Positions 1-63,365 of a stretch of 63,365 bases of DNA are shown piece after piece. The DNA is taken from positions 1 to 63,365 of the forward strand of contig NZ_JAPDPD010000026.1 in the NCBI RefSeq assembly GCF_026283965.1. The letters are read 5' to 3'. The DNA is from Dyella subtropica. GTDB lineage: Bacteria > Pseudomonadota > Gammaproteobacteria > Xanthomonadales > Rhodanobacteraceae. Under the pieces are notes generated by a model. It was not told where the DNA came from and ran no database searches. It saw only the letters and a list, made by a program, of their open reading frames with translations. The translations under genes and the position numbers were made by a program. The first letter of the stretch is position 1. The number at the start of each line of letters is the position of its first letter.

Positions 1-186
1 GACACGCACCGCGAGCCTTCTGGACATCACCCCGTCTTTTAGAATTCACATGTGCGGCCGCTGCGTCAGCTCGCCTGCGGCCCGGGCGCCGCCTCGACAG
101 ACAGCCAGTCTGCCTTCGCCGACGCCCGGGCCGCAGGCGAGCTGACACAGCGGTGACGCCTACGTTGAATAGACCAGAGCATCCTT
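1..186. repeat. Composite hairpin repeat, left end cut by window
   Basis: Bases 17-37 match, in reverse complement, the GATGTCCAGAAGG flank of the 40.5 kb copy. Bases 65-88 and 123-146 form a perfect 24-bp inverted repeat, extended with mismatches to 58-153. Inside is an apical hairpin at 98-112 (5-bp stem CAGAC/GTCTG, loop AGCCA). Bases 148-186 are the conserved right flank ending near the pirin stop codon. The first 16 bases probably belong to a second hairpin whose other arm lies outside the window. The strong stem may also end transcription of the leftward operon. Confidence 0.85.
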
Positions 187-1066
187 AACGCGTCGGCAAA
201 GGAATGAACTCCTCTTCGTCGCCCGCCACCTTGCCGTAACGCTGTTCTTGCCATTCGAGCTTCGCCTGCTCGATGCGCTCCTTACGGCTCGACACGAAGT
301 TCCACCACAAGTGTCGCTCGCCATCCAACGGTGCACCGCCGAACAGCATCACACGACTGGCTTTGGTGGCCTTGATCGGCGCCGAGGTCGCAGCGGTCTG
401 CGCCGCCGCCTGAGTAGGTGGAATGGTCAAGCCTTCCCAGCTCACTTCCCCTTCGATCACGCAGAGGCCGCGCTCAATGTGCTCCTCCGGCCAGGCCAGT
501 TCGGCACCAGCCTCCAATGTCGCCTCCATGAAAAACATCGGCGCGAAGACCTTCACGGGCGAACGCTCACCGTAGGCCGTACCGGCGATCAGCACCAGTT
601 CGGCGCTTGGCCGGCGAATACGTGGCAAGGCAATCGCGTCGTGGTGGTGGAATTCCGGCTCGACCTCTTCGTCATGCTGTGGCAAGGCCACCCATACCTG
701 CACACCGTGCATGCGCTGGCCGTCGCGTCGCTGCTCGGGCGGCGTACGCTCCGAATGCGCGATGCCACGTCCGGCGGTCATCCAGTTCACTTCGCCCGGC
801 CGGATGTCCGCTACGCTGCCGACGGTGTCGCGATGACGGATGGCGCCGTCGAACAACCACGTCACCGTGGCCAGGCCGATATGCGGATGCGGGCGCACGT
901 CCATGCCGCGTCCCGGTGCGAAATCCACCGGACCCATCAGGTCGAAGAACACAAACGGCCCTACGTGCCGGGCCAACAGCACCGGCAGCAACCGGCGCAC
1001 AGTGAAGCCATCGCCCAGATCGTGCAGGCGTCCTTCGATAAGTATCGGAGTCTGTTCCACAGCCAT
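185..1066 (-). CDS. Pirin family protein
   Basis: A 293-residue bicupin of the pirin family, usual length for the group. The N-terminal cupin keeps the metal-binding set: RPHPHIG gives His60 and His62, GIAHSE gives His104 and Glu106, matching the iron ligands of known pirins. Family members act as quercetin 2,3-dioxygenases or redox-sensing cofactors; the substrate here cannot be read from sequence. The ATG at 1066 is chosen because GAGGAG lies just upstream; a longer open frame runs back into namA. It starts 8 bases after the namA stop, so the two are very likely cotranscribed. The stop lies at the edge of the hairpin repeat. Confidence 0.93.
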   Translation of the reverse strand: MAVEQTPILIEGRLHDLGDGFTVRRLLPVLLARHVGPFVFFDLMGPVDFAPGRGMDVRPHPHIGLATVTWLFDGAIRHRDTVGSVADIRPGEVNWMTAGRGIAHSERTPPEQRRDGQRMHGVQVWVALPQHDEEVEPEFHHHDAIALPRIRRPSAELVLIAGTAYGERSPVKVFAPMFFMEATLEAGAELAWPEEHIERGLCVIEGEVSWEGLTIPPTQAAAQTAATSAPIKATKASRVMLFGGAPLDGERHLWWNFVSSRKERIEQAKLEWQEQRYGKVAGDEEEFIPLPTR

Positions 1067-1074
1067 GCTCCTCG

Positions 1075-2133
1075 TCACCAGGCCCGTTGATATTGCGCCG
1101 GCGCGTCGATCTTCGCACCCAGCTCTTGCGCCGCGCGGCGCGGAAAATACGGATCGCGAAGACTTTCGCGAGCGATCAGTACCACATCGGCATCTTCGTC
1201 GCTGACGATGTCCGCTGCATGGGCAGCCTCGGTAATCAGGCCCACCGCTCCCGTTGCGATGCCGGACTCGCGGCGAATCCGCGCCGCAAACGGCACCTGA
1301 TAGCCGGGGCTGAGCGGAATCTTCACGTGCGGAACCAGGCCACCGCTGGACACGTCGACGAGGTCGACGCCCAGCGCTTGCAGCTCGCGCGCCAGCCGCA
1401 CGCTTTGCTCGATGTCCCAGCCGCCTTCTCGCCAGTCGGTGGCGGAGATACGCAGCCATAGCGGCAGTTCCGTCGGCCACACCTCGCGCACCGCAACAAT
1501 GACTTCGCGCAGCAGGCGCGTGCGATTTTCGAAACTGCCACCGTAGGCGTCGTCGCGCCGGTTGCTCAGCGGAGAAAGGAATTGGTGCAGCAGATAGCCA
1601 TGGGCAGCATGCAGTTCAACCAGCTGGAATCCGGCGGCACGCGCCCGTTCGGCCGCCGCACGAAAATCCGCCACGACGGCGCATAGGCCGACGACGTCGA
1701 GTGCCTGCGGCGTATGCCAATCCTGGTCGAATGGAATGGCCGAAGGCCCAACGGTTGCCCATGCACCTTCTTCAACGCTCAACGGGCGGCCGCCCTCCCA
1801 CGGCCGATGCACGCTGGCCTTGCGACCTGCATGCCCCAGCTGCACACCAGGAATGGCGCCCTGCGCGGCGATGAAGCGCGTGATCGGTTGCCATGCATCG
1901 CGCTGGGCGTCATTCCACAAACCCACGTCCGATGGCGAGATACGGCCTTCGGGAGAAATAGCCGTAGCTTCGGCGATCACCACGGCCGCGCCACCCACGG
2001 CGCGACTGCCCAGGTGCACGAGATGCCAGTCGTCCGGAAGGCCATGGATGGCGGAGTACTGGCACATCGGGGCGATCACCAGGCGATTGCGCAAAGTCAG
2101 GCTGCGCTGGACCAGTGGAGCGTAGAGATTCAT
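1075..2133 (-). CDS. Old yellow enzyme, NADH:flavin oxidoreductase (NamA/YqjM type)
   Basis: A 352-residue TIM-barrel flavoprotein of the old yellow enzyme family. PMCQYS near residues 22-27 carries the Cys typical of the YqjM/NamA class, and ELHAAHGYLLHQFLSP with SNRRDDAYGG are the usual flavin and substrate-binding stretches. Such enzymes use NAD(P)H to reduce activated C=C bonds in the cytoplasm, often for detoxifying reactive alkenes. ATG at 2133 gives the family-typical start MNLYAPL. It follows the hydrolase gene by 52 bases and precedes pirin by 8, a likely three-gene unit. Confidence 0.93.
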   Translation of the reverse strand: MNLYAPLVQRSLTLRNRLVIAPMCQYSAIHGLPDDWHLVHLGSRAVGGAAVVIAEATAISPEGRISPSDVGLWNDAQRDAWQPITRFIAAQGAIPGVQLGHAGRKASVHRPWEGGRPLSVEEGAWATVGPSAIPFDQDWHTPQALDVVGLCAVVADFRAAAERARAAGFQLVELHAAHGYLLHQFLSPLSNRRDDAYGGSFENRTRLLREVIVAVREVWPTELPLWLRISATDWREGGWDIEQSVRLARELQALGVDLVDVSSGGLVPHVKIPLSPGYQVPFAARIRRESGIATGAVGLITEAAHAADIVSDEDADVVLIARESLRDPYFPRRAAQELGAKIDAPAQYQRAW

Positions 2134-2185
2134 TGTCGTGCCTTGAGGAAACTGCCACAGCAGATGCCGGCGCGGAGGCTTGGCT

Positions 2186-3100
2186 TCAAGAGGCCGCGGC
2201 GTTCCGCGCATCGATGGCGGCCGCTGACGCCATCCATCGAGCCACACGCACGGCGACCGCTTCCGGCGACTTCATCCAGGCAAAGTGATCGGCGGGTGTA
2301 CCCGCCAAATCCTGTGGACCCAACACGTGCAGCTCGCAACGTGCACCGGGCATCTTCGCCAGCAGCCAGGCCAACGAGGCTTCGGGCCCCAGCCAGTCGT
2401 CCCGCATGCGCAGGCCCAGCAAGGGCAAAGTCAGCTCGGATAAGCGCGCCTCGAAATCCACTGGCATATCGGCCGCCGCGTAACGCCCCGTACGTCCGCT
2501 GCGCGCCCAGTCGGCGATCACGCCACGCGCTTCATTCCCACCAAAACCGATGCGCCGCCCGGGCAAGTGACCCATCAAGCGGGCCAGCACGGGAGCCAGC
2601 ACGTAGGACAGGCCGATCAGGTAGCGCTGCCTGAAACGCCGCCAATAAGGAGAGCCGCTTGCCACGAGAACAATGCCGGAGTGATCGCGCGGGTGCAGGC
2701 TGGCATACAGCGTGGCGAGCTGCGCGCCGAGACTGTGCCCGCCTAGCCAGCAAGGCAACGTTCCGAAGCGCTCGCGTACGGCCTTCAGTCCGGCCGGCAG
2801 ATCGTCCTGCAACAGCTCGCGGTAAGCCCAATCGTTGTGCCGCCCGGCCCGCTGGTCACTCGATCCAATTCCACGCCATTCGTGCAGCGCCACGGCAACA
2901 CCGTGTGCAGCCAACGCCTCGGCCAGGGGCAGGTAGTGCTTTGCGGGAACGCCCATCGCCGGCAACCAGTACAGCAGGCCGGTGATTTCTCCGACCGGGG
3001 CCACCGTGAGCAACTCGGCCTTGGCACCGTCGGTCGCGGTGATCGGAAGTATGGACGATTCGAATGCCGGCGCCGCGATGGAAGGTTGTGGTTCTTGCAC
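2186..3100 (-). CDS. Alpha/beta hydrolase
   Basis: About 304 residues with an alpha/beta-hydrolase fold: GGHSLGAQ is the nucleophile elbow, and the C-terminal DHFAW may supply the catalytic His. It resembles the predicted COG4757-type hydrolases, with no assignable substrate. The start is uncertain: the frame stays open to 3211 but would cross the cold-shock terminator at 3173-3201. ATG 3166 sits directly at that terminator with no ribosome site, so GTG 3100 was chosen, also with a weak site. First gene of the leftward unit with namA and pirin. Confidence 0.82.
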   Translation of the reverse strand: MQEPQPSIAAPAFESSILPITATDGAKAELLTVAPVGEITGLLYWLPAMGVPAKHYLPLAEALAAHGVAVALHEWRGIGSSDQRAGRHNDWAYRELLQDDLPAGLKAVRERFGTLPCWLGGHSLGAQLATLYASLHPRDHSGIVLVASGSPYWRRFRQRYLIGLSYVLAPVLARLMGHLPGRRIGFGGNEARGVIADWARSGRTGRYAAADMPVDFEARLSELTLPLLGLRMRDDWLGPEASLAWLLAKMPGARCELHVLGPQDLAGTPADHFAWMKSPEAVAVRVARWMASAAAIDARNAAAS

Positions 3101-3172
3101 CCAGAGGACCCCGGTAAATAATGAAAGATCGCAGGCTAGCGAATGCACTCTATATGCGCCAAGCATGGATAC

Positions 3173-3201
3173 AAAAAAAGGCCGGCTTGCGCCGGCCTTT
3201 T
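3173..3201 (-). terminator. Rho-independent terminator after the first csp gene
   Basis: GGCCGGC/GCCGGCC stem around a short loop, flanked by seven A on one side and four T on the other. Read leftward it ends with a run of U, 20 bases after the stop of the csp gene at 3221; it could also work in the other direction. Confidence 0.88.
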
Positions 3202-3220
3202 CTCCAATCATGGCCTGAAT

Positions 3221-3430
3221 TCAGGCCGGCGCCACTTCATCGGCTTGCAGACCTTTCTGGCCCTGCACCACCTTGAAGCTCACCTTCTGCCCCTCTTTCA
3301 GGCTGCGAAAGCCTGACCCGGTGATAGCGCGGAAATGCACGAAGACATCGGGGCCACTTTCCCTGCTGATAAAGCCAAAACCTTTAGCGTCATTGAACCA
3401 TTTGACGGTGCCAATTTCACGTTCCGACAT
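3221..3430 (-). CDS. Cold-shock protein, CspA family
   Basis: A 69-residue single cold-shock domain with both nucleic-acid-binding motifs: KGFGFI (RNP1) and VFVHF (RNP2). Members bind single-stranded RNA and DNA and melt mRNA structure in the cytoplasm, as cold-shock or constitutive chaperones. ATG 3430 is preceded by GGAGTGA. It has its own terminator and is a close paralog of the csp gene at 3698. Both genes have similar upstream blocks, suggesting shared control. Confidence 0.96.
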
Positions 3431-3580
3431 GACTCACTCCGATCTGCTCGATACTGAGACAAGTCAGCCTCCCCTTTGGCCGACGGCTTACTGGGCATGC
3501 AGGGAATCGGGTGAGGCGATGCGGGACTCCTTGGAGCCTGGCACCGGGGCACGCACGTGACCTGGCAAACACAGTGGAAT
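3431..3580 (-). promoter_or_regulatory. csp 5' leader, copy 1
   Basis: Upstream of the csp start, three blocks recur in the same order as ahead of the second csp gene: a CACTGTGTTTGCC..GTCAC block (3557-3576), CATCGCCTCACCC (3509-3521) and CCAGTAAGCCG (3484-3494), given as read on the minus strand. Long structured leaders that change fold with temperature are known for CspA-type genes; that this one does so is inference. Confidence 0.55.
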
Positions 3581-3643
3581 TAGCATAACGGATTTTCTTA
3601 ATTGCAAGTAGCCGATGGCCTAGATAATGAAAACGGCCCATGC

Positions 3644-3676
3644 AATAAAAAAGCCAGGCATCGCTGCCTGGCTTCT
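3644..3676 (-). terminator. Rho-independent terminator after the second csp gene
   Basis: Stem AAGCCAGGCA/TGCCTGGCTT (3651-3674) followed leftward by a run of T. It lies 22 bases after the csp stop at 3698. Confidence 0.9.
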
Positions 3677-3697
3677 TTAAAACGCATTGACGGCGTA

Positions 3698-3907
3698 TCA
3701 GGCCGCCTGGACCTCATCGGCCTGCAGACCCTTCTGGCCCTGCACGACCTTGAAGCTGACCTTCTGGCCTTCTTGCAGGCTCTTGAAGCCATTGCCCTGG
3801 ATCGCGCGGAAATGCACGAAAACATCCGGGCCGTTGTCGCGGCTGATAAAGCCGAAACCCTTGGCGTCGTTGAACCACTTGACGATACCGATCTGACGAT
3901 CAGACAT
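3698..3907 (-). CDS. Cold-shock protein, CspA family (second copy)
   Basis: 69 residues, nearly identical in layout to the csp gene at 3221: starts [20 protein letters not shown], with RNP1 KGFGFI and RNP2 VFVHF. ATG 3907 with GGAGTG upstream is preferred over an upstream in-frame ATG at 3952 that lacks this spacing and would add an extension unlike the family. The two genes look like a local tandem duplication that kept the leader as well as the coding part. Role: RNA chaperone in the cytoplasm. Confidence 0.96.
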
Positions 3908-4070
3908 GTAAATCACTCCGTAAGGTTTTATGAGACTCGGCCCCTCCAACATGGAGCGGGCCGGCTTACTGGTGTGCTAGGAAACCCTAGGGGTGAGGCG
4001 ATGAAGCAGATCGCTGATCAGCGGCATCGGGTCACAAAACTCTGGTGACCCCGGCAAACACAGTGCCTAT
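3908..4070 (-). promoter_or_regulatory. csp 5' leader, copy 2
   Basis: Holds the same three ordered blocks as copy 1, at 4045-4065, 3991-4003 and 3961-3972, with different sequence between them. The remaining stretch to 4311 holds no gene or repeat that I can see and presumably carries the promoters of this gene and of the divergent lipoprotein gene. Confidence 0.55.
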
Positions 4071-4311
4071 ATGATAGCCGTATCAAACCCCTAAACGCTA
4101 ACCGATGCTTTTGTCAAACTGAACGAAACGGCGGCTCAGCGCTTAAAAAAACACGCTAGGGCTTTCGTCCATTTCACCCATTGACGGCATCGATTCAGCT
4201 TTTCTTTACATGTCGCGTTGTCTATTGCATCTGCGTCCTGTCACCCAACCATGCGACCGAATTCAGCGCGGGCACGCACGCGCTGGAACTTACCAGTCGA
4301 GGGGATTCACT

Positions 4312-4791
4312 ATGTCCAACCTACCTTCCCGCCTCGCCCTGATCGTTCTTTCCGGAGGACTCATCCTGGCCGGTTGCGCCGACAAGACCACCCGCCCAAC
4401 CACGCCCTCATCCACAACGACCGGCAGCACGCCGACCTCCACATCCCACGCCACACCCACCCGCCCCAGCTCCGCCACAGGCGGGAAATCGCGACCGGCC
4501 ACCCAGACCGCCGAACCAGCCCTGCCGGACAAGACCGGCATCCAGGCCTGCGACGACTACCTCGCGTCCTACATGGCTTGTCACCGCGCCGCGGGCATCT
4601 ATGCCCCCGACCAGATCGAGGGACGCTACGAGATGATGCGTGAAAGTCTGTTGAAGGATTCACTGAATCCTGACATCCGGCCGCAACTCGGCAGTCGTTG
4701 CACTTCGCTGGCCTCCCAACTGCACCAGGCCTTGCATGGCAAAGCCTGCGCCGCGGAGCCCGCTGCAGCGACCAGCAGCGGCAAGCCCTGA
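4312..4791 (+). CDS. Putative lipoprotein
   Basis: 159 residues. An N-terminal hydrophobic stretch ends in LILAGC, a good lipobox, so the mature protein should be anchored by Cys22. Residues about 24-70 are a Thr/Ser/Pro-rich linker, likely spanning toward the cell wall. The C-terminal part has four Cys (ACDDY, MACH, SRCTS, KACA) spaced as if for disulfides. I do not recognise a named family. ATG 4312 is chosen for the GAGGGG site; an upstream ATG at 4210 would bury the signal peptide. Confidence 0.82.
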   Translation: MSNLPSRLALIVLSGGLILAGCADKTTRPTTPSSTTTGSTPTSTSHATPTRPSSATGGKSRPATQTAEPALPDKTGIQACDDYLASYMACHRAAGIYAPDQIEGRYEMMRESLLKDSLNPDIRPQLGSRCTSLASQLHQALHGKACAAEPAAATSSGKP

Positions 4792-4819
4792 GCGGGGATG
4801 CCAGCGCCAAGTGGATCAG

Positions 4820-6124
4820 CTAACCCCGCCAGAGCGCCCGCAAAGCCGGCGCCATGCCTGAAGGCTGGCACCGGCCCAAGCGGATTTTCGGAGTGGCATG
4901 CCATTGCGCGCAGGCGACGACAGCCTCCGCCAAATCTTGAAGCAGGCCTGGCGTGGGCTCCTCCCCCGCTTCCAGATGCAGCGACTTCACTTCGAACACG
5001 CCCTCTACCCGATGCGCCTTGGCGTCGAGCCGCCCGATCAGGCGACCACGGTGCAGGATCGGCAGCACGTAGTAGCCGTAGCGACGTTTGGGCGCGGGCA
5101 CGTAGCACTCGATGGTGTACTCGAAGCCGAACATGGCCAGCACGCGGGCGCGATCCCATACCAGCGGATCGAACGGCGACAGCAACGTGGTATGCGTGGC
5201 CCGAAGGCGACCTTGCGCAGCTTGTTTCAGTAGATCGACATGGTCGGCATGGACATAGCCCGGCACCTTCCAGTCGCTTACGGACACTTTGAGCAATTCC
5301 CCGGAAGCCACCAGCGGGACAAGCTCCTGCTCGGTCACCGCGGGCTTCAATCGGTAGTAGTCGGCGATCCAACGCGCCTGAGTGATGCCCAAGGCACGCA
5401 CGCTATCGAGGATGAAGCGCTGGCGCAGAGCCGCATGCTCCAGCGTCGCCGGCTCGCCATCCAGTGGCGGATCGAGTCGCGCGATAACGTTCTCCGCCAG
5501 GTCGTACACACGCTGGAAGCGCTCACGGCGGGCCACCATCAATTCACCCAGCGCGAACCACGCCTCCAGCCAGCGCTTCTCTGGCTTCCACGACCACCAG
5601 CCGCTGACACCACGATCCTCGCGAGTGAAGTCCGCAGCGCGCACCGGGCCGGAATCGCGGATGCGTGCCAGCAGCCCGTCCATACCGTCGCGTTGATCGC
5701 GATGCATGCGCGCCGCATGGCGATGCGCCCAGTGCGTATCCCGTTGCCCACGCCATGCGCGGTGCCACGCATAATCGGAGGCTGTAACGAAACACGCTTC
5801 ATGCGCCCAGCATTCCGCCAGCTGTCCTTGCGCAAGCGCTTCGTCCAGCCACATCGGCTCGTAGTCACCCAGACGCGAATGAAGCACCAGGTACGGACTG
5901 CGAGCTACCACGTGGATGGTATCGATCTGCAGCAGACGCATGCGCGCGATCGCCTCCACCACGTCGGCACGACGCGCACGTTTGCGCGGTGCGCGCAGCA
6001 GGCCTTGTGCCGCCAACTGCAGGCGCTGTGCCTGCGCCAAGCTCAAGTGGGTCACCGCAGATGAAGAAAGCGACAACGAAGACAAAATTTTCACATCATC
6101 GGGGCGCAATGGTTGTGCAGGCAT
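4820..6124 (-). CDS. YcaQ-type winged-helix DNA glycosylase
   Basis: 434 residues, similar to the YcaQ/AlkX family, bacterial DNA glycosylases that unhook interstrand crosslinks and excise N-alkylated bases. The N-terminal part has the motif RLLQIDTIHVVARSPYLVL; the QxD pair in it is the catalytic motif of the family. The rest contains the winged-helix-like repeats and the basic KRRYGYYVLPIL strand. The start at 6124 has only a weak ribosome site, but no better in-frame start is near. It is a single gene divergent from the small exported protein at 6249. Confidence 0.88.
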   Translation of the reverse strand: MPAQPLRPDDVKILSSLSLSSSAVTHLSLAQAQRLQLAAQGLLRAPRKRARRADVVEAIARMRLLQIDTIHVVARSPYLVLHSRLGDYEPMWLDEALAQGQLAECWAHEACFVTASDYAWHRAWRGQRDTHWAHRHAARMHRDQRDGMDGLLARIRDSGPVRAADFTREDRGVSGWWSWKPEKRWLEAWFALGELMVARRERFQRVYDLAENVIARLDPPLDGEPATLEHAALRQRFILDSVRALGITQARWIADYYRLKPAVTEQELVPLVASGELLKVSVSDWKVPGYVHADHVDLLKQAAQGRLRATHTTLLSPFDPLVWDRARVLAMFGFEYTIECYVPAPKRRYGYYVLPILHRGRLIGRLDAKAHRVEGVFEVKSLHLEAGEEPTPGLLQDLAEAVVACAQWHATPKIRLGRCQPSGMAPALRALWRG

Positions 6125-6248
6125 TTACCAAGCCTTTGTTAGCGTGTGAGTGGCGCAGGAAGTGCTGTTGACCGGAACACTGCCGCAGCCCACTTTTGGT
6201 TCCTGCGCCCTTCCGTCCTCGAGCCAGTGATTCTGACATGGAGTATCG

Positions 6249-6659
6249 ATGATGAAATCACGCAAACCACTGCTGACCCTTCTCGCCTCCGGTTCTCTGC
6301 TGTTCGCCGGCGCACTGTTGGCGCAGAACCAGCCTGCCCCGCCGCCTCCGACACAAAGCATGCAGACCGTGCCGAGCACCTCGCCCTCTCCGCCGACGCA
6401 ATCAACGCAGGCGCCTGTCGGCAAAGACAGCACGCGCTTCAACAGTCCGCAGGGTGAGGTGACCATCAACTCCACCATCCCCGCCACGAAGAATGCCGGC
6501 CCACCGCCGGACTTCGCTCAGCTTGCGGGTGGCAAGTCATACGTCACGGAAGACGATGCAGCGGCCTATCCGCCGCTGGCCAATGACTTCCTGCATGCGT
6601 CGAGCGGCAAGAACCGCCTGACCAAGGCCCAGTACGAGAACTGGTTGAAGCATCACTAA
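6249..6659 (+). CDS. Small exported protein of unknown function
   Basis: 136 residues with a clear signal peptide (positive start, hydrophobic core, cleavage near ALLAQ), then a Pro/Ser/Thr-rich stretch (about 28-60) and a C-terminal block with FAQLAGGKSYVTEDDAAAYP. The block resembles degenerate EF-hand or low-complexity periplasmic proteins; I cannot name a family. GGAG lies 5 bases before ATG 6249, and ATG 6252 is an equally possible start. A strong terminator follows, so it is a single unit. Confidence 0.8.
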   Translation: MMKSRKPLLTLLASGSLLFAGALLAQNQPAPPPPTQSMQTVPSTSPSPPTQSTQAPVGKDSTRFNSPQGEVTINSTIPATKNAGPPPDFAQLAGGKSYVTEDDAAAYPPLANDFLHASSGKNRLTKAQYENWLKHH

Positions 6660-6675
6660 GCTTCCGGCACCTTTG

Positions 6676-6709
6676 ACGCCGGCCGCGGCTAGCCTGCGGC
6701 CGGCGTTTT
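6676..6709 (+). terminator. Rho-independent terminator
   Basis: ACGCCGGCCGC/GCGGCCGGCGT stem with a 9-base loop followed by TTTT, 17 bases after the stop of the gene at 6249. Confidence 0.88.
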
Positions 6710-6780
6710 CGTGCTCGGGGACGCCGTCGTGACCAAGCCGCATCACCCACGCCCGGACGGGCCTATTCATGGAGCACGCA

Positions 6781-7872
6781 ATGAAGCGACCGACTGCCCT
6801 GGCGACCGTCGTACTGGCCGCGGGCCTCGCATGCCCCGAGGGCCATGCCCAAAACCCCAGCCCGATGGACATTCGCGCCTGCACGGCGATCGAAAGCGAC
6901 GCCCAACGCCTGGCGTGCTACGACCGCGCCACCGGCCGCACCAACATGTCGACGGCGCAGAAAAAGGTCGACGAGGCCGCCGTCTCGCCGGGCGTGTTCT
7001 CCCGGGACAAGAGCGCCCGCGAAACCGTTGAGGCAGGCAATCCGGAAGTAGCGCGTCCACTTTCACTGCTGGATTCGCGCTGGGAGCTGTCGCCCGAAAG
7101 CAAGCTGGGTACCTACAACATTCGTGGCTATAAGCCGCTCTATGTCATGCCAGTGTTCGCTACCAGCAACCAGAACGACATGCCGCACAGCCCCAATCCC
7201 GAGAACACCGTCACGTCACCGCAGCCGCTGCAGAACACCGAGATGAAGTTCCAGCTCAGCCTGAAGACCAAGGTGTGGCAAGGCGTCTTCGGCGATGTCG
7301 GCGACCTGTGGATGGGCTACACCCAGTCCTCGCGCTGGCAGGTATTCAACGGCAAGATTTCCCGTCCGTTCCGCGAAACCAACTACGAACCCGAAGCGAT
7401 GCTGGTGTTCGACACGCATTATCAGGTGCTGGGCTGGGATGGCCGCCTACTTGGTATCGGCTTCAATCATCAGTCCAATGGCCGCGCCAATCCGCTATCG
7501 CGCAGTTGGAACCGAGTGATGGCCAACGTCGGCCTCGAGCGCGATGGCTGGGCGGTCATGCTGCGCCCCTGGTGGCGCATTCCCGAAGACCGCAAGACCA
7601 ACGACAACCCGGACATCAGCGATTACATCGGTCGTGGCGATGTTCAGATCATCCGCGAATGGAAGGGGCAGGAATTCGGTCTGATGCTGCGTCATTCGCT
7701 GCGCGGCGGCAGCCGCAGCCGCGGCGCCGGTCAATTCACCTGGAGCTTCCCCATGGCCGGCAATCTGCGAGGGTACATGGAGCTGTTCAAGGGCTACGGC
7801 GAAAGCATGATCGACTACAACCACAACGCCACCTACCTCGGCATCGGCGTATCGCTGCTCGACTGGTATTGA
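6781..7872 (+). CDS. Outer-membrane phospholipase A (PldA/OMPLA)
   Basis: 363 residues with a signal peptide. GIGFNHQSNGRANPLSRSWN gives the OMPLA active site: His230, Ser232 and Asn244, spaced as in the Escherichia coli enzyme. The later part alternates like beta-barrel strands and ends in LLDWY, an aromatic C-terminus normal for outer-membrane proteins. It hydrolyses phospholipids that flip to the outer leaflet and so keeps the membrane asymmetric. An N-terminal region of about 100 residues with a Cys pair precedes the barrel. ATG 6781 is chosen because GGAG is 6 bases upstream; ATG 6769 is in frame but overlaps that site. Confidence 0.93.
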   Translation: MKRPTALATVVLAAGLACPEGHAQNPSPMDIRACTAIESDAQRLACYDRATGRTNMSTAQKKVDEAAVSPGVFSRDKSARETVEAGNPEVARPLSLLDSRWELSPESKLGTYNIRGYKPLYVMPVFATSNQNDMPHSPNPENTVTSPQPLQNTEMKFQLSLKTKVWQGVFGDVGDLWMGYTQSSRWQVFNGKISRPFRETNYEPEAMLVFDTHYQVLGWDGRLLGIGFNHQSNGRANPLSRSWNRVMANVGLERDGWAVMLRPWWRIPEDRKTNDNPDISDYIGRGDVQIIREWKGQEFGLMLRHSLRGGSRSRGAGQFTWSFPMAGNLRGYMELFKGYGESMIDYNHNATYLGIGVSLLDWY

Positions 7873-7888
7873 GGCCGGCAATCCAACG

Positions 7889-8007
7889 AGGCCTGGTGCT
7901 AAGAGCCTGTTCAAAATCTCTATGCCGGCCTATATGGCGCGGTGCTGAGGGCGAGCAGTTCCATACAGAACCAGAGACTTTGAACAGGCTCTCAGCGCCA
8001 CCAGGCC
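7889..8007. repeat. Inverted-repeat element, MITE-like
   Basis: Arms 7889-7921 and 7972-8007 are imperfect inverted copies (core AGAGCCTGTTCAAA..TCTCT), enclosing about 50 bases that code for nothing. The right arm overlaps the last codons of the flavin monooxygenase gene. It may be a short non-autonomous element or a two-way terminator between convergent genes; no target duplication is evident. Confidence 0.6.
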
Positions 8008-9176
8008 TTTTTCGTGCCCATGAGGATCTTCAGCATCTGCCCACGCGCCAGCGGCAAACGGCTCAGAGGGTGAAATGCCACATCACGCAACCGTGCCAGG
8101 CCGTCGTGATCGGACTGGAACAGCGGCGTCAGCCAACGGCTCATCCACTGATAGACGGCCAGATGATCGCGGCGACGGCGGCGATAATCCTGCAACGCGA
8201 CATCCACCTGCGGAGTCGCCGCGAGCGCATCCGCCAGCGCTTCGGCGTCCAGCAGCGCCATGTTCACACCCTGCCCCAGCTGCGGACTCATGGCGTGTGC
8301 CGCATCGCCGAGAAACACCATCCTTCCGTGCACCGGGCTGCGCAGCACTACGTCGCGGTAGCGCGCGCGATGCAATTGATCGGGCGAGGTGATGCCATCC
8401 AGCAGCGGCACGGCTTCCGGCCATAGCGCCGCGACACGTTCCTGCAACCGAGCCAGCCCAGCCGCATCGAAAGCATCGACCTGCTCGCCCGGCAAGCTGA
8501 AATAGAACGTGAGCCAGTGCCCGCCGCGATCTGCACGCTGCCCGACAGGAAGCAATCCGATCATTTCGCGCGTACCGCCGTAACGTTGCCGCAACTCGGT
8601 ACGGTGCGGCCACTGCTCTGCCGGCAACAGGCACCACAACGCTCCCCACCGATACATCGCCTGGCGACGCACCTGTTGCGACACGCCCTGGCGCAGGCGC
8701 GAGTGCGCGCCGTCAGCCACCACGATCAAGTCGAACGGCCCGTGGACGCCACCCTGGCTGTCACGCAGGTGCTCGCCGTCTTCGCTCAGCGCCTCGATGC
8801 AGACGCCAGTGTGGATGCGTGGCGCGTCCCGATAGGCATCGCGCAGCACGGTGAACAGACTGCCGCGGGTCAGGCCAAGGCCAAAGCATGCCGAGGCATG
8901 GTCGGCGTAGCACATGTCCATCACGCGTCGGCCGTGGCGATTGACGCCGTGCAGACGCTCGATGCGCTGCCCTTGTGCCAGCACCTGATCGTGCAGACCC
9001 AATCGCGCGAGCACACCCAAACCCGTGGGCTGCAACAGAAAACCCGCGCCCACCGGTCCAGGCGCTGCCGCCTGCTCATAAACGCTCAGCGCATGGCCTT
9101 GAGCGGAAAGGAAAAGCGCCGCGGCCTGGCCGGCGGCACCATAACCCACAATGGCGATGCGCAAACGATCCTGCAT
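7992..9176 (-). CDS. FAD-dependent monooxygenase
   Basis: 394 residues of the group A flavin hydroxylase family. GYGAAG (about 12-17) is the FAD dinucleotide motif, VVADGAHSRLR is the DG motif, and FLGDAAHAMSPQLGQGVN is the GD motif. Such enzymes hydroxylate aromatic or isoprenoid compounds with NAD(P)H and oxygen. The substrate is unknown: it does not sit in a ubiquinone operon or a catabolic cluster. The last residues (KKAWWR) lie in the arm of the 7889-8007 inverted repeat. Weak ribosome site at ATG 9176. Confidence 0.9.
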   Translation of the reverse strand: MQDRLRIAIVGYGAAGQAAALFLSAQGHALSVYEQAAAPGPVGAGFLLQPTGLGVLARLGLHDQVLAQGQRIERLHGVNRHGRRVMDMCYADHASACFGLGLTRGSLFTVLRDAYRDAPRIHTGVCIEALSEDGEHLRDSQGGVHGPFDLIVVADGAHSRLRQGVSQQVRRQAMYRWGALWCLLPAEQWPHRTELRQRYGGTREMIGLLPVGQRADRGGHWLTFYFSLPGEQVDAFDAAGLARLQERVAALWPEAVPLLDGITSPDQLHRARYRDVVLRSPVHGRMVFLGDAAHAMSPQLGQGVNMALLDAEALADALAATPQVDVALQDYRRRRRDHLAVYQWMSRWLTPLFQSDHDGLARLRDVAFHPLSRLPLARGQMLKILMGTKKAWWR

Positions 9177-9213
9177 GGAAACAGCTCAGTCCTTGAGTGG
9201 CAGCTCGCACGAA

Positions 9214-9304
9214 GCCGCTCGCTTTGGCGCATTCGATGCGCCGATCCAGCTGGATCGGCGCATGCCTTCACCTTGCAGCCACTAGTCAAGACATAGCGAG
9301 CGGC
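9214..9304. repeat. Inverted repeat enclosing a perfect 28-bp palindrome
   Basis: Arms GCCGCTCGCT (9214-9223) and AGCGAGCGGC (9295-9304) enclose a perfect palindrome at 9236-9263 centred on CCAGCTGG and a CTTGC-AGCCA stretch. It lies between two leftward genes and may be a transcription stop for slyD or a degraded relative of the hairpin elements at 25.1 and 40.5 kb. Confidence 0.6.
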
Positions 9305-9329
9305 CGCGTAGTCGTTTTGTCAGTGGCGC

Positions 9330-9812
9330 TCAGTGGTGATGACCGCCTTCACCGTGCACATGACCGTGCGACAGCTCTTCCTCGCTGGCCTCGCGCACGT
9401 CGGTCACTTCGATGGCGAAATGCAGGGTCTTGCCTGCCAAAGGGTGATTGCCGTCGATATGCACTGTCTCGGCATCGACCTTGGTCACGGTGACATTGAG
9501 GACGCCCTGCGGACCACGCCCCTGGAACTGCATACCCGGTTCGATGTTGTCCACGCCCTGGAAAGCATCGCGCGGCACTTCCTGCATCAGCTCGGGATGG
9601 TGCACGCCGTAACCTTCTTCGGGTGCCACCTCGACCTTGAACTGATCGCCGGCCTGACGGCCTTCCATCGCCTTCTCCAGGCCCGGCACGATCTGGCCGG
9701 TGCCATGCAGGTAGGTCAGCGGCTCACGGCCTTCGGAGCTATCGATGACCTGACCCTGGTCGTCGGTCAGCGTGTAGTGGAAGGAGGCGACGGAGCGCTC
9801 GGAAATCTGCAT
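9330..9812 (-). CDS. FKBP-type peptidyl-prolyl isomerase, SlyD-like
   Basis: 160 residues. The N-terminal FKBP half contains LTYLHGTGQIVPGLEKAMEG, the middle is the insert-in-flap domain (VAPEEGYGVHHPEL), and the C-terminus is a short His-rich tail (HGHVHGEGGHHH). SlyD proteins combine prolyl isomerase and chaperone activity in the cytoplasm and bind nickel through the tail; this tail is much shorter than in Escherichia coli. The in-frame upstream extension to 9995 is discarded, since family members begin at this point. It is divergent from the MATE gene at 9958. Confidence 0.92.
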   Translation of the reverse strand: MQISERSVASFHYTLTDDQGQVIDSSEGREPLTYLHGTGQIVPGLEKAMEGRQAGDQFKVEVAPEEGYGVHHPELMQEVPRDAFQGVDNIEPGMQFQGRGPQGVLNVTVTKVDAETVHIDGNHPLAGKTLHFAIEVTDVREASEEELSHGHVHGEGGHHH

Positions 9813-9957
9813 GGTGTTCTCACAAGTACCAAAGTGGGCCGGCCGAACCGGCAAGAACGATAAGCCTATCATCCATGCCGGTGCGTTGACGAAGCACGGC
9901 CGTCCATCGCACCACTGCCGCCATGCCAGAATGGCGCGCCTCCCCACTCCCCACACC

Positions 9958-11295
9958 ATGTCTTCACTACTCGACGCCTGGCGCCATCGCCCCACTCACC
10001 GTCAGGTCTGGGCGCTGGCCGTGCCGATGATTCTGTCCAATCTCACCGTGCCATTGGTGGCCTTGGTGGACAGTACCGTGGCCGGTCATTTGCCTCAGAC
10101 GCAGGACCTGGGCGCGGTGGCCGTGGGCAGCGCGATCTACGCCCTGCCGGTATGGAGCCTGGGCTTCCTGCGCATGGGCACGACGGGCTTCGCCGCCCAG
10201 GCCATGGGTGCCGGCGACAACGCCGCGCTGCGCACCGTCCAAGCACAAGCTCTGATGCTTGCCGCCCTGCTCGGAGTGGTCGTCGGCGGGCTCATGCTGC
10301 CGCTGCTGCCCTGGCTGATCGGACAGATGCATTCCACCCCGCAACTCGCCACGCGCAGCCTGGACTATCTGCATCTGCGCTTGCTGGGGCTGCCGGCGGC
10401 CTTGCTCAACTACGCCTTGGCCGGCTGGTTCATCGGCGCCCAGCGCGCCCGCGCCACGCTGGCGTTACTGCTGGTCACCAATCTGGTGAACATCGGCCTG
10501 AATCTGTTGTTCGTACTCGGCTTTGGCTGGGGCGTTCCAGGCATTGCGCTTGCCTCGGTCTGCGGCGAGTGGTGCGGTGCGCTCTATGGCCTGTGGCGCG
10601 CACGCAAGGCTGTCCGCGGGCTTGCGGGGCAGATCGACTGGCGTGCCATGCGTGGCTTGACGCATTGGCGCCCGCTGTTGATGGTGAATCGCGATATTTT
10701 TCTGCGCACGCTGGCGCTGGAGGGCGTGTTCTTCAGCATCTCCCTGCTGGGTGCCCGGCTGGGCGATGCCACCGTCGCCGCCAACGCCCTGTTGTTGAAT
10801 GGCCTTATGCTGACGGCCTTCAGCCTGGACGGCTTGGCCAATGCCGTGGAAGCCCTGTGCGGGCACGCCATTGGCGCGCGCGATCGCATCGCTTTGCACC
10901 GTGCACTGGTCGTGGCCAGTGGCTGGTCCCTGTTCGGCAGCCTCGGTTACGCTCTGCTGTTCGTGGTGGGTGGGCACGCGTTTGTCAACGTGCAAACCAG
11001 CCTGCCCGAAGTGCGCGACATGGCTTACCGCTGCATCCCATGGCTGGCGGCGCTGCCGCTGGTCTCGGTGTGGAGCTACCTGCTCGACGGCTTGTTCATC
11101 GGTGCAACGCGGGCACGCGAAATGCGCGACGGCATGCTGATCTCCGTACTGCTATTCGCGCTGCTGGCCTGGGCGACACGGAGCTGGGGCAACCACGGTT
11201 TGTGGCTGGCTTTTCTCGCCTTCATGGCGACGCGCGGCCTCAGTCTTGGCTTCATCGGCTGGCGGCTGCAACGGCGTCAAGCATGGATCGCGTAA
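9958..11295 (+). CDS. MATE family efflux transporter, DinF-like
   Basis: 445 residues with about 12 hydrophobic helices. It looks like the DinF branch of the MATE family: VPMILSNLTVPLVALVDSTV in helix 1 carries the conserved Pro and Asp, and the second half repeats the pattern. These inner-membrane pumps use proton or sodium gradients to export cationic drugs or oxidised metabolites. ATG 9958 is chosen because the product then starts like DinF relatives; the frame is open to 9811. A gap of 47 bases separates it from dacB, so cotranscription is possible. Confidence 0.92.
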   Translation: MSSLLDAWRHRPTHRQVWALAVPMILSNLTVPLVALVDSTVAGHLPQTQDLGAVAVGSAIYALPVWSLGFLRMGTTGFAAQAMGAGDNAALRTVQAQALMLAALLGVVVGGLMLPLLPWLIGQMHSTPQLATRSLDYLHLRLLGLPAALLNYALAGWFIGAQRARATLALLLVTNLVNIGLNLLFVLGFGWGVPGIALASVCGEWCGALYGLWRARKAVRGLAGQIDWRAMRGLTHWRPLLMVNRDIFLRTLALEGVFFSISLLGARLGDATVAANALLLNGLMLTAFSLDGLANAVEALCGHAIGARDRIALHRALVVASGWSLFGSLGYALLFVVGGHAFVNVQTSLPEVRDMAYRCIPWLAALPLVSVWSYLLDGLFIGATRAREMRDGMLISVLLFALLAWATRSWGNHGLWLAFLAFMATRGLSLGFIGWRLQRRQAWIA

Positions 11296-11342
11296 GACCA
11301 TCGCCCATCGCCCTGGCGCACCAGCTACGCGATACTGCCGCG

Positions 11343-12932
11343 ATGAAAGTCATCTCATTGAGCCGCCACTGCCTGCTGCTCGCCACGGCCACGCTGTCTT
11401 TGCTCACCGCCGTCGTGTCGGCCCAGGGCGTATCGATACAAAGTGGCCAGGATCTGGCCGCGCGCATCGACGCGCATATCGGACAGCCACGCTTTGCCGG
11501 CGCAAGCTGGGGCATCGCCGTGGTCTCGCTGAATAACGGACGCACGCTCTACGCACACAACGCGGACCAGCTGTTTCAGCCCGCCTCCACCGCCAAGCTC
11601 TATACCGCCGCACTCACGCTCAGCGAACTAGGCGCGGATTACCGCATCCCCACGCGCCTGCTGGCAGGCGACAAGCTGCGTCATGGCACGCTGGACGGCC
11701 CGCTGATCCTCTACGGCATGGGCGACCCCACACTGGGTGCCGACGCCTCCACAGTGGACTGGGCCAACCAGCTGTCCAGGCAACTTGCCGAACGCGGTAT
11801 CCAGCACATCAAGGGCGACCTGATCGCGGACGACACCTACTTTGCCGGCCCATCGATGGGCTCGGGCTGGGAGGCCATCGACTTGCAGAGCTGGTTCGCC
11901 GTGCCCTCTTCGGCACTCAGCGTGCAAGAAAACCAGGTCGATGTGACGATCACACCTGCCGCGCGGGAAGGCCATACCGCGATGGTGTCGCTGGAGCCGG
12001 CAGGTGCCGTACCGGCCGTGGTTAACCGCATGACCACGAGCGCCCCCAAACTGCGCAACGACATCAATCTCTATCGTGCACCGGGCGACAACACGCTGTA
12101 TGCCTTCGGCAACATCGCGGCGCGTTCGCCCGCACAACGCTTCAAGCTGGCCGCGGTCGATCCCGCCCAGCTCGCTGGCGATCAGCTGCTGAAGGCGTTG
12201 GCGCGGCACGGCATCAAGATCCAGGGCCATCTGCGTGTCCTGCACTGGCCGCAGAGCAGCGAGGCCCTGCGGGCGGACACCTCGACCGTCGCCGAGGTGC
12301 TGTCACCGCCGGTGGGTGAGATCCTGCAGCGCGGGCTCAAGCACTCGCAGAACCTCTATCTGCAAAACCTGCTGCTGATCGCCGGCGTCCGCGCACAAGC
12401 CGATGCGATGCAGGGACCTGCGCCACCGGTCGGCTTTCTCACCACCGAGAACTGGGGCATCCGCAGCTTGCGCCAGTTGCTCGATCGCATGGGCGTGGCG
12501 CCCACGGCCAGCCTTATCGAAGAAGGCACCGGCCTGTCGCGCCGCGACCTCAGCACACCCAACGCCATGACCCAGCTGCTCGCCTTCCTCGCCGCGCAGT
12601 CCTACGCCACCACGCTGCGCGAAGCGCTGCCATTGGCCGGCGTCGACGGCACCCTGCAATGGCGCATGCGCAACACCCCCGCCGAAAACAACGTGCAGGC
12701 CAAGACTGGCAGCATGAATCTGGTGCACTGCATGGCCGGCTACGTCACCACGGCGGGCGGCGAGCGGCTCGCCTTCGCCATCATGCTCAACAACTACGAT
12801 CCGCCGCCCGGCTCGCCAGGAGCCAGCCGTGACGTGGATGCCATTGCCGTGATGCTGGCTGGGCTGCGTGCCGATACACCAGCTTCTGCTGACGCTAAAG
12901 CCAGCGCAGGTGCGCCTCAACCGGTCAACTGA
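11343..12932 (+). CDS. D-alanyl-D-alanine carboxypeptidase/endopeptidase, PBP4 family
   Basis: 529 residues with a signal peptide. All three penicillin-binding motifs are present: SxxK as STAK at 82-85, SxN as SQN at 335-337, and KTG at 454-456. The insertion between the first two motifs and the overall length fit class C PBP4 (DacB). It trims and cleaves peptidoglycan peptide bonds in the periplasm. The last 16 bases overlap the convergent glutathione peroxidase gene. A longer open frame from 10152 is out of frame with dinF and is not coding before 11343. Confidence 0.93.
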   Translation: MKVISLSRHCLLLATATLSLLTAVVSAQGVSIQSGQDLAARIDAHIGQPRFAGASWGIAVVSLNNGRTLYAHNADQLFQPASTAKLYTAALTLSELGADYRIPTRLLAGDKLRHGTLDGPLILYGMGDPTLGADASTVDWANQLSRQLAERGIQHIKGDLIADDTYFAGPSMGSGWEAIDLQSWFAVPSSALSVQENQVDVTITPAAREGHTAMVSLEPAGAVPAVVNRMTTSAPKLRNDINLYRAPGDNTLYAFGNIAARSPAQRFKLAAVDPAQLAGDQLLKALARHGIKIQGHLRVLHWPQSSEALRADTSTVAEVLSPPVGEILQRGLKHSQNLYLQNLLLIAGVRAQADAMQGPAPPVGFLTTENWGIRSLRQLLDRMGVAPTASLIEEGTGLSRRDLSTPNAMTQLLAFLAAQSYATTLREALPLAGVDGTLQWRMRNTPAENNVQAKTGSMNLVHCMAGYVTTAGGERLAFAIMLNNYDPPPGSPGASRDVDAIAVMLAGLRADTPASADAKASAGAPQPVN

Positions 12933-13402
12933 GCTTCCAGATCCTTGCCGATCTTCTCCGGCGTGTCAGTCGGTGCGTAACGCTTCACCACCTCGCCTTC
13001 GCGATTGACCAGGAACTTGGTGAAGTTCCATTTGATCGACTCGCTGCCCAGGATGCCTTTGCCTTCGCTCTTCAACCACTTGTAGAGCGGATGAGCGTTG
13101 CCCCCGTTGACCTCGATCTTGGAAAACACCGGGAAGCTCACGTCGTAGTTCGTGCTACAGAAGTTCTTGATCTCGGCCTCATCGCCCGGCTCCTGGTGAC
13201 CAAACTGATCGCAAGGGAAGCCAAGCACCACCAGGCCATAATCACGCTGGGCACGCCACAGCGCCTCCAGCCCGGTGTACTGAGGCGTGAAACCGCACTT
13301 GGAAGCGACGTTGACGATCAGCATGGCCTTGCCGCGCCACTCGCTGAGCGAGCGCTCGTTGCCGTCGATGTCGCGTGCGCTGAAATCGTAGACCGTGGTC
13401 AT
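12917..13402 (-). CDS. Glutathione peroxidase family (BtuE-like)
   Basis: 161 residues. NVASKCGFT holds the peroxidatic Cys36, GFPCDQFGHQEP the family Gln70 and a second Cys64, and KWNFTKFLV the Trp/Asn of the tetrad. Bacterial members of this length usually reduce peroxides with thioredoxin rather than glutathione. No signal peptide, so cytoplasmic. ATG 13402 has CGGAG upstream; the frame extends further upstream without family match. Tail-to-tail overlap of 16 bases with dacB. Confidence 0.94.
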   Translation of the reverse strand: MTTVYDFSARDIDGNERSLSEWRGKAMLIVNVASKCGFTPQYTGLEALWRAQRDYGLVVLGFPCDQFGHQEPGDEAEIKNFCSTNYDVSFPVFSKIEVNGGNAHPLYKWLKSEGKGILGSESIKWNFTKFLVNREGEVVKRYAPTDTPEKIGKDLEAQLTG

Positions 13403-13497
13403 GGCGGGGCTCCGGGAGATATCTGTTTGGCAGTCTACGCCAAGCTCAGGCAGAGCTGGCATAGAATGCCCGTCCCGGTCACTGTCCAAGGTCCGTC

Positions 13498-14508
13498 GTG
13501 ATCCGCTTTGTCGATGTCCACAAGTCCTACCGTGTCGACGGTCAGGACATCCCCGCCCTGCAACCCTTCAGCCTGGATGTCGCCGATGGCGAAGTGTTCG
13601 GCATCATCGGCCATTCCGGCGCCGGCAAGTCGACGCTGATCCGGCTGATCAACCTGCTGGAACGCCCCAGCGGCGGCCGCATCCTGATCGGCGATACCGA
13701 CATGACCACGCTGGGCGACGCCGAACTGCGCCTGCAGCGCCAGCGCATCGGCATGATCTTCCAGCACTTCAACCTGCTGGCCTCGCAGACGGTGGCGAAC
13801 AACATCGCCTTCCCGCTGCGCCTGGCCGGCGAGCGAGATGCGGCGGTGATCCGTACCCGTGTGAACGAATTGCTCCAGCGTGTGGGCCTGAGTGAACACG
13901 CCAACAAATACCCATCGCAACTTTCCGGCGGCCAGAAGCAACGCGTGGGCATTGCCCGGGCACTTGCCAATCGGCCGTCCATTCTGTTGTGCGACGAAGC
14001 CACCAGCGCGCTCGATCCGCAAACCACCGCCTCGGTGCTGGACCTGCTGGCCGAGATCAACCGCGAATTGAAACTCACCATCGTGCTGATCACGCACGAG
14101 ATGGATGTGGTGCGCCGCGTGTGCGACCGGGTGGCCGTGCTGGACGCCGGCCGCATCGTCGAACACGGCTCAGTGGCCGATGTCTTCCTCCACCCAACAC
14201 ACGCCACCACGCGCCGCTTCGTCAACGAGGCGTTGCCGGAAGAAGCCGCGGGTGAACAGACGTTCTATGCGCACATCCCCGGACGCATCCTGCGCTTGTC
14301 TTTCCGCGGCGAAGCCACCTGGACGCCGGCACTGGGCCGAGTGGCGCGCGAGACAGGCGTGGATTTCAACATCCTTGCCGGCCGCGTCGACCGCATCAAG
14401 GATTTGCCCTACGGGCAGTTAACCCTCGCCATGCAGGGCGATGGCGTGGACGCCGCGCTGACGACGCTGCGCGCGGCCGGCGTCGAGATCGAGGAGCTTG
14501 CACGATGA
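13498..14508 (+). CDS. metN: Methionine ABC transporter ATP-binding protein
   Basis: 336 residues, GTG start. Walker A is GHSGAGKST (38-46), the signature is [10 protein letters not shown], and the Walker B region [10 protein letters not shown] follows. Residues after about 245 form the NIL domain that binds L-methionine and inhibits the transporter when the cell is full, as known for Escherichia coli MetN. First gene of metNIQ; its TGA overlaps the metI ATG by 4 bases. No SAM riboswitch is evident in the short leader. Confidence 0.96.
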
Positions 14509-15188
14509 CCACCCCGTTCCTGCAAGGCCTGTTCCCCAATATCGATGACTGGGCGGAGATTGGCCATGCCTGCATCGATACCTTATTGATGCTCGGCGGC
14601 TCGCTGCTGCTCACTGTGCTGATCGGGCTGCCGCTCGGCGTGCTGCTCTACCTCACCGGCAAAGGCCAGCTGCGCGCCATGCCGAAGCTGTACGCCGTGC
14701 TGTCTCTGCTGGTGAACGTGCTGCGTTCCATTCCCTTCATCATCCTGATGATCGTGCTGATGCCGCTGACTTACGTGCTGGTGGGCACCAAGCTCGGCAT
14801 CCGCGGCGCCATCCCGCCACTGGTGATCGGTGCCGCGCCGTTCTTCGCCCGCTTGGTGGAGACCGCTCTGCGCGAAGTGCAGCGCGGCGTGATCGAGGCC
14901 AGCCAGGCAATGGGTGCCAGCACGTGGCAGATCGTGCGCCACGTACTGTTGCCCGAAGCGCGCGGAGGGCTGATCGCCGGCACCACCGTCACCGCCATCG
15001 CCCTGGTCGGCTACACCGCCATGGGCGGCGCCATCGGCGCGGGTGGCCTCGGCGACCTGGCCTACCGCTACGGCTACCTCAGCTACAAGTCGGACTACAT
15101 GCTGGTGACCGTGGTGCTGCTGATCGTACTGGTGCAACTGTTGCAGATGCTCGGCGACCGCATCGTGGCGCGTTATACCCGTCAGTAA
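14505..15188 (+). CDS. metI: Methionine ABC transporter permease
   Basis: 227 residues with five hydrophobic segments. The EAA loop is present ([22 protein letters not shown]), where MetN docks. It forms the inner-membrane channel for D- and L-methionine taken from MetQ. Translation is probably coupled to metN through the ATGA overlap. Length and order (N-I-Q) are normal. Confidence 0.96.
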
Positions 15189-15278
15189 TCTCGTTATTCC
15201 CGTAGGTAAGGGTGCGTGCGTCTTTGCATCCGGCGGTATGGATGGCTATTCTGGCGCACCGCACAAAGAGCCGTCGCC

Positions 15279-16079
15279 ATGAACAAGCTGCTCGTCGCCC
15301 TTGCCGCCCTGCTCGCGCTTGCCGGCTGCTCGTCCTCCAATTCCAGCAGCAGCGGCGACAGCCAGAAGCTCGTCGTCGCTGCCACCGCCGTGCCGCACGC
15401 CGAGATCCTCAAGCAGGTCAAGCCGCTGTTGGCGAAGGAAGGGGTCGACCTGGAGATCAAGGTGTTTGCCGATTACGTGCAGCCGAATACGCAGGTGGCC
15501 GAGAAGGCGATCGACCTCAACTACTTCCAGACCAAACCCTATCTGGACGAATTCAATCGCCAGCGCGGCACCCATCTCACCATCGTCACTGGCGTGCATA
15601 TCGAGCCGTTCGGCGCGTATTCGCGCAAGCTCAAGAGCATCGATCAGCTACCGGAGGGGGCCAGCGTCACCCTGCCCAACGATCCGAGCAACAACAGCCG
15701 CGCCCTGCTCTTGCTGGCGCGCCACGGCCTGATCACGCTCAAGGACCCGAACAACGAGCTGTCCACGCAGAAAGACATCACCGCCAATCCAAAGAACCTC
15801 AAGTTCCGCGAATTGGAGGCTGCGATGCTGCCGCGCACCCTGGACGAAGTGGACCTGGCGCTGATCAACACCAATTACGCGCTGGCTGCCGGCCTCAACC
15901 CCACTCGCGACGCACTGCTGATCGAGGGCAAGGACTCGCCCTACGTGAACTACCTGGTCGGCCGCCCCGACAACAAGGACGACCCACGCGTGCAGAAGTT
16001 GGCCAAGGCACTGACCAGCCCGGAAGTGAAGGCCTTCATCGAGCAGAAGTATCAGGGCGCCGTGTTGCCGGCGTTCTGA
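15279..16079 (+). CDS. metQ: Methionine-binding lipoprotein
   Basis: 266 residues, NlpA/MetQ family. The signal peptide ends at LALAGC, so Cys17 is lipidated and the protein is tethered in the periplasm. NYFQTKPYLDEFN and the later ALINTNYALAAGLNP are typical of the methionine-binding cleft. ATG 15279 is chosen because upstream residues do not fit a signal peptide. It follows metI by 90 bases and is followed by a strong terminator. Confidence 0.95.
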   Translation: MNKLLVALAALLALAGCSSSNSSSSGDSQKLVVAATAVPHAEILKQVKPLLAKEGVDLEIKVFADYVQPNTQVAEKAIDLNYFQTKPYLDEFNRQRGTHLTIVTGVHIEPFGAYSRKLKSIDQLPEGASVTLPNDPSNNSRALLLLARHGLITLKDPNNELSTQKDITANPKNLKFRELEAAMLPRTLDEVDLALINTNYALAAGLNPTRDALLIEGKDSPYVNYLVGRPDNKDDPRVQKLAKALTSPEVKAFIEQKYQGAVLPAF

Positions 16080-16103
16080 GATCCATCCATGGATAAAGAT
16101 AAA

Positions 16104-16129
16104 ACGCCGGGCACTGCCCGGCGTTTTTC
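16104..16129. terminator. Two-way rho-independent terminator between metQ and pncB
   Basis: ACGCCGGGCA/TGCCCGGCGT stem with A and T runs on either side. It lies 25 bases after metQ and 10 after the stop of convergent pncB. Confidence 0.9.
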
Positions 16130-16138
16130 GTTGCGGCG

Positions 16139-17332
16139 TTACGCCGCCTCATCGACCGGCTGCGGAATATCGAACACCTGCCGCAGATAGGTCACATAGG
16201 CCTTGTCCTCGCACATGTTCTTGCCGGGCGAATCGCTGAGCTTGGCCACCGGCTGGCCATTGCAGCGGATCATCTTGATCACGATATTCAACGGCGTCGG
16301 CCCCACGTCGTTGGTAAGGTTGGTGCCCACGCCGAACGCGAGCAGGCAGCGATCGCGGAAATGCGCGTACAGCTGCATCACCTTCGGAATATCCAGGCCG
16401 TCACTGAAAACCAGCACCTTGCTGCGCGGATCGACGCGATTCGCGCGGTAGTGCGCCAGCACCCGCTCGCCCCAGGCGAACGGATCGCCGGAATCGTGCC
16501 GGGTGCCGTCGAACAGCTTGCAGAAATACATGTCGAAGTCGCGCAGGAAGGCGCTGAGGCCGTACACATCCGACAGCGCGATGCCCAGGTCGCCGCGGTA
16601 TTCCCTGGCCCAGGTCTCCAGCGCCGCCACCTGCGAGTCACGCAGACGCGGCCCCAGTGCCTGATGCGCTTGCAGGTATTCGTGAGCCAGCGTGCCCAGT
16701 GGCGTCAGCCCCAACTTCCACGCCAGCCACACATTGCTGGTACCCGCCAGTTGCGGGCCCAGAGCGTCGCGCAGGGTGGTCGCCACCTCATGGTGCCAGA
16801 TGCGGGAGTAGCGTCGGCGCGAACCGTAGTCCGCGATCTTGCAGCCCTCGTAACCCGGGGTATCGCGCAGCAACGCGATCTTGTCCTTCAGGCGCCGCCG
16901 CCCTTCTGCCAGGTCCAGACCCGGCTGGGTGTTGCGGAAGTACACCTCGTTGACGATGGACAACAGCGGCACTTCGAACAGGATAGTGTGCAGCCACGGC
17001 CCGCAAATGCGGATCTCGATCTCGCCGGCGCCACTGGCCGCCGGCAAGATTTCCACGTACTTCGCGTTGAGCTGGAACAGCCCGAGAAAGTCGACGAAGT
17101 CGCTCTTGATGAAGCGCCAACTACGCAAGTAGTCCAGTTCTTCCGGTGTGAAGCGCAGGCTGCACAAAGCATCCAGCTCGGCGCGAATCTCATCGATGTA
17201 AGGCACCAGGTCGATGCCGGGATTGCGGCACTTGAAGCGGTACTCGACCTGCGCGGCCGGATAGTGGTGCAGCACCACTTGCATCATCGAGAACTTGTAC
17301 AGATCGGTATCGAGCAGCGAGGTGATGATCAT
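16139..17332 (-). CDS. pncB: Nicotinate phosphoribosyltransferase
   Basis: 397 residues, close to the 400 of Escherichia coli PncB. It begins [16 protein letters not shown], the family N-terminus, and has [12 protein letters not shown] with the His that is phosphorylated in the catalytic cycle, plus [13 protein letters not shown] at the C-terminus. It makes nicotinate mononucleotide from nicotinate, PRPP and ATP in NAD salvage, in the cytoplasm. ATG 17332 is preferred for the family start, although an ATG at 17380 is in frame. A strong terminator hairpin sits about 95 bases upstream (see 17425-17506). Confidence 0.94.
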
Positions 17333-17424
17333 CGGTGGCTCATGCGGGGAAGGAGGCGCACGTCGTCGCGTGTCGCTCATCGATTATCCGCGTGCCATGC
17401 CCGTCTGTGCGAGTCCGAAAAAGT

Positions 17425-17506
17425 AAAAACCCCGGTAGCCAGGGGAGTAGCTACCGGGGTTCTGTCAGGCCGTCCCCAACAAAGAGGGGGAAAACAGGGG
17501 CGGCCC
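17425..17506 (-). promoter_or_regulatory. Leader with terminator hairpin upstream of pncB
   Basis: Read leftward there is first a GGGGCGGCC/GGCCG-CCCC-type hairpin (17468-17505), then a perfect 12-bp stem AACCCCGGTAGC (17428-17439 with 17450-17461), followed by five U. That is a complete intrinsic terminator located before pncB and after no annotated leftward gene. It could be an attenuator or riboswitch for pncB, or the end of a small RNA starting near 17.6 kb. No known riboswitch class is recognised. Confidence 0.55.
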
Positions 17507-17671
17507 CCGATAACGCGATGAAGCTGCGCCATCTCATGTCGCCTCTCGGCGATACGATGACTTAGTGCGGTCGCGCCGGCACAAGTTCAAGGCTACCTTC
17601 GAAACGATTCAGCTTTCTGCCAGCTTCGCCGTTACGCCATTAGAATGCCGCCTTCCCAGCCGGAGTCCGCC

Positions 17672-18484
17672 ATGCCTTTGCTGCGCTGTCTGTGTCTGCT
17701 CGCCCTTCTGCTTGCCCTGCCCGTCGGCGCCGCCGAATTGAAGATCGACCTGGGAGGCGGCCTGACCACACTCGACAGTGCGCAGCTCGCCGCACGCAAG
17801 GATGCTCGCACGATCACCATCGCCGACGACGTCTCCTATAAAGGCACCATGCGCTATCGCGCAGTGCCCTTGAAGCAACTCCTCCCAGGCATCGACTTGG
17901 GCGACCACCTGCAATTTGTCGCCGATGACGGCTTCGTGGCAGAGATCCCTGCCACACTGATTCTTAACACTCGCGGGGCCGAGGCTTGGCTAGCGGTGGA
18001 GGAGCCGACGCAGCCATGGCCCGCGATGCCCGGCAAGGCCGTCAGCGCCGGCCCTTTCTATGTGGTGTGGACGCATCCAGAAGCGGCAAAGGTCGGCCCG
18101 GAACAGTGGCCCTATCAGCTCATGACGATCCGCGAGCAGCAGGACGTTGTTGTGCGTTTCCCCGCCATTGCACCCGACCTTACGCTCCCTGCTGAGAGCC
18201 CCATCCGGCATGGCTTCGATGTATTCCAGCGCAACTGCTTCGCTTGCCACACCCTCAACGGCGAAGGCGACGCGCGACTTGGGCCGGACTTGAACGTCCC
18301 GCACAACCCCACCGAATACCTGCGCGCCGACCTGCTGCGCGTCTACGTTCGAGACCCGCAATCGCTGCGTCACTGGCCGCAAGCCAAGATGCCGGGTTTC
18401 GACGTCAGCGTACTGAGCGAAGAGGATCTCGATGCCCTGCTTGCCTATCTGCATCACATGGCCGGCCGCAAGAGCAGCCACTGA
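17672..18484 (+). CDS. Exported c-type cytochrome with N-terminal molybdopterin-oxidoreductase-like domain
   Basis: 270 residues with a signal peptide (cleavage near VGAAE). Residues about 22-165 resemble the small periplasmic domains related to molybdopterin oxidoreductases (RAVPLKQLLPG, WPYQLMTIRE), though no cofactor Cys is evident. The C-terminal part is a monohaem cytochrome c: CFACH at 189-193 and the Met ligand in KMPGF (Met240). It probably passes electrons in the periplasm; partner unknown. ATG 17672 has GGAG 10 bases upstream. Confidence 0.85.
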   Translation: MPLLRCLCLLALLLALPVGAAELKIDLGGGLTTLDSAQLAARKDARTITIADDVSYKGTMRYRAVPLKQLLPGIDLGDHLQFVADDGFVAEIPATLILNTRGAEAWLAVEEPTQPWPAMPGKAVSAGPFYVVWTHPEAAKVGPEQWPYQLMTIREQQDVVVRFPAIAPDLTLPAESPIRHGFDVFQRNCFACHTLNGEGDARLGPDLNVPHNPTEYLRADLLRVYVRDPQSLRHWPQAKMPGFDVSVLSEEDLDALLAYLHHMAGRKSSH

Positions 18485-18582
18485 AGAACCCCTTCCTCTA
18501 CCTCACGGAATGCTTCGGCGAAGCTCCTGATACAGCCGCCCAGACGTCCAAATAGCAAAACAGCGCTCACCATGACGAACGA

Positions 18583-19674
18583 CTAACCGCCGGTCGTAGC
18601 CACGTTTTCGTCAGCCAGGCGCTGCAACCACTCGTCACGCTTCGGCTTCGGCAGCCCGCCAAGCCGTCGCACCTCAGCATAGAACGCGGGCCATTGTGCG
18701 CCGGCCTGCTGAAACAACGCAGCGAAGGCCGGCTTCCATTGATCGTAGAGACCGAAGGGCAGCAGCCGCGCGTTGTTGATCGGGCTCGCTACCCACGCAT
18801 CGTAGCGATGCTCCAACGGCCAGTTCTGCGAGCGCCATTGCCGGTAGCGTTCGCGAAAGGCCGCGATTTCGTGCTGTTTGCCCGCTTCCATGGCAGTCTC
18901 AGCCTCACCGCCGGCATACACGATCTTGAGCCGATCGCGCAGATCGAGCACCAGCCGGGTAAAGTCATCATCCATCGCCTTGGCGTTTCCATTCTGCGGC
19001 GACAAGCCGCGCGACTGCCGCCACTCGCGCAAACCCTGCTCTTGCACGAAGCTGGCGAAGGATTCGTTGAAGCTGCTGTCGTCTTTCACATAGATCAGCT
19101 GGTGGGCCAGCTCGTGGAAGATCGTGCCTGCCAGCTCGTCATCGTCCCAGCGCAACATGCTGCTGAGGATAGGATCGGCAAACCAGCCCAGGGTGGAATA
19201 CGCCGACACGCCGCCGACGTAGACGTCGTTGCCGCTCGCCTTCAGCCGCGCCGCCTCCGCCTTGGCCTTGCCCTCTTCGAAATAGCCGCGATAGGCCACG
19301 CAGCCGGCGATAGGAAAGCAATGGCGCACGGGCTCCACCGAATAGCGCGGCGCCGCGAACACGTTCCACACCACATACGGGCGCCGCAGATCGACGTAGC
19401 GCGTGTAGCTGCGGTTATCCGGCAGCCCCAGCCGCAGCGAAGCGAAGTGGCGTGCCTGCTGTGAGAGCTCCAGACGGTTCGCCAGCTTGGGATCGGTGGC
19501 GGGGTCCGCCACCACCCTGGTCACCGCGCGCTCCCGCAGCACCAGCTCGCCCTGCCCGTGCGCGACATGGGCGTAGTAGCGCAAGCTGGCGCATGCGGAT
19601 AGCAAAAGGCCCACCGCCAGGAGAGCGATGAGCCTTGGTAGCCAGTGCGGCGGCATGGAGTTCGGACGTCCCAT
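18583..19674 (-). CDS. Predicted lipoprotein aminopeptidase (COG4324 type)
   Basis: 363 residues. LLLSACA is a lipobox, so Cys28 is the likely lipidated residue. HELAH at 187-191 is the zinc-binding HExxH motif, followed by FNESFASFVQEQG with a likely third ligand Glu. The full-length match is to the predicted aminopeptidases of COG4324/DUF2265; activity has not been shown for this protein. Two starts are possible (19674 and 19656). It follows the small lipoprotein gene at 20082 by 21 bases on the same strand, so the two may share a transcript. Confidence 0.87.
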   Translation of the reverse strand: MGRPNSMPPHWLPRLIALLAVGLLLSACASLRYYAHVAHGQGELVLRERAVTRVVADPATDPKLANRLELSQQARHFASLRLGLPDNRSYTRYVDLRRPYVVWNVFAAPRYSVEPVRHCFPIAGCVAYRGYFEEGKAKAEAARLKASGNDVYVGGVSAYSTLGWFADPILSSMLRWDDDELAGTIFHELAHQLIYVKDDSSFNESFASFVQEQGLREWRQSRGLSPQNGNAKAMDDDFTRLVLDLRDRLKIVYAGGEAETAMEAGKQHEIAAFRERYRQWRSQNWPLEHRYDAWVASPINNARLLPFGLYDQWKPAFAALFQQAGAQWPAFYAEVRRLGGLPKPKRDEWLQRLADENVATTGG

Positions 19675-19695
19675 GCCGCGATTGTGCCTCAGTGC

Positions 19696-20082
19696 TTAGT
19701 GCCCAGAGTGATTACCCGAGTGCCCGCGACCGCCGCTCCAGTTGCCGCGACGACCACCGTCGCTACGGCCACGCCAGCTGCCGCCACGATTCCAGTGGCG
19801 ATCCCGATCATGCCCGCGCGAACCGCCGTACCAGATGCCACCGATACCCACGCTCACCGGCGGGGCGTAGCAGCAGTCGTAGTAGCCACCGTAATAACCC
19901 GGCGCGTAGCCGTAGTAGCCCGGCGCGTAATAGCCATCGTCGTAGACCACCGTGCCGCGACCGTAATAGGCGTCACCCACATAAGCCGAACTGCGCACGT
20001 AGCTATAGCCCGGATCGTAATAACAGCCAGACAGCACCGCGGTGACGGCGGCGAGGGTCAGGCCAGCAAGCAGACGTTTCAT
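19696..20082 (-). CDS. Gly/Tyr/Arg-rich lipoprotein
   Basis: 128 residues. Lipobox VLSGCYY places the lipidated Cys at 20. The mature protein has Tyr/Gly-rich repeats around GYYGYAPGYYGG in the middle and a basic Gly/Arg/His/Ser-rich tail. Proteins of this look are common in Xanthomonadales and have no assigned function; an outer-membrane or surface location is likely. No start alternatives. It may be cotranscribed with the aminopeptidase gene downstream. Confidence 0.82.
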   Translation of the reverse strand: MKRLLAGLTLAAVTAVLSGCYYDPGYSYVRSSAYVGDAYYGRGTVVYDDGYYAPGYYGYAPGYYGGYYDCCYAPPVSVGIGGIWYGGSRGHDRDRHWNRGGSWRGRSDGGRRGNWSGGRGHSGNHSGH

Positions 20083-20234
20083 GACACACCCCTGTTGGGA
20101 TCACAGCATCACGCTAGGCCCGGAGCATTGAATGCGGACTGAGCACACCGGCCTCGGCCAGCGGGCGTTTACCCGCCAGCCATATGGGATGCTCTGATCC
20201 ATTCTGCGTAGGCTGCACCGGCAGGAACGAAACG

Positions 20235-20528
20235 TCAGCCCTTGCCGCGGTGCCCCTGTCCACTGCGTTCCTGCGACTGGTGCAGATGACCGTAGCCGGC
20301 TTCGCTGGAAAGTCCTCCCTGGACGGCTACCGGCGCATGCAGGTCGTCGCCCGGAAGCGCATGGCGGCTGGCTCCAGGCCAGCCCGCCCCACGCCGGACA
20401 CGCTCCTGCTTGGCCTCAAGCAAAGCCTGAATATGCGCCACCACCTCTTGCTGGCTGACGTGGTGCACGTCTGCAGACGGCTGCATCCTGTTTGTCGTGG
20501 AGATCGACTTTGAGCGGATCGTTGCCAT
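20235..20528 (-). CDS. Small hypothetical protein
   Basis: 97 residues, soluble, hydrophilic, no signal peptide. The segment VVAHIQALLEAKQERVRRG should form a helix, and the C-terminus is Gln/Gly/His-rich. ATG 20528 lies behind AGGAGTTGAGG. I do not recognise the family; the reading frame is supported by the ribosome site and codon choice, but a shadow ORF on the other strand overlaps it, so it stays tentative. Confidence 0.5.
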   Translation of the reverse strand: MATIRSKSISTTNRMQPSADVHHVSQQEVVAHIQALLEAKQERVRRGAGWPGASRHALPGDDLHAPVAVQGGLSSEAGYGHLHQSQERSGQGHRGKG

Positions 20529-20648
20529 ACGCCTCAACTCCTGCGGTGGCCGAGGGAACCCGGCGCCGTCAACAAGCGCCGGGCTACACGATATGTAGCA
20601 CCACCAGGATGTATTCGGAGTGAGTGCGCAGGCCCTCGCGCAGCAGGA

Positions 20649-21254
20649 TCAGAACCTCGGTTGCGAGAGCTGGGCGAGAAAGTGTGAAATCACATCCGGC
20701 CGGATCACTACCGTGAACGCTATGCCAAAAGCCGCACCCCACAGGTGCGCACTATGGTTGACGTTGTCTCGTGATTGGCGATCCATATAGATCGAGTAGG
20801 CCACATAGAGCACGGCGTAAATGATCGCGGGCATCGGTATCACGAACACCACGATGCGCGACCACGGCGCCAGCATGATGAAAGCGAACAGCACCGCCGA
20901 CACCGCACCGGAGGCGCCCAGGCTGCGGTAATTCGGGTTGTGCCGGTTCTTCAGGTAGGTCGGCAGAATCGAGACCACCAGCGCCCCGATGTAAAACAAC
21001 GCAAAGCCCATCGTGCCCAACTGCGCGCTGTAAAACCCTTCCATCACGCGTCCGAAGAAAAACAGCGTGATCATGTTGAACAGCAGATGCCCGAAGTCGG
21101 CGTGGATCAGCCCATAGGTGACCAGCCGGTGATACTCGCGCTGCCGCTCGATCGCCGGTGGCCACAGGATCAAGTCGTTCATCAGGCGGCTGTTGTTGAA
21201 CGCCATGAACGAGACGATGCAGGTGATGGCGATGATGAGCAGGGTAATCAACAT
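20649..21254 (-). CDS. Rhomboid-family intramembrane serine protease
   Basis: 201 residues with six hydrophobic helices. The catalytic pair is visible: GASGA with Ser116 and NHSAHLWG with His170; HADFGHLLFN in helix 2 carries the oxyanion His and Asn. It cleaves substrates within the inner membrane; its targets are unknown. ATG 21254 with AGGGACC upstream is preferred over the upstream extension to 21335. It is a single gene, divergent from PhzF. Confidence 0.93.
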   Translation of the reverse strand: MLITLLIIAITCIVSFMAFNNSRLMNDLILWPPAIERQREYHRLVTYGLIHADFGHLLFNMITLFFFGRVMEGFYSAQLGTMGFALFYIGALVVSILPTYLKNRHNPNYRSLGASGAVSAVLFAFIMLAPWSRIVVFVIPMPAIIYAVLYVAYSIYMDRQSRDNVNHSAHLWGAAFGIAFTVVIRPDVISHFLAQLSQPRF

Positions 21255-21388
21255 GTAAGGTCCCTGGAGACAGGTGCGGCAAGAGCGGGCATCTTGGCGG
21301 CCCCGATCCAACTTGTCGACCTCACCAACGTTCAAGCGTCGTATGATGCCCGGCTTACACGCATCCCCGCGCCATCACTGCCCCGCTA

Positions 21389-22273
21389 ATGCCCCCCATC
21401 CGCTATCTGCATCTGGACGTCTTTGCCGCTTCCCATGGCGGCGGCAACCATCTCGGCGTCGTCACCGACGCTACCGGCTGGAGCGATGCGCAAATGCAGC
21501 GCTTCGCCCGCTGGACCGATCTGGTCGAAACCACTTTTTTGCTGCCGCCGACCGACCCGAAGGCGAGCTACCGCGTGCGTATCTTCACGCCGCATAAGGA
21601 AATCCCCTTCGCCGGCCATCCCAGCATCGGCAGCGCGCACGCCGTGCTCGCCTGCGGCCTTGCCACGCCGCGCGATGGCCTGCTGTGGCAGGAATGCGGC
21701 GCCGGTGTGCTGCCGATCCGTATCGAAGGCAGCGGTGCGGCACAGCAGTTGCTGCTGCAGTCGCCCAAGGCCACGGTGGAGAAAACCGGTGCGGACGCCC
21801 ACCCGCTGCTTCCCGCGGCGCTGGCCGGTATCGGGCTGGGCAAGCTGCCGCCGGCCTACGTCGCCGGTGGCCGCCATTGGTGGCTGGCCGAATGCGCCGA
21901 TGAAGTGAGCTTGCGCAACTGGCAACCCGACCACGCCGCCATCGCCGCTTTGGCCAAGGCCACCGACAGCCTCGGCTTGTGCGCTTTCGCACGCAGCAGT
22001 CATTCGGATTATCAGCTGGTCGTGCGCGCCTTCCCGGCCGGCGTCGGCATCGTGGAAGACCCGGCCTCCGGCGCCGCCAACGGCCTGATCGCCGCCTATA
22101 TCGCCCATGCCGAACCGCAAGGCTCGCTGGCCGCCGGTTACACCGTGAGCCAGGGCCGCGAGATCGGTCACGACGCCAGCCTGCTGGTGCACATCATCGA
22201 TGGCATCGTGTGGATCGGCGGACGCACGCACACCGTGATCGACGGCACCTTGAACTGGAACGGCACTGCTTGA
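21389..22273 (+). CDS. PhzF family isomerase/epimerase
   Basis: 294 residues with the two-lobed diaminopimelate-epimerase-like fold. [11 protein letters not shown] holds the catalytic Glu (about residue 47), [17 protein letters not shown] is the signature of the first lobe, and [10 protein letters not shown] of the second. Most PhzF-like proteins outside phenazine clusters have unknown substrates. There are no phenazine genes here, so phenazine synthesis is not implied. Its stop overlaps the start of the next gene. Confidence 0.92.
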
Positions 22274-22761
22274 ACGCTGGCGCGCAGATTTGGGTGGATG
22301 CCGATGCCTGTCCGGTGGCCATCAAGGAAATCCTGTTTCGCGCCGCCGAGCGCGAACAGGTGCCGGTCACCCTCGTCGCCAACCAGTTCCTGCGCACGCC
22401 ACCCTCGCGCTTCGTTCGCGCAATACAGGTGGCCGGCGGCTTCGACGTGGCGGATAACGAAATCGCGCAGCGTGTGTCGGCGGACGACCTGGTCGTGACA
22501 CAGGACATCCCGCTGGCTGCGCAAGTGATCGCCAAAGGCGCGCTCGCCATGCACCCGCGCGGCGAGCTGTACACCCAGGACACCATCGCTCAGCGATTGG
22601 GCATGCGCAACTTCATGGAGGAGTTGCGCGGAGCCGGCGTCGACACAGGCGGCCCCGCCGCATTCCATGCACGCGACAAACAGGCTTTCGCTAATCAGCT
22701 CGATATGTGGCTTACGCGACTTCGCCAGGCGCGAAAGACCCAGGCCGCCAAAGGCGAATAA
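22270..22761 (+). CDS. YaiI/YqxD family protein (UPF0178)
   Basis: 163 residues. [16 protein letters not shown] and [17 protein letters not shown] are the conserved blocks of this family, which has a PIN-like nuclease fold by published structure comparison; its role is not established. The likely start is the TTG at 22270, which overlaps the PhzF stop as TTGA; no ATG lies before the conserved region. Translation is probably coupled to PhzF. A REP pair follows. Confidence 0.88.
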
Positions 22762-22768
22762 CACCCTT

Positions 22769-22920
22769 GTAGGAGCCCACCCTGTGCGCGACAAACCGGC
22801 AGGACTGCCGGTTTGCACGGCGGCTAGCCGCCCGAAGGGCGAGGGCCATGGATGGCCCGAGTGAAAGCACTGCGTAGCAGTGCCGCTCTACAGCTGGTCG
22901 CCCACAGGGTGGGCTCCTAC
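22769..22920. repeat. GTAG-type REP pair (BIME-like)
   Basis: Starts with GTAGGAGCCCACCCTGTGCG and ends with the inverted GGTGGGCTCCTAC, with a CCGGCAGGACTGCCGG palindrome and a GGGCCATGGATGGCCC palindrome between them. The same order is found at 50592-50763. REP sequences of this kind are moved by RAYT transposases encoded elsewhere. Confidence 0.9.
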
Positions 22921-22927
22921 AAGGCGC

Positions 22928-23806
22928 TCAGCGATCCAGGCCCGCACGGCGCGCCGCGACCATCGCCAACGCCGACCAATCCACATCCTCATCACCGGCG
23001 GCGAGGGTTTCCAGCAGGCTGTCCCGCAGCACGCTCGCGAACGGCAGCGGCACCCGTGCGGCATCGCCCGCGGCGAGCGCCAGGTTCACGTCCTTGTAGC
23101 CCAGCGGCAAGGCGAAGCCCGCCGGCTTGAAGCGCTGTTCGGCAATCAACTTTGCATAGCCCTGATAGGCCGGCGTGGCGAACAGCGTGCTGGTCATCAA
23201 GCCAAGAAAATCGGCCGCGCTCACGCCATGGGCGCGAGTGAGCGCGGCGGCCTCGGCCATGCTCTCAATCGCCGCGCCCAGCATGAAATTGCCGGCGATC
23301 TTCACCACATTGGCGCGCTCGGGCTCCTCGCCCATCGGCCAGATGCCAACGCTCATCGCCTCCAGCAGCGGACGCACGCGCTCAAGCACTTCGGCCTTGC
23401 CGGCGACCACGATATTCAACTTGCCGGCCGCTGCCACGTCCGGACGCCCGAACACAGGCGCCGCCAAATAATCCAGGCCGCGCTCCGCGTGTGCCTGGGC
23501 CAGCTCTTTCGCCAGCGCCACCGAGACCGTCGAATGGTTGACATGCACGGCGCCGCGATCCATCGCATCGAGCAATCCGCTATCGAGGATCACTTCGCGC
23601 ACGGCTCGGTCGTTGGCCAGCATGCTATGGAGTACATCGCCTTGCGCCGCGCGCTCTGGCGTACGCGCCACCTTGGCGCCCAGCGAGGCCAGCGGCTCGG
23701 CCGCTCCCGGCGAGCGGTTCCACACCGTCACCGTGTGCCCTGCCTTGATCAAATTGCTGGCCATGGCACTGCCCATGGCGCCCAGGCCGATGAATCCGAT
23801 TTTCAT
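22928..23806 (-). CDS. NAD(P)-dependent beta-hydroxyacid dehydrogenase family protein
   Basis: 292 residues. GFIGLGAMGSAMASNL is the Rossmann motif at the N-terminus, and VKIAGNFMLGAAIESMAEA holds the catalytic Lys of the family that includes 3-hydroxyisobutyrate dehydrogenase and tartronate semialdehyde reductase. The substrate is unknown. ATG 23806 is preceded by AGAGGAG. It is 67 bases downstream of the flavoprotein gene and may be cotranscribed with it. Confidence 0.92.
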   Translation of the reverse strand: MKIGFIGLGAMGSAMASNLIKAGHTVTVWNRSPGAAEPLASLGAKVARTPERAAQGDVLHSMLANDRAVREVILDSGLLDAMDRGAVHVNHSTVSVALAKELAQAHAERGLDYLAAPVFGRPDVAAAGKLNIVVAGKAEVLERVRPLLEAMSVGIWPMGEEPERANVVKIAGNFMLGAAIESMAEAAALTRAHGVSAADFLGLMTSTLFATPAYQGYAKLIAEQRFKPAGFALPLGYKDVNLALAAGDAARVPLPFASVLRDSLLETLAAGDEDVDWSALAMVAARRAGLDR

Positions 23807-23873
23807 GCCTAACTCCTCTTTCTCTACCACCGAGTTGCGGACCATGCCGTATCCGGGGTGGACACCATGTGAC

Positions 23874-25052
23874 TCATACCACCTGCCCTGCCGCCTGCCC
23901 CGAGGCCCAGGCCCACTGGAAGTTGTAGCCACCCAGCCAGCCGGTGACGTCCACCACCTCGCCGATGAAATACAGACCCGGCACGAGTTTCGACTGCATG
24001 GTGCTGGACGACAGACCGTCGGTGTCGACACCGCCCAGCGTCACTTCCGCAGTGCGATAGCCCTCGGTGCCGCTGGCGACGATGGGCCAATCGTGCAGTT
24101 GGGCCGCGATCTGATTCAGTTCGGCCTCGCGGTACTGCTTCATCGGCCGGCTTTCGAACCACAGCTCGCATAGACGCTGTGCAAGGCGCTTGGGCAAGGC
24201 ATCGGACAGCACGTTCTTCAGCTCCATCGCCGGCCTCGCCGCACGCTGTGCATTGAGCCAGTCGGCCATATCCAGTTCGGGCAGCAGATCGATGAGCAAG
24301 TCATCGCCCGGTTGCCAATACGAGGAAATCTGCAGAATCGACGGACCGCTGATGCCGCGATGCGTGAACAACAGCCCCGCACGAAAACCTCGCTTGCCGA
24401 CGCGCGCCTCCACCTGCGGCAGCGCTACACCGGCGAGATCCTGATAACGCTCCTGGTGCTTGCCGCTCAGCGTCAGCGGCACCAGACCGGCGCGCGTGGG
24501 CAATATGTTGTGACCGAACTGCCGCGCCAGTTCATAGCCAAGGCCGGTCGCACCCATGCTGGGAATCGACAAACCGCCGGTCGCGACCACTAGCGATTCC
24601 GCATGCACTTCGCCGCGCGCCGTATGCACGCTGAAGCCCTCGTCGGTTTTGCGCACACGCTCGACACCGCAACTCGTTTCGACGCGCACACCCGCCTGGC
24701 TGCATTCGTCCAGCAACATGCGCACGATCAACTTGGAGGACTCGTCGCAGAACAGCTGCCCCAGCTCCTTCTCGTGATAGGCGATGCGATGCTTCTCCAC
24801 CAGCTCGATAAAGTCCGCCGGCGTGTAGCGCGCCAACGCGGATTTGGCGAAATGCGGATTGCCCGACAAGTAGTTCGCCGGTGTCGCGCCGGTGTTGGTG
24901 AAATTGCAGCGGCCACCACCCGACATCAGGATCTTCTTGCCGACCTTGTTGGCATGGTCGACCACCAGCACCTGGCGCCCACGCTGCCCCGCGGCGATCG
25001 CACACATCAGGCCGGCGGCGCCCGCGCCGATCACCAGAACATCCACCTTCAC
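23874..25052 (-). CDS. HI0933-family flavoprotein (BaiN/RdsA-like)
   Basis: 392 residues. GAGAAGLMCAIAAG is the FAD-binding motif at the start, KILMSGGGRCNFTN and the C-terminal GLYFIGEVVDVTGWLGGYN are the hallmarks of the HI0933 family. Some gut relatives reduce bile-acid intermediates, but most members are uncharacterised, so no activity is claimed. GTG 25052 is chosen, with AGGTGA upstream; a longer frame extends to 25340 through the hairpin repeat and is rejected. Confidence 0.9.
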   Translation of the reverse strand: MKVDVLVIGAGAAGLMCAIAAGQRGRQVLVVDHANKVGKKILMSGGGRCNFTNTGATPANYLSGNPHFAKSALARYTPADFIELVEKHRIAYHEKELGQLFCDESSKLIVRMLLDECSQAGVRVETSCGVERVRKTDEGFSVHTARGEVHAESLVVATGGLSIPSMGATGLGYELARQFGHNILPTRAGLVPLTLSGKHQERYQDLAGVALPQVEARVGKRGFRAGLLFTHRGISGPSILQISSYWQPGDDLLIDLLPELDMADWLNAQRAARPAMELKNVLSDALPKRLAQRLCELWFESRPMKQYREAELNQIAAQLHDWPIVASGTEGYRTAEVTLGGVDTDGLSSSTMQSKLVPGLYFIGEVVDVTGWLGGYNFQWAWASGQAAGQVV

Positions 25053-25114
25053 GCCATCACCTGCATACCTGCTCCCGCTGTGTTCCAACCCAAGATTGGG
25101 ACGGATTATCCCCC

Positions 25115-25382
25115 AGAGCCTGCCCTCCCAGTCTGCATGGCCCGCGCCGGGAGCCGTTTGCTCGCAGGCCAAGGAAGAACGAGGGCGTGTACGTCCGTAC
25201 ACAACTGAGTGATGACGCCGGCGTGCGGGCAAACGGACCCGGCCCGAAGGGTTGAGTTGCTGTGGGCGCCACGCGGCGGTGCGCGGCTTGGCCTGACAGC
25301 CAGCCAGGCACTGCGCCACGCCCCACCACCTGGCGCCCACAGCAACTCAACGCGGGCTATGCAGACTGGAAGGGCCGGCTCT
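25115..25382. repeat. Composite hairpin repeat with two stem-loops
   Basis: Outer arms 25115-25146 and 25351-25382 are inverted copies with three mismatches. Inside are hairpin 1 (CCGTTTGCTCGCA, 25154-25166, with 25224-25236) and hairpin 2, whose arms 25251-25271 and 25331-25351 are a perfect 21-bp inverted repeat. The loop of hairpin 2 carries GCGCGGCTTG and GCGCCACGC and an apical hairpin at 25293-25307 with loop AGCCA, as in the copies at 40.5 kb and the window end. It fills the gap between divergent genes. Confidence 0.88.
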
Positions 25383-25430
25383 TTGCCGCATCGCGTACAC
25401 TTGCTTGTCCGTCTTTCATCGAGATACGCC

Positions 25431-25913
25431 ATGCCTTCTTTCGACGTAATTTCCGAAGTCGACAAGCACGAGCTGACCAATGCCGTCGACCAGGCCAACC
25501 GCGAACTGACCAGCCGCTTCGACTTCAAGGGCACCGACGCCAAGTTCGAACTGGACGAGTTCGTGATCACCCAGAGCGCCCCCAGCGAGTTTCAGCTGCA
25601 GCAGATGCTGGACATCCTGCGCGGCCGCCTCACCTCCCGGAAGATCGACATCCGCGCACTGGACGTCGCCGACCCGGAAACCAACCTGGGCGGTTCGCGC
25701 CAGAAGATCACCGTGAAGCAAGGTATCGAGCAGCCGGTGGCGAAGAAGCTGGTGGCCTCGCTGAAGGAAGCCAAGCTCAAGATCGAAGCACAGATCAACG
25801 GCGACAAACTGCGCGTCACCGGCAAGAAACGCGACGACCTGCAGCTGGCCATGGCCGTGCTGCGCAAGGCCGACGTGGAGCTACCGCTGCAGTTCGACAA
25901 TTTCCGCGATTGA
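25431..25913 (+). CDS. yajQ: YajQ family nucleotide-binding protein
   Basis: 160 residues, the full length of the YajQ/UPF0234 family, starting MPSFDVISEVDKHELTNAVD. In Xanthomonas campestris a YajQ protein (XC_3703) binds cyclic di-GMP and affects virulence gene expression; whether this one does is not shown. Conserved blocks FDFKGTDAK and GIEQPVAKKLV are intact. ATG 25431 is the family start. Confidence 0.95.
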   Translation: MPSFDVISEVDKHELTNAVDQANRELTSRFDFKGTDAKFELDEFVITQSAPSEFQLQQMLDILRGRLTSRKIDIRALDVADPETNLGGSRQKITVKQGIEQPVAKKLVASLKEAKLKIEAQINGDKLRVTGKKRDDLQLAMAVLRKADVELPLQFDNFRD

Positions 25914-25935
25914 TATCCTTGCCCCCGGCCTATAG

Positions 25936-25954
25936 CTGTCTCTTGTACACATCT
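25936..25954. other. 19-bp sequence matching the Tn5 mosaic end, one mismatch
   Basis: CTGTCTCTTGTACACATCT differs from the hyperactive Tn5 mosaic end (also part of common sequencing-library adapters) only at 25945, G instead of A. There is no transposase and no second end nearby. It could be an assembly or library artefact, or the remnant end of an IS50-like element. It lies just past the yajQ stop, before a dispersed repeat. Confidence 0.7.
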
Positions 25955-25984
25955 CGCGTCGGCATGGAGTTGCTCTTTCGACCC

Positions 25985-26400
25985 AGCAGGACCTGATGGC
26001 CTCCCGATGAGCGAGGTTTTGCTTTTGCTCTTGGGGTCCCCTGTGAAGCGGTGAGGGCTGGACGATCAGGCCCCGCAGGGGGCATCGACAGGACGTCGAT
26101 GCCTTTTCGACACGACAGGGACGTCGTGTCGAAAAGCCCGGCCAGACCTCACGTACCCGAAGGGCGCGGAACCGGGGTGGCCTCTCTTTTGGTTACTTTT
26201 CTCTGGCCAAACAGAGAAAAGTGACTCGGACCGCGGCAGCGGTTCGAAAGCCCGCGGCAGGCGAGCCAGGTCACGACAACGCGAACATCAAACGGCAACG
26301 CCACTGGACCCCGGCCTACGCCGGGGCGACGAAGTAGAAGCGGTGTCGCGAGCACCCGCCCCTCACCCCAACTCTCTCCCCGGCGGGGAGAGGGAGAACT
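25985..26400. repeat. Long dispersed repeat, copy 1
   Basis: Contains the block GGGCTGGACGATCAGGCCCC, a variable hairpin (GGCATCGACAGGACGTCGATGCC), a TTTTCGACACGACAGGGACG palindrome, the block CTCTTTTGGTTACTTTTCTC with GAGAAAAGTGACTCGGACCG, a CCCCGGCCTACGCCGGGG hairpin and a CCCTCACCCC/GGGGAGAGGG motif. The same blocks, in part rearranged, recur at 30.4-30.8 kb and partly at 57.1 kb. No coding sequence is seen. Confidence 0.85.
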
Positions 26401-26402
26401 GC

Positions 26403-27080
26403 TCAGACCTGCCCCGCCACCACATTCACACTCAACGCAATAATGAACACGTTGAAGAAGAACGCGATCACGCTATGCAATAGCGCCACGCGGCGTAAGT
26501 AGCGACTGGTGATTTGCACATCGGAGACCTGAAAGGTCATGCCGATCACAATGGCGAAGTAAGCGAAATCCCAGTAGTCCGGCTGCGGCGTATCGGGAAA
26601 CTGCAGCCCTTCGTGCTTCTTGCCGAAATCGCCGTAATAACCGTGCGCATAATGCATGGCGAACATGGTGTTCATGAACAGCCATGACAGCACGATGCTC
26701 GCCGCGGCCAGCCCAATAGTCGCCATGCCGCCATTCTTGCCACCGTGCAGTTCGGCGCCTAACGACACCATCACCACGGCGGCCAGCACGATACCGCTCC
26801 ACAGGAAGCCCCAGCGCCCCGCGTCCTGCGCGCGCGCCTGGCAACGCATCAGTTCTGGCGAGGCACGGCCGAACAACACCGCCAGCAAGACCAGATAGAC
26901 GAGCGCCGCGAAGTCGAATCCCAGCAACAGGGCCATGGACGGACGCACGTCCAAGGCCAACAGGCCGGCCACTGCGATGATGAAGACCGCGGCAGAGCCC
27001 ATCAGGCGTGGCCGCGCCCGCAGATGATGAAACCGGCGCCGCGACCTCGCGACGGGTGCACCGTGATCGGCGCTGCTCAT
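26403..27080 (-). CDS. DUF1345 membrane protein
   Basis: 225 residues with about five hydrophobic helices. The segment DYWDFAYFAIVIGMTFQVSD and the LLHSVIAFFFNVFIIALSVN end are typical of DUF1345, an uncharacterised inner-membrane family. ATG 27080 has a good GGGAGG site. It stands alone between repeat copy 1 and the acetyltransferase gene. Function not known. Confidence 0.88.
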   Translation of the reverse strand: MSSADHGAPVARSRRRFHHLRARPRLMGSAAVFIIAVAGLLALDVRPSMALLLGFDFAALVYLVLLAVLFGRASPELMRCQARAQDAGRWGFLWSGIVLAAVVMVSLGAELHGGKNGGMATIGLAAASIVLSWLFMNTMFAMHYAHGYYGDFGKKHEGLQFPDTPQPDYWDFAYFAIVIGMTFQVSDVQITSRYLRRVALLHSVIAFFFNVFIIALSVNVVAGQV

Positions 27081-27185
27081 GTCGGCCTCCCGAATGATGA
27101 GGCACGCATTGAGGTCTTGAACAAGATCGACTCCTGCATCAGCGCATGAATAGTGACGATGATAGCCATCGAAGCCCTAGGGTCC

Positions 27186-27464
27186 CTAACCCACGCGTAG
27201 ATCGTCGTACTCCGGGTGGCGCCGCATCCACGCCTCCGCATAGGAACACGCAGGCACCACTTTCCAATGCTCCGCACGGGCATGGTCGAGCGCGAACTTC
27301 ACCAGGTTCGCCGCGATACCGCGCCCACCGACGACCTCCGGCACGATGGTATGGGTGATCGTCAGGATGCCGTGCAGCAGGGTGTAGTCGAGTACGCAGA
27401 GCACGCCCTCGACGCTGGCCTCGAAACGGTGCGCAACGCTTTCGTGATGAATGTCGATGGACAT
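27186..27464 (-). CDS. Small GNAT-like N-acetyltransferase (COG2388 type)
   Basis: 92 residues, matching the short YjdJ-like acetyltransferases. ITHTIVPEVVGGRGIAANLV has the V/I-P-x-x-x-G-x-G-A acetyl-CoA loop, and PACSYAEAWMRRHPEY follows as in the family. It is shorter than usual GNAT enzymes, but this is normal for the group; substrates are unknown. ATG 27464 has AGGAG upstream. Confidence 0.88.
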   Translation of the reverse strand: MSIDIHHESVAHRFEASVEGVLCVLDYTLLHGILTITHTIVPEVVGGRGIAANLVKFALDHARAEHWKVVPACSYAEAWMRRHPEYDDLRVG

Positions 27465-27609
27465 GACAGCTCCTGGCGGCAATGGGCGGGCCAGCATAGG
27501 CCAAAGCGGGCTGCCTCGGCCGTGAACGCCTTCAGAAATGGCATTCGCGTTCCCTGCATGTTCGCTTTCGCACACTGCGCCTCTTCCGCCGCCACACAGG
27601 ACCGCCGCC

Positions 27610-28035
27610 ATGAAACGCTCCGCCTCTGCCGCCTGGAGCGGCAACCTCAAGGACGGCAAGGGCCACATCTCCACCGAAAGCTTCGTACTGCGCGACGCGC
27701 CTTACGGCTTCCGCGCCCGCTTCGAGAACGGCCCGGGCACCAATCCGGAGGAACTGCTCGGCGCCGCCCATGCCGGTTGCTACACCATGGCACTGGCAGC
27801 CGGCCTGAGCCAGGCGGGCTTCACCGCCAAGCGCATCGATACCCGCGCGGTGGTGAAGCTGGATCAAGATGGCGATGGCTTCGCCATCACAACGGTCGAT
27901 CTCACCTGTCGCGCCAAAGTGCCGAAGATCGATACCGCTGCCTTCGATCAGATCGCCTTGGCCACCAAACTGGGCTGCCCGGTATCGAAGGTACTCAACG
28001 CAAAGATCAGCCTGGACGCGGCGCTGGAAGCCTGA
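27610..28035 (+). CDS. OsmC family peroxide reductase
   Basis: 141 residues. GTNPEELLGAAHAGCYTMAL holds the peroxidatic Cys57 and TKLGCPVSKVL the resolving Cys123, so both thiols for organic hydroperoxide reduction are kept. It is an OsmC-type rather than Ohr-type protein by length and motif. ATG 27610 has AGGA upstream. It ends just before a REP sequence. Confidence 0.93.
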   Translation: MKRSASAAWSGNLKDGKGHISTESFVLRDAPYGFRARFENGPGTNPEELLGAAHAGCYTMALAAGLSQAGFTAKRIDTRAVVKLDQDGDGFAITTVDLTCRAKVPKIDTAAFDQIALATKLGCPVSKVLNAKISLDAALEA

Positions 28036-28036
28036 C

Positions 28037-28078
28037 GGCAGTCCTGCCGGCTTGTCGCGCACAGGGTGCGCTCCTACA
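28037..28078. repeat. Single GTAG-type REP with adjacent palindrome
   Basis: GGCAGTCCTGCC palindrome followed by the inverted REP TCGCGCACAGGGTGCGCTCC-TACA, immediately after the osmC stop. It lies between convergent genes and could help end transcription. Confidence 0.85.
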
Positions 28079-28103
28079 GACATCGGCTGAACGGGTCCAT
28101 TGA

Positions 28104-29198
28104 TTAGCAGCCCGCCGCCTGCAAGCGCACTGCCACACCCGAGCCAGCGCGACGACGGCGTACGGCATCCGCCAAGCGCTCCAGCACCTGCACCGACGTA
28201 TCCCAATCGATGCAACCGTCAGTGATGCTCTGACCGTAGCGCAGTGGCTGACCTGGCACCAATGCCTGGTGTCCGCCGACCAGATGGCTTTCCACCATCA
28301 CGCCCATGATGCGTCGCTCATCGGCCTCGATCTGCTCGGCGATATCGTTGATCACGCGCGGCTGATTCTCCGGCTGCTTGGCGCTGTTGGCGTGGCTGGC
28401 GTCAATCATCAGCCGCGCCGGCAGGCCCGTGCGCGTCACCACCTCGCAAGCGGCATTCACGCTGGCCGCGTTGTAGTTCGGCAGCTTGCCGCCGCGCAAA
28501 ATCACGTGGCAGTCGTCGTTGCCGGTCGTGCTGGCGATAGCCGTCTGGCCGTCCTTGGTCACCGCCATGAAATGATGCGGCTGCGACGCCGCCTGCACCG
28601 CATCCACCGCGATCTTCACATTGCCGTCGGTGCCGTTCTTGAATCCCACCGGGCAGGACAGGCCCGAAGCCAGCTCGCGATGCACCTGGCTTTCCGTAGT
28701 GCGCGCACCGATCGCTCCCCAGGCCACCAGGTCGGCGATGTATTGCGGGGTGATCATGTCGAGAAACTCGCAACCCGCCGGCACGCCCATCGCATTGATG
28801 TCGCGCAACAAGCCACGCGCCAGGCGCAAACCCTTGTCGATCTGGAAGCTGCCATCGAGATCGGGGTCGTTGATCAGCCCCTTCCAGCCCACCGTGGTGC
28901 GCGGCTTCTCGAAGTACACGCGCATCACGATCTCCAGCGTGTCGGCAAAACGCTCGCGCTGCGCGGCCAGAAGGCCAGCGTATTCGAGCGCGGCGGCGGT
29001 GTCGTGAATCGAACACGGCCCGATCACCACTACCAGCCGGTCGTCCTGTCCGGTCAGGATGCAGTGCACGGCATCGCGTGCGCTGGCCACGGTGTTGGCG
29101 GCGGGCTCGCCGATGGCACAGTCGCGCATGACTTGCGCGGGTGTACTGAGGGTGGTGATCGCGCGGATGCGCAGGTCGTCGGTAGTCTGGCGGGTCAC
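28104..29198 (-). CDS. aroG: 3-deoxy-7-phosphoheptulonate synthase, class I
   Basis: 364 residues. VVVIGPCSIHD, MRVYFEKPRTTVGWKG and GTDGNVKIAVDA are the substrate and metal-site blocks of class I DAHP synthases. It catalyses the first step of aromatic amino acid synthesis from phosphoenolpyruvate and erythrose 4-phosphate. Start is GTG 29198 with AGGAG upstream. A leader peptide rich in Tyr, Phe and Trp and a terminator precede it (29235-29370), so expression is probably set by attenuation. Which aromatic acid inhibits the enzyme cannot be told here. Confidence 0.96.
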   Translation of the reverse strand: MTRQTTDDLRIRAITTLSTPAQVMRDCAIGEPAANTVASARDAVHCILTGQDDRLVVVIGPCSIHDTAAALEYAGLLAAQRERFADTLEIVMRVYFEKPRTTVGWKGLINDPDLDGSFQIDKGLRLARGLLRDINAMGVPAGCEFLDMITPQYIADLVAWGAIGARTTESQVHRELASGLSCPVGFKNGTDGNVKIAVDAVQAASQPHHFMAVTKDGQTAIASTTGNDDCHVILRGGKLPNYNAASVNAACEVVTRTGLPARLMIDASHANSAKQPENQPRVINDIAEQIEADERRIMGVMVESHLVGGHQALVPGQPLRYGQSITDGCIDWDTSVQVLERLADAVRRRRAGSGVAVRLQAAGC

Positions 29199-29234
29199 GG
29201 CGTGCTCCTGGTGGGGTTTCCAGCGGCGGCCATG

Positions 29235-29263
29235 AAAAAAGCCGCCAGTGGAGGCTGGCGGCT
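29235..29263 (-). terminator. Attenuator terminator upstream of aroG
   Basis: Perfect 8-bp stem GCCGCCAG/CTGGCGGC (29241-29262) followed leftward by six U, 36 bases before the aroG start and 24 bases after the leader-peptide stop. An upstream stretch on the leader RNA (GCCGTTGGCGG, 29310-29320) can pair with its first arm and would form an antiterminator. Confidence 0.85.
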
Positions 29264-29286
29264 TTAGGGATGCGGTTTGATCTACT

Positions 29287-29370
29287 TTACGACGATCGCG
29301 CCCCTACTTCCGCCAACGGCATCGGATAGCCGTAAAACCAAAAGTAATAGCGGGCGGAGGTGAGGATCAT
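29287..29370 (-). CDS. Leader peptide of aroG
   Basis: A 27-codon frame starting MILTSARYYFWFYGYP and ending in TAA. Residues 8-15 read Tyr-Tyr-Phe-Trp-Phe-Tyr-Gly-Tyr, seven aromatic residues of eight, which is the classic sign of a ribosome-stalling leader. The next gene makes the first aromatic pathway enzyme and a terminator lies between. ATG 29370 has no strong ribosome site. Stalling at scarce charged Tyr, Phe or Trp tRNA should block stem 1:2 (29329-29333 with 29316-29320) and favour the antiterminator. The mechanism is inferred from the arrangement. Confidence 0.85.
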   Translation of the reverse strand: MILTSARYYFWFYGYPMPLAEVGARSS

Positions 29371-29488
29371 GGCGTGCAGTGATAACACACTGCGTCGGCG
29401 ATGCAAACCCCGCAACGGCATTTGGCCTTCCAAATCAGTATCCATTGAAACCACCAGCCGGGACGCCGCACAACGATAGAATCCCGCC

Positions 29489-30412
29489 ATGTCATCTCCT
29501 CTCCATCTGCTGACCCGTCCCGCCCGCGAACCCATCCGCCGCTGGGTGCTGAGTGCCTTCCCCCGCGGCGGCGGCGGAACCATCGACTACGACCACCCGG
29601 TTGGAGACCCCGGGTTGTTCGGGCCGGACAGCGTCACCTGGCGCATCCACGCGGATTTCCCCGGCATGCTGGCCGGCGGCCTGGCCGCGCTGATGCTCCA
29701 GACCCTGCACCCGCTGGCCCTGGCCGGCGTGTGGGACCACTCCAACTTCCGCGAAGACCTGCTCGGCCGGCTGCGCCGCACCACCACCTTCGTCAGCGGC
29801 ACCACCTACGCGCCGCGCGAGCAGGCGTTGCCATTGATCGAGCGAGTGAAGCAGATCCACTCGCAAGTGATCGGCCACGCGGAAGATGGACGTCCATACG
29901 CCGCCGACGATCCGCATCTGTTGACCTGGGTGCATGTCACCGAAGCCCATAGTTTCTTACAGGGCTATCGCCGCTTCAGCCACAACCACCTGCCCACCGG
30001 TGCCGCCGACCGCTATTACGACGAAGTACGCCGCATTGCCGAAGCACTGGGCGCACGTGACGTGCCCGCCTCGGAAGCCGAAGTCAGCGCCTACTTCCGC
30101 CGCATGCACACCGAACTGATCTACAGCGAACGCTCCCGCATCGTGCTCGACGTCCTGTCCCACGTACGCCTGCCCGTACCCGTCGCCGGCCTCTCACGCG
30201 ACGTCTTTCTACTGGCCGGCGCGTCCCTACTACCCGAATGGGCGGAACGCATGCTGCAGCGAACACCCCTGCAACGCGCACAAGCCCGACTCGCAGCCCG
30301 CGCCCTATGGTCGGTATCTCCCATCTTCCGCGCTGCATTGAAAGACGGCATCGCCAGCCGGGCTTGTGCACGCGTGGGTGTCGCTAGTGAGAGTCTGCAG
30401 GGCTGGCAATAG
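29489..30412 (+). CDS. DUF2236/MpaB-type oxygenase
   Basis: 307 residues. The family carries out latex or other oxygenase reactions with a b-type haem in some members (MpaB, LCP relatives). Blocks seen: MLQTLHPLALAGVWDHS and VHVTEAHSFLQGYRRFS with conserved His. No signal peptide is clear. The substrate here is unknown. It is divergent from the aroG leader, so the 118 bases between hold both promoters. Confidence 0.85.
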   Translation: MSSPLHLLTRPAREPIRRWVLSAFPRGGGGTIDYDHPVGDPGLFGPDSVTWRIHADFPGMLAGGLAALMLQTLHPLALAGVWDHSNFREDLLGRLRRTTTFVSGTTYAPREQALPLIERVKQIHSQVIGHAEDGRPYAADDPHLLTWVHVTEAHSFLQGYRRFSHNHLPTGAADRYYDEVRRIAEALGARDVPASEAEVSAYFRRMHTELIYSERSRIVLDVLSHVRLPVPVAGLSRDVFLLAGASLLPEWAERMLQRTPLQRAQARLAARALWSVSPIFRAALKDGIASRACARVGVASESLQGWQ

Positions 30413-30439
30413 AAGCTTGAAAGCCCAGGCCCCGTCTCG

Positions 30440-30842
30440 AACACCCGCCCCTCACCCCAACCCTCTCCCCGAAGGGGAGAGGGAGCAAGAACAAAAGCGA
30501 TGCGTAAGCGAGCCCGACCTTGCTCTTCGGGTCCCCTGTGCAGCGGTGAGGGCTGGACGATGAGGCCCCGAAGGGGGCGCAGGCATGGATGCCTGCGCCT
30601 TTTCGACACGACAGGGACGTCGTGTCGAAAAGCCCGGCCAGCCCTCACGGACTCGCAGGCGAAGCCGGAGAGCGCGAAACCGGGGTGGCCTCTCTTTTGG
30701 TTACTTTTCTCTGGCCAATCAGAGAAAAGTGACTCGGACCGCGGCAGCGGTTCGAAAGCCCGCGGCAGGCGAGCCCGAGCACGCAGTCGCGACAACCGAG
30801 CGATAACGCCACTAGATTCCGGCCTACGCCGGAATGACGAGA
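30440..30842. repeat. Long dispersed repeat, copy 2
   Basis: Carries the same blocks as 25985-26400: CCCTCACCCC..GGGGAGAGGG, GGGCTGGACGATGAGGCCCC, a hairpin with a different stem (GCGCAGGCATGGATGCCTGC), the TTTTCGACACGACAGGGACG palindrome, CTCTTTTGGTTACTTTTCTC and a TTCCGGCCTACGCCGGAA hairpin. The order of the CCCTCACCCC block differs from copy 1. Nothing coding is seen. Confidence 0.85.
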
Positions 30843-31307
30843 TCAACCACCCGCCATCATCTCGTCATACCGCCTCTGCATCTCCTCCGGACTCACCTTC
30901 TCAATGCTGTGCCCAATCAACCACTCATGCCCAAACGGATCCCGCACCGTCCCCCCACGCTCCCCATAAAACGCATCCGCAGCCGGCCGCACCAACGTGC
31001 CCCCAGCCTCCACCGCACGAGCCAACATGCGATCCGCATCGTCCACATGCAGATGGATGGAAACGCTGGTGCCGCCAAGGCTCTGCGGCCCCACGATGCC
31101 GTACTCCGGATACTCGTCCGACACCATGATCACCGTCGGCCCCAACTCAAGTTCCGCATGACCGATACGGCCCGTCCCCGGCTCATTAAGCTGGTAACGC
31201 AGGCGTGCCCCAAAGGCCCGCTGGTAATAATCCAGCGCCGCCGCGGCATCGCGCACACGCAGATAAGGGAAGACCTGGTGAACCACAGGGGTGGCCGTCG
31301 TATCCAT
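30843..31307 (-). CDS. VOC (glyoxalase/bleomycin resistance) family protein
   Basis: 154 residues with a PhnB-like VOC fold: VFPYLRVRDAAAALDYYQRA at the start, DPFGHEWLIGHSIE near the end with the metal or substrate His and Glu. Enzyme activity is unknown. ATG 31307 with GGAG 7 bases upstream was chosen over in-frame ATGs at 31319 and 31349 that lack a site. A single gene next to repeat copy 2. Confidence 0.88.
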   Translation of the reverse strand: MDTTATPVVHQVFPYLRVRDAAAALDYYQRAFGARLRYQLNEPGTGRIGHAELELGPTVIMVSDEYPEYGIVGPQSLGGTSVSIHLHVDDADRMLARAVEAGGTLVRPAADAFYGERGGTVRDPFGHEWLIGHSIEKVSPEEMQRRYDEMMAGG

Positions 31308-31458
31308 GGCTGGCTCCATCAAGAGAGGGACTGCGGTCGATCCTGCCATCCATCATCAAGCGCCGTCTTGTAGAAAATACGAGTGAAAGCCCCGTCGCAC
31401 GCGGATTGACACAGCCCGGCGATCCGCTAACGTCGCCAAATATGTCCGTAGGGGTGCC

Positions 31459-33333
31459 ATGGTGGCGACGCTTATTCCAACCCGAAACAGCTGCCTGTCG
31501 CGGATGACCAGCGGCGAGAAGCGCTTTTCCGAGCGACTGGAACAGAAGCTCGAAGACGATTATCTGCTGTGGTACGACGCGCCCATCGGCCCTAAGCAGC
31601 GCCGGCCGGACTTCATCGTCGTCCATCCCCGCCGCGGCTTGCTGGTGCTGGAGGTGAAGGACTGGAAGCCGGACACGATCCAGCAAGCCGACCCCACCTT
31701 GTTCACCCTGCTCACCGGCCGCAGCAGCGTCAAGGAGCACAACCCGCTGATGCAAGCGCGTGACTGCGCCAGCGAGGTCTACAAGGTCCTGCAGCACGAC
31801 CCAGCCCTGCGCCATCCGCCCGGCCATCACTACGCGGGCAAGCTGCTGATGCCGTGGGGCTACGGTGTGGTGCTGTCCAACATCAGCCGCAAGCATTTTG
31901 TGGCGGGCGGCCTGGACGCCGTGATTCCCTCTCACCTGGTGATCTGCCAGGACGAGATGTACGAGTCGGTCGAGTCCGAGGATTTCCAGGAACGGCTGTG
32001 GGCGATGTACCCGCAGGTGTTCCCGACGGCGCTCACCCTGCCGCAGATCGACCGCGTGCGCTGGCACCTGTTCCCGGAAATTCGCGTCGAACCAGGCTCC
32101 GGCCAGTTCGGCCTGTTCGATCACACCACCAGCGGCGCTGTGAACAAGGTGGAAATCCCGGACCTGATCAAGGTGATGGACGCGCAGCAGGAGCTGCTGG
32201 CACGTTCGCTCGGTGACGAACACCGGATCATCCACGGCGTCGCCGGCTCCGGCAAAACCATGATCCTCGGCTTCCGCGCCATGCAACTGGCGCGCGCGTT
32301 GAACAAGCCGATCCTGATCCTCTGCTACAACAAGACGCTGGCATCGCGACTGGACCAGTTGATGGGTGAACGCGGCCTCAGCGACAAGGTGCAGGTGTAC
32401 AACTTCCACAAGTGGTGCCGCAGCATGCTCACGGCTTACCACGTGCCCTTGCCGCCCGACGGCCAGGGTTTCTTCGACGCGTTGCCGCCGGCCGTGATCG
32501 AAGGCGTGGACAAAGGGCAGATCCCGCGCTTCCAGTACGGCGCCGTGCTGATCGACGAAGGCCACGACTTCGAGCCGGATTGGTACAAGCTGATCGTGCA
32601 GATGATCGATCCCGACACCAACTCGTTGCTGGTGCTGTACGACGACGCGCAGAACATCTACGGCAAAACCAACCGCCGCCAGCTCAGCTGGAAGAGCCTT
32701 GGCGTGCAGGCGCAAGGCCGCACCACCATCCTCAAGCTCAACTACCGCAACACGCTGGAAATCCTCTCCGTCGCCCGCGTCTTCGCCAACGAACTGCTGT
32801 CGGGGCGCGACGACGAAGACGACGGCGTGCCGTTGATCGCGCCCCAAAGCGCCGGCCGCCGCGGCGCCCTGCCCGAATTGATACGCGTCGAGCGCACCGA
32901 AGATCAGCTGCCTGCCATCATCGACCGCCTGCGCGACGAACAAACCCTGGGTCGCCCGCTGTCCGATATGGCGGTGATCTTCCGCAACAAATGGGAAGGC
33001 GAGAAATTGTATGAAGCCTTGCAACGCGCCGGCATCCCCTGCCGTCTTGCCGAGGGCAATGGCAAGACGACGCTGTTCGTCGCCGACGACACGGTCAAGC
33101 TGATCACCATGCATTCCAGCAAGGGCCTGGAGTTTCCAGTGGTGATCATCCCCGGGCTCGGCTCCTTGCCTATGCCCGGCAAGGATGAGGCCGAGGAGGC
33201 ACGTCTGCTCTACGTCGCCATGACGCGTGCGACGGAGCAACTGGTGATGATCCACCACGCCGATTCGGCATTCAGCGCGCGGATCCGCAACTCGATCAAC
33301 GAGGTGCAGGGGCAGTTGGCCGGGCGGGCGTGA
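31459..33333 (+). CDS. NERD domain-containing superfamily 1 helicase
   Basis: 624 residues. Residues about 18-120 are a NERD nuclease-related domain with Asp51, Glu65 and Lys67 in RPDFIVVHPR and LEVKDWK, a likely PD-(D/E)xK site. From about 250 is a UvrD-like helicase: Walker A GVAGSGKT at 260-267, Walker B LIDEGHD, motif V-like MHSSKGLEFPVV and VAMTRA. Such fusions process DNA, probably in repair or defence, but the role of this group is not settled. ATG 31459 follows TAGGGG. No partner gene is next to it. Confidence 0.9.
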   Translation: MVATLIPTRNSCLSRMTSGEKRFSERLEQKLEDDYLLWYDAPIGPKQRRPDFIVVHPRRGLLVLEVKDWKPDTIQQADPTLFTLLTGRSSVKEHNPLMQARDCASEVYKVLQHDPALRHPPGHHYAGKLLMPWGYGVVLSNISRKHFVAGGLDAVIPSHLVICQDEMYESVESEDFQERLWAMYPQVFPTALTLPQIDRVRWHLFPEIRVEPGSGQFGLFDHTTSGAVNKVEIPDLIKVMDAQQELLARSLGDEHRIIHGVAGSGKTMILGFRAMQLARALNKPILILCYNKTLASRLDQLMGERGLSDKVQVYNFHKWCRSMLTAYHVPLPPDGQGFFDALPPAVIEGVDKGQIPRFQYGAVLIDEGHDFEPDWYKLIVQMIDPDTNSLLVLYDDAQNIYGKTNRRQLSWKSLGVQAQGRTTILKLNYRNTLEILSVARVFANELLSGRDDEDDGVPLIAPQSAGRRGALPELIRVERTEDQLPAIIDRLRDEQTLGRPLSDMAVIFRNKWEGEKLYEALQRAGIPCRLAEGNGKTTLFVADDTVKLITMHSSKGLEFPVVIIPGLGSLPMPGKDEAEEARLLYVAMTRATEQLVMIHHADSAFSARIRNSINEVQGQLAGRA

Positions 33334-33371
33334 GCCGGCTCCATGGAACGATGCCTGTCTGATCGCCGCTC

Positions 33372-33728
33372 TCAACGACGGCGGTTCGTTTCCTGCACTG
33401 TTGCTCCGAAACGTTCGCCGTGTGCCTTGCCCCATTGCGCCAGCGCATCGAGCGCCGGCCGCAACGTGCCACCCAGCAGGGTGAGCATGTAACCGGGTGG
33501 CGCATCGCGGACAGCTTCGCTGCGCATCACCATGCCGTCATGTTGCAACTGCACGAGCTGCTGGCTGAGCACCTTGTGCGCAATGCCAGGCAATGCCGAC
33601 TGCAATTCGCTGAAGCGCTTGGCGCCCGAGGCCAGCTCCCACAGGATCGCCGGCTTCCACTTGCCGGCAATCGCCTGCAGCGCCAGTTCGACCGGGCAGA
33701 CATGCTGAGGCTCTTCATCCTGGATCAT
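33372..33728 (-). CDS. HxlR family transcriptional regulator
   Basis: 118 residues, winged helix-turn-helix of the HxlR/MarR-like type: CPVELALQAIAGKWKPAIL is the family start with the typical Cys that in some members senses oxidants or aldehydes. GIAHKVLSQQLVQLQHDGMV is the recognition region. ATG 33728 is preferred to the adjacent GTG 33731 for spacing from AAGGAGG. It is divergent from the monooxygenase gene at 33837 and probably controls it; the 108 bases between are the place for its operator. Confidence 0.93.
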   Translation of the reverse strand: MIQDEEPQHVCPVELALQAIAGKWKPAILWELASGAKRFSELQSALPGIAHKVLSQQLVQLQHDGMVMRSEAVRDAPPGYMLTLLGGTLRPALDALAQWGKAHGERFGATVQETNRRR

Positions 33729-33836
33729 CACGGGCCTCCTTGGAACCTGGTCTCTTGGTTACCGGGCGGTGCGTATCGCGTGGCTGCACTTCTCGCCATC
33801 ATGCCACCCGACCTATTTCACAACCGGAGATGCTGC

Positions 33837-34148
33837 ATGATCGTGGAGTACATCCGTTACAAACTGCCCGCCACTGACGCCCCCGCCTTCGAAAGCGATT
33901 ATGCGCGCGCCGCCACCAGCCTGGCTGCCAGCCCGTTCTGCCAGGACTACGAACTGACCCGCTGCAGCGACGAAGCCGGCGTATACATCCTGCGCATCCG
34001 CTGGACCTCGGCCGAGGACCATATGCAGGGCTTTCGCCGCAGCGAGCACTTTCCGCCCTTCCTCGCCGCCATCCGCCCCTACGTGCCGCAGATCCAGGAA
34101 ATGCGCCATTACGAGCTGACCGAGGTCGTGGGCGGAGCAGCGGGCTGA
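33837..34148 (+). CDS. Antibiotic biosynthesis monooxygenase (ABM) domain protein
   Basis: 103 residues, a dimeric ferredoxin-like ABM fold: VEYIRYKLPATDAPAFESDY and the QDYELTRCSDEAGVYILRIR strands. These small cofactor-free enzymes oxidise quinone-like compounds, or act as haem-binding proteins. ATG 33837 has CGGAG upstream. The gene faces away from an HxlR regulator, an arrangement often used for quinone or aldehyde response, which suggests but does not prove such a role. Confidence 0.88.
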   Translation: MIVEYIRYKLPATDAPAFESDYARAATSLAASPFCQDYELTRCSDEAGVYILRIRWTSAEDHMQGFRRSEHFPPFLAAIRPYVPQIQEMRHYELTEVVGGAAG

Positions 34149-34288
34149 GCAGCAGCCTTCTATGCAGGAAGTCATGGTGGGAAGGCGACAACGGGTCGCT
34201 TAAAGTCGAGCGATTGCAGTCCCGACGTCATCTTCCCACCTCGCCGCCGTGATGGAACGCGCCTGCGGCCCGCCCGCCTGGAGGTTTC

Positions 34289-36217
34289 ATGCCGCTCCGC
34301 CGCCCCCTGCTCGTTGCCGCCGCACTCGCCACCGCCATCGGCGCCAGCCTCGCCCAGGCCCAGACCTCCCCGCTCGCGCCGGATATCCCGGCCAAATTCA
34401 CCGCACCGACTGACAGCTACGACTACACCAAGCGCGAGGTGATGATCCCGATGCGCGACGGCGTAAAGCTGCATACCGTCATCGTGATCCCCAAGGGCGC
34501 CAAGCACGCGCCGATCCTACTCACCCGCACGCCCTACAACGCCGATGGCCGCGCCGCGCGGCTGGAGTCGCCCAGCATGCTGGCGCAACTGCCGCAGGGC
34601 GATGAGGTGTTCGTGCGCGGCGGTTACATCCGCGTATTCCAGGACGTGCGTGGCAAATACGGTTCGGAGGGCGACTACGTGATGACGCGCCCGCTGCGCG
34701 GCCCCTTGAATTCCAGCGAAGTCGATCACTCCACCGACGCTTACGACACCATCGACTGGCTGGTGAAGAACCTGCCGGAATCCAACGGCAAAGTCGGCAT
34801 GCTCGGCTCCTCGTATGAAGGCTTCACCGTAGTGATGGCGTTGATCAACCCGCACCCGGCGTTGAAAGTGGCCGCGCCGGAAAGCCCGATGGTGGACGGC
34901 TGGATGGGCGACGACTGGTTCCACTACGGCGCCTATCGCCAAACCAACTTCGACTACATCGCCGGCCAGACCGCGCAAAAAGGCAAGGGCTCGGGCCTGC
35001 CGCGCGTAGGCTACGACGACTACACCAATTTCCTGAGCGCCGGCTCGGCTGGCGACTACGCCCGCGCCAGTGGACTGGAGCAGCTGCCGTTCTGGAAGAA
35101 GCTGGAGGAACACCCGGCCTATGACGCCTTTTGGCAAGGCCAGGCGCTGGACAAAATCATGGCGCAGCAGCCGCTGAAGGTGCCCACCATGTGGCTGCAG
35201 GGTCTGTGGGATCAGGAAGACATGTGGGGCGCCATCCACAGCTACGAAGCGACCGAACCCAAAGACAAGAACAACGACAAGAACTTCCTGGTGATGGGCC
35301 CGTGGCGGCATAGCCAGGTGAACTACGACGGCACTTCGCTCGGCCCGTTGCAATGGGAGGGCGACACCGCGCTGCAGTTCCGCCGTGACGTGCTCAAGCC
35401 GTTCTTCGACCAGTATCTGGAAGATGGTGCGCCCAAAGCCAACACACCGCCGGTGCTGATCTACAACACCGGCGAGAACCGCTGGGACCGCTTCAAGTCC
35501 TGGCCGCTGAGTTGCGACAAGGGCTGCGCGAGCAAGCCGAAGGCGTTGTTTCTCGGCGCGGAGGGCACGCTGTCATTCAACGCGCCGAGCGAATCGGCAA
35601 CGAAGTACGACGAGTACGTCTCCGATCCCGCCAAGCCCGTGCCCTACCTGCCCCGCCCCATTCACTTCGCCGATCACGATGCGTGGACGCGCTGGCTGGT
35701 AGGCGACCAGCGCTTCGTCGACGGTCGCCCGGACGTGCTCACCTACGTCAGCGAACCGCTGAAGGAACCGCTGCACATCGGCGGCGCACCGGTAGTGAAC
35801 CTGTACGCGTCCACCAGCGGCACCGACAGCGACTGGGTGGTCAAGCTGATCGACGTGTACCCGGACACCGCCGCCTCGAACCCTTCCATGGGCGGCTACG
35901 AGTTGGCCGTGTCGCTGGATATTTTCCGCGGCCGCTACCGCACCAGCTTCGAACATCCGCAGGCGATCACGGCCGACCAGCCGCTGCTCTACAGCTTCGG
36001 CTTGCCGACGGCCAACCATGTGTTCCAGCCGGGGCATCGCATCATGGTGCAGGTGCAGTCCAGCTTGTTCCCTCTGTACGACCGCAACCCGCAGACCTAC
36101 GTGCCGAACATCTTCGACGCCAAGGCCAGCGACTATAAGAAGGCCACACAGCGTGTGTGGCACACGCCGGGCACAGCCAGCTCGATCAGTTTGCCGGTGG
36201 TGTCAGGCGGGAAGTGA
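34289..36217 (+). CDS. aehA: Alpha-amino acid ester hydrolase (CocE/NonD family)
   Basis: 642 residues with a signal peptide (cleavage near LAQAQ). GSSYEG gives the nucleophile Ser175, WDQED gives Asp308 and GPWRHS gives His341; the acidic cluster Asp209, Glu310 and Asp311 is also present. Positions differ by one from those reported for the Xanthomonas citri enzyme, so this is very likely a true alpha-amino acid ester hydrolase. It acts in the periplasm or outside and can make and split beta-lactam antibiotics with an alpha-amino side chain. A jelly-roll domain forms the C-terminus. The natural substrate is unknown. Confidence 0.95.
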   Translation: MPLRRPLLVAAALATAIGASLAQAQTSPLAPDIPAKFTAPTDSYDYTKREVMIPMRDGVKLHTVIVIPKGAKHAPILLTRTPYNADGRAARLESPSMLAQLPQGDEVFVRGGYIRVFQDVRGKYGSEGDYVMTRPLRGPLNSSEVDHSTDAYDTIDWLVKNLPESNGKVGMLGSSYEGFTVVMALINPHPALKVAAPESPMVDGWMGDDWFHYGAYRQTNFDYIAGQTAQKGKGSGLPRVGYDDYTNFLSAGSAGDYARASGLEQLPFWKKLEEHPAYDAFWQGQALDKIMAQQPLKVPTMWLQGLWDQEDMWGAIHSYEATEPKDKNNDKNFLVMGPWRHSQVNYDGTSLGPLQWEGDTALQFRRDVLKPFFDQYLEDGAPKANTPPVLIYNTGENRWDRFKSWPLSCDKGCASKPKALFLGAEGTLSFNAPSESATKYDEYVSDPAKPVPYLPRPIHFADHDAWTRWLVGDQRFVDGRPDVLTYVSEPLKEPLHIGGAPVVNLYASTSGTDSDWVVKLIDVYPDTAASNPSMGGYELAVSLDIFRGRYRTSFEHPQAITADQPLLYSFGLPTANHVFQPGHRIMVQVQSSLFPLYDRNPQTYVPNIFDAKASDYKKATQRVWHTPGTASSISLPVVSGGK

Positions 36218-36280
36218 TGTGCGTTGAATAGCGGGATGGGGCGTTGTCGCAAGGGCTCACCCCTCCCACACATACACCTC

Positions 36281-36313
36281 AAAAAAAGGGCTGGCGAAAT
36301 GCCAGCCCTTTTC
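36281..36313. terminator. Two-way terminator between aehA and the DUF3761 gene
   Basis: AAGGGCTGGC/GCCAGCCCTT stem, seven A on the left and TTTT on the right, 64 bases after aehA and 26 after the convergent gene. Confidence 0.88.
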
Positions 36314-36338
36314 ATTGCCACAACATCACCAAGCGCGC

Positions 36339-36845
36339 TTACGGCGTACAGCTCTTACCGTGCTCGCCATGGAAGCCCTTCGCCTTCGCGTCGGCTTCGC
36401 TCATGTACGAACCCGCCTTGGTCTTGCCGTACCACTTGTCAGCCTGGCAGTGATAAACCTTGCTGGCGGTATTGACCCAGACCAGACCCGGGCCACCACC
36501 CGGTGCGGCATTGGCCGGAGGTGCCATCGGTCCTTTCTTCTCGGCCGGTGCTGCTGCGGCGGCCGGTGCGGCAGCCGGAGCCGGTGCTGTCGCCGGAGCG
36601 GCCTTCGGCGCGGCAGCGGCGGGGGCCGGAGCAGCCGCAGGCGCTGCTGCAGGAGCCGCAGCGGTGTACCACTCCTTCACGCCTTTGTGGCCCGCACAAG
36701 CGCCCTTCTTGGTGGCGTGGTCGGTATAGCTGCCGTCGTTGCACTGGCCCGTGGAACCCGCCGGCGCCGATGCTTGCTGTGCGAACACTGCAGGGCCCGC
36801 CAGCAGACAGGCCGCCATCACTGCGATCAAACCGTACGATTTCAT
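36339..36845 (-). CDS. Exported DUF3761 protein with Ala/Pro-rich linker
   Basis: 168 residues with a signal peptide (cleavage near VFAQQ). TGQCNDGSYTDHATKKGACA with the following GHKGVKEWY is the DUF3761 block; about 50 residues of Ala/Pro repeats follow, then a C-terminal domain with KVYHCQADKWYGKTKAG. The linker implies a stalk through the wall. Function unknown. ATG 36845 lies 8 bases behind GGAGG; a GTG at 36851 is also in frame. Confidence 0.85.
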   Translation of the reverse strand: MKSYGLIAVMAACLLAGPAVFAQQASAPAGSTGQCNDGSYTDHATKKGACAGHKGVKEWYTAAAPAAAPAAAPAPAAAAPKAAPATAPAPAAAPAAAAAPAEKKGPMAPPANAAPGGGPGLVWVNTASKVYHCQADKWYGKTKAGSYMSEADAKAKGFHGEHGKSCTP

Positions 36846-37036
36846 CTTCACTCCCTCCAGCGCGAATTCACTTCCGTTGATCGCTACGCACCAGGACCGA
36901 CTTACAGTCCCCTCTCGCGGCGATGCTCCCAAGCGCAATCAGCTACGCCTGCGGCGGGACTATGCATCAAAACGATGTATACGCCATGTCGGTTCGCAAG
37001 GCGTATTCATCATCTGTGCGGTTGCCTCGCAAGCTT

Positions 37037-38665
37037 TTACGGTGTCGGTGTGACCGGCTTCAAATCTGACTTCGGCCGCGCCACGGCATACATCTCCCAG
37101 GTGATCTGCTTGAGCAGCGCGAAACGATCATCGCCCTGCGCGTACAAATCGAAATGGGTCTTGTCGGGAATGAAGCGGATGTCTGCCTTCGCATGCAGCC
37201 CATCCAGCACGGCCTTCAGGCGATGCGCGGCCCCGTCCAGATAGAACGTGTCGGCGGTGCCCACGAACAGGTGGATCTTGCCGTCGAGATCGGGCTTGAG
37301 CTTGGGCCACTCCGCCTGCAGGCGTTTGGCGATGTCGTAGTGCTCGCTCCAATACGCCACCACGGCGGGATCGATGTCGCCGGTGTCGCGATCGAACATG
37401 GGCTGCGGATGGCCATCCTTGCCGCGCGGTGAGAATACCCATTCGAACGAGGCGATCTGGCCGCCGTAGCTGCCGAGCACTCGCTCCAGCTGAGCGAATT
37501 GCTGGAACGTAGCCAGCACCTTGCCTTTGTCGCGGATCAACGGATACGCCGAACCATCCGGTTCGCGGTAAGCATTGGCCTTCGGCGCATACAGATCGAT
37601 GCCGGTGAAATCATGGAAATCGCTGGGATCGGGTGAGGTCGACCACGTACCGCCGAACACTTTCGGATAGCGCGTCTGCAACCACAGCGTGGCCCAGCCG
37701 CCGGAGGAGTGGCCATTGAGGAAGCGTCCGCGCACTTTGCCGTCCATGTGGTAGTGCGATTCCAGATGCGGAATCAACTCTTCGGTAAGCGCCTTGCCCC
37801 AGGGTCCGTTGTTCACCGAATCGGCGAACTCATGCGTGCCGGTGGGGCTGGATTGGTCCAGGAACACCCAGATCATGGGCGGCATCTGACCCTTCTCCAT
37901 GCCCACATAGGCATTGGTCACAGGACCACTGAAGCGGTCGATGCCGCCACCGAAACCATGGGTGTAATACACCACTGGATAGCGTTGCTTGCCTTTCGGG
38001 TCGTAGCCCGGGGGAACCAGCACCAAGCCGCGCATGTGGATCGGTCGGCCCCAGAAGGCGGACAGCGAAGGACTGACGAAATCGAGCGCCTCGGCGTGAT
38101 TCTGCGCAGCCGACAGGGCATCGCGCTGCGCCTGCGGCGCCGAAGGCGGCAGTGTCCACGATTCCTTCGCCGGCAAGGTCTTCACCAACTGCAGCTTCGG
38201 CATGATCGCCTCGGGCAGGCGCATGGGCACCACTTCGCTGATCACGTCGCCCGCGCTGCGGCCGGTGTAGTTGTAGCTGTGGTCGGCGTCGAGTACGGCC
38301 TGCACCAGATAGTCGCCTGGCGCCAGCTGCGCCAGGCCGGAGGGAAACGCCAGCGCATCGGCATCCAGATCGATCGATTCGCCAGGGGCGAGTCGGGTGA
38401 CTTCGCGCGCGGCCACCAGGGTCTGTCCCGGATTCAACGGATCGACGTCCACCGCCTCGACCTTGCCGTCCTGCGTCTGGGCCTTGGCCACCTTGGCGTC
38501 GATCACGAATAGCAGCAGACGCCCGGACACCGGCGCGGTCTCCTCACTACCCAGGGTCACGCGGAAAAAGTGATGTGCGCGTGGCGCATCGGTACGGGCG
38601 AGCGCAACGCCGCCCAGCAAGGCATAGCCCAGCAACGCAACTACGGCAAAACGACGAGCGAGCAT
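37037..38665 (-). CDS. Exported esterase, putative
   Basis: 542 residues with a signal peptide ending near VALA. The C-terminal half is an esterase D-like alpha/beta hydrolase: FLNGHSSGGWATL is the nucleophile elbow and DKTHFDLY supplies a likely catalytic His. About 200 N-terminal residues before the hydrolase domain are a beta-rich module with TLGSEETAPVSGRLLLFV. Carbohydrate esterase or lipid ester activity is possible; the substrate is unknown. ATG 38665 follows GGGAG. It is one of several exported hydrolases clustered here. Confidence 0.87.
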   Translation of the reverse strand: MLARRFAVVALLGYALLGGVALARTDAPRAHHFFRVTLGSEETAPVSGRLLLFVIDAKVAKAQTQDGKVEAVDVDPLNPGQTLVAAREVTRLAPGESIDLDADALAFPSGLAQLAPGDYLVQAVLDADHSYNYTGRSAGDVISEVVPMRLPEAIMPKLQLVKTLPAKESWTLPPSAPQAQRDALSAAQNHAEALDFVSPSLSAFWGRPIHMRGLVLVPPGYDPKGKQRYPVVYYTHGFGGGIDRFSGPVTNAYVGMEKGQMPPMIWVFLDQSSPTGTHEFADSVNNGPWGKALTEELIPHLESHYHMDGKVRGRFLNGHSSGGWATLWLQTRYPKVFGGTWSTSPDPSDFHDFTGIDLYAPKANAYREPDGSAYPLIRDKGKVLATFQQFAQLERVLGSYGGQIASFEWVFSPRGKDGHPQPMFDRDTGDIDPAVVAYWSEHYDIAKRLQAEWPKLKPDLDGKIHLFVGTADTFYLDGAAHRLKAVLDGLHAKADIRFIPDKTHFDLYAQGDDRFALLKQITWEMYAVARPKSDLKPVTPTP

Positions 38666-38787
38666 GACAGTCTCCCTGGTGATTCGTTCGGAACCTTCAA
38701 CCCAAGTGTTATGCGAACTGCTTACTTATGTTTTGTCTGAAGCGATGAAGGCGGGATGTTGCAGCAAGGGCCTCCCCCCTCCCAGCC

Positions 38788-40461
38788 TCACCCCTGCTTG
38801 GCCTCACCCTTCTCATCCTTCACCGGCGTCAAACGCAGATCCTGGAAATCGAAACTGAAATCGGTCAGCGGCGAAACCGGCTGCATGCGCACTTCGCGAA
38901 TCGCACCATCGGCATCGATCGAGAAGGTGATGAAGGCGTCGGCGTTCAATGCGCGATCGTCCCAGCGCACGATGAAGGTGCTGTGCTGCCACGGCTCCAT
39001 GGTGCCGGCCAGCTGCGCGGTCTTGGAGAAGCGCAGGCGCATCTTGCCACCCTCCTGGCTCACCGTGATGTCGCCGTACCACGGATCGCGATACGTGCCG
39101 ACGTACTTCGCCAGCGGCAATGAGGGCTTGCTGTTCTTGTCGCGCTCGGCTTCGTGCTTCTTCCAGCTGTCGTCGGCCTTGGCCTCGGACTTCTTCACCG
39201 AGGCGGCGTAGGCCGCCACCCAGTCGGTCTTGCCCTTGCCCAGATAGGCATCCAGCACGCGATAGGTCACCGCGTTGAACGCCGCGCCGGATTCCTGGTT
39301 AGTCAGCACCACCACACCCAACTTCAACTCAGGTACCAGCGTGAGGCGCGAGACCATGCCCGGCCAACCGCCCGTGTGCCAGACCAGACGCTGCCCGCGA
39401 TAGTCGGACAGAAACCAGCCCTCGCCATAACCGGCAAAATTCGGCTTGACGCCTGCCAGCTCGGGCACCGGCGGCTCGCCGATCTTCATCGGCGTGAGCA
39501 TGGACCACATCTGCTTCTGGCTGTCCTCCTTGAACAGACGACGCTCCTTGCCATCGACATCCGGCAGGCGACCACCGGCCAGTTGCACATTCATCCACTT
39601 GGCCAGGTCATGCACGCTGGCATAGATGCCGCCCGCGCCCGGGTTGTTGCTCCATGCCATCGGCGGCACCGGCTTCAGATCCTTGAAGTTGAACTTGGCG
39701 TGGCCGACGGCCGTATCCATGCCGGGCTTGAGATAGGTCATGTCGACCAGCGACTCGTCCATGCCTACCGGTTTGAAGATGTTGTCGCGGATGAAATCCG
39801 CATAGCTCTGACCAGAGACTTGCTCGATCACCAGCGTCGCCACCGCGAACAGAATGTTGTCGTAGGCATACGCGCTGCGAAAGCTGGTAGCGAGTGGCAC
39901 TTCGCGCAAGCGCTGCACCACCTCCTTGGTGCTGTACGACGTCGGCGGCCAATACAGCAGGTCGCCTGCGCCGAGCCCCAGGCCACTGCGATGCGCCAGC
40001 AGATCGCGGATGCGCATCTCACGCGTCACGTAGGGATCGGACATTTGAAACCACGGCAGATGGTCGATCACCCGATCATCCATCTTCAGCTTGCCCTGCT
40101 CGGCCAGCATCTGCAGCGCGGCAGCAGTGAAAGCCTTGGTGTTGGAGGCGATGGCGAACAGCGTGCGCGCGTCCACCGGCGCCGGGTTGCCCTGCTCGCG
40201 CAGACCGAAGCCCTGCTCCATCACCACCTTGCCGTCCTTGACGATGGCGACGGCGATGCCCGGCACGTCGAACTGCTTGCGTGCGCTGTCCACGTAGGCC
40301 TGGAAGTCCTGCAACTGGGCTGGCAGCACATCGCCCTTCGCGGCCAATGCCATTTCCGGTGCGGCACCGGGCGAGATCAGCGGCTGCGCCCCTACGGACG
40401 AGGCAAACACGAACAAGGCTACACAGCCTGCCATGCGCGGGGACAAGACTCGCTGGGACAT
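38788..40461 (-). CDS. Beta-lactamase-fold serine hydrolase with DUF3471 domain
   Basis: 557 residues with a signal peptide. The class C-type motifs are SNTK at 106-109, YDN at 200-202 and HTGG in WHTGGWPGM. After the hydrolase domain comes a linker rich in Lys/Glu and a C-terminal beta domain (YVGTYRDPWYGDITV), as in DUF3471. Such proteins are esterases or peptidases rather than true lactamases. ATG 40461 with GGAG 8 bases upstream was preferred to 40491. Exported; substrate unknown. Confidence 0.9.
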   Translation of the reverse strand: MSQRVLSPRMAGCVALFVFASSVGAQPLISPGAAPEMALAAKGDVLPAQLQDFQAYVDSARKQFDVPGIAVAIVKDGKVVMEQGFGLREQGNPAPVDARTLFAIASNTKAFTAAALQMLAEQGKLKMDDRVIDHLPWFQMSDPYVTREMRIRDLLAHRSGLGLGAGDLLYWPPTSYSTKEVVQRLREVPLATSFRSAYAYDNILFAVATLVIEQVSGQSYADFIRDNIFKPVGMDESLVDMTYLKPGMDTAVGHAKFNFKDLKPVPPMAWSNNPGAGGIYASVHDLAKWMNVQLAGGRLPDVDGKERRLFKEDSQKQMWSMLTPMKIGEPPVPELAGVKPNFAGYGEGWFLSDYRGQRLVWHTGGWPGMVSRLTLVPELKLGVVVLTNQESGAAFNAVTYRVLDAYLGKGKTDWVAAYAASVKKSEAKADDSWKKHEAERDKNSKPSLPLAKYVGTYRDPWYGDITVSQEGGKMRLRFSKTAQLAGTMEPWQHSTFIVRWDDRALNADAFITFSIDADGAIREVRMQPVSPLTDFSFDFQDLRLTPVKDEKGEAKQG

Positions 40462-40539
40462 CGTCGGCTCCACCGGTTTGAAAGCGCCCAACTATCGCGG
40501 CAAAACCGGGGCAACACCAGCGCTGAAAGTCACAACGCC

Positions 40540-40743
40540 AGGGATGCCCTGATCTATTCAACGTAGGCGGACACACAGGGCTGCCCCAGCATTTTGAATC
40601 TCAAGGACGGGGTGATGTCCAGAAGGCGCCCAGCGCGTGCCGCGCGGCTTGAAAAGGCAGCCAGCCTTCCCTGTGCCACGCAACACGCGCTGGGCGCCTT
40701 CTGGACATCATGCCGCCTACGTTGAATAGATCAGGGCATCCCT
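40540..40743. repeat. Nested hairpin element, complete copy
   Basis: Two perfect nested inverted repeats: outer arms of 31 bases (40540-40570 and 40713-40743) and inner arms of 27 bases (40613-40639 and 40684-40710). The inner loop (40640-40683) carries GCGCGGCTTG and an apical hairpin AAGGC-AGCCA-GCCTT at 40654-40668. The outer arms hold CTATTCAACGTAGGCG, also found at both window ends. It lies between the divergent beta-lactamase-fold and PAP2 genes. No transposase or coding sequence. Confidence 0.93.
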
Positions 40744-40804
40744 GGACTCGCCGCGCTCAAATACCCATCATCCGCGTCTTTCAAAGCCGTTTGACGAGCA
40801 TACG

Positions 40805-41587
40805 ATGTCACTGACAGTGGATTGGATCGCCGCCCACGCACTGGTGCTGTGGGCGACCCTGTTGCTGCTGGCCTTGCTGGTCGGCGACTCGGCCTGGCGG
40901 CGCAGCGCACAGTTGCGCGTCGCCGCCCTCGCCGGTCACCGCGAAGCGGCGGTGATGCGGTGGCGCACCGGCGTCGTGTTGATAGCGGTCATGGCGGTAT
41001 TGTTTGGCAGCATCGCGTTTGCTGTCGGCGTGGGCGCCCCCGGTGCACTGGCTGGCTTCGACAGCTCACTGGCCGAGCAGCTTCGCGCTCAGCTGCCGCT
41101 GCCAGCCTTACGCATCATCGCCATGCTTACCGTGCTTGGTGGCACGGCATGGGTCGCATCCGCCGCCACGCTGGTGCTGCTGGCTCTGTTGCTGTGCAGG
41201 CAGTGGGCGTTGGCGTGCGTGTGGGCCACGGCGCAGCTTGGCATCATGCCGCTCACCTATGAGATCAAGGCGCTGGTCGAACGCCCGCGCCCATGGCATG
41301 ACCATGGCTTTATCACGGAAGCGGGCTGGAGTTTCCCCAGCGGCCATGCGCTTGGCTCCATGGTGTTCTACGGCATGCTGGCCTATGTCATGTTGCGCTT
41401 GCTGCCCATGCGATGGCATCGCGCCGTCATCGCCGCCACCGTGTTGCTGGTCGGCATGATCGGCATCAGCCGCATCCTGCTGCAGGTGCATTACTTCAGC
41501 GACGTTATCGCCGGCTATGCCTGCGGTCTGATCTGGTTATTGCTGTGCATCGGCGCAGCCGAAGGGATTCGGCTGCGCCGTGCCTGA
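40805..41587 (+). CDS. PAP2-family phosphatase
   Basis: 260 residues with six hydrophobic helices. The three motifs of the family are present: KALVERPRP (155-163), FPSGHA (177-182) and SRILLQVHYFSD (222-233). It removes phosphate from undecaprenyl pyrophosphate or phosphatidic-type lipids at the outer face of the inner membrane. Which lipid is used cannot be told. ATG 40805 has a weak ribosome site but no alternative is near. Confidence 0.92.
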   Translation: MSLTVDWIAAHALVLWATLLLLALLVGDSAWRRSAQLRVAALAGHREAAVMRWRTGVVLIAVMAVLFGSIAFAVGVGAPGALAGFDSSLAEQLRAQLPLPALRIIAMLTVLGGTAWVASAATLVLLALLLCRQWALACVWATAQLGIMPLTYEIKALVERPRPWHDHGFITEAGWSFPSGHALGSMVFYGMLAYVMLRLLPMRWHRAVIAATVLLVGMIGISRILLQVHYFSDVIAGYACGLIWLLLCIGAAEGIRLRRA

Positions 41588-41631
41588 CAACTTCGCGCCA
41601 TGACGCTCTGCGCTGCCCACAGAGCGGGCGC

Positions 41632-42615
41632 CTACCGTTGGTGTTTAGCATCGAGCCAGGGTGCGAGCGAAACCGACCAGATGTTTTCGCTCGCATTGTC
41701 CCAGGATTGCATACGTGCCAGATCGCGTTCGGCCTGCTCGCGTGTGCGTGGATAGCTCACCCGCGTCGAGCGGGTGCTGCTGAAGTAGAGCGTGCGGTGA
41801 TCGGGGCCCAAATGAGCGCCCCACGGTCCGTTGATATTGATCTTGTCGCCCAAGTCGATCGGCTCGCCCCAACCTTCTCCCTGGCGAAACGCTATGTAGA
41901 GATGGTCAGGCCCGTCCTTGCCCGCGAAGTTCGCGTCGAACACGATAAATGACTCGTCGGGCGCGATGGCCGGATCGAGCTTATGCGCCGAGGGGTTGCC
42001 CAGCGATACCGGCACCGGCGGCAAATAAGTCCCGTCGCGATACTGCGCGCGATAAAGCCGAAAATCGTCGTCTTCACCCGGCTTCTGGAAATAAACACTG
42101 CCATCCGCCGCGACGCTGGGTGCGTAGGTGCGCGTGCTTTGATTGACCGTATCCGGCAGCCGCACTGGCGTGCCCCAGCCGTCGCCCTTGCGATCCACTC
42201 GCCACAGGTGCCCGCCCGAACCACGCTGCACCTTGCCATTGGCCATCACGGCATCCAGTGGCTTGCCGCCTTCGACGTCCGGCCGGTTCGAACTGAACAC
42301 GAGGAAGGAGCCGTCCGGCGCCATCGCCGGATCGTGATCCAACCATTGCCCGGAGAACGACGCGATCTGCGGCGTCGACCAGGTATCGCCCACCTTGTGG
42401 GATTCCAGGATCACCGCATTCGGCCAATTGATGCGATCGAACAGCACGGTACGGCCATCCGGGGAGAACGCCGTCGAATCCTCGTTCGCCGGGCCGGAGA
42501 TGACACCCGGCGCAAAGATCTCAGGCGTGGGCGATGAAACCGCCTGGGCGTGAGCAAGCGGCGTGGCGCCACAGAACAAAACCGAAACCAGCAACGTCCC
42601 TACGACATGCTTCAT
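41632..42615 (-). CDS. Exported PD40 (TolB-like) beta-propeller protein
   Basis: 327 residues with a signal peptide ending near AHAQ. Several blades have the PD40 pattern, such as STAFSPDGRTVLFDR, PAMAPDGSFLVFSSN and PAIAPDESFIVFDA. Proteins with only PD40 repeats usually bind peptides or other partners in the periplasm. No enzyme domain. The function is unknown. ATG 42615 is behind GAGG. It is convergent with the PAP2 gene. Confidence 0.87.
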   Translation of the reverse strand: MKHVVGTLLVSVLFCGATPLAHAQAVSSPTPEIFAPGVISGPANEDSTAFSPDGRTVLFDRINWPNAVILESHKVGDTWSTPQIASFSGQWLDHDPAMAPDGSFLVFSSNRPDVEGGKPLDAVMANGKVQRGSGGHLWRVDRKGDGWGTPVRLPDTVNQSTRTYAPSVAADGSVYFQKPGEDDDFRLYRAQYRDGTYLPPVPVSLGNPSAHKLDPAIAPDESFIVFDANFAGKDGPDHLYIAFRQGEGWGEPIDLGDKININGPWGAHLGPDHRTLYFSSTRSTRVSYPRTREQAERDLARMQSWDNASENIWSVSLAPWLDAKHQR

Positions 42616-42775
42616 GGATCAGCCTCGATGTAAGTTGGACGGCAGAGGGGATGCGAATGGATACGCCGCCCGCGCAAAACCAGCGCGTGCATGAAGTCAT
42701 GCATCGCCGCCATCGCGCCGCCTCATGGCATCATGACGGGCCACTATCACTAGCCCATCACGCTGGCCCACCACG

Positions 42776-43624
42776 ATGCCTATCGACGATCTGTTCGCCG
42801 CTCCGCCGGCCGGCCACGACGGCACTCCGCACATCCGCGTCGGCATCGGCGGCTGGAACTACGCGCCCTGGCGCAAGAACTTCTATCCCGACGGCCTGCC
42901 GCAACGCCGCGAGCTGGAATACGCCAGCCAGCACCTGCGTGCCATCGAGATCAACGGCACCTACTACGGTGCACAGAAAGCCGAAACCTACGCACGCTGG
43001 GCGGCCGAAACACCAGCCAGCTTCGTGTTCTCGCTCAAGGCACCGCGCTATGTCACCGAAGGCAAGCGGCTAGCGACCACCGGTAAAGGCGTCAGCGGCT
43101 TCGTGCACGGCGGCCTAGCCGAGATGGGCGATCGGCTAGGCCCGATCCTGTGGCAGCTGCCGCCGTCACGCCCCTTCGATGCCGACGATCTCGCAGCCTT
43201 CCTCGACTTGTTGCCGCGCGAATTGAATGGACGTCCGTTGCGGCACGTGCTGGAAGTGCGGCATCCCAGCTTTCTCAGCGAGAGCTATGTGGCGCTGGTA
43301 CGTCCGCATGGCATTCCCACCGTATTTACGGACTCTCCCGATTACCCTTCGCTGGCCGATCTCACGGGCAACTTCAGCTATGCACGCCTGATGCGCAGCG
43401 AGGACGGCGTCGCCACGGGGTATGCCGCGGAAGCGCTCGACCAATGGGCCGATCGCGCACGGCAGTGGTCCGCGGGCGGAGACGTGGTGGAGTTGCCGCA
43501 TGTGGCGGCGCCACTCGCTACCGGTGCGCCGCGCGATGTGTTCGTGTTCTTCATCAGTGCGGCCAAGCATCGAAACCCGGCGGCGGCGATGGCGTTGCAG
43601 CAGCGGGTGAATGCGAAGGACTGA
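42776..43624 (+). CDS. DUF72 family protein
   Basis: 282 residues with a TIM-barrel-like pattern. VGIGGWNYAPWRKNFYPDGL, the IEINGTYYG strand and FSLKAPRYVTEGKRL are the conserved blocks of DUF72 (YecE-like), a widespread family with no established role. The C-terminus DVFVFFISAAKHRNPAAA is typical. Weak ribosome site at ATG 42776. It ends close to a dispersed repeat. Confidence 0.9.
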   Translation: MPIDDLFAAPPAGHDGTPHIRVGIGGWNYAPWRKNFYPDGLPQRRELEYASQHLRAIEINGTYYGAQKAETYARWAAETPASFVFSLKAPRYVTEGKRLATTGKGVSGFVHGGLAEMGDRLGPILWQLPPSRPFDADDLAAFLDLLPRELNGRPLRHVLEVRHPSFLSESYVALVRPHGIPTVFTDSPDYPSLADLTGNFSYARLMRSEDGVATGYAAEALDQWADRARQWSAGGDVVELPHVAAPLATGAPRDVFVFFISAAKHRNPAAAMALQQRVNAKD

Positions 43625-43653
43625 AGGTGTGGATTAGGCGACGCACTTTTTTG

Positions 43654-43756
43654 CTCGTCATTCCGGCCTGGGCCGGAATGACGAGTGGTAGCCGCGTTGA
43701 ACCGAGCACCCGCCCCTCACCCCACCCCTCTCCCCGAAAGGGAGAGGGAGCTAAGG
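43654..43756. repeat. Dispersed repeat with perfect hairpin
   Basis: A perfect inverted repeat CTCGTCATTCCGGCC/GGCCGGAATGACGAG (43654-43685) followed by the CACCCGCCCCTCACCCC and CTCTCCCCGAAAGGGAGAGGG motif also found at 26.36, 30.45 and 58.1 kb. It may also serve as a terminator between convergent genes. Confidence 0.85.
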
Positions 43757-43758
43757 CA

Positions 43759-44754
<996 letters not shown>

Positions 44755-44954
44755 GCGACGTCCTCAGTGACGAAGCCTTCGATCTGGGGGCATGCCCAGC
44801 CCCTGCCAAGTCGTTCGCGGAAAACCTCCGGCATCACCGTCAAACGTGCCGTATTTGGCAACCTTGAGAAGGCTCCAGGGCCTGTCGCCGGACACCTCTA
44901 CATTTTCCGCTTACCCTGCCGATAACCCTTTGGGGAGACCGTGTCCGCGCGGTC

Positions 44955-46016
44955 ATGGGGATAGCACAGACAATGAATTGGCTATGGCGACAATTTTTCG
45001 CCAGCCGGCCCACGCCGGAGCGACGTCCGCGCGCGGTCATGCACAGCCTGCCGGAAGCTCAGACGCCCCGGGCAGCGAACGCGGCCGAGCCTCAGCTCGA
45101 GCACCTGGCGGAACGCTATCAGCGTTTCATGCTGGGCCTTCCCGATGCGGCGAGTAGCGCGCCCCATCCCGGCGAACTGGGGTTGTTGCGGCGCCTGCAA
45201 ATGGTCAGCGAACGCTTCGACGTGCGCGGCTTGCCGCGCCTGCCCGCCGTGCTGCCTCAACTGCTGCACGCGCTGAAAAACGACAATGTTGCCGGCGCCG
45301 AACTGGCCCGACTGGTCGGACGCGACCCGATGCTGGTGGGCGAAGTGATGCGGGTGAGTCGTAGCATCTACTACCGCACCTTGCATTCCATCCAGAGCTT
45401 GCAACACGCCGTAGTGCTGCTTGGCCAGGACGGGCTGCGGCGCGTGGCCACCCAGCACATGATGAAACCCATTCTCCAGGCCAGTGCCGGCGCGCGCGGC
45501 CTGGTGGCAGGGCAGCGCCTGTGGGATCACGCGGAGCGCTGCGCGCATGCCAGTGCCTTCCTCGGCAAGTACGCCGGCTGCGATCTGTTCGAGGCATATC
45601 TGGCAGGCATCGTTTGCAACACCGGCACCGGCGCCATGATCCACTTGCTGGACATGGAAGAAGTGACCTCGCCCGAACTCCTCAGCGCGGCATTTCTCGA
45701 TGGCTGCGAGCAGCTCGCCGCGCGGCTCACCCTGCGGGCCGCCAAACATTGGGAGTTGCCACCGAACGTGATCCAGGCACTGTCGGAGTACGCACAGACC
45801 GATGCACAAGCGGCCCTTTCGCCGCTAGGCAAGACGCTGCACGCCGCCCATGTCCTGGCGATGGCACAGTTGCTCAGCGACCACCGCGTGATCGATGGTT
45901 GCCCCGACCTCAGCCAGGCCTGGCCCGAACGTTTCGCACCTGCCCAAGTGGCGCGTTGCCAGCAGGATTTGCAGCATCAGTTCGACAACGCAAGCGCATC
46001 CCGCTACTCGGCATAG
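44955..46016 (+). CDS. HDOD domain protein
   Basis: 353 residues. Residues about 85-290 form an HDOD (HD-related output) domain: RLPAVLPQLLHALKNDNVAG and LIGRDP-like LVGRDPMLVGEVMRVS, then LQHAVVLLGQDGLRRV. HDOD proteins bind partners in signal transduction and lack the HD catalytic pair. The N-terminus is a short poorly conserved tail. Starts at 44955 and 44973 are both possible. There are no nearby sensor genes. A REP pair follows. Confidence 0.85.
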   Translation: MGIAQTMNWLWRQFFASRPTPERRPRAVMHSLPEAQTPRAANAAEPQLEHLAERYQRFMLGLPDAASSAPHPGELGLLRRLQMVSERFDVRGLPRLPAVLPQLLHALKNDNVAGAELARLVGRDPMLVGEVMRVSRSIYYRTLHSIQSLQHAVVLLGQDGLRRVATQHMMKPILQASAGARGLVAGQRLWDHAERCAHASAFLGKYAGCDLFEAYLAGIVCNTGTGAMIHLLDMEEVTSPELLSAAFLDGCEQLAARLTLRAAKHWELPPNVIQALSEYAQTDAQAALSPLGKTLHAAHVLAMAQLLSDHRVIDGCPDLSQAWPERFAPAQVARCQQDLQHQFDNASASRYSA

Positions 46017-46023
46017 AGCCCCT

Positions 46024-46098
46024 GTAGGAGCCCACCCTGTGGGCGACCTTGCCTCATCAGCACTTCGCCCCCCTATCGCGCACAGGGTTCGCTCCTAC
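46024..46098. repeat. Short GTAG-type REP pair
   Basis: GTAGGAGCCCACCCTGTGGG at the left and inverted GCACAGGGTTCGCTCCTAC at the right, with only about 30 bases between. The right REP supplies the TAG stop codon of the leftward gene at 46095. Confidence 0.88.
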
Positions 46099-46304
46099 CC
46101 GCTGGCCTCGGGATGGCGTGCCAGCCACGCGGCCAGTTCGACTTTGTAGCGCTCCAGCGCTTCTTCGTAGAGGTCGTAGATGCAGGGCACGCAGCCCTCG
46201 CCGCAGCAGTCCGCGGCATCCGGCTCGATCGGACGTACTGGCCGTGGATCGCTGGAAGGTGCAGCCGCACCTTCCAGCTTCGTACTGTCGTTCTCGTCTA
46301 CCAA
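46095..46304 (-). CDS. Oxidoreductase-like small Cys-rich protein (PF09791 type)
   Basis: 69 residues. The C-terminal part has the Cys pattern DCCGEGCVPCIYDLYEEALE that defines the oxidoreductase-like domain, also found at the end of some larger redox proteins. Metal or iron-sulfur binding is suggested by the four Cys, but not shown. Its stop codon TAG lies in the GTAG of the adjacent REP. ATG 46304 has no strong site. Downstream of the methyltransferase gene by 20 bases on the other side. Confidence 0.85.
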   Translation of the reverse strand: MVDENDSTKLEGAAAPSSDPRPVRPIEPDAADCCGEGCVPCIYDLYEEALERYKVELAAWLARHPEASG

Positions 46305-46324
46305 AACGTCAGCCCGTTTGCAGA

Positions 46325-47095
46325 TCAGCCCGGCTTGCGGAAGCGATACGCAAACTGGTCGGTGTGACCGCGTATCGACTTATCGAACACCTTGATGTTG
46401 TGTGGATCGGCCGGATTGCGCAGCACGCTGCTCTCGCCATCGAATACGAAGCCTGCAGCCTCCACTTCCTTCTTCACGATAGCCGGATCGATGCGATGCA
46501 GCGTATCCGTGTCGCGCAAGCCTGAGCCCGCCTCGGCGACGTGATCGATGATGACGTACAGGCCACCGGGGCGGAGCGCCGCGAACACCTGTTTATTGAG
46601 CACCGCTGGATCTACCTTGCCCATGAACTTGTCCGGGTAGTCGTGGTAATTCTGCGAGGTGAACACCACGTCCACTTGCTGCGGCACGCTCAACTGATTG
46701 GCCGGCTGGATCAGCACACTGACATTGGCGTAATGCGGCTGCGCCACCAGCGCCTTCGAACCGGCCACGTCAGACTCGGACTCCTTGGCATATTCGTTCG
46801 GCCATACCGCGTAAACCTGGCCCCTCGGCCCCACGATGGCGCTGAACACACGCGTGAAATAACCACTGCCTGGGATCAACTCCAACACCTTCTGCCCCGG
46901 CTTCACTTCGGCGAACGCCATCACGTCGGCAACCTTGCGCCGCGCGTCGTTGGCGACATCATCCTTGCGCGCGGGGTCGTTGACGGCAGCGGTCACATAG
47001 GGCGCTGGCGATGCGCCTGGCGCGGGAGACGGCTGGGCCAACGTGGCGGCGGGAAGCGCAAGGGCAATCAGCACTGCAAGAACGGTCGCACGCAT
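46325..47095 (-). CDS. Exported class I methyltransferase-like protein
   Basis: 256 residues. A signal peptide (MRATVLAVLIALALPAATLA) precedes a Rossmann-like methyltransferase fold: KVLELIPGSGYFTRVFS is the SAM-binding motif and DVVFTSQNYHDY follows. It fits the predicted methyltransferases of COG4798. An exported protein with a SAM motif is odd because SAM is not known in the periplasm. ATG 47095 has CGGAG upstream; the open frame extends to 47251 without family match. Confidence 0.88.
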   Translation of the reverse strand: MRATVLAVLIALALPAATLAQPSPAPGASPAPYVTAAVNDPARKDDVANDARRKVADVMAFAEVKPGQKVLELIPGSGYFTRVFSAIVGPRGQVYAVWPNEYAKESESDVAGSKALVAQPHYANVSVLIQPANQLSVPQQVDVVFTSQNYHDYPDKFMGKVDPAVLNKQVFAALRPGGLYVIIDHVAEAGSGLRDTDTLHRIDPAIVKKEVEAAGFVFDGESSVLRNPADPHNIKVFDKSIRGHTDQFAYRFRKPG

Positions 47096-47216
47096 AACGG
47101 ACTCCGTTGCTGGTGGGTGGGAGCGGCATTGTGCGCCCAAAATCGGCATCCGGCGGCATGACCTTGGACATCCCGAATCCGGACCGTGCAATGACCCGGA
47201 TTCGGTGTTACGCGAC

Positions 47217-47651
47217 CTACTTGTTTCTGGGTGCCGGCGGTGGCGGTGCATTCCGCACCGGGATGTTCTGGAAGGACTGACGTTGCATAGCGCCGTTATC
47301 CACCGTCCCCAGATTGCATTTCGCGGTGGCCATGTTCTGGTCGCCCTTACAGGCCTGAGCGTCCAGCGATGCCAGCGCCGCCATGTACTCTTCCTTGGAC
47401 AGGCGGTGATCGTGGTTCTGATCGTACTGATCGAAGTGCGCGCGCAGGTCGTTCAACGACTTTGGCACTTCGGAACGGCTGATGAAGCCATCGTGGTTGG
47501 TATCCACGTCCTCGAACGCCAGCGAAGGCTTGGATTCCGCCTTTGGCGCTTCCGCCTTGGCCGCTGCATCCTGCGCCGTGACGCCCCCTGCCCATGCCGT
47601 TGCCAACAACAACGCAGCGGCCATCCCTACAACGGATTTATACCTTTCCAT
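47217..47651 (-). CDS. Exported EF-hand protein
   Basis: 144 residues with a signal peptide (cleavage near VTAQD). Two EF-hand loops are seen, DTNHDGFISRSE and DQNHDHRLSKEE, both with acidic residues at the calcium positions. The C-terminal 40 residues have two Cys and a Pro-rich end. Likely a calcium-binding periplasmic protein of unknown partner. ATG 47651 follows GAGGGGAG. Confidence 0.88.
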   Translation of the reverse strand: MERYKSVVGMAAALLLATAWAGGVTAQDAAAKAEAPKAESKPSLAFEDVDTNHDGFISRSEVPKSLNDLRAHFDQYDQNHDHRLSKEEYMAALASLDAQACKGDQNMATAKCNLGTVDNGAMQRQSFQNIPVRNAPPPPAPRNK

Positions 47652-47758
47652 GTACTCCCCTCTTCGATTGGACCAATGAACCCAATCTGCTAGCGAAGCG
47701 TTGTAATTCAGTCGAGGGTGGGCCGCAAGGGTCCTCCGGCAGCGTTTGACAAAGACGT

Positions 47759-48373
47759 CTAGCCCACCAACACCCAGCTGTACAACGTCTGATATTCCCC
47801 GCGCCCCACCACGCTATGGATCAGTGCCAACCGATCCACCCGCCAATGCACGGGCTCGATGGGCGTGGTTTCCAGCATGCCGCCGCGACTGTAGGCTACG
47901 GTGACATGCGGTGTGAACGTGCGCTCCATATGCCCGCCCTGCCCGGCCCGGATCAGGGCCTCGCGCAGGCGCTGCCATAACTGCGGCATGGGTTCGGGCA
48001 CGATCGAGCCGCGCAGCACGCAGGGCGGCTCGCGGCCATGGAAGCTGGCGGCGAAGTCCAGCACCCAGTCGAACGGCACGGCGCGCAGTGCATCACCGGC
48101 GACTTTGGCGGCCTCGACGATGTCCTGACGCAGCATCGGATGGTCGCCCAGAAAGTGCAGTGTGGCGTGGTAGCGCGCTGGATCGATCCAGCGTGCGCGC
48201 AGGGACGCCTGCTGGGCTTTCAAGGCAACGGCCGCCTGCTGCAATTGCGCGCGGGTCGCATCGTCCGGCATCAATGCAAAGAACAGGCGGTGCAACTCGA
48301 CCGGCGCAGCATGATCGCCGCCGAGCAGGTCAAGCTGTGGAGAGTCGCTGGGGGAGCGTCGTGCGGTCATCAT
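47759..48373 (-). CDS. thpR: RNA 2',3'-cyclic phosphodiesterase (2H family)
   Basis: 204 residues. The two HxT motifs of the 2H phosphoesterase family are present: HATLHF and HVTVAY, each in the usual position. ThpR (LigT) opens 2',3'-cyclic phosphates on RNA and can join tRNA halves in vitro; the cellular role is not settled. Start is at one of two adjacent ATGs (48373 or 48370), both with weak sites. The longer frame to 48508 is unsupported. Confidence 0.9.
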   Translation of the reverse strand: MMTARRSPSDSPQLDLLGGDHAAPVELHRLFFALMPDDATRAQLQQAAVALKAQQASLRARWIDPARYHATLHFLGDHPMLRQDIVEAAKVAGDALRAVPFDWVLDFAASFHGREPPCVLRGSIVPEPMPQLWQRLREALIRAGQGGHMERTFTPHVTVAYSRGGMLETTPIEPVHWRVDRLALIHSVVGRGEYQTLYSWVLVG

Positions 48374-48693
48374 CAAACGGGTAAATCCATCTCGGCTTAA
48401 CCGGCTGGAGACTACGCTTCCTTCCACCCGACGGCCATGCCGACATGCGGAAAGGCAGAGCAGGCTTGCGCAAGGACAAGTTAGCAGAGCCTGCCGGAAG
48501 TGAGCCACCGACCTGGCAATGAACCAACCACCCGGTTCCGCCCATTAACAACTAGGTCACGCAGTCGTTACAGCCACGGGAAAAAGATGTTGCCGTGAAA
48601 GTGGTCGTAAAAGTCGCCGTATAACCAATCGCGCCCCGCCAGCCGGCGCAGCCGTACGCGAGGTATGCCACACCGAAACGGTGGGAGGCCGCC

Positions 48694-49191
48694 ATGAAAA
48701 CCCGTTGCATCTTCAGCACCAACGACCTCGATGCCGCGCGCGTCGCCATGCAGGCCGCACGCGATGCCGGCGTCGACGATTACGACATCTCGCTGGTCGC
48801 CCGCGATGACATCGAGCTGGAGAAGATTCCCGATCACCTGATGACGGGCCGCACCGACTTTGCGCCCTCCGCCATCCGCGGCGTGGCCTGTGGTGGCGGC
48901 ACCGGGTTGCTGCTCGGTCTCGTCGCCGTCGCCATTCCACCGCTGGGCGTGACCCTGGCCGGCGCGGGTGCCATCGCCCTTGCCGGCGCCGCCGTGGGCT
49001 GCTGGACGGGGGCACTGATCGGCTCCGAGGTGCCCGACATCATCCACCGCAAATTCAAAGGCGAACTCGACGCCGGACACATCCTCGTCGTCATCGACGC
49101 CAGCAAGGACAAACTCGAACGCGCCGAACCCGCCGTCGCGCGCACCGGGGCCACCATGCTGCCGTTCCACGCGCACACCGTGCTGACCTGA
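48694..49191 (+). CDS. Membrane-associated hypothetical protein, DUF1269-like
   Basis: 165 residues. Cytoplasmic ends flank a Gly/Ala-rich hydrophobic pair (about 62-110) with VACGGGTGLLLGLVAVAIPP. The N-terminal KTRCIFSTNDLDAARVAM and the C-terminal HILVVIDASKDKLERAE resemble proteins of the DUF1269/general stress 17M type. Function unknown. ATG 48694 has a good GGGAGG site. Confidence 0.82.
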   Translation: MKTRCIFSTNDLDAARVAMQAARDAGVDDYDISLVARDDIELEKIPDHLMTGRTDFAPSAIRGVACGGGTGLLLGLVAVAIPPLGVTLAGAGAIALAGAAVGCWTGALIGSEVPDIIHRKFKGELDAGHILVVIDASKDKLERAEPAVARTGATMLPFHAHTVLT

Positions 49192-49218
49192 TCGATGGCT
49201 CCAGCCGCCACCCGTCGA

Positions 49219-50430
49219 TCAATCGGCGGCGGCGCTCTCTGCAACGAGATAGCGCTTATCGCGCAGCGTTTTTTGCGCCAGCACCAGGGCCACCACTGAA
49301 CACACAGCGATACCCGCCACCATCGGGCGCGCCGTACTGTCGATGAAGCGTCCGATCACCGCAATCACACAGGCGCCGGTGACGAACTGCATGGTGCCCA
49401 GTAAGGCAGATGCCGTACCGGCGATCTTGCCGTGCTCTTCCAATGCGAGCACAGCCGAGCTCGGAATGACCAGGCCAAGAAAGCCATAGCCGACGAACAG
49501 CAAGGCCATCAACACGCCAAGCTGGTTGATACCCGCCAGATTGAGCAGCAACAACGCCACCATGGTCACCGCATATCCGACGACGGCGGTGCGAACCAAC
49601 CGTGACAAGCCATAGCGCGCGCCGAGCTTGCCGGTGAATTGCGCGGCACCGATGAAGGACACGGCGTTGATCGAAAACGCCACGCTATAGAGCGTCGGCG
49701 ACAAGCCATAGTGATCGATCAACACAAAGGATGAATTCGCCAGGTAAGCAAAGAAGCTGGCCACGCCGAAGGAGCAGATGAACACCAGGCCCAGGTAATG
49801 ACGATCCTTCAGCAAGGTGACATAGGCATCCAGCGCTGTGCGTACATTGCTGGCGACACGCATTTCACGCGGGCGCGTTTCCTTCAACACCGTCGACGCC
49901 AGAATCACACCGAACACCGCCGCGCCCGTCACCGTCCAGAAAATTCCGCGCCAGCTCGCCAAGCGGATCACCAGACTGCCGGTCAGCGGCGCGAGAATCG
50001 GCGACACGCTGAACACCAGCATCAGCAGCGACATCAATCGCGCCGCGTCGTGCCCGGTGTGCATATCGCGCACGATCGCACGTGGCACCACCATGCCGGC
50101 ACAGGCGCCCAGACCCTGCACAAAACGGAACGCGATCAGGGTGTGGATATCCGGTGCCAGCGCACAACCCACGCTGCCCAGCGCGAACACCACAAGGCCA
50201 AAATAGATCGGCGGCTTGCGCCCCACCATGTCGGACAGCGGTCCATACACCAACTGCCCGATGCCCAGCGAAATGAAGAACGCCATCAGGCTCATCTGCA
50301 CCATATCCACATCGGTATGCAGACTCTCTTTGATGGTGGGCAGCGCCGGCAGATACATGTCGATCGCAAACGGCCCAATCGCCGAAAGCAGACCAAGAAC
50401 GAGCGCCGCCCCTAAAAGCCGGGATGTCAT
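49219..50430 (-). CDS. Bcr/CflA family multidrug efflux MFS transporter
   Basis: 403 residues with 12 hydrophobic segments. IGPFAIDMYLPALPTIKESL is the family start, GQLVYGPLSDMVGRKPPIYFGL is the loop 2-3 motif of the MFS, and GACAGMVVPRAIVRDMH is the drug:H+ antiporter region. It should export drugs such as bicyclomycin-like or sulfonamide compounds, or cysteine-type metabolites. ATG 50430 follows AAGGA. A direct repeat upstream (50548-50569) may be its operator. Confidence 0.93.
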   Translation of the reverse strand: MTSRLLGAALVLGLLSAIGPFAIDMYLPALPTIKESLHTDVDMVQMSLMAFFISLGIGQLVYGPLSDMVGRKPPIYFGLVVFALGSVGCALAPDIHTLIAFRFVQGLGACAGMVVPRAIVRDMHTGHDAARLMSLLMLVFSVSPILAPLTGSLVIRLASWRGIFWTVTGAAVFGVILASTVLKETRPREMRVASNVRTALDAYVTLLKDRHYLGLVFICSFGVASFFAYLANSSFVLIDHYGLSPTLYSVAFSINAVSFIGAAQFTGKLGARYGLSRLVRTAVVGYAVTMVALLLLNLAGINQLGVLMALLFVGYGFLGLVIPSSAVLALEEHGKIAGTASALLGTMQFVTGACVIAVIGRFIDSTARPMVAGIAVCSVVALVLAQKTLRDKRYLVAESAAAD

Positions 50431-50547
50431 GAGTGAATGTCCTTAGATTGCGAAAGCCGAAACGGGGGGATGCCGACCGGCTCGGCCGAACATCCACAGG
50501 CGCTACATGCACGGGGGATTCGGCGGGAGGCGTGAATTATTAAACTA

Positions 50548-50569
50548 ACAAGTATGAAAATACAAGTAT
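50548..50569. promoter_or_regulatory. Possible operator upstream of the Bcr-type gene
   Basis: Two copies of ACAAGTAT with 14 bases between their starts, in an AT-rich patch (about 50533-50571) unlike the surrounding DNA, 118 bases before the transporter start. A regulator gene is not next to it. Confidence 0.35.
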
Positions 50570-50591
50570 TCCCGCCCCATGGCCCACCGCC

Positions 50592-50763
50592 GTAGGAGCG
50601 CACCCTGTGCGCGACAAACCGGCAGGACTGCCGGTTTGCACGGCGTAAGCCGCCCGTAGGGCTGGGGCCATGGATGGCCCGAGTGAAACGGCCCGCAAGG
50701 GCCGCGCTCCGCGCAACATCAGCCCTGCTGCGCAGGGCCTTCGCGCACAGGGTGCGCTCCTAC
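50592..50763. repeat. GTAG-type REP pair (BIME-like)
   Basis: Starts GTAGGAGCGCACCCTGTGCG, then CCGGCAGGACTGCCGG and GGGCCATGGATGGCCC palindromes, and ends with inverted GGTGCGCTCCTAC. Same order as 22769-22920. Between the outward-facing flanks it fills most of the 358-base gap; nothing else coding is seen. Confidence 0.9.
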
Positions 50764-50788
50764 CAACCGCTCAACAGGTATGGAGAAC

Positions 50789-51607
50789 TCAACCGCGCAA
50801 GGGGGAATGGCTGACCAGCGCCGTCCGAATCTCGCGCAACTTCGCCTTGAGCTTCGCCGCGTTTTCCGGCCCCATGCGCAATAGCAGCTTCTGCCCGGCC
50901 GATAGCGATTGCAGCGACGGATCCGCAAACAGGTAGTAAGTATCGGTGCGCACCAGCTCCACCGGCGCGCTCACTTGAGGCGTCGCCAGCATGTTGTCGA
51001 TCGCGGCCACCAGACGATCGTTGAAATACCCATGCGGATAGCCGAGATCGCGATACGCCTGCTGAAACAGCGGGTAGTAACGCACATACCAAGCCACCGC
51101 CTTGCCGGCATCCACCTGCTCCACCACACGCATGTAGGGCGCATAGCGTTCGGCGTTGCGTTGCGCCAACGTCGCGCGGCCGTCGGCCGGGTTCACGGCG
51201 AACGCACCCTGCGGGGTATGCAGCGGCAGAATGTGCGTTGCCACGCCTCGGCTCGGCAACGCATCCACGGTGGCCACGATGCGCGGGATGATCTGTTCGC
51301 GCAGCAACAATCCCGCCAGACCATCGCCACCGAGTTGCGTCAATGCGTCGGCCACGGTGGCATCGCTGCCCTCGAGCGAAGGCAGCGGCGCTGTGGAAGC
51401 GGGCGCAGGCGCGGCCTCGCTGATCGGATGCTGGATGACGGACGATGATGTGGACGGCGCTGCTGTCGTCGATACCAGCGTGGGCGCGGGCGGCTGCTCT
51501 ACGCCGTGCAAACCCTTGCGCCAAATAAAGACACCCGCGGCGACCGCCGCGGCCACTACGATCACCGCCACCATCCATGGACCGAACGAAGACTGCCGAC
51601 TTTTCAC
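50789..51607 (-). CDS. DUF3014 membrane-anchored protein
   Basis: 272 residues, GTG start with GAGGA upstream. One N-terminal transmembrane helix (about 10-29), then a Pro/Ser-rich linker and a DUF3014 domain: LLLREQIIPRIVATVDALPS and YPLFQQAYRDLGYPHGYFND. The domain faces the periplasm if the helix inserts normally. Function unknown. Confidence 0.87.
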   Translation of the reverse strand: MKSRQSSFGPWMVAVIVVAAAVAAGVFIWRKGLHGVEQPPAPTLVSTTAAPSTSSSVIQHPISEAAPAPASTAPLPSLEGSDATVADALTQLGGDGLAGLLLREQIIPRIVATVDALPSRGVATHILPLHTPQGAFAVNPADGRATLAQRNAERYAPYMRVVEQVDAGKAVAWYVRYYPLFQQAYRDLGYPHGYFNDRLVAAIDNMLATPQVSAPVELVRTDTYYLFADPSLQSLSAGQKLLLRMGPENAAKLKAKLREIRTALVSHSPLRG

Positions 51608-51718
51608 TGCACCATCCTCACGCCTTGCCAGTCTCTTTATGACTGGAGCTTGCCCGGATGGTTCACGTCCATGCAGTAAAACCCTAAGTGCTGATGGTGC
51701 AGCAAGCGCTACTCCCGC

Positions 51719-52213
51719 CTACTTGCCGGGATCGTCTGCGGGATTCACGAAGTGAATATCCGTCGGACCGACTTCGTTGATCTGCACGGTGACGCCATGC
51801 ACGGTGCTCGTCTCGTGGGGCATCTTCGCCGGCATCGAGAAGAAGCCGCCCGGGCCCAGCGTCCGAGTGCCTTTCTCGGTGCGCAGCGTCAGGTCGCCCT
51901 CCAGCACCGTGACCTGCTCTTCCATCGAGTGCCAGTGCATCGGCAGCTTGTAGCCTGCAGGGTTCTTCACGCGGATTACCACGACACCCGGCTTGTCCGG
52001 ATCGCCCAGCAATACCGTCCACTGCGAACCTTTGCTGCCACCCATCGGCGAAGGCGCCCATTGCAGTTCACCCTCCTCCAGCATGACCTGGGATCCAGGC
52101 GCCGTGGCCATTTTAGGCACCGGCATACCGGTTTTATCGACACTGCCTGGCGAAGCCGCGTGCAGCGCAAGCGGCAGCAACCCCATCAACAACATCACAG
52201 GCATCTTGGTCAT
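51719..52213 (-). CDS. Exported cupin-domain protein
   Basis: 164 residues with a signal peptide (cleavage near LHAAS). MHWHSMEEQVTVLEGDLTL is the first cupin motif with His, His and Glu metal ligands; MPHETSTVHG is the second. It could be a dioxygenase, isomerase or sugar-binding protein; no substrate can be named. ATG 52213 has CGGAG upstream. Confidence 0.85.
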   Translation of the reverse strand: MTKMPVMLLMGLLPLALHAASPGSVDKTGMPVPKMATAPGSQVMLEEGELQWAPSPMGGSKGSQWTVLLGDPDKPGVVVIRVKNPAGYKLPMHWHSMEEQVTVLEGDLTLRTEKGTRTLGPGGFFSMPAKMPHETSTVHGVTVQINEVGPTDIHFVNPADDPGK

Positions 52214-52332
52214 GACGTACTCCGGTACCGCGTAAATGGTGCGATACAACGCCGAACAAACCAGACTGACCGAACCTACGCCGGCGACATGGGCGTTTCA
52301 GCTAGCCAAAGGGTGTAGGAGAAGTCAGCCGA

Positions 52333-52674
52333 TTAGGCGCAGGCATTGATTTCATGTTCGATAGCTTCCGCGACGACATCATTCAGGCTTACACCTTTCG
52401 CTGCCGCCAACTCCGCTGCTCGCAAATGTAGCTCGGGGGAAATACGCGCGTTGAACTTACCCGAGAAGGACTTCATCGGCTCGATGCCATTCTCTGCACA
52501 CACGTCCAAAAAGACACGCAGCGACTTGGCGCCCTCGGTATGCAGGCCCTTGACTGTGGATGCATAGAAGTCCGCGCCACCGTTGAGGCCCAGGAACTCG
52601 CCGCGAAACATCTCCATGTCCGGGTCGAACGTGATGACGGCGCGATAGTTGTTGATGGTCATGATGTTGATCAT
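52333..52674 (-). CDS. hicB: HicB-type antitoxin
   Basis: 113 residues. NYRAVITFDPDMEMFRGEFL is the partial RNase H-like HicB fold, and the C-terminal KFNARISPELHLRAAELAAA is a ribbon-helix-helix DNA-binding part. It should neutralise HicA and repress the operon. Its ATG overlaps the hicA stop by 4 bases (toxin first), as usual for hicAB. Confidence 0.92.
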   Translation of the reverse strand: MINIMTINNYRAVITFDPDMEMFRGEFLGLNGGADFYASTVKGLHTEGAKSLRVFLDVCAENGIEPMKSFSGKFNARISPELHLRAAELAAAKGVSLNDVVAEAIEHEINACA

Positions 52675-52925
52675 GGTTTGACTCCATTGCTTTCTAGCCA
52701 TTTGCGAACACTTGCCACCGCTCCCTTATCGGTATCGGGGGCTGGGTGTGGCCGGTGATACACCTGCACCTGACCGAACAGCACCACCGCGATGCGCGAA
52801 CCCTCGCGCTCGGTGATGGTGGCGCCCAGCTCCACAAACAGCGCCTCGATATCGCGCCACTGGATATTGCCCGACACCGGTCGGGCATAGATGGCCTCTA
52901 AGGTCTTGGCGTGCTTTCGCTTCAT
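52671..52925 (-). CDS. hicA: HicA-type toxin (mRNA interferase)
   Basis: 84 residues, dsRNA-binding-like fold. IQWRDIEALFVELGATITER and EREGSRIAVVLF, then VYHRPHPAPDTDKGAVAS are typical of this HicA branch. Family toxins cleave mRNA using a His; here the candidate His is in YHRPHP. The usual GSH is GSR, which this branch often has. ATG 52925 begins at MKRKHAKT; the track of codons upstream is not needed. hicB follows. Confidence 0.9.
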   Translation of the reverse strand: MKRKHAKTLEAIYARPVSGNIQWRDIEALFVELGATITEREGSRIAVVLFGQVQVYHRPHPAPDTDKGAVASVRKWLESNGVKP

Positions 52926-53114
52926 GGCCGCATAGTACCAGTTTTTAGTACCACGCAATCCAATCAGGCGCAGCGGATCCTGCTGCTGATCTTCTGCCTC
53001 CTGGTTACTGGCGAATATAGCCAGCGCAAGGTAGTAATCTGACCTCGCCGCCTCCCCCTTTCGGCTGCGGCATCCCCGTTGTCCCCATCGTTGCGTTCGC
53101 CCAGGAGGAAGAAC

Positions 53115-53513
53115 ATGGCTTTCTCTGCACGTGTCGAAAGCAGTGCCATTTCGAGTATCAACGTCACACCGCTGGTCGATGTACTGCTGGTGCTATTGAT
53201 CATCTTCATGATCACGGCCCCAGTGATTACGCACAAAACGAAGATCGATCTGCCGCAACCCGGAAAGGCGGTCGTGGACACCTCCGAACCTATTCGGTTG
53301 ACTATCCAATCGGACGGCTCGCTGTATTGGAACGACACCCCAGTAGACGAAGCGCAACTGAAAACCCAGCTGACTATTGCCGGGCAACAAGCCGTCCCGC
53401 CAAGCCTGAGTATCGACGCTGCGGATGGCGCAGCTTACGAGGCGGTGGCCCGGGTGCTCGCCGACGCGAAGATGCAGGGCCTGACCCGGATCGACTTCGC
53501 AGCCAGCCACTGA
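53115..53513 (+). CDS. ExbD/TolR family protein (orphan)
   Basis: 132 residues with one N-terminal transmembrane helix (PLVDVLLVLLIIFMITAP) that carries the conserved Asp22. The periplasmic part is the ExbD domain (IRLTIQSDGSLYWNDTPV). ExbD works with ExbB to energise outer-membrane transport by TonB; here no exbB or tonB is next to it. ATG 53115 is behind AGGAGGA. A terminator follows at 53540. Confidence 0.92.
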   Translation: MAFSARVESSAISSINVTPLVDVLLVLLIIFMITAPVITHKTKIDLPQPGKAVVDTSEPIRLTIQSDGSLYWNDTPVDEAQLKTQLTIAGQQAVPPSLSIDAADGAAYEAVARVLADAKMQGLTRIDFAASH

Positions 53514-53539
53514 TGCCCTAGTTTTCGGCTCCGCAACAC

Positions 53540-53570
53540 ACTGAAGGGGCGCCGCCCCTTCAGTACTTTC
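53540..53570 (+). terminator. Terminator after the exbD gene
   Basis: Perfect stem ACTGAAGGGGC/GCCCCTTCAGT with a 3-base loop, then ACTTTC, 26 bases after the stop. Confidence 0.75.
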
Positions 53571-53757
53571 TGCACTCGGCGTTCACGCGACAAAGGCAGG
53601 AAGTCTGCGAGCCTCCGCGACCCGATCCACCACCACATGCATGTCGAATCCGGGCAGCCCCGTTCGTCGCACTGCTGGGAGCGCCCCAATCGCCGCCTGA
53701 CCATGCGGACTGCCGGCGATCTGTCCAGATAGGCCCGACACAACGAGGAAACACGCG

Positions 53758-54255
53758 ATGACTACCCGATTCCAGCGCATCACCCCCTTCCTGTGGTTCG
53801 CCGACGAGGCCGAGGAAGCCGCGAAGTTCTATGTCTCCATTTTCGAGAACTCGAAAATCACCACCACCACCCGCTACGGCAAGGAAGCCGCGCAGGCGAC
53901 CGGCAGGCCGGAAGGGTCGGCCATGACGGTCGGCTTCCAGCTCGACGGACAGGACTTCACCGCGTTGAACGGCGGCCCGGTTTTCAAGTTCAACGAAGCC
54001 ATGTCGCTGGTGGTCCACTGCCGTTCCCAAGCGGAAGTGGATCGCTACTGGAAACAACTTTCAGAAGGCGGCGATGAGCGTTCGCAGCAATGCGGCTGGC
54101 TGAAGGATCGCTACGGCGTGTCCTGGCAGGTGGTGCCGGACCAGATGATCGAGCTGCTGAGCCACCCCGACCGGACCAAGGCGCAGAAAGCCATGGCGGC
54201 ACTCATGCAGATGAAGAAGATCGATCTGCACGCGCTGCAACAAGCCGCGGCCTGA
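53758..54255 (+). CDS. VOC family protein, PhnB-like
   Basis: 165 residues. RITPFLWFADEAEEAAKFYV is the start of PhnB-like VOC proteins, formerly named 3-demethylubiquinone methyltransferase by mistake. GWLKDRYGVSWQVVPDQM near the end matches. It is soluble with no signal. Activity unknown. ATG 53758 follows GAGGAA. Confidence 0.9.
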   Translation: MTTRFQRITPFLWFADEAEEAAKFYVSIFENSKITTTTRYGKEAAQATGRPEGSAMTVGFQLDGQDFTALNGGPVFKFNEAMSLVVHCRSQAEVDRYWKQLSEGGDERSQQCGWLKDRYGVSWQVVPDQMIELLSHPDRTKAQKAMAALMQMKKIDLHALQQAAA

Positions 54256-54263
54256 TGTGGCGG

Positions 54264-54293
54264 CGCACCGCTACGGCTATGCCGTACGGTGCG
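54264..54293. terminator. Inverted repeat between convergent genes
   Basis: CGCACCG-C-TACGGC, loop TAT, GCCGTA-CGGTGCG; perfect apart from one base. No run of T follows, so termination is only suggested. Confidence 0.45.
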
Positions 54294-54326
54294 TCGTGAT
54301 CAGCCCTCATCGGCCGGCAGCGTGGA

Positions 54327-54701
54327 TCAGCGCACGTGCACCCAGTGCACGTAGATGCCATTCGCCTTGTCTTCCGCGCGAAAGCCTTCGCGCCCCTCCA
54401 CCACGGTGCCCCATAGGCAGCGCAGACCGGCGGGCGTGAGCCGATCGATTCGCACAGGCTCGTTATCGGGAATAGGGAAATCCGTTTCGAGTACCAGCGC
54501 CTGATCACGCTCCCACACCAGCATGGCCGGCCTGCCACCGCCAGCGCCCCAGCCGATGTGAATCTGTACGCTCTGCGGCGAAAACGTGCCGCGATTGTCC
54601 AGCGTCCAGCTTTCGGACCGGTGCAGCAGCGCCTTCAGGTCCGGATCAGTCCAATCGACAGTATTGGCCGACCATTTCGATGGCGGTTTAAAAAAGGGCA
54701 T
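54327..54701 (-). CDS. Uncharacterised small protein, paralog of the gene at 55380
   Basis: 124 residues, soluble, no signal peptide. It shares with the 55380 product the pattern TVDWTDPDLKALLHRSESW, VQIHIGWGA, LVWERDQALVL and the C-terminus YVHWVHVR. I do not recognise a named family. ATG 54701 is chosen because both paralogs then begin alike; the frame extends further upstream. The two genes flank an exported protein gene on the other strand. Confidence 0.78.
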   Translation of the reverse strand: MPFFKPPSKWSANTVDWTDPDLKALLHRSESWTLDNRGTFSPQSVQIHIGWGAGGGRPAMLVWERDQALVLETDFPIPDNEPVRIDRLTPAGLRCLWGTVVEGREGFRAEDKANGIYVHWVHVR

Positions 54702-54948
54702 TAAGGTACCCGTCAGGCAGGTGCCGCGGGCAACATTCCCATGCGGCGGTTGGTGGTCGATCACATGATCTACGCCGGATTGTGCAGACCTCGCGAACAC
54801 CACGGCTGAATGAGCCAGCTCGATCAGGCAGGACATCGCGCTGAGGGGGCTCCGCAAACAGCAGCCTTAACCCCTCTATCAACTCATCTACACGCCCCTC
54901 GGCGCAGTCTCCCGATGTTGCACCTGGCAACCCTTATCGGAGATAGCC

Positions 54949-55293
54949 ATGAGTACGGCACACCAACCACGCACACGCATGCTCGGCGCGCTGGCCCTCG
55001 CGCTGGCGATCAGCGGCCTGGCCATGGCGCAATACAACCAACCGCCGGCGGCGGCACGCGACCAAGACACCACAGGAACCATGCCGCGCCAACAAGGCAT
55101 GGAAAACATGCGCACCAACGTGCAAGGCATGCACACCATGCCAGCAACGGTCTCGGCCACCGACCCCAAGACCGGCATCGTCGACGTCACGGCTGGCGGC
55201 ATGGCGCTCAAGGTGCATTTCCCGCCTGCGGCCATGGCCAGCCTGAAGGCGGGTGACAAGATCGTCCTGCACTTAGGCTTCAGCAAACCCTGA
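54949..55293 (+). CDS. Small exported protein, Met-rich middle
   Basis: 114 residues with a signal peptide (cleavage near LAMAQ). A Met-rich region (TMPRQQGMENMRTNVQGMHT) lies between the linker and the C-terminal beta domain with VDVTAGGMALKVHFPP. The domain resembles small periplasmic proteins of the copper-binding type, but the metal is a guess. ATG 54949 has CGGAG upstream. Confidence 0.78.
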   Translation: MSTAHQPRTRMLGALALALAISGLAMAQYNQPPAAARDQDTTGTMPRQQGMENMRTNVQGMHTMPATVSATDPKTGIVDVTAGGMALKVHFPPAAMASLKAGDKIVLHLGFSKP

Positions 55294-55379
55294 GATGCCG
55301 TCACGGCGATAGCGGGGCGGTATGCTCTACGGTGAATCACAACGCCTCGTTCCAGACAGCCAGCTACGTCAGCAGCATG

Positions 55380-55748
55380 TCAGCGCACGTGCACCCAGTG
55401 CACATACGCCCCGCTCTCCCGGTCTTCCGTGCGATACCCTTCGCGCCCTTCCACCACCACGCCCCACACGCTGCGCACGCTTTCCCCAAGATGCTTGTCC
55501 ACGCGCACATGTTCGCCCTGGGGAAGGGGAAAATCGGTGACCAGCACCATGGCCTGATCGTGCTCCCACACCAGCGTGGCATGCTTGCCCGTCGACGCAC
55601 CCCAGCCGATATGGATCTGCACGCCCTGCGGTGTGTAGGTGCCACGGCTATCGATCTTCCAATCCTCGCTCTTCTTCAGCAACGACTCCAGGTGCGGGTC
55701 GCTCCAGTCGACGCGGTTGCTTGACCATCTGGTGTGCGGCTTGTGCAT
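55380..55748 (-). CDS. Uncharacterised small protein, paralog of the gene at 54327
   Basis: 122 residues. RVDWSDPHLESLLKKSEDW, YTPQGVQIHIGWGA and VVEGREGYRTEDR align with the copy at 54327, and both end YVHWVHVR. Even the DNA at the 3' end is alike (GCACGTGCACCCAGTGCACG), which points to a recent duplication. No signal peptide and no known domain. ATG 55748 is chosen by comparison with the paralog. Confidence 0.78.
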   Translation of the reverse strand: MHKPHTRWSSNRVDWSDPHLESLLKKSEDWKIDSRGTYTPQGVQIHIGWGASTGKHATLVWEHDQAMVLVTDFPLPQGEHVRVDKHLGESVRSVWGVVVEGREGYRTEDRESGAYVHWVHVR

Positions 55749-55856
55749 GAGAGGCGGGCGGTATCCGGCAGCGGCGCTATGAGTTGCGCGCATGGGTCGT
55801 CCTGGCGGATGGGGGGTTATCGAGCCAGGACGGTTTGCGCGCTTACTCGTTTATCG

Positions 55857-55885
55857 GCCGCCCCTGGAATTACTGAAGGGGCGGC
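55857..55885 (-). terminator. Hairpin downstream of the CurA-type gene
   Basis: GCCGCCCC/GGGGCGGC stem with a 13-base loop, 41 bases after the stop of the gene at 55926. No U run, so it is a weak candidate. Confidence 0.4.
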
Positions 55886-55925
55886 GATAAGGATGACCCT
55901 CACCAGGAAGTCTTGCGTGCAGGGA

Positions 55926-56954
55926 TCAGGGTTCGCTCACGCGCACGACGACCTTGCCGAAGTTCTTGCCGGCCAACAGACCGATCAATGCCTGGGGCGC
56001 CTGTTCGAGGCCATCGACAAACTCTTCGCGAAGCGTCACCTTGCCCTGAGCCACCCAGCCGCTCATGTCGCGCAGGAAGCTTTCGAAGCCGGTGGCGAAG
56101 TGGTCAAGGATGATGAAGCCCTCGACGCGGATGCGCCGAATCAGGATTTGCGTCAGCAGGTGCGGAACCAAGTTGGGGCCTTGCGGCAACTGGGTATCGT
56201 TGTAGTAGGCGATCAAGCCGCACACCGGTACGCGCGCGCCGATGTTGAGCAGCGGCAGCACGGTTTCGAAAACCGCGCCACCGACATTTTCGAAATAGAC
56301 GTCAATACCATTCGGGCACGCAGCGGCCAACTGCTGCGCAAAGTCAGGCGCACGATGATCGATACATGCGTCGAACCCCAGCGTCTCGACGACGTAGCGG
56401 CATTTGTCCGCGCCACCGGCAATACCCATCGCGCGTGCACCCTTGAGCTTGGCGATCTGTCCCACTACCGAGCCCACAGCACCACTGGCGGAGGCTACGA
56501 CCACCGTTTCGCCTGCCTTGGGCTGCCCGATATTCAGCAAGCCGTGATAGGCCGTGAAACCGGGCATGCCCAGCACGCTGAGCGCAAGCGACGGTTGGTT
56601 GATACGGCTATCGAGGAGACTCAAATCACTGCCGTCGGACAGTGCGTAGGCCTGCCAGCCGGTAAAGCCGCTCACCAGGTCGCCGGCGTTGAACGACGGA
56701 TGCCTGGAAGCCTCCACCCGGCTCACCGTGCCACCCATCATGACTTCGCCCAGGCCGAGCGGTGGCGCATACGAGGGAGCGTCGCTCATCCGTCCGCGCA
56801 TGTAAGGATCCAGCGAGAGGTAAATCGTGCGCAGCAATACATGCCCGGCAGGCAGCTCGGGCACCTCATGCTTTTCGATGCGGAAATCTTCCGGCTTGGG
56901 GGCACCCACAGGGCGCGCATTCAACACGATCTGGCGGTTTTGTACTTGCGACAT
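55926..56954 (-). CDS. NADP-dependent oxidoreductase, CurA/leukotriene B4 dehydrogenase-like
   Basis: 342 residues of the zinc-free medium-chain dehydrogenase family. SLDPYMRGRMSD is typical of the curcumin reductase CurA branch, ASASGAVGSVVGQIAKLKGA is the NADPH-binding motif, and DVYFENVGG follows. It reduces activated double bonds of small molecules; the natural substrate is unknown. ATG 56954 has AAGGAAC upstream. Confidence 0.93.
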   Translation of the reverse strand: MSQVQNRQIVLNARPVGAPKPEDFRIEKHEVPELPAGHVLLRTIYLSLDPYMRGRMSDAPSYAPPLGLGEVMMGGTVSRVEASRHPSFNAGDLVSGFTGWQAYALSDGSDLSLLDSRINQPSLALSVLGMPGFTAYHGLLNIGQPKAGETVVVASASGAVGSVVGQIAKLKGARAMGIAGGADKCRYVVETLGFDACIDHRAPDFAQQLAAACPNGIDVYFENVGGAVFETVLPLLNIGARVPVCGLIAYYNDTQLPQGPNLVPHLLTQILIRRIRVEGFIILDHFATGFESFLRDMSGWVAQGKVTLREEFVDGLEQAPQALIGLLAGKNFGKVVVRVSEP

Positions 56955-57084
56955 GGCCGTTCCTTCGAGTGATGGTTAGAGGCTGGCGTAGAAGTCGAAG
57001 TGAGCATGATGCGTCCATGCGACAGTAGACCAGTCGTCTATGAAAAGGACAAAAGAAAGGGGTCGATGCAGGCCACTTCAACGC

Positions 57085-57330
57085 GACCTGGCGGGACCTG
57101 ATGGCCTTCCGATGCGCGCGGTTTTGCTTTGGCTCTTGCCCCTCCTGTGCAGCGATGAAGGCTGGACGATCAGGCCCCGCAGGGGGACCGCCATGGATGG
57201 CGGTTCCTTTTCGACAACATCGAAGCGATACGCCACTGCCCCCCCGGCCTGCACCGGGGTGACGAAGTAGAAACGTTATCGCGAGCACCCGCTCCTCACC
57301 TCAGTCCTCTCCCCCGTACACAAATCGGTA
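57085..57330. repeat. Dispersed repeat, partial copy
   Basis: GGACCTGATGGCCTTCCGATG, GGCTGGACGATCAGGCCCCG, then a palindrome around GCCATGGATGGC and a CGGCCTGCACCGGGG hairpin, followed by CACCCGCTCCTCACC. It resembles 25985-26400 but is shorter and lacks the CTCTTTTGGTTACTTTTCTC block. Nothing coding seen. Confidence 0.75.
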
Positions 57331-57376
57331 ACCGGGGGAGACGAGGCAGGGGTAAACACCTTGAAAGGGGTGGCTC

Positions 57377-57718
57377 TCAAGCCTTCTTGAGAAAACAAAC
57401 CTTCAGCACAAGACCCTTGATCTTGTCCGAGCTGCCTTCGATGTGCTCCGCGTCACCATCCACCAGGCGGATGTTGCGGATCACGGTGCCCTGCTTGAGC
57501 GGGATGGAGGAACCCTTCACCTTCAGATCCTTGATCACCACGACCGAGTCGCCGCTATGCAGGACGTTGCCGTTGACGTCGCGCACCACCGTGCCCTCGT
57601 CCGTCGTCGCCGCGGCAACCATCGGCCACTCATGACCGCAATCCGCACAGACGTAGTTGTCGCCGTCGGGATAGGTGTTTTCCATGCCGCACTGCGGGCA
57701 CGCGGGGATATCGGACAT
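57377..57718 (-). CDS. yjdM: YjdM (PhnA) zinc-ribbon protein
   Basis: 113 residues. CPQCGMEN and CADCGHEW near the N-terminus form a zinc ribbon; GDSVVVIKDLKVKGSS is the second conserved domain. The family was named PhnA but has no proven role in phosphonate use. ATG 57718 has a weak site. Single gene. Confidence 0.93.
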   Translation of the reverse strand: MSDIPACPQCGMENTYPDGDNYVCADCGHEWPMVAAATTDEGTVVRDVNGNVLHSGDSVVVIKDLKVKGSSIPLKQGTVIRNIRLVDGDAEHIEGSSDKIKGLVLKVCFLKKA

Positions 57719-57815
57719 CGATGGAACCTATTGGGATAAGCGGATCGCCGATTATAGCGACCCGTTTCGTGACGGGCTTGGCTACCATCGCCATCCCACT
57801 CCTTCCTTGTCGACG

Positions 57816-58088
57816 ATGACCGAATCAGCCAATGAGCGTCCGTGGTGTCTTTACTTGATCGAGTGCCGCGATGGCTCGTTCTATGCGGGCATCACCAACG
57901 ATCTGGCCGCCCGCTACGAAGCACACGTCGCGGGTCGCGGCGCCCGCTATACACGCTCGCATCCGCCATTGCGGCTGATCGGTTCCCGGCCATATGAAAA
58001 CCGTGCCGCTGCGTCGCGCGCGGAATGGGAGATCAAGCAGCTGCCGAAGCAGCGGAAGGTGGCCTATCTAGAGAAAGGGGATGCGTAA
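57816..58088 (+). CDS. GIY-YIG nuclease family protein
   Basis: 90 residues. CLYLIECRDGSFYAGITNDL has the Tyr/Leu and the Tyr/Ala-Gly parts of the GIY-YIG motif, and HVAGRGARYTRSHPPLRL and EWEIKQLPKQRK match the YhbQ-like group with Arg and Glu. A small stand-alone nuclease fold; the target is unknown. No clear ribosome site before ATG 57816. Confidence 0.92.
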   Translation: MTESANERPWCLYLIECRDGSFYAGITNDLAARYEAHVAGRGARYTRSHPPLRLIGSRPYENRAAASRAEWEIKQLPKQRKVAYLEKGDA

Positions 58089-58103
58089 GAGGCGGTGGCT
58101 CGA

Positions 58104-58248
58104 GCACCCGCCCCCTCACCCTGCCCTCTCCTCGCTCCTCCACGCGGGGAGAGCACAAGGATGTGCTCGGCTCTGAGGAGCGAGGAAAGCCGGGGCCATC
58201 CATGGCCCCTCCCCGCGTGCCCCGACGGGGAGAGGGTTCAAGCAAAAG
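58104..58248. repeat. Dispersed repeat with CCCTCACCC/GGGGAGAG motif
   Basis: CACCCGCCCCCTCACCC motif, a CCTCGCTCCTC/GAGGAGCGAGG inverted pair and GGGGCCATCCATGGCCCC. The end abuts the YVTN gene stop. Related to 43654-43756 and the two long copies. Confidence 0.75.
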
Positions 58249-58249
58249 T

Positions 58250-59443
58250 TCAGCGCATGATGCCGGTGTGGCCCAGCGAGAAGCGCCCAGGTTGCGGCCA
58301 CACAGCAAGCCCATGCGGCTCGGCGCCTACCTTGATCTTGCGCACGGCGCCCGTGGTGGTGTCGAAGGCATAGACCAGATCGTCGTAGCGGCCCGATAGC
58401 CATAGCGTCTTGCCATCGGCACTGACGTTGCCCATGTCCGGACTGCCGCCGCCGGGGATCGGCCAGTTGGCGACGACCGTGCGCGAGGCGAAGTCGATCA
58501 CCGACACACTGCCCTTGTTCACGCCCTTCTTGTTGCCGCGGCTCTCGCCATGCACGTGGTTGGAACCGCGATTGGCCACATACAGCTTGGTGCCATCGCG
58601 GCTGGGATACAGGCCGTGCGTGCCAATGCCGGTCTTGATGAAGCCGATCTTGGTGAAGCTGGCACCATCCACCACGTAGACACCGTCCGCCATCATGTCG
58701 GCCACGTAGAAAATCTTGCCGTCTGGGGATACGCGGATGTCCTGCGGCATGCCCTTCTTCTCGAGCTCGAGATAGCCCAGCACTTTGCGGTTGACCATAT
58801 CGATCTTGACCAGCTTGCCGCCGAACTCGCAGGTGAAGATGGCGTACGTGCCGTCGATGGCGAAGTCAGCGTGGTTGATGCCCTTGCACTCCGGCGCCTG
58901 CAGGCTCGAGTGCAATTGCATGGTGTGCGCATCGCGGAAATCGAGCCGCGCGTGCGCCTCAGCCACCACAATCGCCTCCTTGCCATCAGGCGTGAAGTAC
59001 ATGTTGTATGGATCGTCGACTTCGATCGCCTTGCCCGGCTTACCGGTCTTCGGATCGATCGGCGTCAGGCTGCCATCCGACTTGCCCTCGGCATTGTTTG
59101 TGACCCACAAGGTCTTCAGATCCCACGAAGGCACCACGTGCTGCGGGCTGCGCCCCACCGGGAACGTATCCACCACTTTGTACGTCGCCGGATCGATCAC
59201 CGACACCGCGTTGGAACGCAGATTGGGCACGTAGATGCGCTCAAGCGCCCCATTCGTCGCGGGGCTGAAATTGTTGAGCCGTGCTTCGCTGTACATGTTG
59301 TCCGGGTTCAACACGGCAGGCATGCCGGGCACCGTCTTGATGGCGGGCGACGCTGCCAGCGCGGCACCGGTGAAGCAAAGTCCTGCCAACGCGGCACTCG
59401 CCAGGGAAGCAAGCCGCGGCGTGCAACGGGATGATGAAATCAT
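58250..59443 (-). CDS. Exported YVTN beta-propeller protein
   Basis: 397 residues with a signal peptide (cleavage near AALAAS). Seven or so blades of the YVTN type, e.g. RIYVPNLRSNAVSVIDPAT, KTLWVTNNAEG and KLYVANRGSN. Related propellers assist or form quinoprotein dehydrogenases or surface proteins. It starts 52 bases after an exported creatininase gene, so both are likely one operon. ATG 59443 has a weak site. Confidence 0.88.
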   Translation of the reverse strand: MISSSRCTPRLASLASAALAGLCFTGAALAASPAIKTVPGMPAVLNPDNMYSEARLNNFSPATNGALERIYVPNLRSNAVSVIDPATYKVVDTFPVGRSPQHVVPSWDLKTLWVTNNAEGKSDGSLTPIDPKTGKPGKAIEVDDPYNMYFTPDGKEAIVVAEAHARLDFRDAHTMQLHSSLQAPECKGINHADFAIDGTYAIFTCEFGGKLVKIDMVNRKVLGYLELEKKGMPQDIRVSPDGKIFYVADMMADGVYVVDGASFTKIGFIKTGIGTHGLYPSRDGTKLYVANRGSNHVHGESRGNKKGVNKGSVSVIDFASRTVVANWPIPGGGSPDMGNVSADGKTLWLSGRYDDLVYAFDTTTGAVRKIKVGAEPHGLAVWPQPGRFSLGHTGIMR

Positions 59444-59495
59444 GGGGAATTCCGTTCTCGAAAATTTGGGGGTGAAATCTAAGGGCTGCGGGAAA

Positions 59496-60311
59496 TCAGC
59501 GGCCAGCCGTGTCTTTGCGGATCGCATCCACGGTCTGCGCAACGATAGCATCGATGCCCGCCTGCCCAAGCGCCGCACTGGAGCGACGCGGATCGCCGCC
59601 ATACACGCCGTCCGCGGCACCTAGTTTCGGCCCAGCCTTGAGCCGATCCAGCCGGACCATTTGCGGAGCCACCGCAAGCTGCAATGACGTATCCGCCAGG
59701 CCCGCATGCGTGCCGATCTCATCGTCGCGGAAGCCGCGCTGCCGCAGCAGCTGCGCGTATCCATCCGAACTGGCCTGGTAATACTCGGGCGGCGCAAGCG
59801 CATGAACGGGCTTGCCGCCCCATGTCTTGTTGAGCTGCGCCACCACGTGCTTCACGTCGTTCTGGTAACCGCCATGGTCGCCGAGAAACACCACGTTCTT
59901 GAAGCCATGCACCGCGAAACTCTGCGCGGCCGACGTCAATATCTGCTCAAAGGCGGCATCGGGAATGGTGATGGTGCCGGGAAACTTCATATGGCTTTGC
60001 GGCGGCGCATAAGCGCCTTCCGGCACGTAGGCCATCACCGGAGCGACCAACGCATTGCCAAGCTGCCCGGCGATCTTCTGCGCCAGCCAGGCCGCGCGGG
60101 CGTTGTGCTTGCCCACCGCGATGCCAGGGCCGCTCTGCTCGGTGCCGCCGATGGGAATGATGATGGTGGTCTTGCCGGCCTGGACCTGGTCGCGCACCTC
60201 GGTCCAAGTAAGTTCTTCCAGCAACACGGTCTTGGGCGCCTGCGCAAAACCTGCCTGCGTGGCGACAAGCAGAAGGGCGAACGCGAAAGCTCGCCGTAGC
60301 GGGTGAATCAT
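59496..60311 (-). CDS. Exported creatininase family protein
   Basis: 271 residues with a signal peptide (cleavage near GFAQA). VLLEELTWTEVRDQVQ and IIPIGGTEQSGPG and GDHGGYQND with the Glu, His and Asp of the metal site match creatininase-type amidohydrolases. Most such enzymes are cytoplasmic; a signal peptide is unusual. Close relatives trim peptides in mycofactocin making. It is followed by the YVTN propeller gene. Confidence 0.87.
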   Translation of the reverse strand: MIHPLRRAFAFALLLVATQAGFAQAPKTVLLEELTWTEVRDQVQAGKTTIIIPIGGTEQSGPGIAVGKHNARAAWLAQKIAGQLGNALVAPVMAYVPEGAYAPPQSHMKFPGTITIPDAAFEQILTSAAQSFAVHGFKNVVFLGDHGGYQNDVKHVVAQLNKTWGGKPVHALAPPEYYQASSDGYAQLLRQRGFRDDEIGTHAGLADTSLQLAVAPQMVRLDRLKAGPKLGAADGVYGGDPRRSSAALGQAGIDAIVAQTVDAIRKDTAGR

Positions 60312-60439
60312 CTCGATAAGCTCGCAGGAATAAGTTGCTGATCGTTGGCGGAGAGGGGTTTCTTCGCCGTGAAGGCAGACATCCTACTCAACGATGCCAG
60401 CTTCGTGCATGCCCGAAACATGAACATCACGCCACACAG

Positions 60440-60670
60440 CCCTAGCCCCTCCCGTTGCAAGCAAGGGAGGGAGTGGTTGTCGCAACCCGTGCTCTTTGCC
60501 CCTCTCCCTGCTTGCGACGCAAAGCTAGTCCCGTGGAACAGGGGAGGCCGGGAGGGGGTAAGCCCTTGAGGCAACGGCGCAAACTTGCGGGGCTCACCCC
60601 CACCCCAGCCCTCCCCTGCTACGACCGAAGTAGTCCCTGTGGGACACGCAAGGGAGGGAGCAAGTTGTCG
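60440..60670. repeat. Repeat-rich non-coding stretch
   Basis: Contains CCCTAGCCCCTCCCGTTGCA, AGGGAGGGAGTGGTTGTCGC and AGGGAGGGAGCAAGTTGTCG, with an inverted part between. The two GGGAGGGAG stretches sit on either side of CACCCCCACCCCAGCCC. It makes up most of the 475-base gap between 60311 and 60787. No coding evidence. Confidence 0.7.
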
Positions 60671-60786
60671 CAACGTGTGTCGTGGTAGGGCACCCAAGTG
60701 GCCTCACACGTCGCCCCCCAAGTGGCTCTTCCCCCTATTCCGAATCAGGCGCACCCTCCACCCGCCCTTTCACCGAGCATGCCCCC

Positions 60787-61407
60787 ATGAGCCAGCCCAT
60801 CTCCGCCACACGCCGAAAGGTCCTGCTAGATGGACTGACCTGCGCCAGCGCCATGAGTCTCTTGCCCATCGCCAGTGTCCTGGCGTCCACCGTCCCCCAA
60901 ACACCCTCGGAGAACTGGGCCCCACCTGGCGCCACGCCGCCGACGGGCGATATCCACGACTTCGATTTCTTCGTCGGCCGCTGGAATTTCGTCAACCGGC
61001 GCCTGAAGAAGCGCTGGGTCGGCAGCAACGACTGGGAAACCTTTCCCGCCTCGCTCGTTTGCGAAAGCCGCCTGGGCGGCGTGGTGAATATCGACGACGG
61101 CATCTTCCCCACCAAGGGCTGGTCAGGGATGACCGTGCGCGTCTTCGATCGCGCGAAACGCCAATGGTCCCTCTACTGGATCAACAGCAGCACCGGCGTG
61201 CTGTTTCCGCCGGTCGTAGGTGGGTTCACTGGTGACCATGGCGTGTTCTACGGCGACGACACGGACGACGGCCGGCCGGTCAAGGTCCGGTTCCTGTGGA
61301 CCCGGCTGGGGCCGGATGCGGCGCATTGGGAGCAGGCGTTTTCCCAGGATGGCGGCAAGCATTGGGAGACCAACTGGTTTATCGAGCACACCCGCGCCAA
61401 AAGCTAG
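60787..61407 (+). CDS. Tat-exported protein, DUF1579-like
   Basis: 206 residues. TRRKVLLDGLTCASAMSLLP with Arg-Arg suggests a twin-arginine signal, so it may fold before export. The mature part has DFDFFVGRWNFVNRRLKKRW, like DUF1579 beta-barrel proteins. Function unknown. ATG 60787 has no strong site, but the signal peptide fixes the start. The MocR gene begins 57 bases later. Confidence 0.8.
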   Translation: MSQPISATRRKVLLDGLTCASAMSLLPIASVLASTVPQTPSENWAPPGATPPTGDIHDFDFFVGRWNFVNRRLKKRWVGSNDWETFPASLVCESRLGGVVNIDDGIFPTKGWSGMTVRVFDRAKRQWSLYWINSSTGVLFPPVVGGFTGDHGVFYGDDTDDGRPVKVRFLWTRLGPDAAHWEQAFSQDGGKHWETNWFIEHTRAKS

Positions 61408-61464
61408 AACTCCATCGCCAATCGGGACTAGGCGGATGATGAAGACGGGCCCTAACATCCGCGG

Positions 61465-62955
61465 ATGGCCAAACATGCCGGCTCCGTGTTCTCCGTGGAT
61501 GTGACTGGTCTCGACGCAGGACCGGGTCAGCCTGCCTATGCTCGCATTTGCGAGCGCATCCGCACGGCCATTGCCAGCGGCGCGCTTGCGCTGAATGCCC
61601 GCCTGCCTTCCAGCCGTACCCTCGCGAAAGATCTCGGCGTGGCGAGAAACACGGTCGATTGGGCGCTGGGGCAGCTGGTTGCCGATGGCTATATCATCCG
61701 GCGGCGCGGTGCCGGCAGTTTCGTGGCCCCGCGCCTTCCCGAACGCGATGCGTTGCCGCGAGCCCCTAAGCGCATCGCCGCCACCCAACCCATCGAAGCC
61801 GAACGACGTTTATCCCAGCGCGCGAAAGCCCTGCAAAGCTACCCCGGCCACTACCAGCCGGCCACGGCCATTCCATTCACGCCGTCGCTTCCACCCATCG
61901 ATCTGTTCCCGCGAGACGTGTGGAATCGCCTGCTGATGCGCGAGGCCAGCCGCTCTGGCAACGACTACTGGGCCTACGGCGCCAGCAACGGACTGCCCGC
62001 CCTGCGTGAAGCCATCGCTGCGCACGCGTCTGCGATGCGCGCCACCTGCTGCTCGCCCGAACAAGTCATCGTGGTCACCAGCACGCAGCAAGCCGTCGAA
62101 CTCGCCGGCAAGGCACTCGCCGATCCGGGCGACCGTGCCTGGGTGGAGACGCCGGGCTACCAACCCGTACAACACTGCCTGCGGGCGGCCGGGCTGCAGG
62201 TCGTGCACGTGCCGGTCGACAAGCACGGTCTGGACGTAAACGCCGGCCGACAGCGGGAGCCGCATGCGCGCCTGGCCTACGTCACACCAGCGCATCAATA
62301 CCCCATGGGCTACGAGATGTCGCTCGCGCGCCGGAGAGCGCTGCTCGACTGGGCACAGCAAGAAGACAGCTACATCATCGAAGACGACTACGACGGCGAC
62401 TACCGCTACGAAGGCCGCCCCATAGCGTCGCTGCAGGCCATGGACGGAAGCGGTCGCGTCATCTACATCGGCAGCTTCAACAAGATCCTGTTTCCGGGCC
62501 TGCGCATCGCCTACGCCATCGTGCCCGAGCCACTCATCCAGGCCTTCGTCGACGCCAAACACATCGCCGACGGCCACACCGCCTTGCTCACCCAAGGCGT
62601 GCTCGCGGCCTTTATCAACGAAGGACACTTGGCGAACCATCTGCGCAAAACCCGCGCCATCTACGACGAACGGCGACGGGCCTTTCTGGAAGAGGCGAAA
62701 GCGCTGGCCGAGGTGCTGGATTTCGGACCGGCGACGGCAGGCATGCATGTCACCGCGCTATTCAAGAACGGCTGCACGGATGACCGGGCCGTGGCGGCCG
62801 AATGCGCCCGCGCGGGTGTAGATGTCCATCCGCTCTCCAAGTACGGCGCCATGGAACGCGGCGGCCTCGTATTGGGATTCGCGGGAGCCACACGCCACGC
62901 CGCGCGATCGGGTCTTGAGATCGTGCGGCGCGCCATGGTCTCAGTCAGCGGCTAG
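61465..62955 (+). CDS. MocR/PdxR-type GntR regulator with aminotransferase domain
   Basis: 496 residues. Winged helix-turn-helix at about 20-90 (LPSSRTLAKDLGVARNTVDW), then a fold type I aminotransferase domain that binds PLP; GSFNKILFPGLRI holds the Lys. Such regulators sense PLP or an amino acid product and often control the neighbour transport or synthesis gene. The gene upstream on the same strand is the Tat protein gene, so the target is unknown. ATG 61465 is weakly supported but family-like. Confidence 0.93.
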   Translation: MAKHAGSVFSVDVTGLDAGPGQPAYARICERIRTAIASGALALNARLPSSRTLAKDLGVARNTVDWALGQLVADGYIIRRRGAGSFVAPRLPERDALPRAPKRIAATQPIEAERRLSQRAKALQSYPGHYQPATAIPFTPSLPPIDLFPRDVWNRLLMREASRSGNDYWAYGASNGLPALREAIAAHASAMRATCCSPEQVIVVTSTQQAVELAGKALADPGDRAWVETPGYQPVQHCLRAAGLQVVHVPVDKHGLDVNAGRQREPHARLAYVTPAHQYPMGYEMSLARRRALLDWAQQEDSYIIEDDYDGDYRYEGRPIASLQAMDGSGRVIYIGSFNKILFPGLRIAYAIVPEPLIQAFVDAKHIADGHTALLTQGVLAAFINEGHLANHLRKTRAIYDERRRAFLEEAKALAEVLDFGPATAGMHVTALFKNGCTDDRAVAAECARAGVDVHPLSKYGAMERGGLVLGFAGATRHAARSGLEIVRRAMVSVSG

Positions 62956-62974
62956 AGCGAAAAGCAGGCCCCAC

Positions 62975-63079
62975 CTACTTGCTGTTGCGCTTCTTTTCCT
63001 CTTTGGCTGCCTTCTTTTCCTTCATGGTCTTAGCGGGCTTTTTCTTCTCGCCCTTCTTTGCATCCATACCCTTGCTCAT
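62975..63079 (-). CDS. 34-residue lysine-rich small protein
   Basis: A short frame starting MSKGMDAKKGEKKKPAKTMK and ending in KKRNSK, stop TAG at 62975. It is strongly basic, about 40 percent Lys. GGGAGAAG lies just before ATG 63079. Similar small Lys-rich proteins recur in gammaproteobacteria without a known function; a nucleic-acid or membrane contact is possible. Too short for the usual length cut-off. Confidence 0.75.
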   Translation of the reverse strand: MSKGMDAKKGEKKKPAKTMKEKKAAKEEKKRNSK

Positions 63080-63123
63080 CTTGCTTCTCCCATCGTGGTC
63101 GCTGTGCCACCAGTTTGCGCTTT

Positions 63124-63365
63124 AAGGACCCTCTGGTCTATTCCACGCAGGCGTCACCGCTGCTGTTTGCGCGCAGATCGCCGTTGCGCTGCCGACAGCA
63201 GACTGGACGTCTGTCGAGGTAGCGTGACGGTGAGCTGCGCGCAAACAGCAACGGCCCTACTCATGTTTTTATAGATGACAGGGTGATATCCAGAAAGCGC
63301 GCTGCCGCTGCCGCGCGGCTTGACCTGACCACCAGTCAGCCGCTTCGCCACGCGGCAGCGGCAGC
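63124..63365. repeat. Composite hairpin repeat, right end cut by window
   Basis: Left flank 63124-63162 matches, inverted, 148-186 at the other window end (four mismatches in 39). Hairpin 1 arms are 63161-63176 and 63235-63250 (16 bp, perfect) with apical hairpin 63199-63213. The linker has GATGACAGGGTGATATCCAG. Hairpin 2 arms are 63301-63315 and 63351-63365 with apical hairpin 63325-63339 (CTGAC-CACCA-GTCAG). The window ends in the last arm. Confidence 0.88.

Follow-up and report, generated by a model that had tools for sequence, protein, structure and literature searches.

The hairpins found in the window (the whole 63,365-nt stretch of Dyella subtropica DNA analysed here) occur in mobile elements that carry no genes and form two related families, type I (about 285 bp) and type II (about 266 bp). 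None of the hairpins is an independent unit; each lies within an element of about 266-285 bp that has a paired outer stem. In a full copy, an outer stem of about 30 bp encloses a first hairpin (A or X), a linker and a second, cap-bearing hairpin (B); the hairpins are about 100 bp long, the foot sequences are GGGTTG in type II and GGGGTGA in type I, and the linker of type II and of a few type I copies contains a mini-hairpin of the form CCC-NNN-GGG. The loop of hairpin B mostly reads RGCCA on one strand and hairpin A carries the inverted form; therefore, the two hairpins of one element are opposed.

The window contains one complete type II element, three incomplete type I elements and a lone end. 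The type II element (25117..25382, plus strand, 266 bp with a boundary of +/-1 base) lies upstream of a YajQ-family gene (NCBIfam) and comprises, all on the plus strand, hairpin X (25146..25243) with the conserved internal loop AAGGAAGAACGAGGG / ACTGAGTGATGACG; a mini-hairpin CCC-GAA-GGG (25243..25251) with a GNA triloop that takes the UNCG form on the opposite strand; and hairpin B with its cap (25251..25351; loop AGCCA at 25298-25302). The type I element at 1..184 (minus strand) is truncated by the contig start and retains a terminal inverted repeat (161-184), hairpin A (arms 58-91 and 120-153, cap 98-112), the linker and the start of hairpin B. The element at 40538..40745 (plus strand) has a perfect terminal inverted repeat of 33 bp and a hairpin B (40608-40715; cap loop 40659-40663), and lacks most of hairpin A. 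The element at 63126..63365 (plus strand), truncated by the contig end, consists of a terminal repeat (63126-63149), hairpin A (63157-63254; loop 63204-63208) and the start of hairpin B (cap loop 63330-63334). A lone type I end-like sequence with two mismatches (20187..20210, plus strand) has no partner end within 600 bp.

All five caps described in the first-pass annotation are present at the coordinates it gave: CAGAC/GTCTG around AGCCA (103-107), AAGGC/GCCTT around AGCCA (40659-40663), CTGAC/GTCAG around CACCA (63330-63334), GTCCA on the minus strand (63204-63208), and AGCCA at 25298-25302, where the sole correction is one A·C mismatch in the stem (CTGAC/GCCAG). The long paired arms that it placed below the caps are likewise present (58-153, 25251-25351, 40608-40715 and 63157-63254). 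On its own, the pattern of a 5-bp stem and an NNCCA loop is common: a cap scan with a loose flank filter also returned window positions 27783 and 37612, both of which look like chance, and among 99 cap stretches at least two, which lack arms (L181 and L186), are chance matches. The signal is the combination of long palindrome, flanking motif and copy number, not the 5-bp stem with its NNCCA loop. A loop-to-foot pseudoknot (AGCC with GGCT) was considered and rejected because the loops GTCCA and CACCA do not keep the pairing.

Both families are numerous in the genome. At up to 3 mismatches there are 73 matches to the type I end and 0 to its reversed form. The hairpin-X motif was found 20 times and its control once, with two of the 20 (L151 and L154) looking like chance; matches to type II that span 100 nt or more occupy 26 places by hand count, reversed self-matches excluded. 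By a crude gene caller, type I copies lie between divergent genes in 8 cases, tandem genes in 7 and convergent genes in 3, with 2 at an edge, and show no preference for gene 3' ends. Distant blastn searches of plasmids and phages gave no match for either type. One viral contig (L255) carries the cap pattern. At least 24 of the 92 contig ends of the assembly lie within about 300 nt of such an element (hand count); thus, that the window begins and ends inside hairpins, both points being contig ends, is here an assembly effect, and should serve as a warning wherever a window or contig ends in a hairpin.

The suggestion that the hairpins are mobile is borne out by empty-site comparisons, which show insertion at new sites. 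The site of the type II element at 25117..25382 is empty in another genome (G001), and the element is absent from all five other genomes of the genus; the type I element at 40538..40745 is missing from the orthologous place in G001. The ends of two gene-bearing loci (L260 and L262) share 17 of 18 bases with the type I end on one side and 15 of 18 on the other, and both loci encode IS5 family transposases (NF033581, above cut-off). IS5-family elements generate a 4-bp target duplication, YTAR. A direct CTAA duplication flanks L260, and the flanks of L262 are unequal (TTAG/CTAG). Flanks of type I copies are identical 4-mers in 14 of 56 cases, versus 6.3 in shuffled comparisons, and 13 of these 14 are the palindromes CTAG or TTAA; only L107 (CTTG/CTTG) is both direct and non-palindromic, and the flanks of L104 and of the 40.6-kb copy are inverted. 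By its ends, type I is tied to the IS5-family DDE transposase. PF01609 was found in none of six genomes of the genus and PF05598 had no match in the genome itself; with no IS5-type transposase domain found in the genus by these searches, the association would represent at most past activity here. Flank comparison demonstrated no target duplication for type II, and among 401 loci (1.73 Mb) no gene-bearing element carried type II ends convincingly; the two end pairs seen, in L195 and L243, are weak (15 of 20 bases). The explanation that we favour, with slightly less than even confidence, is that these are foldback MITEs, a family of mobile elements in Lysobacterales that are not autonomous. Type I would have been moved by an IS5-family transposase supplied in trans, and the core would be maintained by selection on its folded single strands, one strand being selected for hairpin 1 and the opposite strand for hairpin 2.

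The covariation of the stems noticed in the first-pass annotation holds across species in a larger set of copies, far above shuffled and slid controls. In type II, 65 of 90 pairs change on both sides among 53 copies, with a covariation score of 0.528 versus 0.162 for shuffled and at most 0.085 for slid controls; in type I, 71 of 94 pairs do so among 40 copies, with a score of 0.446 versus 0.143 and at most 0.073. The type II set comprises 53 unique copies kept of 67 parsed, those left out having no end-motif found or a length outside 255-272 bp; the 40 type I copies kept are those of 260-305 bp that contain GTCACCG. The covariation is genuine. By itself it is no proof of folded-strand recognition, because template switching during replication can homogenize arms, and inverted tips, an expected by-product, occur.

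The purely mutational alternative, in which the arms fold back during replication and template switching copies arm onto arm with no selection on a folded strand, is somewhat unlikely in our judgement. According to the part of the source consulted (PMC8604942), template switching leads to both arm homogenization and spacer inversion. The tip of hairpin A is inverted in L104, L224 and L069, and hairpin B is inverted in place in L223. A scripted count of 18 inverted against 60 normal A tips reduces to two true inversions (L069 and L224), since 16 of the 18 are spacers read on the other strand; L104 was missed by the script and found by reading. The outer stem also covaries, with its arms more than 190 bp apart, and the mini-hairpin triloops come in reverse-complement pairs (GAA/TTC, GGA/TCC, GTA/TAC and GCA/TGC), both of which favour template switching. 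The mini-hairpin arms are exact CCC/GGG in 73 of 82 unique type II copies, and the triloop is GNA or its complement TNC in 72 of these 73, versus 54 of 173 such sites outside elements; this comparison counts for selection on folded strands but, being among related copies, carries no true p-value. An excess of double changes was dropped as proof of template switching: the direct ratio of double to single changes is 1.94 and 1.61 in the elements and 1.67 in RNase P RNA (all 30 loci kept, from 45 genomes with a match, on a structure predicted by RNAalifold rather than the known fold), and a ratio about that of a true RNA argues neither for nor against the process. Against template switching as the explanation, the clustering of double changes in the elements exceeds that of random draws only slightly (69 vs 59.4; 31 vs 22.4), as in RNase P RNA (19 vs 13.4), and the process predicts neither the conservation of hairpin tips across genera nor the opposite wobble polarity of the two hairpins. 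The few inverted tips suggest that template switching acts as well.

This polarity supports selection on a folded strand, in line with part of the first-pass proposal. Tree events at the stems are G·T rather than A·C by 47:6 in hairpin A and 33:13 in hairpin X (80:19 together), comparable in direction to the RNase P RNA control (37:7), and lean the opposite way in hairpin B (24:40); A and X together differ from B with a Fisher p of 2e-8. Taken alone at variable positions, the bias of hairpin B is only suggestive (p 0.06). Raw isolated mismatches run 83:9 in A, 59:19 in X and 36:222 in B. Outer stems total 45:35, with type II even (25:26) and type I leaning to G·T (20:9) where the two-strand model expects neutrality. 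We interpret these counts as probable selection for the folded form of one strand in the first hairpin and of the opposite strand in the second.

Under selection on folded strands, an RNA reading is judged most likely: a transcript entering from either side would first meet the long hairpin in its wobble-tolerant sense, so that the core would act as a structured RNA device in either orientation and might, for example, limit or process read-through from either flank. More generally, it is conceivable, though doubtful, that the core is a mobile, orientation-independent structured device read as RNA or single-stranded DNA by a factor of the host or the element, with two opposed long hairpins, and in type II the UNCG/GNA mini-hairpin, selected across Lysobacterales genera while most stem positions turn over. 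An unlikely alternative is that each element end displays a hairpin on its own strand, as single-stranded DNA, to an enzyme (HUH/Y1 or other), as REPs do to RAYT; the inverted arrangement of the hairpins is what two such ends would show, and GNA triloops form very stable DNA mini-hairpins. In the part consulted of De Gregorio et al. 2013 (PMC3733652), tyrosine transposase genes lie between long, partly self-complementary terminal repeats with the motif GGGGWSAS; some type I copies fit this motif in the sequence GGGGTGAC that precedes hairpin B. Against such an enzyme, Y1_Tnp has no match in the genome despite its dozens of copies (5 of 14 control genomes are positive, and the domain is present in 42 of 61 genomes). 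Thirty Y1 loci contain no hairpin A, one X-like match at 6 mismatches (L351), and cap-like matches at 3-5 mismatches in 11 cases versus 10 of 30 control transposase loci, which is noise. A Y1/RAYT partner is therefore rejected, and the tests made found no tyrosine or HUH transposase tracking with the hairpins, a role for which the first-pass annotation had proposed them; the type I ends point to an IS5-family DDE transposase instead.

If a folded strand is selected, the elements form a large natural collection of mobile structures that covary, with dozens in the genome and representatives in several genera. Such a set could lead to the protein or process that reads the structures, and could separate structural selection from the homogenization of arms by template switching, which is a confounder of covariation tests on palindromic repeats.

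That the elements represent a family already described (a GTAG/CGTC REP, an integron attC, an intrinsic terminator or a known RNA) is highly improbable. They are small, intergenic, palindromic and numerous, and other REP-like repeats are also present in the window. However, as the first-pass annotation surmised, no named family was matched: Rfam 15 at gathering threshold gave no match to the window elements or to ten element loci (its one window match lies elsewhere), and of nine matches below the gathering score in a permissive scan of the 25-kb element, seven are miRNA families. Literature searches found no published alignment with these caps. Intrinsic terminators are rejected because the sequence after hairpin B (CAACGCGG.. 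or CATGCCG..) has no T-run and there is no preference for gene 3' ends. Integron attC sites have an R'/R'' core, GTTRRRY, and a cassette array with an integrase; no such core was noticed on reading the elements. In REPs, as defined in the part of PMC3733652 consulted, a palindrome of 20-40 bp has an unpaired GTAG (or CGTC) at its foot, and REP identity is rejected because the hairpins are about 100 bp long with neither sequence at the foot.

Among known systems, IS5-family MITEs resemble the elements in that the type I ends match L260 and L262, the flanks are YTAR-like, and the elements are short and mostly intergenic. They differ in that the interior here contains a pair of long, opposed hairpins whose tips are conserved (the L262 ends have none); the stems, terminal ones included, covary strongly; and the type II ends matched no IS examined. 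REPINs/BIMEs (paired REPs moved by RAYT) also join two inverted hairpins in one small mobile unit, whereas the present elements lack GTAG at the foot, have hairpins roughly three times as long and are flanked by an outer stem. The TIRs of TIRtrons, compared by description rather than by sequence from the part of PMC3733652 consulted, are likewise long and partly self-complementary with a GGGGWSAS-like motif and reach their highest numbers in S. maltophilia, one of the Lysobacterales, whereas no tyrosine transposase was found next to the present elements at the loci studied. RNase P RNA resembles the elements in its ratio of double to single changes, and its G·T preference is similar to that of hairpins A and X; unlike it, the elements are mobile and present in many copies, and their two hairpins differ in the preferred strand.

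The window, which is one entire contig of the 46 in the genome assembly, contains two related families of gene-free mobile elements with paired stems. Type I elements lie at 1-184 and 63126-63365, both truncated by the contig end, and at 40538-40745, where most of hairpin A is missing; a complete type II element occupies 25117-25382 (boundary ± one base). The five caps reported in the first-pass annotation, each a 5-bp stem closed by an NNCCA pentaloop, are all where it placed them, distributed over these four elements, but the cap at 25298 has an A·C mismatch that it did not mention. A 28-nt inverted repeat with GAGCCTGTTCAAAATCTCT / AGAGACTTTGAACAGGCTC at 7894-8000 has type II-like ends and lacks the two hairpins; it may be a deletion derivative of type II.

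Type I (~285 bp) consists of an outer stem of ~30 bp (29 pairs counted, in columns 1-34 of the alignment), hairpin A, a CCCC...GGGG linker, hairpin B and the return of the outer stem; type II (~266 bp) consists of a 30 bp outer stem, hairpin X, a mini-hairpin CCC-NNN-GGG, hairpin B and the outer stem return. In some type I copies (L199, L202, L224) the mini-hairpin takes the place of the long linker, a link between the two types. The tip of hairpin B reads GCGCGGCTTG - stem - mostly RGCCA - stem - GCGCCACGC, and that of hairpin A, on the opposite strand, is the related CTCGA-CAGAC-AGCCA-GTCTG-CCTTCGCC; thus a single tip module is present twice in type I, in opposed orientation, and type II has a distinct conserved tip (X) on its first hairpin. 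Three type I loci (L058, L061, L081) share an insertion, GCGCACGCGGGGAGAGTCCATGGATGGACTC..GAGGAGCGAGGAAGG, in hairpin A, and a near-identical piece is found in the linker of two type II loci (L184, L250).

The strong stem covariation proposed from the window is borne out in larger sets. Among 53 type II copies, 96.2% of cells are paired and 65 of 90 pairs have changed on both sides, with a covariation score of 0.528 versus 0.162 for shuffles and at most 0.085 for slides of 1-3 columns; among 40 type I copies, the corresponding values are 97.3%, 71 of 94, 0.446, 0.143 and at most 0.073. The tested structures came from the same alignments, which gives them an advantage over the slid versions; even so, the size of the effect leaves little doubt that the covariation is real.

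Covariation could arise by template switching, which seems to act on these elements because tips are found inverted and triloops of the mini-hairpin occur as reverse-complement pairs: the hairpin A tip is inverted at L069, L104 and L224 (60 are normal by a script that overlooked L104), and hairpin B is flipped in place at L223 versus 51 normal copies. Direct double and single changes on the trees number 330:170 in type II and 239:148 in type I, much like the 102:61 of RNase P RNA from 30 relatives, a true structured RNA; this count therefore neither proves nor excludes homogenisation of the arms. The polarity of single departures from Watson-Crick pairing is a feature that template switching does not predict. 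In hairpins A and X, G·T outnumbers A·C (47:6 and 33:13, respectively), a preference shared with RNase P RNA (37:7); hairpin B leans to A·C (24:40), equivalent to G·T on the opposite strand; and the outer stems are near neutral (45:35 together; 25:26 in type II, 20:9 in type I). The difference between A plus X and B (Fisher p 2e-8; B by itself p 0.06) carries rough p-values, since the events were counted by parsimony on trees derived from those alignments themselves; raw mismatch counts show this pattern even more clearly, in part because of A·C at conserved positions of hairpin B. Of 82 unique type II copies, 73 have exact CCC/GGG arms, and 72 of these have a GNA triloop or its complement TNC, versus 54 of 173 CCCNNNGGG sites outside the elements. 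The mini-hairpin reads as a UNCG-type RNA tetraloop on one strand and a GNA triloop on the other, both of which are very stable. We read the polarity and the mini-hairpin as suggesting selection on folded strands, the first hairpin on one strand and the second on the other.

With the first hairpin wobble-tolerant on the top strand and the second apparently on the bottom one, a transcript that reads in from either flank would encounter a 'sense' hairpin first, and for this reason our first choice is that the core may be an orientation-independent device acting at the RNA level. The main rival is that each element end would be recognised as single-stranded DNA. Placement says little about role: by a crude gene caller, type I copies are 8 divergent, 7 tandem, 3 convergent and 2 edge, type II copies 6 tandem, 3 convergent, 2 divergent and 4 edge, and the window's other gaps of >60 bp are 17 tandem, 13 divergent and 12 convergent. 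The caller misplaces some genes; it scored the window type II copy as convergent with far neighbours, although this copy lies just upstream of a YajQ-family gene.

That type II element, just upstream of the YajQ-family gene, is missing at the orthologous place in all five other genomes of the genus, one of which (G001) has a clean empty site; G001 likewise lacks the 40.6-kb type I element at the orthologous place, the other genomes being too divergent there to judge. Two IS5-family elements of ~1.2 kb from relatives, L260 and L262, resemble type I at their termini: of the first 18 bases of the type I end, 17 agree at one terminus of each element and 15 at the opposite one. L262 has a stop within its frame, and neither of its ends bears such hairpins. 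PF01609 has no match in any of the six genomes of the genus searched, so type I looks like the product of past activity or of another mover. Flanks of 56 type I copies are CTAG/CTAG in 7, TTAA/TTAA in 6 and CTTG/CTTG in 1, the remainder unequal and none pairing CTAG with TTAA. Type II flanks demonstrate no target duplication, and the search for a gene-bearing element with type II ends gave two weak end pairs (L195, L243), neither convincing.

Genome-wide, there are 73 matches to the type I end GGATGCTCTGATCTATTCNACGTA at up to 3 mismatches (reversed control, 0), and 20 to the hairpin X motif versus 1 in the control, two of the 20 (L151, L154) being chance matches by reading. Eight loci of 57-73 bp (L057, L062, L071, L082, L084, L090, L098, L103) consist of two type I ends with the interior mostly gone. 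Contigs of the assembly break within element hairpins at at least 24 of 92 ends (hand count), so the number of elements is probably underestimated in draft genomes. A 285-bp type I query matches 21 of 61 genomes: 20 of 37 in the family, its own included, and one outside, weakly (E 6e-4). The exact cap pattern is present in 99 stretches of named-species genomes, 80 of them listed; the matches listed come from Rhodanobacter, Dyella, Pseudoxanthomonas, Luteimonas, Stenotrophomonas, Fulvimonas, some metagenome bins and two Xanthomonas strains without species names. An Eremiobacterota metagenome bin also contributes a stretch, as a match to the cap pattern; the matches in Blastocatellia and Solirubrobacterales bins are without arms and look like chance. 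The elements had no match in plasmid or phage collections.

Other repeats also occur in the window. A TwoAYGGAY RNA (Rfam RF01731) at 30525-30669 scores 44.5 bits against a gathering score of 43 and has partial near-copies at 26025-26163 and 57129-57187. A palindromic family, GTAGGAGCGCACCCTGTGCGCGAC and variants (22762-22924, 28036-28078, 46019-46098, 50585-50763), resembles GTAG-tagged REPs, in a genome with no match to Y1_Tnp; short palindromes ATTCCGGCCTACGCCGGAATGACGAG and an inverted near-copy (30816-30841, 43654-43679) resemble CGTC-tagged REPs. The elements themselves have no Rfam match at the gathering threshold, and literature searches, which covered little subscription material, turned up no paper on elements of this kind in these genera. 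PMC3733652 describes terminal repeats that belong to tyrosine transposase genes in S. maltophilia, and the elements were compared with these by description. Together with IS5-family MITEs and REPINs, these terminal repeats are the nearest described systems.
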